In this document: positions 1-43,345 of the stretch, in pieces
Position numbering within the stretch: the stretch's first letter is position 1
Layout of the letters: each line of letters begins with the position of its first letter
NCBI GenBank assembly: GCA_903856085.1
Contig: CAIOAT010000047.1
Span: 148,634 to 191,978 of the forward strand
Reading direction: 5' to 3'
DNA length: 43,345 bases
From: Candidatus Omnitrophota bacterium
Lineage (GTDB): Bacteria; Omnitrophota; Omnitrophia; Omnitrophales; Aquincolibacteriaceae
The notes under the pieces: generated by a model
What the model was told of the DNA's origin: nothing
Database searches by the model: none
The model's input: the letters and a program-made list of their open reading frames with translations, nothing else
Program-made: the position numbers and the translations under genes

Positions 1-2535
1 GCCGGATGCATCCTGGGCGCTGACGTAATTGCCGAAGCCATCATTGAAGATATATTTTCCGGCGGTCGTCTGCGTAACGGTATAGATCCGCCCGTCCAGA
101 GTCACCGTATTGACGGCCTCGCTTCGATCCGTGGCAAGCGACAGCCCCACATGTCCCTGCGCGTCATGCGTAACCCGGTAAGTCTTGCCGTCGCTCAGCT
201 GGACCGTTTCGGTGAGAGGATCGCTCCAGAAAGTCTTTCCTCCATCGATAAAACGATAAGTCCCCAAATTGGCATTGCTCTTTAGCTGCCACTTCATCTC
301 CGTAAAGGTCGCCACTCCGTCGGTGATCGTAACCTTGTACTGCGCATCGCCGATCTTGACCTCGCTCCCCGACACCACCTTAGCCGCGATCACCACGCCA
401 TCGGAGCCCTTCAGATTTGTGAGGATCGTGCCGCTCCCCTTGAACGATAGAGACCCATACCCGGAAATATAAACGTATGCATTCGTCCCCGGCACAGGCA
501 CGGTTTCTTCTTTATAGAGAGCATCTTCGGGGCTCAAGTATTCGCCGGTTTCCTGGGCCACGACAACCTCACGGCCCGCGAGTTCCACAATCGATGCATT
601 GGAGCTTTGGCGGCCACCGGTCCTGATCTCGATCTCATAGTCTTCAAGATTCGCGCCGGTGGGATGAATAAGGTAATCCTTGCCGTTGATCGTCGCGATG
701 CCGTCGACAAAGACCGTCTCGCCGCCAGCCGTGATAAACCTCACGGGATTGGTCGTATAGGACTTTGTCCCGTCGGACAATTCAAAATAGGGATTTTCAT
801 AAACATACTCGTTCAGATTCGAGTCCCACTTGTAGTTATACTTGTACTCCACCTTGTAGATCTTGCCATCGATGATCACCTGAGCATATTGGTTATGTTT
901 CTCGAGAGGAAGCACCTCGTAATCCTCGGTGAGCTTCACTTTCGTGCCGTCCAACGTCACCGTGTAACGGTGACCCGACAGATCAATCGTTTGCTTGCCT
1001 GCGGCTATAACAGAATCGTAAACAAAGGAGAAGGAAGCCATATCCCTCAGTTTGATCGTGCCGTCAGGATTGACCGTACTCTTGTAGGATTTCCCTTCAA
1101 CCTGAACGATATTTTCGCCGAGGAATTGGCTCGACAGCGGCGACTCGCTCGTAAGCGACTGCACCTTGCCGTTCGCCACCGTCACGTTATAGACCACCCC
1201 GTCGATCTCCACTTTCAGCACATTGCCGGCGAGATACGTCCGGTAGGTCTTGTCCACGATCACATAGGATTGCTTGAGGAGATAGCTGCCGTCCGTCGCC
1301 TTGACCACCGAGAAATATTTGTCTCCTAATTTAAGGTCCGGCGTCTCATAGCTATTCACCTGCCGCGGGGCAATATTAACATTCGTGGGATCTTTCGGAT
1401 CGAGGATCAGGTCGTAGGCGTTCCCATCACCCAAGGTCACGGTGTTCGCGTACGGATTGCTGTCATAGAGCGACGGATAATACGACGGCGCGGAATAGGA
1501 CACCGTGCCGTTATTGTCGTCGAATTTACGAATCCACTGGACATTGCGGCGCGCGACGCCTTCGTCGACGGTGTAAGCCCCGGGTTGTTTTTCAGTAATG
1601 ACTTTGATCCCGGCAACCTCGAGCCCGCTCGCCGACCGGTGGGTCGTAGCCACCGTCTCAAGTTTCGGCCGCGACACTCCAGTCTCAACCACGATGTTGA
1701 AGCTGTACAAATGTCCGTGAATGTTCACGCTCTTCTTGTCCCCGCCCACGACCTCGGACATCTCAGGAACCCATGTTTGAGCGTTCTGTCCGGCAGGCAT
1801 ATCAAGCTCGAGAATAAAATACCGCGTGCCTCCTGACGTAATAGCCTTCACGATACCGTACCGGGGCAACACGCCTGTAGCAGGGTTCACATCTCCAATC
1901 GTTGCGACGCCAAACAGGCAAACATCTCCGTCGTTAGCGCAGGTCGTGACTTTCTTCCCGTTGAACTCGGCTATTTTGAGCGTCTGGTTGCCCACCTTAA
2001 CAGTCGTCTCATAGACATCCTTATACTTTGTCTCACCTTGCTTATTGATCCCGTTAGGTTGAGAACCGACCCACAAACCCGTAACATCAAAAGTAACGGT
2101 CGCTACCTCAGCAGGTGTCTTGGAACCAACCGCCAGTTCCTGCTCAGTCAACACATACTCCTTCGTGCCGCCGTCCTGCGATATTTCATAATCGTAGCCG
2201 TTGATCCTGACCGCGCCGAGCACGCCGCGCGAGATCTGCTCCGAATTAGGCGAGGAACCGACGATCACTGGCGTCGCGGGATCCGAATCCGTGAACCGAA
2301 AGAACGTATCTACCCCTCGCGAGATCTGATAGACCACGTCATCGACCTTAACCAGATCGCTCTTCGCCACCGAAACATCCGGTGTCGTAGCAGCCTCGCG
2401 GGCGATCGTATAAGTGCCGGTTGACGGAACATTTTCCAGGATATGCCACGTCGACCCGTTCAGCTTGAAAGTTTTCGCGACGTTATCATAATTATAGGCA
2501 TCCGGATTTTCCACAAACGGCGTGATCTTCCCGGG
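1..2535 (-). repeat. Beta-repeat array G, running off the C-side edge
   Basis: About 845 residues of two-part beta repeats: VVYQISRGVDTFFRFTDSDP, VRINGYDYEISQDGGTKEYV, VEIDGVVYNVTVANGKVQSL, VQVEGKSYKSTVNPDGTIKL, VTLDGRIYTVTQTTAGKYIF. A cysteine pair (CANDGDVC) lies near 1,930. The last visible unit is intact at the window edge and gives no sign that the protein is ending. Confidence 0.78.
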
Positions 2536-5500
2536 ATTGTAAGCTTCCAGGAGCCGCCTGTTCAACTGCATCAATTGCACTTCCGTCAGAGAACTCGCCG
2601 GCAGATCAAGCAGCGCTTTGGTCGCAGTGTCGAGCTTACTCATGATCGCCGCATCGGCTTGGGCCGTCGCATAGAACGAATACGGTTTGAGAACTCCTTG
2701 TGAGTTTTCTTTGCTAAACGAAGGCATCCTGTGTTTCAGTATCTTATTAAGTGCATCGACCCACTCGCTCTTCTCAACCGATTCGGGAGGCGTCGCGCTC
2801 AACTTCTCACGGATTGCATCGAGTTCCCCATTGTCCCATCCGTCCGGCAAGCCGTTTACCGTCAGATAATTAAGAGCATAGTCTCCAACGAGATCCGAAG
2901 CTGTAAACGCGAACGGCGCGGTCGCATTCCGGATATCGTCGAGCGTTATGGAAGGGTCGATAAGAAGCGGCTTGGCCGAGCTGTCAACCGTGAAGACAGA
3001 CATCTCCTTAAGCGACGGCGTGCCTTGATCGTCCGTCGAAAGCTGATAGAGTCTGCCGTTGACCAGATAAACACCCGGGTTTGCGACATCTTCGCGGAAC
3101 GCCTGATTTCCGCCATCCAGAACATAGCTGTCGTTTTGCGCCGTGCTGGGAGCATACACGCGGTTCATGTGCGAGAGGTAGAACTGGTACTTGGTAGGCG
3201 CATCACCGCCCGCGTAGTTTTTCAGGATCTGCTCAAAATCATCGTACGAGTAAATGATGTCGGCCACCGGCACATAATCGGCAAACGTCATGTTGAGCGT
3301 CCTAAACAGCATGTCATACGTTCCGATCACATCTTCCGCTGTCGAATCGCCGGCCTGAAGCGCCGAGATTAATCCGTCCCTCGTCTGGACCCTCAGGGCG
3401 TTATACGCAGAACGGAAGGCGCTGTCATACCCGGTGCCCATATTGTGGTCATACTCCAGATCCTCCTGCCACGGGAGCGTCTGGCTCGTAAGGTTTTGCG
3501 CCTGGTAGATATTCATTCCCTGATAGGTGAATTCATAATCCCCTTCGACCGCGCCATAAGGAAGCACGGAATAAGTGTACGGCCCGATCGCGATGATATC
3601 CTTGCCATCGACGTCCTTCTTGGCATAGATCTTGGTTTCAGGATCCGAAACCTTCCAGGCCGAGACAACTTGCCGCGCAGCATCAAACGCCACCTCGTAG
3701 GACTCTCCCTGGAAATTCACCAAGTGCTGTGTTGAAACGTTACCGTTCTCATCAGCTGACGGCAGAGCGGTATGGACCTTGTATCCTGCCCCGACGATCG
3801 CCTCTCCGAACTGATCCAAGAGCGCCTGCGGGCCCTCTTGCTGCCCGATCACTCGCTGGTAATCCGTGGGGGCCGCTTTATCCACCATAAGTTTGAGGTC
3901 CTCGATAGCGCCGTCCGTACCATACTTCACCTGATAATAATTCGTCCCGATCAGGATCCGGTCGTAGGAAACGGTCTTGTCGGTGGTATCCGCGGCATTA
4001 GTGAACGAAACCGATCCGTCCGCCAAGACTTTCAGATTGTACGTCACGCCGTTGACGAGCACCTGATTGGCGCCGGTGCGAGTGCTTATGTCAAAATCCT
4101 GGGTAAGCGTGAGAGTGCTATTGGTCCCGTCGTAATTGATGGAGAATGTCATTCCCTCGAGCGTCACTTTTTGAACCGTGCCACTCCTGAAACTGTCGTA
4201 AGTCTTGACCCCATCGCTTAGCTCGAACGATCCGTCCAGATTGGCCGTCCACGCGTAACCGGCCGCGTCCTTGCCGATTTGGATCTTTTGCTGACCGCTG
4301 ACTCCGGTGCTCGTAATGTGGTCTTCGATCAGCTGGACTTCGCCGGTGTTCGAATAGACGCGAACCCGGTAGGTCTTATCGCCCAGCTGGACTTTCTTCT
4401 CCGGATCAGTGGCCGCCTGGGTCGTCGCGTCGAGGCTCCCGAATTGGTACTGATCATCCACTTTCTGAGCAACATAGAACTTCGAATATTCTGTGACTTT
4501 GGTGGCCATGTCGACGCGCTTGATCGCAACGGTATTCGCTGCGGCTTTCGCTTGATCCGCAAAGCTTACATCCGGCAAAGAGGCTTCCAGATAATTGGCG
4601 AGCTTCTCGGCATATTCCTGGGTAAACCCGAATTCACCTTCTTTGTCCGGATAATTAAGAGCCAGCTCAATGGCATTCGCGCCTTCTCCAATGGTAACCT
4701 TTTCCTTGAATGTCTTGGCCGTACTATCCCACTCCACGGAAGAGCTGTAGGACTTGCCGTTCCCGTGAAAGACATGCGTGGTAAATCCCGACGCAGGGTC
4801 TCCGTGCTCGGAGATCAGGTACTGCTGGCCGTTCAGCTCAAGGGACATGGCATAGACCATCGGGTAGCCTTCTACGCCGAGTGTCACGTCGGGAAGATCG
4901 ACAATGAAGCGCTGACGATCACGGCTTAAGGTGATGGTGTCCGGCATTCCGCCAGCGTAATCAACCTGATAGTCGATCGTAGGCGGATTCGGATCTCTAT
5001 TTGTATAAACGGCGCCGGCGCCCTGGACGGTGAATTTTGGAACAAAGCTGAAACTGCTGGACGTCATAGAATTCGGATCCCCGACGTTATTCTTCTGGAT
5101 CTCAAAATCCATAGAATAGACGCGTCCGTTCACCTCGATCTGACGCTGCTGTTCTTTGGTGGTCAGATCGTTAAAGATATCCACCGGCGAACTCTTCTGG
5201 ATCTCGCTTTGCACGAGCGAAAACTCCATATCGGACGCGCCGGGAACGAGGATAAAGTCCTGGCCGCTCAATTTGAGCGTTTTCTTTTCAGGATCGGAGA
5301 TGATCGGGGCATCGGTACCGTGCGTGAACTTGTAGCTTCCGTCGACTTGTCGGGTCACAACATAAACATCTGTCCCGGCGCCCGTCGGCACGCTCACGAC
5401 GGTCCGCGGCAACACAGCGCCAATCTGGGTGTCACCGACCAACACGATCTCCTGAAGGGCATTGCTGTTAACATCCGGAACAAAGAGCAGATAACTTTTT

Positions 5501-8500
5501 CCGTCGATCGTGACAGAATCGCTCGTCCGGGCAGGTCCCTGAACTGTCAGCGTCGTCACGATTTCATACGTCCCATCGATTTTCTTATATGAGAACGTAT
5601 ACGTTCCGCCGACCGATCCGACCCACGGAGTGTAAGTCACGTCATAGACTTTATTGTTGAGCACCATGGTGTATGCGCCGGATTGCGTCTTGATCTCCGT
5701 GTAATTTTCCGTAAGGTCCACGCTCCCGTCCGCGTTCTCCGCGATGACATAAGTCCGTCCGTCGGCGAGCTTCACCGATTGATGCGTCATATTGATCGCC
5801 TGATCGAGCGAACTAACCTTGCTGTCGCCTCGTGCAGCCAGAAATTTGAACGTCCCCGATGCGGCATCTTTTGTGACCGCGTAATAATTACCGCCAACCT
5901 TGATCATTTTGGCATTTTGGGACTTTACCTTCTGCTGACCGTTGTCATCAATAGTTAGCTCGATAGTGCCGTTGGCATTCGTCCTGATGTTATAGGATAC
6001 GCCCGCGATCGCCACGGGTTCGGAAGACGTCGCGCGAATAGCCACTTCCCCGGTCACGAAATCACTGAACGATATCTCGCCGTGATCGGTGACGCCCACA
6101 ACAAAATAATTCCCCGCGATCACGAGGATCTGCGCCGGAGCATTGGTCGTCTGATGCGTTTGGACCGACACGCGGCCCTGGTCATCCACCGTGATGTCGT
6201 ACATAAGTCCGCGCACCTGATCCAGAGTACCGTCCGCCTGGCGCTGGAGGAACTCGGAATAAGAAGCCTGGATGAATTCCCCGATGCGTACGGTCCCGGT
6301 CGTCGGGTCGCTGAAGTACGAGTACACCCCGTCGGTAAAAATGTAGCCGCCGCTTTGCGCGGGATTTTTCTTTACGCCGTAATTTTTGCCGTAGATCTCC
6401 AGATACTGGTCGGCCTGGAACACGGGCTCGGTACGCGGGATCTCTTCCAGCTGAATGCGACCGTCAAGCTCCGAGACTCGATACCGGACATAATTGCCAA
6501 GCACGACAGTGCCGTCGGCTTCGCTTGTGAAAGTCTTCTCAGGCCACGCGCCCGACTGGAACGTGTAAACGCCCGCGGAGAGCTTCTTCGCGAGGATCTC
6601 CACCGGATTTTTCACCAGTTGAGTCGCCGGAACCACAACGCCGTTCAAGTCGCGACCGGTGACCGAGATCACCTGCGTATTGGTGTTATATCCGACGGTG
6701 AAAGTCAGGCCGCCCAGTTCCACGGTACCGGACCGCGAATCGCTCAGCACCACGTTGTCTTTCGCATACTGAGCCTTGAGGACCGGCAACCATTTTTCGC
6801 GTTCGGCGTCATCCTTAATTCCCAACTGATCGAGGACCGCGTCATAATCAACGTATCTTTCGAACCTGAAGACGCCGTCGCTTCCCTTGACCGCGTCGTA
6901 CTTCACCCCAAGAACATCCATCACCGTATGAAGGACATTGGGATCTTGCGTGTCCGCCTCAGTTTTGAGGAACAGATCTGAAACGAGCTCGTATTTGCGG
7001 CGCTCGTTCGGCTTGACTGAAAGCATCAGCTGGATCACGTCAAAAGCCGCATTCGTACTCTGGATCAGGCCTTTCGACTTCTCCACAAGACTGATCTTCC
7101 CGGTCACGGAATCGACCACAATTCGGTACGTGTTGCCGTCCATGAGCGTGACTTCGCTCGCCTGAGAATTGGAAACGTACTTGGCCTGCACCGAGCCCAC
7201 TGGTTGGTACGACAGCTGGACAAGATCCCGGCCCGGTTGGGTCGGGACGGTGGTCATGTTCCTGTCATTGTCCTCAATCACAAAATAATCCGTATAAGTA
7301 ACTTTCTTCCACTCATACCCGTTCCCGCCGGACAAGGGCTTAGGAACGCTCTTCGTCACCTCCTGCTGCTGTATCTGATAAGTGACGCCGCCAATCTTCA
7401 TAAGATAGGTTTTAGTCGCGGCGCCTGCCTTGAGCGTGTCCGCGTAAAAGACAGACTCTCCGTCCGACACAAAAAGATGGTCTTCGTCGGCCACAACAAT
7501 ATCGTAGACCTTCCCGTTGATCCGGATCAACGTATCCGGCAGCGTCACATCTTTGACCACCGGCCGAGTAGAGTTGGCGTCGAATAAAGTGCTAAAAGCC
7601 TGGTTCGGCGCATTCTCCCAAACCGCGGCATAACGAGAGCCCAAGGACAAGTCGCCAAGGACGCGGTAAAGAACTTGGTCGCTTGACTTGACGGCCTGCT
7701 CGTTTTTCGAGTAGAGATACTGCTTCCGCTGGTCCAAATTCGGGATGTTATCGTAGCTTGCGACCGTAGGAATGTCAGAGATATCGATCAGGTAAGTGGC
7801 TGTCCCGCCGCCGGGCAATGTCGCGTTATGGATCATGAATGTCTTCGCGCCAATGGTCAGCCGATCATTGGTCGCCAGTTTCCATGCGTCTGAGAAAATG
7901 CTATAACCGCCCACGGCCTCGACCAGAGCGAGTTTACGCTGGTCGGTTGTACCAGCTTTCATGAAATCAACGACCTCATAGCGCTTGCCATCGAGGATCA
8001 CGGTCATTTTCATGGTCTGCTCGTCAAGCTGCGCGACCGCCTCCTCGCCGCCCGACATGAACACATAATCATACGCCAGGCCGTCAGCTCTCTTCGCTCG
8101 CGCGGGCCGGACGGAAACCAGATAATTCATCGTAACTTTCTTCCCATCTATCGTCCTATCTATCGAAACAGCGGTCTGCCATTCTTCACCGGCGGCGTAG
8201 AGACCGTCCTCCGGAGAAACCTTGTGGATCAGCACGCCGTATCCCGTATCCAGCCGTCCCTTCGCTTCATAGAAGAGCCCGTCGACGAGCTGGATGCTCT
8301 GACAGCTCGCGACATCCGAACACCCGGTGGATGTGCCGTCCTGCTTCATGAGCACCAATCGGCTCAGTTTTCCGTCCGTGTATGTGGCGGTGTCGATCGT
8401 GTAGAGAGTTCCGTTGACGGTCATTTCATTCTTCACCTGGCGCGTCCACCCGCGGGGTTCATGAAACTCCGGCTTATCCCCCGTAAACCCACACTTACTC

Positions 8501-11500
8501 GCGTCGATCCCTGCACAATAGTTCCCCGTATCGTTACCTAACCCGAGATCTTGTTTCGCAAGGTCAGAAGCCGAAATGCCTTCGAGCGATGTGAGGCGCG
8601 TGAGGTTGACAGGTCCGCTCTGGACAGGCTGTTCGATATAGTAAACGCTGTAACGATCGCTCCCCGCGGGAATGGCCAGCATCGTCGGAGAAACACTGAA
8701 ATATTTCACTCCGTTCGCCTTCTTGAATTCATAAAGCCCGATCGAACAGCCGGTCACATCATTGTCGCTGCACTTACGGACTGTGAATTCGACCTCTGAG
8801 GAACCGTCCCACAAGTTGACCTTACCCAGCTCGTTGGTATTCGTCGTAAAGATTTGCGAGCTGACCTTAAGACCGGTCTTGTATTCCACCAGCGAAATAT
8901 TGACCTCAGGGTTATGCGTCTGGATACCGGCCATGCCTTCGACGATCGCATATTGCACGCCGTCGAGTGTCACTTTGCCGGTTTGCGACACAACCGCATC
9001 GGCACCGTTTGAGAACACATATCCGCCGTTCACCGCTGTTACGTTGTAGAACTTTGTCCCCGCCCTGAGCACTTGCCCGTAGGACGTCACAGACGGCGCG
9101 GGATAAGCGGCCGGGTTGATCTGGAACTTGTTCAAAAGATCGTCCCATTTGTAGCTCAAGCCGTCGGGGAAGGTGAAGTACTGCCCGTTGCCTTTTGCTT
9201 TGAGTAATTCGTCGAGGTTTACCTGGAAATCATAATTTCCGAGACCGTCCTCGGAGACCGGAATGAGCGCTCCGCTGTCCGAAACTAGGTACGGCGTGAA
9301 AGTGAAAACGTAGCTGCGGAAGGCCTGGCCGTCGGCCGACGAGGTGACCGGTTCATAGGCAATGCGGTAATATGCGCCGTGGATCATGACGAAGTCCGCG
9401 GAAATGCTCCGGTCAACCTGTTCCTTCAAAGTGATCTTGCCGGTGGCTTCGTCCTTATTAACCGTGTAGCGGACGCCGTCGATCACGACATATTCGCTGA
9501 GGTCGGTGGCGGCATTGAGGCGCACCGCCGTCATGGTCTTGGCATCCGTCAAAAGTGACTGGTCCAGATTCGACAGGGTTCCGTCCTGGTTGATATCGGC
9601 CGCCAAAAGTTCGCGCAGCTTGAATTCACCTTTCGCATCATCAACCAGGATCTGATATTTCACGCCCTGGATCTCCACGATATTCGAACCGTAAACATTA
9701 CTGTAACGGTGTGAGCCGTCATCGAACACGAAGTAGTCGATCGTCGACGTCTTTCCTCCGGTGGTCGCGACGCGCCTCGAAACACGATAAGGCTGACCGT
9801 TCAGTTCGATCACAAACTCAGGCTCGGAAATGGACTCATATTCCGAAAGGAACGAGCGTGACAGGGTTACTCTCTGGGTCGAGGGATCCACCGCAATATC
9901 GTAGGCAACACCGTCGATCAACACCATCCCGCCGGTGGCCCCGATACCCTTTTGGCCGGTATAGATCTTGCCGGTCACGGTGTCCACGAACTGATACGAT
10001 CCGTCGTCCTGTTTCACGACGCGGTATTTGTTCTGTCCCATCGCGATCACGCCGTCGGCCACCCGGACGCTCTCGGCCTTGATCTTCTTAAGCGTCACGG
10101 CATGCGTGACGGGATCCACAAGGATGTTATAAGTAACGCCCGCGACTTTGATCCTCACATTGGTGTCGCCGGGCTCAACAAAGCTGTAATTATCCGCATG
10201 GCCATCATTAATCTTCCATCGGGGCTCATTAGCCGTCGGGCGGCTGACGTAAAGGATATGGCCCTCGATCTCAAGAGCCATATCAAAGAGCGGGTTACTC
10301 TTTTCGGCATACTTGGAGAGAACAAGCGACTGCAGGTTCACGAGGTCCTTCACTTCCGAAACGGTCTGGAGATCTTTCTCGTTGATCTTGCCGTCGCCGT
10401 TCACATCCCTGGCCTGTCCCAGGGAGTTTTTGAGTAGGAGCAGGTCCGCCATGGTGACATCACCGTCCGGCTTTCCGTCCGGGCCTCCGGTAATATCGGC
10501 AAGCTTAAGCTCTTCGGCCGTGGGCGGCTTGATCGAGGACCATTTGATCATGTCCAGAATGAATTGGTAATCGGCCTGATCGACAGCGCCTAAGGCATCC
10601 TCATCGACGTTCTGATAGGCATCAAACGCGGCTTGCAGGAGTTCCACATCCTTGTCATTGACCAGACCGTCCTTGTTCAGATCTTTTTTCTCGATCGTCT
10701 TGGTCTGCTTATTGAAAAATCCGGCCTGAATCAAATTGACGGCTTGCGTGATCGAATCGACATCCTCCTGGGTGGCCTTCCCGTCACCGTTGTAATCGAT
10801 CTTCTTCCAGGAGAGATCGCCGGTGTCGTTCAGGACTTTGGTAAGCGCCTCATAATCCAACTGCGTCACGTCGCCGTCCGGTATACCATTCGCGCCGGTG
10901 ATATCCGCCTTCGCCAATTCATCGCTCGTGATCTGGTAGGAGAAATACTTCTGCCATTCTTGGAGACGGGCCATGTCCGTGGCATCCACTTTCCGGTCGC
11001 CGTTAATATCGATGTACCGGCCGATGGAGTTCTGCAACACGGTCTTGTCGAACTGATTGATCACGCCGTCCTGATTGACGTCCGCTTTTGTCAACTCTTC
11101 ATCGCTCACCGACGTGAACTTCATCAGCTGATCGATGGTCTTCTTCGCGATGCCGTATTCCGTAGCGTCGACCGTCCCGTTCCCGTCGAGGTCGAACTGC
11201 ACAAAATCGAACAACTCGGACAAGGTTTGAGCCTGTTGTGTCTGCTCATTCACGACCGGCTCGACCGCGGGCGGCTTGATATTGAGCACGTCGGCCATAG
11301 TCTTCAAGTTGGCTACTTGGGCGTTCGCCTTTGCGACTGGATCTACCAGGTGATCAGGATTAAGCACAGTGTCCACGGCATCCGTAAAGATCTCTTTCTG
11401 TGCCGCGCGCTGTTTGTCCTGAAGATCCGTCAGGCTCCCGAGCCGCGAGCCATAGGCATCCAGAAGATCATTAAATTGCGTCGTCTTGGTGTCATCCATC

Positions 11501-14500
11501 TGGAGCTGCTCCGCGAGCGTGATGACATTGTTCGCGTCTTTGGTGATGAAGTAGAAGTGACCGTCGATCTCGACGGTCTGGGTCTGGAGATAGCTTTTGT
11601 AGGTATGCACACCGTCGGTAAAATCGACCACAAAAGAAGTCCCGCTCGTGGAAACATAATAGCTGTAGAGGTGGTACTTACCGTCGAGGCCGAGCAACTT
11701 AATGGCCTGTTTGTATGAAGTGTCACGATCCGATGAAGAAACCTGTTTCGCGCCGATCCGAAGGCTCTTATAGCCGCTTCCATCATCATGGACCGTGTAG
11801 GTTCTGTATTTCTTTATAGTCTTTGCGCCATCCGTATAAGTCCCGTCCCAGATATTCACAGAACCGCTCAGGACGTCATAGTTATTCATGCCGTCGCTGA
11901 AGTGGTCAGTGCCATCAGACCAGTAAGTCAAAACCAGATTCACCACATTCGCCGGATTGCTGTCGTCTTTAAGAAGCAGCCACTGTTTCCCGGAACCCTG
12001 GATCGTCTCGGTTAGGATATCAGGCGTCGTCGTGAGCGTGGATGCAAAGCTATCAACGCGTTTAATGTCCGCATCGATGGCTTTGGCGTCGATGATCTTG
12101 GACCACGTATTCTCCGCGAGCGCGACATCCCTGTCATCGATGACTTTGTCACCGTTAGTATCCGCGGCGTTTGTCATGGCAAATTTCATCAGATCCAGAT
12201 CCCGGAGCGAGAAATCCCCGTTATGGTCAATGTCCGCCTGGGCCGCATCGCGGATCGAGATCTCGTCGCCCGTGGTGATCTGTTCCTCGGTGTGGTGGAT
12301 CATGCGGAGGTCCGCATCCGAGATCAGGCCATCTTTATTAACATCAGCCTGGGTCAGCAAGGTCGACAGAGCGCTCTTGGCACCAGCACCGCCTGCAGTA
12401 GCCGGTTGAGTTTCCCCTTGAGATGCTCCTCCCGCCGCAGCAGATTTTGAATCCGCAGCCGCCTGCAGCTTTTCTAAATAATGGAGCAGGTAAACGTGAA
12501 CATCGCTCAGGAGCTTATAGGCATTTGGATCGCCGTTTTTCACGGCCTCGCGGTAGGCCTTCACAGCATCTTCTTCGGGGTCGACAACGCGCTCTGTTTC
12601 ACCCGTTTCCGCATTCACCTTATCGATCATGCCGGTGATCTTGCCGTCTCCGTTCAGATCCAGCCTGGTAAGATCATCTTTGCTGATCGGAACGTTCATG
12701 GCTTTTATCTTCTCGATGCGCGCCGCATCATTCTCCGTAATGAGCTGATCGGCGCTGGTCGATATCAGCTTGCTACGGGCATCGGTGATCATCTGAAGGT
12801 CCTGTGCATCAATCTTGAAATCGTTATTGACGTCGTAACGGTCGAAATCTTCGGGGTTCAGGATGTTGGAGAGCGGCTCCTGGGTCTGAGCAAGAATATT
12901 CCTGACAAGCTTGACGTCGAGCTCGTTGAAGACGCCGTCCGCGTTGAGGTCGTAATAGCTGTTGTCGCGCACGCCGAGCGCAAATTTGAAATAATCGACA
13001 TCGCCCTGATCCAGGTAATCGAACGTGGTCGCCTGTCCCTGAAGGATCGCCTTCTCTTTGTATCCCCCGTTAAGATCGCTTGCCTGGAGCTTGGCGAGCA
13101 TGTCGCTATCCAGCGATTGACCGAACCCGAGTTTACGCAGCAGCTGATCGATCTGCATCATCTGATCGACCACCGCCGCGTCCTTGCTGTTCGCGGCCCC
13201 GAAGTCAATGATGCCGTCCCCGTTCATGTCGGTATGAGCGCGGATCACCTGCTTCATCTGATCTACATCTTTTTGATCGACGACTTTATCGCCGTTCACA
13301 TCGTATTTGAGATAATCCTTCGGCGCCAGGATCTCGCGGTTGGTGATCGCCTGGCGGACCTGGTTCAGCATGGTGCTGTCCTTCTCGTCCACCTGTCCGT
13401 CGCCGTTCAGATCATAGGTCGACGTTTCGCTCAGGCGCTTCGTGATCAATGCGATATCCTTGTCATCCACGGTGTGATCCTGGTTGATATCGGCCGCGCT
13501 GATATCCTTTTGCGTGATCCCCTGAGAGAGAAGATCATTGTAGGTCAGGATGCTCTGGATCCGGTCGATGTCCTTTTGAGTCACGCGGCCGTCGCGGTCC
13601 ACGTCGACCGCCGAGCTCTTGAGATCCGCGAAAAGGCGCGTGTCATAATCGATGAATTCCTGGGCCGCGGCGATCACCTGGTTCTGCGAAGCGATCTGCT
13701 TGTCGAGTTCCTGAAGGTCATTGAAATTGACGAAGCCATCTCCATTGGCATCGTATTTCATGTATTTTGCGACCGACGGGATACCCTGGTCCATGAACCA
13801 CTGGATATTGGCCTGGAATTCTTTCTGCTCATCCGCGCTCACATTTCCGTCACCGTTCAGATCCACAGCAGGAGCGGCTTTGAGCATGGCTTCAAACGCC
13901 GAGACATCCGCATCATCCCACTTCCCGTCGCCATTCAGATCCGCCAGCGCGTGCGTCTTGCTGCTGATGCCGAGGTCATTTTTCTTGATGATCTGCTCAA
14001 GGACCGCCTGGTCCGTGGTGTCGACCGTCCCGTCTCCGTTGATATCGACATGCGCGTCGAAGACCGCTTTCAGGGCCGTAACATCGTCCTGCGTCAACTT
14101 GCCGTCCTTATTGAAATCGAATTTGTTGAATTCCTCCATCGTGATGGTCTTGGAGCCGCGAACAAGCTTTTCGAGATCCACAATATAGGTGTAGTCCTCG
14201 ACTGAAATCACGCCATCGCCGTTCTGGTCCCAAATCTTCAGGTCGGCTGTACTCTTCAGAGAAGGATCTTTCAAAATACCGTCATAATAAAATTTATAGT
14301 AAGCATTCACGTCATCGCTATTGAAAACGCCATCTCGGTTGATATCCGCCTTCGCGACAGCCTGCGGCAGTGCCAGATTATTCTGCCCGATCATCAAAAG
14401 GATATTCTCGAGCGAGTTGACATCGGTCGTGCGGTCCTTCTTCCCGTCCCCGTTCACATCGGTAAAACCGTATTGATCAAGCGAGGCCTTAAAAAGATCC

Positions 14501-17500
14501 AGATCCAGGCGGTTCACGAGGCCAAGGGAATCTTTATTGATATTGGCCCGCGCCATCACTGCGGGAGCAAATTGGATCGACTGGAACTGCACGACGTCCT
14601 TGAGGGTATCAAGGTCTTTGGAATTCACGATACCATCCTGGTTGAAGTCAATGTAGCTCTTCATGAGTGACGACAAGGCTTGGATATCCTTCTGATCCAC
14701 CCATCCGTCCTTGTTGATATCCGCCTGCGCGAACTTCGGAATGAGGCTGCCCAAACGGTCAATGCGATCGATGGCCGTCAGATCCGCCGCATTAAATACT
14801 TTGTCGCCTGTGATATCGAGAGCCGCGCGATCCGCGGAATTGACCAGCCCGTCCCCGTTCACGTCGGCGCGAGAAATATATTCGAGGAGACGGGAATCAT
14901 CCGCGGTAACCGTACCGCTGCCATTGATGTCTTGCTTCGGAAGATCGCGCAAGAGCTGCAGGATGGCATAATCAAAATCGTCGACCCGGCCGTTCTTTGT
15001 AAAATCGACCGTCAGGCTGCGCTTGGCGAGAACATCCGCGGCGGACTGGTACGCGCTGAGGCGCGCTTCGCCGAAATAAGCCGGCGTGTTCTCGGTCACA
15101 AGGCCGACGCGGCCCTGCATGAACGTGTCGTTGGCGAACGAGAAAACTTCCGTCCCGTTAAAGGAAAATTTGAACTGATTTCCCTGAGCCTTCACCCCGA
15201 TGCCGTAGAAGGTGCTGTCCTGGATGTACGGAAGGTCGACGGCGCTTTGCTTCAGGAGCGTCCGGACGCCGGCCTGGACCTTCCAGAATTGGAGGGTCGA
15301 GGTCTGAGGATCCATCACCGCCTCGTAATAGTTCATCTCGTTCTGGTAGCGGAACACGATCCCGGCCCGCTTGTCCTGGCTCTCCGCCCCATTCTGGAAC
15401 TGGACCTGGGTGCTGAAATCAAAATCATCCAGGCCCTGCGCGTCCATGAGGGCAACGTGCCGCGCGGTCGGAGTGACATCGGTCTGGCGCAGGACGCCAT
15501 AAGCCACAGTCCACTGATCGCCGTCGAGGGCCCAGTGCGAGAGATCCATCGAATCGAAGCTTTCCTGGCGGGTTTCCGCCAGATACAGTTCACCATCGCG
15601 AATCTCGAATCCTTTGATCATGGTCAGAAGCGACGCAATCTCATTTGCCGTGTAAGTCTTGGCGCCTAATTTGAACGTCATGGGCGAAGTGGAAAGCGAA
15701 TTGATTGCCTTATTGAGATTGTCATCCGTCAAATAACTCTTGAGGATGCTGACATCGCGGCTGTCCGCGACCCCATCCCCGTTCAGGTCTGCTTGAGCGA
15801 CCTGGTCGAGCTGAACGCTATGGAAAACCTTGCTGATCTCCCGAACCATGGCCAGGTCGGAATCCGTCAGGCCTCCGGTTCCGTCGACGTCCTGATAATT
15901 GACGATACCCTTGTAAAGGTCCTTCCGGTCCTGATCGTTAACAAATCCGTCGCCGTTGACATCCGCCTTGGCGATCCAGGACTGGATCTGGATGATATTT
16001 TTGATGACATTGAGGTCCGTGGCATCGACGGCACTGAAGTCTCCGGCCACATCCAGCCGGACCTCCTGCGGCGTGGAATTATTGTCCAGTTTGATGCTGT
16101 CGCTGCACTTACCGTTGCCATCGCAGGTTTTCTTGGCGTTGAAAACCGACATGAAATAGTCCACATCCTGCTGGTTGACCTGTCCGTCATTATTAAGGTC
16201 CGCGCGGCTGAGCCACATGGCGCCATTAGCCGCCGCGGAGACGAGCACGCCGTCAGCGTTCGTCCACTCCCCGTCGCCGTTGATGTCGTACATCGGAAGC
16301 ACGGGTTCACGTACCTCGACCCGGGTGATCTCCAAATCGGCCGCGGCCGCCGCATCCCCATCGGCCGTCACGCGCTTAAAGGTGATCGCATGGGTGCCTT
16401 CTTTGAGATCGAACTTCCCGGAGAGCTTCACAGCCGTTGTACCGACCTTGCCCCCGATCGAGCCGACCTTCTCGCCGTCGATATAGACATCGAACGTGAG
16501 CGTCGCGTCCATTGAGGAAGCTATCGTAAGAGCCAATTCGTAGCGACCGGCCCGATCCATCGCCACGCTCTTGAAGCCCAGCGACGCGTCCGGCTGGCTT
16601 GTGATCAGTTTGTTCTGGACGGCCGTCAGTCCCGAAAGATCCATCCCGGCCTTGTCCGTAAGACTGAGCAAGTGGCTTTGCGGCGTAAAAGTACTCCAGG
16701 CCGTAAAATCAGCCTGGGTGATCTTGCCGTCGCCGTCGAGATCGCATTTGCTGAGCGCATCCGCGCTGAGATAGAACTGAGGCAGGTTGAACTTGACGTA
16801 ATCGAATCCACCCGTCCCGGAACCCAGCTTGACCTGACCCGGCGTCTGCATCTGGCCGCCCATCAGGAGCTCCGTGACGATATTAAAGTCATCCATATCG
16901 ACTTTACCGTCCCCGTTCACATCGACGTGATACTTGGCAGCTTCACTCAGGATCGATTCATCCTTGAAATCGACGATGCCGTCCTTATTGACATCCGCTT
17001 TGGCAATAACATCCTTGATGCCGTCAAGGGTCATGTTCTTGAAGATGTCGGAGCTCTTGAGGGTCAGGATCAAACCATCGACCGCTGTCTTTGTATCATT
17101 CATCTTGGTGACATCGGCCAGAGAGATCATTCCGTCCGCATTCAGATCGGCCGCGCTGTTATAGAGGCTGCGGAACGCCTCCAGCTCCGTGTTGTCGACG
17201 TACAGACCCTTGTCATTGTGAGAGCTACTCGTACCGCCCAAATAAGCGTCTGTGTTGATGCGGTTGTAGAGGGCCCGCTTGATCGATTCGCGCAAAACGA
17301 GGTTATCGAGATAAGTGACGTCATCCGCGTTCACCTTGCCGTCGCCGTTCAGGTCATAGCTAGCAACGCTCGTCAGTCCCTGCGCGATATCATGCTTGAG
17401 ACGGTAAACGTCTTCCTTCGTAAGCATGTCATCATCATAGATATCCGCGTTCTTGGTCATGAACGCCTGCTTCTTGATAAGCGCGGAGAGGATATCGCGG

Positions 17501-20500
17501 TCCGCCGAATTGACGACTCCGTTTCCGTCCAGGTCCATGAGTGCGATCGTGGAGTTAAGAGCCGCCTCGAGATCCGCCCGGTCTTTCGCATCAACCGTTT
17601 TATCCTCATTGAAGTCCATCTTCGTGGACATGGCAGGATCGAGATAATTGACATCCCAATAACGGAGGATGTCGTCATGATTGAGCTCTCCGGTACCGGC
17701 AAGATCGAGCCACGACATCTTGGTATTGAACAAGTCCATATCCTTCTGATCAATATTGAAATATAACCGGCCATCCTTGTTCAGGTCGGCCTTGATCTCG
17801 AGCATCAGCTCATCGGCGATGTAGCGCATATCCTCGGGATCGATCACGGGGCGGTCGGTTTCAAGCTGATCGCGTGTAAGCTGCACAAGACCGTCCGCCG
17901 TTTTGTTGATCACATAATCATACCCCGCAATGCTCACCGTGTTCTTGCCGATCACCCCATTACTCACCGAAGGCAACAGATTCAGCGTCGGATCAACACC
18001 GTTCTCGGTAAACGCGTATTTATTTGAAGCGGCGTTGAAAGTAAAATCGTAAAGCTTGTTATTCACATTAATCTGATCGAGCGACTGCAGCGTGATGAGA
18101 CCCGAGGCCTGCTTCACGGCTTTATACTTTTGGGCTCCAAAAGAAATAACACCGGTCGCGTCGGTCATAAGCGGAGTCAGGTCCAGCTTCACCGTTCCGT
18201 CCGCATTGCGCGAAACCGCAAAGGCATAATTGCCAAGACGAACCGTCGTTTGACCGGCAGCGTCCATATCGTAGGTCGTGCCGTCGAGCTCGACCCTTCC
18301 GGTCAAATTGATCAGAACATATTTCCCGGCATCCTGATGGATCTCGTATTTCAAACCGCCAACGGTAGCGATCCCGCCCACGCTCTCAATGGCCGCGTCG
18401 GTTCCGTGCGTAAGAACGTATTTGCCCGCGGATTCGGTGATGACGTAAGGCAGGCTGTTGATCGTAACCATGCTGTTCGCATCCGGCGCCTTCGAGAGAT
18501 TGGCTGCGTACGAAGCTTCCAGGAGTCTCCGGTTCAAATGCTCGATCTCATTCTCCGACATGTCAACCGCGGGATCCGCGAGCGCCTTCACCAAGAGTGC
18601 CTTAGTTTCATTATCAAGACCCTCCACGTAGGAGGCATTCTCATACTCGGCGGCGTTCATCCTGACTTTCAAAACCGCATTAAGCGCCGAAACCCATTCG
18701 GCATTGGTGACGGTCTGGACAGGATCCGCAGTGAGCTTTGCGTATATCGCATCAATCCCGGTCGCAACACCCGTCGCCCATTTTGAAGACAAGGCTGATG
18801 CAGCAGTCGCATCCAGAGCCGCCGTCAGATCACTCGCGGCAAACGCATAGGACGGCGTAATAATCTTCGCACTACCGTTGTACGTGATCGTAGGCTCCAG
18901 ACCCCAGACATGCTCCAGCTTGAAGGCTGACCCGTCCTGCGAGATCTCGAAGTCCTGGTTATTGATGGTGATGATGTTCTTGCCGTTCGTCAGAACGGAG
19001 GTCATTTTGTCCTGGGTGTATTCGACGCGGGCGACGGTGCCGAGATATTTATCCGAAAGAACGAGGTTGGTGGCGGCAGTCCCGGTCACATTGAAGATGC
19101 GCGTGCCGATCTGGATCAGGTGCTGCGATGTGGCCGCTATACTCAAGTAGTAGCTCGTCGCGACAGTGTTGCCGCTCAGTTTGAGCGTGAAAGTCGGACG
19201 GTTTTGAGAATCGAGGCTCGTCGAAGTCTGGCTCACAACATCATAAACGATTCCGTCAATATCGATCTTGGAAGCGGCCGTCGCGGAATATTGCCATTTT
19301 CTTGCCAACGTCACGAAGCCGGTGCTCGGATCTTCCGAGACCGTGTATTCGCGCCTGGCCTGGCCGGCCCCGAGTGAAACGATGAGCTCCTTGGAGACTG
19401 TCGTGAATGAGATGGCTGGGTCATCGACCGAGACAAATTTGTACTCAGAATTTACCTTGGAAACAATGAAGTTCGAGCCCATGAGCTGTACCGTGTTCGA
19501 AGTGGAGTAGAACGGAGCGGCCGCCTTGATGGCATAAACAACCTTACCGTTAACAGTGCTGTCGGTAATCTGGTATTTCACGCCGTCGACTTCGATCACG
19601 CCTGTGGCATCGCTCACCAAGGCCAATTTGCCGAACGTGAGAGTGTAAATGTTGGCCGCTTTGGTGACCGCATACGTGCTGTCGGCAATCGAAACAAAGC
19701 CGTCAACCGACGGGATCGCGGCCTGATCCGTCAAAATAAGCCTCTGGAGGGTCGCGTCATACGTGATCTTGTAATCGACGCCGCCCAGGGTGACGATATC
19801 CCCGACCTTGCCGTTCGCGTCCGGATGATCCACCGAACCCGCATAGAAAACATAGAGCTCGGAGGCGTCTGCTTTTGTCTGGCGGATGATCTTGTATGTG
19901 ACGCCCCGCAAATCGATCGAGCGCTCCTTCGACATCACCTGAACCACATCATCCCCGCCCAAGCCGAGATCATGGTAATAAGAAAGCGCTTGTTGCAGCA
20001 GCGTGACATCCGAGGCGTCCAGTTTGCCATCGTTATTGAGATCCGAGAGATTCAGAAGAGCGCTCGAAATCACCTCATCCGAATAGATCTCGCGGAACAT
20101 GTCGTAGGTCTTTTGTTTTGCGGCCAAAAGGTCGGCGATCGTGCGCTGGGCGTTTGCGATCTCCTGCTTCTTAACATCAAGATCGTGCTGATCGAGAACT
20201 CCGTTGCCGTCCACGTCATACTGGTTGAACCGCGCCACCGCGTCACGGAGCGTCTGAATATCGGATTGATCGACGGTGCCGTCTTTGTTGTCCTGGATCG
20301 TGTAGTAGCGGTTGAAGATCTTGAAGACCTGGCCTTCCACGACCCGGCTTTGTGTTACCTGGTCGAAACTGAGGAGACCGCCCGCCGCGCTGCTGATCTT
20401 GAACGTATCTGTTCCGATCTGGATCAGGCCGTCGTTTCCGCTGACATACGACTGGGTCGCATCCGTCAGGCGATAGCGGCCGTCGGCCAGTTTCGAGATC

Positions 20501-23500
20501 GTGTAAGCTTTCGAACCCAGCTCGACCGTCTGGCCGTCGGAGACCGCATGCAGCGGCGTCCCAAGACCTTGCGGCGTGAGAGTAACATTGCGGGTGACAG
20601 GGTCGATCGTGATGTCATAGGTAACAAGGCCGATCTTGACCGTCAACCGGCTCGTATCGCTGGTGTACGCCGTGGTGCCATCGTTGAAGATAATGCGGTT
20701 AGCGGTAAAATCATTCCGGACCTGATAGATCTTTCCGGCGATCTCGATGGGCTTGGCCGCCGGGATCTCGCTGAAGACCCGGGTCAGCTGTAGGCCCGTG
20801 GCGGTTTTCGCGATCGTGTACTGGACCCCGTCAATCGCCACGCGTCCGGTCGTATCGCTAAAGAAGCTGACATCCGCAGCAATGTTCATCTTGAATTGGT
20901 AAATATTTTTGACGGCATTGACCGCGGTCACTGCATAAGTCTGACCCCTCAACGCAAAGCTTGAGGCCGGAACCGCAGGAATATCAAACACGGATTTTTC
21001 GATGAGACTCACCGCCGGCGCGGTAGCGTCGACTGTAACAACATCGTACGTAATGCCTCCGAGGACAACCGTCTTGGTGGCGCGATCGCTCTGAGAGATC
21101 AAACCACCATACTGAAAATCATAGGTATCAACGCCGCGCTTCACGACCGTATAGTTCAGCCCCTTAACACTGATCGCCACAACGCTTCCGGTCTTCTGAC
21201 TATCAAACGTGTGTACTTCCGCAAATGTTACGGCGCCGGTCACCCAGTCGCGCGTCAGCTGGTACGTCGTGTTTCCGATTTTGACCGTATCTTTCACGGG
21301 ATCGCTGCGGTAGACCTCGGAACGGTCGTCGGGATTCCTCACGGTATAGATGTCGGAGGTCCAGTCATACTCGATCTCGAATATGCGGCCGCCCAAACTC
21401 ACCTGCGGCATCAAAACGGCCGTCTGGGAGGTCGCGTGGATCTGCTCGAGGACGGGTTTCTGAGAATAAGTGTCGATTGTGATGTTGTAGGAAACTCCGT
21501 TGAGATACACGATCGAGCTATTCGACTCGTTTTGGAATGTCGACTTGCCGTCGGTGAACGTGAAGTTATTCTGGGCATCGCGATCCACGCGGTAATAAAC
21601 GCCGCGATCAACGATGTAATCTCCGGCGAGCGTTTTGCTCTCGTCGGCCTTTTGCGTGAGCAGGATCTGACCGTTCGGCTGTAAGCCGACCGTATAAGTA
21701 ACGCCACCAAGCTCGATCTCGCTGGAGCCGGACTGCTGCTTCGCAGCAACGAGGCGGCGGTCATAAACCGTGATCGCGCCGGCCGTCCCCGTGTAACTGT
21801 AAGTGTGCCCGCCGACCGTGAAGCTTCCGTCATAGACATTAGAAATGCCAGCGATCGAAGGGGTGTTCCCCGCGACGTTTTGAACGGTGGGCAGAACTTC
21901 GGCAAGCTTCACCGCGCCACTCGTCACCGTCACCGTATAGTTTTTCCCGTCGATTTTGACTGTCGAACCATTTGACACATTGCCCGAATCAAACGTGCCG
22001 CGGGATATTTTGTAAGTGCCGGCGCCCGTATTAAGCACCCCATACTCGAGGCCGTTGAGTTTCACCACCTGGTGAGCTACGATCACTCCGCCGTAAGACG
22101 CCAGGTCCGCAGCTCCCGCGGGCGCCACATAGGTAAGCTGGATATAGGCTTTACCATTCACCGTCACCGAGTCAACCTTATAACGCCTGTCGGCTGTACT
22201 GAGATATTGATAACCATCAATCGGATCTATGACGGAATAGAGAACGTTGATCCCGTCGTTAAAAGCATGCAAGCCGCCCGCGATCGATGTGACGGAGTAC
22301 CGGGTGCCGTGATCGATCTGACCGCGGTAAGATCTCTGCATTTCAATGATCTCGTCGGCCACCGTGGTGCTTTCGTTGGCCTTAGCCGTCAAAACAACCG
22401 GTGTGACGGTGGCATTAATGCTGAATGTGTTGCCATTGATCGTGATCTCAGAACCGCTGGTATTGCTCTCGTAAAGAGTCGTGCCGTCGCTTGCGATGTA
22501 TTGAGTGCCAACCTTCCGGATAGAATAGGAAGTCCCGCCAATCTGGGTTACCTGGTCGGCCAAGGACACTTTGTCCGCGGTGGCGGTCCCCGTCAGGGTA
22601 ATCTTACCGCCCGGAACCACATACGTAATCGTGAAACTATTCGCACCCAAGGTCACGGAATTCCCCACCGAATTGACTTTATTCCCGGCTTCGTCCGTAA
22701 AGCGATAAACGCCGAGGATGTCGTCATAGCTTACATTGTAGAGCTTGCCATTCACGGCGATGCCCTGGATCCCCGCGGTCTGCGACTGACCGAGGTCTTT
22801 TTCGACGAGTTTGAGTTCCCGCGTAATTGCATCCTGTTTAAGCTCGAATTTCCGGCCGTCGATCATGACCGTCTGGTCCTGCGCGCTGATCGCGTAGGAT
22901 TTCGTGCCGTCATTGAGGACCGCCGTAGAAGCTTCGTAAACGCCTAATTCCTTCACACGCGAACCCTTGCCGCCAAACTGGTACCGCACGTAGCGCGCGA
23001 CCGTCGGATCGATATAGCTAATGACCTCTCCTGAAACGATAGTGTCGTGGATCGCGACCTTCTGCCAAACCGAGCCGTCCTTGGAGATCTCGATCGTCAT
23101 GTTCGTGACGGCATGATCTTCGCCGGGTTGGGAAACCTTGGTGACAAATTTCGCTATCTCAACGTTGCGCCCGAGGTCCATGACCACCTGTTGCGATTCA
23201 TCCCAATCGGAGAACAGGAAATTGCCGGCAGCACCCTCAATGGAAGCCGTACCGTCCGTCCCCTTTTCATTCGTGTCGCCGATCAAATTCTTCAAACCTG
23301 TGGCCGGGCTGGCGGACGACACCGAGGTGATCTTGGCCCCTTGTTGCACTGCGGCATAATTCGTATCCGCTTCCGGCTGGCGCACTGTGAAGTAACGATC
23401 GCCAAGCTGGATGACCTTGCCCGCAGCGATCTCCGTCTTTAGATAGTCCTGAACAAAAACAACTTCCCCGGTCACGGGATCCACGATGCCGTTAAAGAGC

Positions 23501-26500
23501 ATATCCGCGAGCGTGACGCCGTTCAGCTTGCCGTCCACGGTCTGCCACAAAGAACTGTCCGTCAGGGTGTACGTGTTATCGTGCGTCAGATTCGCGCGGC
23601 GGACCTCGTCTTCATAGATCTTCAGGGCCAGGAGATTTTTGATCGACTCGGCGCGATCGAGATCGGCCTGATCCACCTTCCCGTCACCGGTCAGATCCTT
23701 CACCATGGTGGCATCGCGGATCATGATGTAATCGGCACCGTCGATATTTCCGTCGCCGTTGAAATCGAGCTGGAGCTTATCCCCTTGGCTGCCGCCCTGG
23801 CGGTAAAAATCCCAGCCGCCGAAGTTATCGGCCGTCGTTTTCATGGCCTTGGAATGCAGGAAGTAATCGGCCACATCGCGGACCTCGAGCGCATCCCCAC
23901 CCACTTCGGAGACCACACCCCGGTAAGACAGAATTCCATCGTGGTTAAAATCATAGAGGCCGCGGTAATAAACAAGCTGCGACAGATCAGCGCTGTCGAT
24001 GCGTCCATTGTTATCAATATCCAGCGCGGCCTTATACGCAGGATCCGTTGAATCAACCCCTTTGACTGCGCTCTTTTGATAGAAGATCGCCAGATCCTTC
24101 TGATTGATGATGCCGTCCGAGTTGTAGTCGTACTTCGGATCGAATCCAAGCAGAGTCTTCTCGACCTGCCCGGCGTAATAAGCCTCGACAAGCCGCCTGT
24201 TCAGGCGCACGAGTTCGTCTTCCGTCATCGCAACGGCAGGAGTTTGAAGCGCCTTGGCCAGAAGGGCCCGGGTCTCGGGATCAAGCGTGGCCCGGATCGA
24301 GGCGCTGTCACTGGCGGCCTGATAGTCCGCGGGAAGCATTCTGACTTTCAGTACGGAATTCAGCGCGGCGACCCACTCGTCAACGGTCACCGTGTCCGCA
24401 GGAACTTTGTTGAGCTTGGCCCGGATTGCGTCGAGTTTCCCTTGATCCCAACCGGCTGACAATCCATTCCCCTTGAAGCCGTTGGCGCTGAGTGTCCCCG
24501 TGAGATCCGCTGGGGTTACCAAGAACGACCCGTCCACATCACCGGTCACGCGGCCAAAAAGCTCCTTGATCTTTACCTCGGTCGCCTCGGTATCCGTCGT
24601 GATACCCAAAATACCTTTCAGCTGGCTCTCTTCAAGATTATCAATGATCCGATCGCCGTTCGAGTCGTGCTGCATCACGAACGCCTGAAGCGCATCGGCA
24701 TCGTCGACCCAAACTTGGCCGTCGCCGTTCACGTCCACCGCCGACAGGTTAAACCCAGTCATATTCAGGAACACGTCACGGACCTGGATCGGCTTCGCGA
24801 CCGAGATATTGCGGAACACGAACTTGACCTCATGATCACCCTTATCGAGACCGCGCACGAGTAGCTTATCCTCTTCGTAGCGCAGACCGTTCGTACCGGT
24901 CACATGCAGTTGGCCTTTGAAAGCCCCGTCCACAAATACGTCGATGTCGTACTGGAAGTTGGGCGGCAAGGATTGCTGCTGGTAACTCCGCGCGGAAAGA
25001 CCGACATAGAAATTACCCTTAGCCGCGGTGGCGTCCGCCTGAGAGATACTGTATTGGAATGTCATAAAATCATTCTGTTCGGTCGAGTGAGTGGTCGTTC
25101 CGTCGACCTCGAAGGAAGACCCTCCGGTAAGATCGGCATACCGCGCCGCGGTGCGTCCGTCAATCGCGCCGTTCTGGGGAACGATCAGGCGGTAGGCGTT
25201 ATCGACAAAGTTCACATCGATCTGGTCTACGACGTTGTCCGTGGTGTTCATGTTGTATTTCAGGTAATTTGCAGCACTGTCCTTGAACATATCCAGATCT
25301 TTCTGATCCACATAGCCGTCACCGTTAATGTCCGCTTTCAGCAGGTTCTCCCGGACAGCGCTCGTGATGAACTGCCCGGTATCATCGCGATACTGACGCA
25401 GCAAGTCATTCAATGTCACAAAATCCTTCAGATACTGCAGGTCCTTGTCATCGATCTTTCCGTCCGCATTAAGATCTTTCAGCATCTGAACGGCCTTTTG
25501 GGCATACTCGAAATCAAGGACGTCCTGGATGTCGATGCGGCCGTCATTCCGTTTCGCGGGATCGAAATCCGGATAGACCCTGGAGAGGATGTTCTTGAGC
25601 TCCTCCGTGGAAGTCTGCGTATTCACTGTCGCGTCGAGTTCGAGGGCTTTATTCTGCAAATAGGTGTTTTGCGAAAAGAGCGCAGTCCGGGCGAGCAGCT
25701 GGCGGTCCTTATCGTCCACGACCCCGTTACCGTCAATGTCCCCCGCCTGGTAATACTTCTGGCCTTGTTCGAAAAGGAGCGCATCGTTCGAGGTGATCTG
25801 GCCATTGCCGTCAATGTCGCCGCGATCAATCTGACCCTGCAGGAGAACGCTCTGATCGATGATCGCCGCATCCAGTGCATTCCGGATACCATTCCCATCC
25901 ACATCAACCTGATAACGCTCGCGCAAGGTCACCTTCGCGCTCTGCACCGTCACGTCAAACACGTAGCCGTCGATATCGACCACATGGGTCATGACGGTGT
26001 TCGTAATAGGATCTTCCATGATCTTGCTACGGTAAGCCACCTGGGAATTGTCATTCGGTTTAAAAATATATTCCGTCCCGGACTCTGTGATCGTGTAGGT
26101 CTTGCCGTTGACCACGATTGTTCTTCCGCCAACACCGGTCTGAGTCTGTTCCTGGGCCTGCGCGAGCTTGCGCACCACAGTGAACTTCTTCGTTGTGGCA
26201 TCTTCGAAGATATTGCAATCGACCCCATTCAACGTGACGAGCGACTTCGTCGTATTGCTGACGGCAGCCTTCTGACCGTTCGGGAGCCAAAAAGACAACG
26301 TGCCGGTCGGCAGTCCGTTCGCATCCAGATCGCGCTTGACGCCGTATTCGATGTTGTCGAGGTTAATGACCTGATCGTAAACGTTCTGGCTCGTACGCCC
26401 CTGCTTCTTGAGCGCCACTTTATTGGTGGCGGCATCGATGACCTCGATGTCGTAAGTCGCATCGCCAAGTTTGATCGTCTTGAGGTCCGTGCTCTCGATC

Positions 26501-29500
26501 GAAACATTCGTGGGATCCTCGAGGCTGAAAGCGGTTGTGGAGTGGTCGTCCGGATTCTGGGTGCGGCTCACGAGATAAAAACTATCGCCTAATTCAAGCG
26601 CGGTCCTGTTGTCGGCAATAGCCTGGCTCCGGACAGCCTGAGCCTTATACAGTTTCACATCGCCGAACGGATCCACTGCGACCGTATACACCTGACCTTT
26701 AAGGGTCACTTTTTTATCGGTGACTGTGGCCGACTCGTTGGCATCCGCTGCGTTGGTGAATTTCGACGGAAAGCCGTCCACTTTTTCAACCTTGAAAACG
26801 GACGTCGCGAAGGTTCCAGGCGGATTCTCGGTCCGGATCTGAACAAAACGGAGGTTATCATCCACCGGGGCGCTCGTGGCGGCCAGGCGCGAGATCTCGA
26901 AATCCTTACCGGTAACGGCGTAATTAATGGAGTATTTCTTGCCTTCAATCTCGATTGTGCTGAGATTCATTGCAAACGTGTACGCTGTGTTCTTTTTGGT
27001 ACCGGTGAGTGCAGTGAACTTGATCTGGCCGGGAGCCGGCGTCGTGGTCAATACCGTTTGATAGAGCACGCCGTCCAGATCCACCGCTTTGACGGTCGCA
27101 CTGGCTGCATTCTTCGTATCGTAAGGAACCAGCTTGAACTGCCCCGTCGCTGGCTGATCCTTCAGAATCTGGAAATTCCCCTGAGGTAACAGCACTTTGT
27201 CTGTGGCCGTCGTGACAGGGGTTCCGGTATTATCAAGACGAGTGAAAGTCGTGTTACCGGCGGCGGTGGTGATCTGATAGAACACACCGGCGACATTCAC
27301 CACAACTCTGCTGTCGCTTGTCGAGGTTGCACCGATCGGATAAAGCTCCACGTATCCGGAAGCCGCCGCAACAACCTTATAGGCCTGACCCCGGATCGTT
27401 ACTTTTAGATCCGCGGCGGTGGCACCGGCGGACTCTCCGCTATTTGCCACATTCGTGAATTTATATGCGAAGCCACCCGTATTGGCTTCGACTTTGAAAT
27501 ATTGACCGCCCAGGCTCACAACTTGGGCCACCGTGGCGAGATTGGCCGGGATCATCTGGTTCAATTGAATATCGCCAGAAGTATTCACGACTTCTATTAA
27601 GTAATCCGTACCGGAGATATTGACCACGCCGGTGGAAGCGTTGCTTGTCGCTAAAACCTGGGCACTGGTCGGGTTCTGAAATTGATACGCCCCTCCGACG
27701 GGCACCACCGCATAAGAGGTCCCGCCCACGCTGATCAGGCGCTTGGCGCCCTTGGTGGAAGTATCCGGAATAGCAGTCAGGGTGATCACGCCGGCAGTTT
27801 CGCTGATCTTATAAGTTTTTCCGCCGTAAACAATCGCTTGAACCGAAACGCCGTCGACGGTCATCGCAAAGGACTGGCCATTAACGGTCATCGCACCGCT
27901 CTTGGGAAGCAATGCCCCCGTCCAAGCGTTGGTGAATACATAATTAGCGCCGGGCTTGTTGACCGACCAGACGGTATTATCGCTCAGCTGAACCATGGCC
28001 TGAGTCACCTTCGTAGCAAAACTCGGTGATTCGACGGCCCGGACAACGCCCGTCCCATCTTTCGTGATCTGGAAATTCGCCCCGTCGATTGTAACGACCT
28101 CGACGCCGTTTTGAGTCGTCGTCGCCGGCAGGGCGGAACCCGACTGCCGCGAGGTCAACGTAAAATGGCCGCTGACGGGACCCGTGACGTCATAAGCGAT
28201 CCCCTTCAGGAAAACGGTGATCTTGCTATCGTCCGTGGGCTTGGCTACGAAAGACTGCTTTTCCAGGGAGATCTCTCCCGTGGCCGGTGCGTCCATGCGT
28301 ACCTGATAAGTGTAGTTGCCGAAATTCGTGAAACGGACCGTACGCGTCACGGGTTCGATCACATAAAAATCGGAGACGTTGGAAATATTTTGCATCTTTG
28401 CCGCGCCGGTGGCCGCATTGGTGACAATGTATTCATAAATGCGCACATCGGTCGGATCGGAAGGATTCACAAGAACGACCGCCTTCTTCCCCTGGGCGGA
28501 ATTCCTGAGCGCTTTCGCGTCACTCAGGCTTTTCCCGGAAAAGAGCGCGGTGAGTTCAGCATCGCTCAAACCGTTCAGCCATGCGATCGTGGTAGTGTTC
28601 GTCGTTTCCGACAAAACTCTCTTATAGTCGGCGGCATCGATCACGCCGTTCTTATCGAAATCATACGTGGCGTTATAACGCGCGTCGGCAACTTCAATAT
28701 TGTTGACGGTCAGCGACAATCCCGCACGCGGGTCGATCATTTCAAACCGGACGTTTTGCGTGCCGGTGATCCCCAGCGTTTTCAGATTCACTTTCCTCTC
28801 GCCCCAGATCCCGTCGGTACCCGTCGGCGCAAAGGAAATGGTCCCGACGGAAACGCCGCCCACAAACACTTCGAACCGGTAGGATGTCATTCCCTGCGGC
28901 AGGGTTGCGGCAGCATTCATTCGGAACACATACTCCCCACTACCATTAAAGTTAAATGTAGTGTCGATAAAATATTTGCGCCCGTCATTCACGAAAGGAT
29001 CCAGAGCGAACTGACCATCGCCGGATTTTGTGAAATAGGTAGTCGTCGCGCCTGTCGTGACATTCACCGCTGGAAGAGTGCGGGCGCCGCTCGCGGCTGC
29101 GACAAGGGCGGCATCGCGGTAATCGACAAAATTATTCTGATCCGCATCCGTCAGGAGGACTTCCCAAAGGGTGATCTTGTGGTCCGCGGACTCGACCACT
29201 TCGTAAGTGTTGTTCAGTTGCGCGGGAGCATTCGTAAATGTGACAAGGCCCTGCGCGTTGCTGCGGTAGGTTTCGACGCCGGACGCCGAGGACCGCCAGA
29301 AGGTGAATGTATTATCCGAATTCCGCGACGCAATATAAACATTTCCGTCCAAAGTCACCTTGGAGACATCTGCGCTCGACGGCATCAGGCCCTGCAAGAA
29401 ATCGAGGTCCTTGAAATCGACTTTGCCGTCCACAACCAGGTCCGCATCGGCATCGAACGGCTTCGCCCCGCTGATGATGTCGAGCACCCGCTGAACATCG

Positions 29501-32500
29501 GTCGCATCCACAACACCATCGAGATTAACATCGGCGCGGCGATTCTCGGTCAGGGTGATCACACCCGCAACATCGAAAATGATGTACTGGATGGTACCGA
29601 TCGTCACGAGCTTGCCGGCCGCATTGCTGTCGGACTGGACCCCGTCCTTGTCGATAAAAGTGTAAGTATTGTCCCAGTTGCGGCGAGCCGCGAGCTTGGT
29701 GGTATTGTCGCTCATCAGCACCATCTGGATCCGATTCGTATCGGGCATTCTCTTTTGCATCAGAATAACGTCGTCATGATTGACGAGCCCGTTCCCGTCG
29801 AGGTCCGCGGTCTTGGGGATCCTCGCATCCTTGAGATAAACTGCAGGGAGAGTGAACCTTGCCGCAGCGCCAAGATCTCCGCTGTTGTCCCATTCCAATG
29901 TAACGCTATGCGCACCGGGCTGGGACAGAAGCATTCGGAGAGAAGTGTTTTGCAGCGAAGCCGAATTTCCCACAAACCGAAGATTCCCCATTTGAGCGCC
30001 GTCAACTGTGACCTTGAAATCAAAATTGTATCCACTGGGGACACTTGACGGAGAACTCTTGAGGAAATCAAGCCCAAGATCATAGTACCCCGACTGCGAG
30101 ACATTGAAATTATAGGTGACACCCGGCAATGCCTGTCCGGCGGGAACATTGGCGATCAGATCCGTCCCTGGCTTAGTCCAAAGCGCGGAGCTGACGGTGC
30201 CTACCGACCCGTTCTGGCGGGCGGAGTAGAGCAAATAATATTGAAGCATGAGTTGCTTATCCACGTCATTGACCACGCCGTCCAGATTAATATCCGCATC
30301 CTGCTTTTCGCGGAGGGTGATGGTGTTCGTGTTGATATCATCCACGATGATGTAGTCTTTGCTGTTCAGAGTGATGAACTTATCGCCGGGCTGTGTCACG
30401 GTCGTGATGCTGCCCGTGCGGGCGGCATAGCTCCCGTCGACGTTCCGCGTGATGACGTAGGAATTGGCACCGAGATCTGTGGTGGTCATGCGGCTGGAAT
30501 TGGGAACCGCCTGTTGCCAAAGCGCAAGGTCCTTTTCATCAACAACCCCGTTCCCGTCCATGTCATAAGAGGCATCCACTAGCGAATCGCGAACAAACAT
30601 TCCGCTCAGTTTGAAGCCCGCAAGACCGGTGGTCGGAGCCGTTTCGGCCGATGAGAATTGGGATTCCGCAGGATTGAGCCACTTGATCGAAACCGTGTAA
30701 TCCCCCGCCATATCGAACGGATGCTCGACACTGACAAAGCTCGCCTTATCCTGCGAGACAGGAACGCGCACGGTATAGGTTTTACCATTGACCGTCACTT
30801 CGAATTCAGGGCGGTATCCGACGAAATTGGCCGCGGCGATCTGCTGCATAAGGAAGCCGATCGTGTACGTTCCTTCCGCCGGCACATGGACCTTGAAGCT
30901 CATAAGCGACTTGGCATCCGCATTCGCACCGTTCACAACATAGCCAAGACCGTCCAACTTCCAGCCGCTTTCGCGCGTTGCATAACTGCCGGCATCATAA
31001 TACTGCTGGGGATAAAGGGCCTGCGTGACGAGATCCTCTTCATCGCTTTCGTCAACCATGCCGTCACCGTTTGCGTCAGCGATCGTCTTTGCAATCACCC
31101 GGAAATTACCCGTGGCGCTGTCGGTCGTGATCAGATAATCCTGACCTTCAAGAGTCACATGCCGTCCGTCCGTCGAAGTCGCCGTCTTAGTCCCGGAATA
31201 AAAATCAAGCTCCCCGGCGAGGCCCGAAAATACGGTCCAGGTCGTGGTACCAACGGTGACCGAGCGATACGCGTTCTCGATCGGCGACTTATCAGCCCAT
31301 GCCTGGTAATCCGCCGAGTTGACGATCCCGTTCTTATCGTAATCCGCCGCAAGATCAACCGTGGATTTTCTCAGCGATACCTTCTGGAGGAGGAGATCCG
31401 CCCACGGCACAGTGGCCGGCGCACGCAACATATCAGCCGCATTCGTCCATTTGATCCGGATATCCTGGTGGCCGCTCGTCAGGTACACCTTGGTCGACGC
31501 GGAAGCGGTTGTGGCGGAGACTGGAAGTCTGACTTTCGAAGTCGTCTGAACCGTCTCGCCGTTCACCAAGGCTGAAGTGGTCACTTCAAATTCGAAGAAG
31601 CTCGGATCGAGACCGGTATAGTTGAGACCGCTTTTCGCCTGTTTCGCGAGGAAGCCGAAATCATAATAACCGCTGTCCGCCACATCAAAACCATAGGTCA
31701 GAGTCCCGTCCGACTTGCTGCCCAGTATATAAAGACTCGAGCCGTCCGAGAACGGGCGGACCGCATCGGGCTTGGTCACATAATCGGCGGCATTCTGGAT
31801 CTGGTTGTACTGCTGCGCCTGGCTCTTCAGATATGCCAGATCGGTTGCATCCACCTTGCCGTCGGCGTTCACATCCGAGTCAAGCCGCTCAGCGAGCGTC
31901 ACTTTGCCCTGGGCATCCGTCAAGATCACATATTCCTTTGTCACAGAATTGACCGTCAGGGTTACCGTCTCGCCGCCCACGCTGTCAAACCGGTTGGCGC
32001 CGACCCAGAAACGATAGCTGGGCGGCACGGTATCATATTTATTCACCACCACATCGGAACCGCCGAGCTTAACGATCTGCATGCGGCTCGAATCCCCGAC
32101 CTGATCCTCCCAAGCCTTGAAATCCTCGGATGTTATGAGCCCATCCTTGTCCCAATCAAATCCGGACTTGTATCCGCCCGCCGTCACGAGGATGCGGCTG
32201 AAATCCTGCGGCGTATTGGCCGGCAGTTGCCCCGGATTCAACCATTTAAAACTCAACGTATGATTCCCCTGCGTCAGGAGCGTCTCAGCAAAACCGGTGA
32301 TCATTCCTTTACCGTCGGGCGTGCCAACAAGGGTCATGGGCGGCGACTTGCCGTCCACAGTGACTTCATAAAGATAACGGGCACCGGGGACAGTGGCTTT
32401 TTCGACCAATTCCAGGCCAATCCGGTAGTTGCCGGATTTTGATACCTGGACCGAGTAGTCGACTGTTTTGCCGGAGTCTTTCGTGTAAAGATCCTTGCCG

Positions 32501-35500
32501 TTTGTCGAACTCCAATCCGTTGTGGCGGACCCGAAATTTCCGGTCTTGGCGGAATAATCGATGGCGTTAATGGCGTAATCTCCGCGGCCCAACTGAGCCG
32601 TAAAAAGCGCCGAATCGTTCATGTCCGTGACGCCGTCGTAATTCAGGTCGGTCGTCCGATGCTTGACTATCTCGACAAGTCCGGTCTGCACATTTTTACG
32701 GACAATGTACTCCCCGTCGGCGAGCGTCACCGTTTGCACAGTCCTGTCATCTACCGAGGTCACGGTATTCGTTTTCTGGACAAGATTGCCGGAGGCATCC
32801 TTCACGAGGAACGCCGCCGGGACCGTGGCGAACGGTTCCACATAATAATTCTGACCGTTCACGCTGATCGTCTGGATATCGGGCGAAGCCTTCAACCTTT
32901 GAAGTTCCGCGAGATCCAGCGCGTCGACCAGGCCGTCATGATTCAGATCCGCATAGGCGTTGATCAGCCGGTCCTGGAATTTCAACGACGCAATGTTGAG
33001 TATTGAAGTGTCGCCCGCTTCACTGCCGTTATTCCATTCGAGCGTCACTTTATGCGAGCCTTTCACAAGATCCAGGACGAGGGAATCCGATTTGAGGCCC
33101 GCCTTGGACGCGGTAATATCAAGAACTCCCGCCGGCTTGTCGTCGACGGTAACCTTGAGGTGGAACTTGTAGCCCGGGATCAAAGCGCCCGCCGAGATCT
33201 CCTTGGCGAAAACCGACAGGTCGAAAGTTCCCGTGTAGTCCGCTTGGAGTTGATACGTCAGGGCTGTTCCCTGCGTGGTCACGTCGATCGAGCGACCGTC
33301 CGTGTCGTAATGCCAATTCGTGTAATTTCCTGCGTTGGAAACATTTGCACCAGGAATCGATTCAGAAACTTTGTTGAATTCGGCAAGCAGCGCCGTGCTG
33401 TCCAACGGATCGACCTTGCCGTCAAAATTGACGTCCCCGGTCAGGAGCTCCGTCAGGGTGACGTGGCGCGACTCACGATCCAGGTGAATGATGTAATCGA
33501 CTCCGCCCAGAGTCACAACCTTCCCCGTAGGATCGCTCGCATAAGCCTGGGCTCCGTCCGTAATCGTAAAGGTTCCGTCCATATTGTCGAGCAGGAAGTA
33601 ATTCTTCGCGGGAGTCCCCAGCGTAAAGGCGAAGAGCATGGAGGTGTCGGCCCATTCTGTGAGGAAGCGGTTTACGTCCTTCGCATCCACCACTTTGTCT
33701 CCATTGATGTCCGCGCGGGAATCAAAAGCGACCAGATCGTTGATCTTCATATCGACGTTGGCGCCGGCCTGCCAATCGAGAGTAAAATAATGACGCCCCT
33801 GGGCAAGATAGACCGGCAACTGGAGAAGACCGGAGTTCGATTTGAAATTTTCGAGATTCACGACAAAACTATTATTGTAAGATCCATCGACGAAAACCTT
33901 AACCGTGAGCGGCTGCGCTCCGGCGATGATCTTCGAGTTCTCCGCCTGGACTCCCACGTAGTAGTAACCGGCGCGATCGACGTCCATCTCATACTTTTGG
34001 GGATCCGCCGTCACATCCCCCTTCACATAGGGATCTTGCAGGAGGTAACGCAAGAGCTCCGCATCGCCGTCGTCAATCTTTCCGTTTTTATCAAGATCGG
34101 CAGGCAGGTCGTCCACAAGCGTTATCTTCTTCGTCTGCGGGTCGATTTGAATAATGAAATTCTCCGTCCCGAGGGTGACCTTGTTCCCCGAGCTCAGATA
34201 CTTCACGATCCCGTCTGCCGTGAAGGTGTAGGTACCATCCATATGATCGACCACAAAGTAGGCCTTGGAACCGACCTGGATGCGGTCCACATTCAAAGTG
34301 GTCCCGACCTGGCTCTTGAAGATGGCGAGATCGAGATCATCGGTGAATCCGTCGCCGTTCAGATCGCTGCGGTGGTCGGGTGAGCGGCCGAAGAATTCCG
34401 AAACGCGCAACTGGCCGGAGGTGTTGTGGAGCACGAACTTGATACTGTGCATGCCGGATTTCAGAAGCGCCTGGGCAAACGCCTGCGTTTTCCCGAGGGC
34501 ATTCACCGTAGTCAATAAATCGTTATCTACATAAATATCCACGCTAACACCGGTCGTTGCCGTTTGGGCAAGGATAAGACCCAGTTCGTACGAGGCGTCG
34601 TGCGTCGCGTCAAAATTATACTGGACCTCAGCGGTGCCTCCCGTCATTTGGATCGCATCTCCGACGACGCTAAAGCCGCTGCGCTCGATAGAATCAATCC
34701 CTTTCTTGCGCTCCGCGCCGTAAACACGGTTGGCCTTGATCAGGGCAATGTCGTTGATATCCACCACACCGTCTTTGTCCATATCAGATAGCATATCCTC
34801 GACGAGCTTCAGACCACCCGTAACGGCATCCTTGACCAGAATAAAGTTTCCGGCCTGACCGACAGTAACGCTTGTGCCGTCACGCGCAGTCTCAAAAGCG
34901 ACCTGACCGTTTTCAATGAATTGATACTTCCGGTCCACGGGATCGTATTTCACACGGTAAGTCTTACCCAAGAGCGTTATTTCCTGGACGGCCAGCGTGC
35001 TGCTCGTTTTGGGCGAGTTCTGGTAAGCGATCACATCTTTGGCGTCGACCCGGCCGTCCAGATTAATATCGGACATATAGAAATCACTGCGCTGTTTCGC
35101 GATCGCGCGGAAGGCCGTAACGTCATCAACGGTGATCTTGTTATCGTGGTTCAGGTCCGCATTTTCGTCAAAATCTTTTTCGCGGAGAACGAAGTTATCG
35201 ATCTGGACCGACGAATAGATCGTGTGGTCGGAATTCGTATCGTACTTGAACCCGTGCGGGTTCGTTACGCTGTCATAGGCGCGCTCGCCATACTTGAGAA
35301 TGTAGCAAGCACCGCCGTCGCAGCCATCATCACCCGCTGTATTCGTCCAAACAAACCGGATCGCATGAGCGCCGGCCGCAAGCGCGACATTCTGCAGGTA
35401 AGCGGCGTTATATTGATAATTGCTTCCCTGGATCGTGATGTGACCGAGAAGCGTGCTGACATTATTAAAGGTGTCGTAGACATCGAACTCATAGTTCCCC

Positions 35501-38500
35501 GACTTGGGAAGACTCAGAGCATCCAGCGAACGGGCCGATATGCCAAGGTTGTAAAGCGCACCGGTCTTTCCGGAAGGAACGGTCGTGTTGAACGTGAACG
35601 AATACTCGGGATCAGCCGAAGCTGAAGTTCGCGCATAAAGCGAAGTGCCGTCGCGCAGGAAATTGCTGAGCACCGTCGCGGTGGACGCCGTGGCCTCGGT
35701 CTTGGTACTTCCGAGGATCGCCTGGATCATCTTTTCGTCGTCGAGATTGCGGTTGCCGTCCCCGTTCATGTCGCCGCCCTTGAAGAAATTGACGAGATTC
35801 CACAAGGACGCCAGATCATCGGCTGTGACCTTATTATCGCCGTTCACATCGCCCCGGTTCACCATCGGCTTGCTTGCCGCACTTTTCGGGTCTGTGCCGC
35901 GCGCGATTTCCTCGGCATCGCTGAATCCGTCACCGTCGCTGTCCGCTTTGTTAGGATTCAATCCCAACGCGCGTTCATCTTCGTCCGTCACACCGTCACC
36001 GTCGCTATCCGCTTTTTGGATCGCAACCGTCGACGGTACGATCGGCTTGCTGTTTTTATCCAGCGGATTGGTCTGTTTCATCAATTCTTCGCCGTCACTA
36101 AAGCCGTCCAGATCGGAATCAGCCTTGAACGGATTAGTTCCGGTTTCGACCTCCTTTGAATCCGAAACGCCGTCTCCGTCCATATCAGACTGACCTAAGG
36201 TAGCGCTGACCACTTTATTCGTCGGATCCAACAAAGCTATCTGGTCTCCAGCTTTTACGATCTTGTAAGTAGTTCCGCTGATCACAACCGTACCGCTCAC
36301 CGTTGAAGAATACAGGTCAGTCCCGATCGACAACGTATAAGTACCCGGGCCGGCATTAAAGGTGTACGTCAGGATCTTGTTCAGGGGCGAAAAGAACAGC
36401 TTCGGCTCCGCGCCTTCCCCGGTCGTCACTCCCACAATATTCCCCGCCCCAACCTGCAGCGATACCCGGCCGTAAGCGTCGGGCGCCGTGATCGTGTAAT
36501 TAACACTGCCAATCGAAACGGTTCGTCCGGCAGCGTCGCTTCCGGTACTCTTGTAGGAATTAGTGCCGTCGTTGAAAACATACTGGCCACCAAAGAGGTA
36601 GTAACGAAGGTCTTTGTCTAACGGCGTAAACTTCATGAGGTGCGTCGGCGGAGGCATGGAGGTTGCGCTCTTGGGATCGGACCCAAATGCCGTTTCCTCG
36701 GAATCTGAAAAGCCATCGTTGTCCGAATCGCCCCAGACCACACCGAGAGGGTTGGTCCCATTAATAGAATCTTCGAGGTCGCTGTAACCATTCCCGTTTG
36801 TGTCAGCCTTCATGGGATCCGTCCCCATCAAAACTTCTTTGGCATCCGGAATCCCGTCACCGTCCGAGTCAATGAGCGCCGGGGCAGGACGCGAAGAGGC
36901 GTCCATGGGATTCGTGCCGCTCGTTTTTTCTTCAAGATCGCTAAAGCCATCGCCGTCAGAATCCGCGACATCCTTATAAGTTCCATTGGTGATCTCAACG
37001 CTATCCGGAACACCATCGCCGTCAGCGTCACCGGTCAAATTATAACTCGGCTTGCTCGAGGCATTACGCGGATTAGAACCCATCTTCACCTCTTCCCCGT
37101 CGCTAAAACCATCGCCATCCGAATCTGCGTGAAGTGCGCTGGGGACTGTGAAAGTTCCCACCAAAGCAGTAAGGCTGTCCGGAGAAAGCGTCTTGAGAAA
37201 TTCCAAATTTGACAGAGAATTCAGGTCCGCTTTTGTGACACCCGGAATATTCAGAGTCTGCAGAGCGATACCGGCCAGGGCATTCCTTAACGCGTCATCC
37301 TTCAGAGTGGTGCCGAGGACTGTCAACAGCGCCGCGGTCGTTGCAACATCTGCAGCGGGAATATTTCCTGTGATCAGGCCGGCCCCCTTGAGCGCCGTCA
37401 CCAGCGCAAGGAGATCACTGGCCTCGAGAGATTGAAGCTTTGTCGTTGAAAGGTCGCTCGCAGTCAGGCCGTTGATTTTAAGTTGGCTGAGCGCCGTGGC
37501 GGCCAATGCCTTTTTCAGATCCACGCCCTGGAGTTGGGCCAGAGACTCATCGCGATCCGTGATGCCGTCACCGTCAGTATCCTGGGTAAGAGCCGTAATG
37601 ACCTTCCCGGGAATGCTCGAGGCCAAATGCGGGTTGGATCCGTTCTTGATCTCATAATTATCGCTAAATCCGTCATTATCGCTGTCCGGAGAGTCAGCGT
37701 TCAACCCGTTGGCGATCTCAAAACTATCGGATAGCCCGTCCCCGTCCCGGTCGGACTCAACCGCCGCGGGCTTCGAGTTGGCGTCCAACGGATTGTAACT
37801 GTGGGCCATTTCCCAACCGTCGCTGTAGCCATCGCCATCGGTATCCGGCTTCGTCGTATCAAGTGCCAACGAAACCTTCACGCCTCCGAGCGACAGAGAA
37901 ACGCGACCGTAGATGTCCGCATCTGTGATCGTATAATCCTTGTCGCCGATATGCACCGTGAGCTGCCCGGCCGCGGTCTTGTACTGATTTACCCCGTCCG
38001 TAAAAGTATATATTTTCGTCCCCGAGTTATAAGAATACGTGAGATTTCTCACCGGTTGCTGGGTCGACAAAGTCTGAATTGCCGCAAGGTCTTCGGCCGC
38101 CGACTCATATGCCGCGGAAACCTGTTGGGGTGCAAGCAACTTGACGGCTGCTAAGATCTCCGCCGCCGACTCATATGCCGCAGCATCCACGGTGCGATTG
38201 GCCTTCGCGGCATTGTAAGCCGTTTGTGCCGCAGCAAGGGTCATTCCGGAATCGAGAGCTTGCGCTAACCTCTCCAGGATCTTCGCGTCCGAAACCGCAA
38301 GCGTACTGAATTTTTTGCCGGTCTCGATTTCGACATCCTTCAGGGGCGAAAGCAAATTTGCTTTTGCAGCCGACAGATTGGTATTCGCCAAATTATAAGC
38401 GTCTGCAACCGACTGCGGGACCAGGGCCTTAACGGCCGCCAGAGTTTCAGCTGCCAACTCGTAAGCCGCCGCATCCGCAGCGCGATTTGCTTTTGCCGTA

Positions 38501-41500
38501 TTGTAGGCCGTTTGAGCTGCGGCAAGCGTCAATCCGGAACTGACGGCTTGATCCAGGCGTTCGAGAATCTTCGCATCAGAAATAACCAGACTGCCGAACT
38601 TGACGCCGGTTTCAATGTCGACATCCTTCAACGCCGTGGCATAGCCCGCTTTCGCCGCCGCTAGACTTCCGACCGCCGTGTTGTAGGTCGCCAAGACCGC
38701 TTTGGGAGACAGCCATTTGACGGCCGCTAAGGTTTCGGCCGCCAGCTCGTAAGCGGTGGGATTCGTGGCTTTGTTCGCCTTCGCCGCAACATAGGCTGTT
38801 TGCGCCGCTTCGAGCGTTATTCCGGAATTGATCGCCTGAACCAACCTCTCCAGGATCTTCGCGTCCGAAACAGCAAGGCTGCCGAATCTGACACCGGTTT
38901 CGATCTCAACATCCTTGAGCGGCGCGATGAAGCTTGTTTTGGCCGCCTGGTACGCAACCTGCGCCGAAGCCACCGTCGCCCCCGAACCCATGGCCAGCGT
39001 CAACCTTTCAAGGATCTTTGCGTCCGTAAACCCAAGAGCGCTCAGTTTGACCCCAGTTTCAATGACGACGTTCTTCAGCACATCGATCGAAACCCCAGGC
39101 AAGCGCAGCATTTTCATGCTGGCCTCGTCGTTATTATTGATACCGTCGCCGTCGCTATCGCCGGTGAATAAGGAGATCGCGACGGAAAGCAAGTTCACGT
39201 CCGTGGCATCGATCACCCCGTCTCCGTTAAGATCCGCTTTCTTGCGAACCTCCGGGTCCACCATGGAGAGAAATTTCAGCGCGGAGGTATCCACGATGCC
39301 GTCGCCGTTAATGTCGGTACCTTGAAACAAATTCGCCAGAGTAGCTTCGTCCACCGAGCTCAAATTTCCGGAACCATTAACATCGAAGACCTCGAAGAGT
39401 TTTGGATCGATGCCCTCCGGAAGATCACGGGCATCAAACACCCCGTCTTTATTACGGTCCAGAAGATCGAACAGCTTGGGAGTCAACTGGAGGTCGGAAG
39501 CGAGAGCCAACATGAAGAAGTCCGTATTCTGCGAGGACTGCAACGCCGAAAGGATCTGCGTAAGATCGTTGTAGTTGATCTGGTCGTAGGGCGTCGTGGG
39601 CGGATTGCTGCGGACGACTTGGTCGTTGTTCAGATCGATCGCGCGGATCCAGGAAATAATATCCTGATCCTTTGTATTGACGCTCAGGTCCTGATTGATA
39701 TCGGTTTGCTCGACCTTGGCGCGATCCGCTTCAAATTGCACCGCTTGTTTGAGCGTGTCCATGCTGATATTCTCATTGAAATATTGCAGCGCATTCTTGA
39801 GGGCCGCAACGTCTGCCGCATTCACCTTGCCATCGCCGTTCACATCGGCGGCCCGCGCCCGGTTTTCCGCCAAAACGCTATCAGCCACGGCCTTGCGGTC
39901 ATTAATCGTATCGATCTTACCATCCCCGTTGATGTCTTCGAGAACGGTCTTGTAGCTGGCGTCATAGATCACCCCGACCACTCCCTGCAAGAATTGCGAC
40001 TCGGTTTTCTTGCTGGCCAAAGCATTTTCCTTATCAAACTTCGCCTGCCGAGCCGCGATCCAGGCCGTTTTGAGGGTCTCGTAATTGGCCTCGATCACAT
40101 CATGTGCAGCCTGATTGATTTTCCCGGCCTTCAAGTCGAGATCCGCTTGCCACGACTTGGCCGCCGCATCCTCATAAGCAAGCGTCGCGCTTGCATAGAC
40201 GGCGTTAGCCGTGGTCAGATCCGCCTGCAGCTGGGTCACGGCAAGATTGCTGGCCGTGGAGTTTGTCTTCAGCTGATCGATGGCTTTCAAAGCCGCCAGG
40301 ATTTCCGCATTCGCCTCGGTCTTGGAAGAATTGTAGGCGCTCTGCGCAGCGTTTATCGTCATCCCGGAGTTTTTCGCCTGGATAAAGCTCTGCATGATGT
40401 TGACATCGGAATAGTTCTTCGAAGCCAAGGTGACTCCTGACTCGATCTGAGTTTGCTTCATCTGAGCAAGGATCGCTAACACATAATCCATACGATCCAG
40501 ATCCGCCTGATCCGTCGTGCCGTTTTGCGTAAGGTCGCTTCTGTGGACCGTGATCTCGTTACCGATGAGCCCCCGGATCACGGCCAGATCGGCGTCGTCC
40601 ACTTTCTGGTTCTGATTGAAATCGTACGAGGGCGAGATAAACACTTTCTCGATATCGATGGAGGGGTAGCTCTTCTGGACGTTCTTGCCATCCCCGAGAA
40701 GATCATACTCGCGATAACCGTCCTGGACATTGGTCCAGACAAATTGCAATGTGTAGTTGCCGGCGCTTAGATCGGCGGTGAGTTGGCCCGGCATGAACGC
40801 CGCCTTGCTACCATCCACGATAAAGGTCCCGAGGCTCGTGAACTGAGTCGCCGTAGCCGACTTGATGAGCACCTTGAATTCGTAATGATAGCCGTCCGGG
40901 AAATCATCGGTATTCAAGCTCCGGGCGTTCAGGCCGACATCGTAGCTTCCCTTTTCCTGAACCGTGAAAGCCATATCAAAGGATTTCGTCCCGCCGCTTT
41001 TCTCCGCGCTGATGCGGGTCCCGTCCGTGGGAACGGTAAAGCCCACCAGGTTCGTAGCGGAGCGTCCGTCCTTGACAGACGCCACCTGATTTTTAAGCGA
41101 ATCGACCAAGGCAAGATCGGAGGCATCGACCACGCCGTCAGAATTAAGATCCAACTCGTTCTTACGGAGGTTGATCTGACGTACATATTCATAGTCCGCA
41201 AAGGTCACATTGCCGTCGCCGTCGACGTCCTTATAGTAATCCTTAAACGCGTTATAAAGCGCGATGTCCTTGGCGTCAAATTTCTCGTCGCGATTGATGT
41301 CCGCGTTCTTGAGATCGTCGAGCGTCAGCGCATCATGCGTTTTCTTGAACATGCCATAGATCCACTGAACATCCAAGTCATCGATCGCCGAATCGCCGTT
41401 AAGATTCCTGTAGTACGTAAGACTCTTGTCCACGCGCGCGACGTCGTAATAGCACGCGCCCGTCGAACAACCGTTCAGCACGTTAATATTTGCCACGATT

Positions 41501-43344: not shown

Positions 43345-43345
43345 C

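Follow-up and report, generated by a model that had tools for sequence, protein, structure and literature searches.

A bacterial open reading frame of at least 39,033 codons in an Omnitrophota genome, with repeat modules, two ATPase domains and a C-terminal module shared with giants of related genomes

What kind of gene is represented by a stretch of bacterial DNA in which a single reading frame has neither beginning nor end? The window analyzed here is 43,345 bases long and forms the final part of contig C47 (191,978 bases; G000:C47:148634-191978) of an Omnitrophota genome assembly of 2.36 Mb in 50 contigs. Its high edge is the contig end and its low edge falls in mid-gene. An earlier note on this DNA had described a minus-strand frame open over about 14,448 codons, with no start or stop. 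Indeed, window bases 1-43344 (minus strand) contain 14,448 codons without a stop in this frame, as compared to 685 and 592 stops in the other two minus frames. The window edges lie in or beside repeats, as also described there: a dockerin-like loop, recognized by eye, occupies the 5' edge, and aa 14412-14444, at the opposite edge, match the beta repeat. The same note had deduced that the gene exceeds the window, and the frame does continue outside it, reaching 39,033 codons from the contig edge before a stop at C47 74876-74878, 73.8 kb away from the window. The extension in both directions that had been proposed thus reached the stop and no start, since the contig stops at the high edge of the window, short of the 5' end of the ORF. 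The window therefore holds codons 1-14,448 of at least 39,033. The claim of a very large bacterial gene turns out to have been modest: the ORF measures at least 117.1 kb, above the 20-kb mark used for Omnitrophota-type giants, and represents 5% of the assembly, with a predicted product of ~4,233 kDa (about 4.2 MDa).

The window is a portion of one genuine bacterial gene, at least 39,033 codons long. Over the 123,345 bases read in all, stops number 1,865 and 1,741 in the other two minus frames (~41,115 codons); with more than 4% stops per codon in these frames, the open run of 39,033 codons does not arise by chance. The contig ends inside the giant gene, which is what an assembly artefact fusing several genes into one frame could look like. 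This alternative is nevertheless extremely improbable: not a single exact 30-mer occurs twice within the ORF, which makes a repeat-driven artefact unlikely; codon-phase GC is kept along the whole ORF (per full 3,000-codon block, GC1 53-61%, GC2 35-42%, GC3 61-70%); and in relatives of other species, complete giants have a single frame running from a signal-like start through an ATPase to a similar kind of end. To note, frame 1 of the window plus strand, antisense to the giant, contains 90 stops in 14,448 codons and hence many long mirror ORFs, as expected from codon bias. No Rfam family reaches its gathering score in the 123 kb.

Residues are numbered from the contig edge, not from the true start, and the Pfam scan covers the whole ORF bar two residues across locus borders. 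A product built of repeats had been announced from the letters of the window, and adhesion-type ones are found: Dockerin_1, TSP3, F5/8C and beta repeats. The Pfam matches to Dockerin_1, TSP3, EF-hand, F5/8C and PF06439 fall mostly between residues 1 and ~21,300, with a few dockerin/EF-hand matches extending to ~24,700; residues 21,200-28,900 are alanine-rich. Dockerin_1 matches in the ORF stand above the profile cut-off, and a dockerin search of the genome (E 0.01) returned 71 matches, 64 in the giant ORF and 7 on contig C32. Purpose-built profiles detect 99 copies of the beta repeat (58-position model; ~71-residue spacing where tandem), of which 60 fall in the window. CBM-like sandwich modules number 19 in the ORF and 12 in the window; for the PF06439-like modules, the figures are four and three. 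A single shuffled giant, used as a control, gave zero beta repeats and zero sandwich modules. Cadherin (PF00028) gave no match.

From the contig edge inwards, all on the minus strand and in window coordinates, the protein begins with two PF06439-like modules identified by Pfam and profile. The one at 42613-43107 (aa 80-244), 3-keto-disaccharide-hydrolase-like, is probably a LamG-like sandwich; the other lies at 42052-42552 (aa 265-431). They are followed by dockerin/EF-hand-like loops (four overlapping Dockerin_1 matches, 41611-42006, C47:190244-190639), the first CBM-like β-sandwich module (40729-40983, aa 788-872, profile) and the best of ten bacterial TSP3 repeats (PF18884, Pfam; 37066-37125, aa 2074-2093). 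Between 34986 and 29545 (aa 2787-4600), supermodules alternate in the order beta repeat, EF-hand loop, CBM-like sandwich, EF-hand loop, the repeat and sandwich being detected by profile and the loops partly by eye. Further along are a tandem beta-repeat array (25924-28209, aa 5046-5807, profile; spacing ~71 residues), an F5/8 type C domain (discoidin, galactose-binding-like; 22969-23256, aa 6697-6792, Pfam), a second long beta-repeat array (17878-22923, aa 6808-8489, profile), a third PF06439-like module (15058-15564, aa 9261-9429, Pfam and profile) and a dense cluster of dockerin/EF-hand repeats (10360-16290, C47:158993-164923, Pfam and dockerin search).

One supermodule (32665-33618, minus strand, aa 3243-3560) has been modelled from an 18-row alignment of the giant's own copies, with a mean pLDDT of 73.4. 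The predicted structure superimposes on 2w47 (Z 14.2, rmsd 2.8, 125 residues) and matches CBM35, CBM6 and CBM36 structures, with domains of Cry proteins lower in the match list (Z 12-13). As modelled, the sandwich module is a β-sandwich of the CBM35/6/36 superfamily fold, and sharing a fold by itself shows no function.

No catalytic domain had been recognized in the earlier note. This stands within the window but fails beyond it, where the same ORF encodes a SecA-type ATPase, a second SF2-like ATPase, a GNAT domain (Pfam, residues ~38,530-38,620) and HExxH motifs. These modules, of intracellular type, are located past a hydrophobic cluster. A plain hydropathy scan detects 12 hydrophobic stretches in the ORF, the strongest at residues 32,265, 32,302, 37,040 and 37,297, and four of the stretches fall within 32,265-32,560. 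Across this cluster, from aa 1-32,264 to aa 32,560-39,033, the net charge per 1000 residues shifts from -44.8 to -17.8, the Tyr content from 4.2% to 1.7% and Ser+Thr from 15.9% to 11.3%. GNAT enzymes, which use acetyl-CoA, are expected to be cytosolic. Two stretches, both recognized by eye and with no Pfam match, resemble leucine-rich repeats (aa ~32,700-33,350) and ParB/sulfiredoxin (aa ~35,060-35,110).

The SecA-type domain is recognized by Pfam at residues ~33,940-34,480 (SecA_DEAD, 1.7e-33; P-loop_SecA; SecA_PP_bind) and matches SecA structures at 1.2e-45. Aligned with the separate canonical SecA of the same genome, it exhibits intact motor motifs (TGEGKT, DEAD, GMTGT, GRGTD and GRAGRQG) and the LHQAxEAKE stretch. 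The C-terminal zinc motif (CxC...CC tail) and the later scaffold are absent, and the NCBIfam SecA equivalog scores 226 bits, far below its cut-off of 814. By alignment, the domain is 35% identical to that of the same-genus giant G002:C59, in which the motor motifs are also intact, and 26% identical to the genome's own SecA. The latter shares 51-56% identity with the best eight of at least 80 ordinary SecA loci. A SecA-type match, mostly ordinary SecA, is found in 51 of the 58 genomes searched; six of the genomes (own, G002, G024, G026, G038 and G041) together contribute nine ORFs, 1,176-39,033 aa long, that exceed ordinary SecA in length and do not resemble it.

The second ATPase occupies residues about 35,600-36,400, with a P-loop at aa 35,692 (APTGFGKS) and the motifs GFGKS, FDES, TSAT and QLLGRLRG in this order. 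It is not matched by Pfam or NCBIfam, bears no sequence similarity to the SecA profile, and finds nothing meaningful in a PDB sequence search (best E 0.61). In Pfam, the G002 copy gives a weak ResIII/DEAD match, below cut-off, and three other copies give nothing. A single-sequence search retrieves only the giant's own genome (1 of 58), whereas a two-row profile reaches ten ORFs, 1,376 to 39,033 aa long, in 9 of 97 genomes. Nine sequences could be aligned, with 14-19% identity to the giant's copy: the DE pair is conserved in all nine, the P-loop in the eight that cover it, and the arginine-rich last motif in five, the others ending before it or not aligning there. Since the pairwise match with the G002 counterpart reaches only E 0.049, kinship rests on the aligned motifs, the profile search and the fold. 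The structural model is poor overall (mean pLDDT 45.5) and fair only over its first ~250 residues; of the two RecA-like domains expected in an SF2 helicase, fair confidence is reached for the first alone. The first ten Foldseek matches are mostly SF2 helicases, none under 1e-3, and VIA-align superimposes the model on DinG (8s36; Z 14.5, rmsd 4.0, 203 residues), the best 50 matches listed being mostly named SF2-type ATPases. Both ATPase types are present in the giant studied here; the two neighboring giants of G002 harbor one type each.

A further shared feature is located at the very end of the protein. The last ~350-390 residues of this giant and of the two G002 giants align at 28-31% identity. 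A profile of this C-terminal module identifies 15 places in 10 of 97 genomes; three belong to ORFs of at most 356 aa, the other 12 to ORFs with lengths of 1,670-39,033 aa. A second profile, covering only the tail and built from the last 80 residues of 13 giants, finds 22 places in 15 of 97 genomes (E 0.01), 13 of them being the seeds themselves; 17 are in ORFs of at least 1,670 aa and five in ORFs of at most 110 aa, one of which (G005) enters from the locus edge. Twenty-two C-termini were compared, from 21 long giant or giant-like ORFs and one 1,514-aa neighbor, many of them picked by profiles that include this end: all terminate in AA or SA (18 in AA), and 18 harbor an HExxH motif, positioned 221-274 residues from the end in 16 cases. 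The module has no Pfam peptidase match above cut-off.

The ends of giants reached through their ATPase domains provide a comparison. In genomes other than G000 and G002, seven such giants are seen as far as a stop not shown to be broken: six end AA (G041:C6, G038:C15, G038:C33, G011:C225, G039:C26 and G039:C4) and one, G014:C56, ends SA, which counts against the C-terminal claim; G041:C6 and G014:C56 afterwards became seeds of the tail profile. HExxH is present in the last 500 residues of five of the seven, G038:C15 and G038:C33 being devoid of it, and G038:C33 is possibly cut by a frameshift. This count leaves aside G024:C63 (ending ...ED, with unread bases just before the stop) and G026:C9 (ending ...AFL), both overlapped by another open frame running to the contig edge, as well as G026:C36 and C117, which run off their contigs, and G038:C12, G022:C172, G037:C64 and G082:C24. 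Among control ORFs, which were delimited mechanically and are not all genes, 1 of 168 C-termini (ORFs of at least 150 aa, own genome and G002) fits the AA tail pattern. For two sets of longer ORFs, 0/74 and 6/662 end AA, 1/74 and 13/662 end AA or SA, and 0/74 and 6/662 possess HExxH in their last 300 residues. Six of six against 1 of 168 gives a Fisher p of 2e-10, with G014:C56 not counted and relatedness ignored.

The tail is not confined to giants, since a 1,514-aa protein of G039 with a signal-like start, adjoining a giant (G039:C4:119163-123704, L262:3163-7704), also ends AA. Short ORFs consisting of the tail only occur beside giants or apart from them (G002:C59:30613-32394, L064:10613-12394; G016:C11, L257 and L258) and look like displaced remnants. 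The tmRNA tag of the genome ends FAA, and 21 of the 23 tags scanned end AA; the giants' tails share only their last two residues with these tags, and an ssrA-like degron stays a guess. The tags themselves are long in many of these genomes (often 24-27 residues; L228:1503-1898 and loci of relatives), and those of the closest genomes display a SWNERAxGP core, e.g., AEKTSWNERAVGPVTVPTPFALPFAA.

What appears to be new here is this C-terminal module, often with HExxH, and the AA tail common to the giants of related genomes. Among the papers listed by literature searches on giants, no title or abstract opening describes a shared C-terminal tail or HExxH module, and the 2023 preprint cited below may do so. 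It is conceivable, if rather doubtful, that giants unlike along most of their length carry one C-terminal cassette recognized by a dedicated machine, and that this cassette moves between giants and leaves remnants behind. It would comprise one or both of the ATPases (SecA-type and second SF2-like), in many cases an HExxH domain, and a tail of ~25 residues with Ala-Ala at its end; the machine might serve, for example, for processing, retraction or turnover by an AAA+ protease.

Because the start of this giant lies beyond the contig edge, its export is argued from the signal-like N-termini of its relatives. Giants were found at 18,673 aa (complete, G002:C59, adjoining a 9,521-aa giant cut at its 5' end), 23,704 and 21,284 aa (G039), 12,698 aa (G003), and 5,372 and 4,828 aa (G038). 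A signal-like hydrophobic N-terminus is present in all six relatives' giants with an intact start, a count that omits G003:C65 and G028:C6 (frameshift-like breaks) and the giants cut by contig edges. In four of the six (G002, G003:C21 and two of G039) the hydrophobic core is followed by TQ.D or TS.D. The idea of one common N-terminal signature (TQ/TS.D) was dropped, as G038:C15 and G038:C33 are signal-like without it. Several giants or their neighbors possess an HIQ.AH.NY..Q.NI stretch after the signal-like segment (G038:C15, L068:4400 on; G038:C33, L069:18618 down; G039, L261/L262).

The missing 5' part was sought at contig ends: both ends of 12 contigs, the starts of 10 more, plus C47, C32 and the start of C44. 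The terminal 300 bases of C47 have no counterpart elsewhere in the genome. One candidate for the 5' part of the giant lies at the end of contig C32, where an open frame of 1,232 codons encodes seven dockerin matches and, by eye, a signal peptide. This frame may instead be the start of a smaller protein, to judge by its similarity, in parts, to a protein of G003 that is complete at 1,416 aa and to the open frame starting contig C44 of the same genome. The absence of TQ/TS.D does not disqualify C32, because the signature is found in only four of six intact starts. Just upstream of its dockerin protein, C32 encodes a peptide-type ABC importer (L073:10522-15674). The C44 frame (L092:3-5198) is open at its 5' side over 1,732 codons, contains a nearly repeated segment and is 57% identical over 227 residues to part of the C32 protein. 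On contig C24 (L307, bases 1-3000, minus strand), one open frame runs off the edge; it exhibits near-identical internal repeats, an RHS-repeat match below the Pfam cut-off (21.6 vs 22 bits), and 45% identity to residues 392-618 of the complete 18,673-aa G002 giant. From this resemblance, it may be the 5' part of the giant or, equally, belong to another giant of the same genome.

Taken together, a slight preference goes to a product that would be an exported, surface-held giant adhesin equipped with a cis-acting cytosolic motor module. The calcium- and glycan-binding type modules and the beta repeats would form a long rod holding glycan-binding heads off the cell. The N-terminal arm would be threaded out through Sec, and the hydrophobic cluster would stop the transfer, leaving the C-terminal module inside the cell. 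SecA drives protein through SecYEG. The ATPases may act in cis on their own giant, completing its export, pulling or retracting it. The C-terminal HExxH domain and tail could serve for its processing or turnover. The role of the whole would be attachment to another cell or to a surface polysaccharide, as proposed for Omnitrophota giants.

The main rival, which we consider unlikely, is that the C-terminal part is a delivered effector: the arm would bind a target cell, and the HExxH, GNAT and ATPase segment would act in or on it, as in polymorphic toxins, with ends exchanged between giants. The content preceding the shared end does differ between this giant and the two G002 giants, and the tail-only short ORFs, found immediately downstream of a G002 giant and at two places in G016, recall displaced cassettes. 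The RHS-repeat match of C24 points the same way, as do the effector modules of Amoebophilus, which include SecA-like helicase-related domains according to excerpts of PMC3482391. A further point in favor is an 82-codon frame on the same strand that starts ~245 bases after the giant's stop. The nearest recognized genes lie beyond it and are convergent (YqeY, Bat-type VWA/TPR, then DnaK), the Pfam scan of the ORF found no known toxin domain, and two SF2-type ATPases would make a heavy warhead; all three points speak against delivery. Less likely still, the whole protein could be a surface coat or stalk in which the ATPase and GNAT domains are dead fusion passengers. Binding and spacer modules do make up most of its length, and an extracellular coat has been proposed for the V. 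archaeovorus giant in the excerpted text of PMC10066038. The SecA motifs, however, are intact in this giant and in that of G002, and the second ATPase keeps its DE pair and P-loop at 14-19% identity, which is not expected of dead sequence. The surface-held adhesin with its own motor remains the preferred reading.

Viewed against the known Omnitrophota giants, this one is not special for being giant; its paired ATPases are unusual, and the interest lies in its shared C-terminal module. According to excerpts of PMC10066038, several Omnitrophota classes commonly encode ORFs above 20 kb; the giant of Velamenicoccus archaeovorus LiM, 39,678 aa long, is predicted to contain 42 helices; discoidin domains occur in Omnitrophia giants and dockerin domains in a giant of Aquinicolibacterium lacustre; and conservation is poor in most Velamenicoccia giants, which have few domain annotations. 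With 39,033 codons and no start, the present ORF is close to the 39,678 residues of V. archaeovorus and may exceed them. Huge proteins have been surveyed (PMC11573180), and PMC12057145 cites a 2023 preprint (West-Roberts et al.) for giants whose length reaches ~85,800 aa. Omnitrophota giants have been described as poor in annotated domains and hard to interpret (PMC10066038, excerpts); a common C-terminal module and tail offer a handle. They provide a profile for finding giants by their ends, and a small piece open to expression and testing. They also raise the questions of what recognizes the Ala-Ala tail and of whether a giant is moved by the ATPases built into it.

The individual parts each have a familiar counterpart. 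The SecA-type domain shares with the SecA preprotein translocase its motor motifs and the LHQAxEAKE stretch, but it sits inside a giant ORF and does not possess the C-terminal zinc motif. The second ATPase resembles the DinG, RIG-I and DEAD-box SF2 helicases in the fold of its first ATPase domain and in its motif order, whereas Pfam does not recognize the giant's copy and, among the 97 genomes, its kind is confined to ORFs of at least 1,376 aa. With CBM35, CBM6 and CBM36, the sandwich module has in common a β-sandwich (Z about 12-14); at 7-17% identity among the structural matches listed, this likeness is one of fold only. By analogy, the exchangeable C-terminal ends and displaced remnants recall polymorphic toxins, Rhs and CDI systems, from which the giant differs in having no recognized toxin domain and no immunity gene among its recognized neighbors. 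Most of the giants of the 2023 preprint are reported to bear divergent SecA DEAD domains and many transmembrane regions, and a divergent SecA DEAD domain is present here too. The closest counterparts are the Omnitrophota giants themselves, and the likeness suggested in the earlier note is upheld by the excerpts of PMC10066038: the size class, discoidin/dockerin domains and, in the giants described there, many predicted membrane helices and a large extracellular part. Compared with what those excerpts describe, the present giant stands apart by its SecA-type and second SF2-like ATPases in tandem, its C-terminal module and its AA tail.
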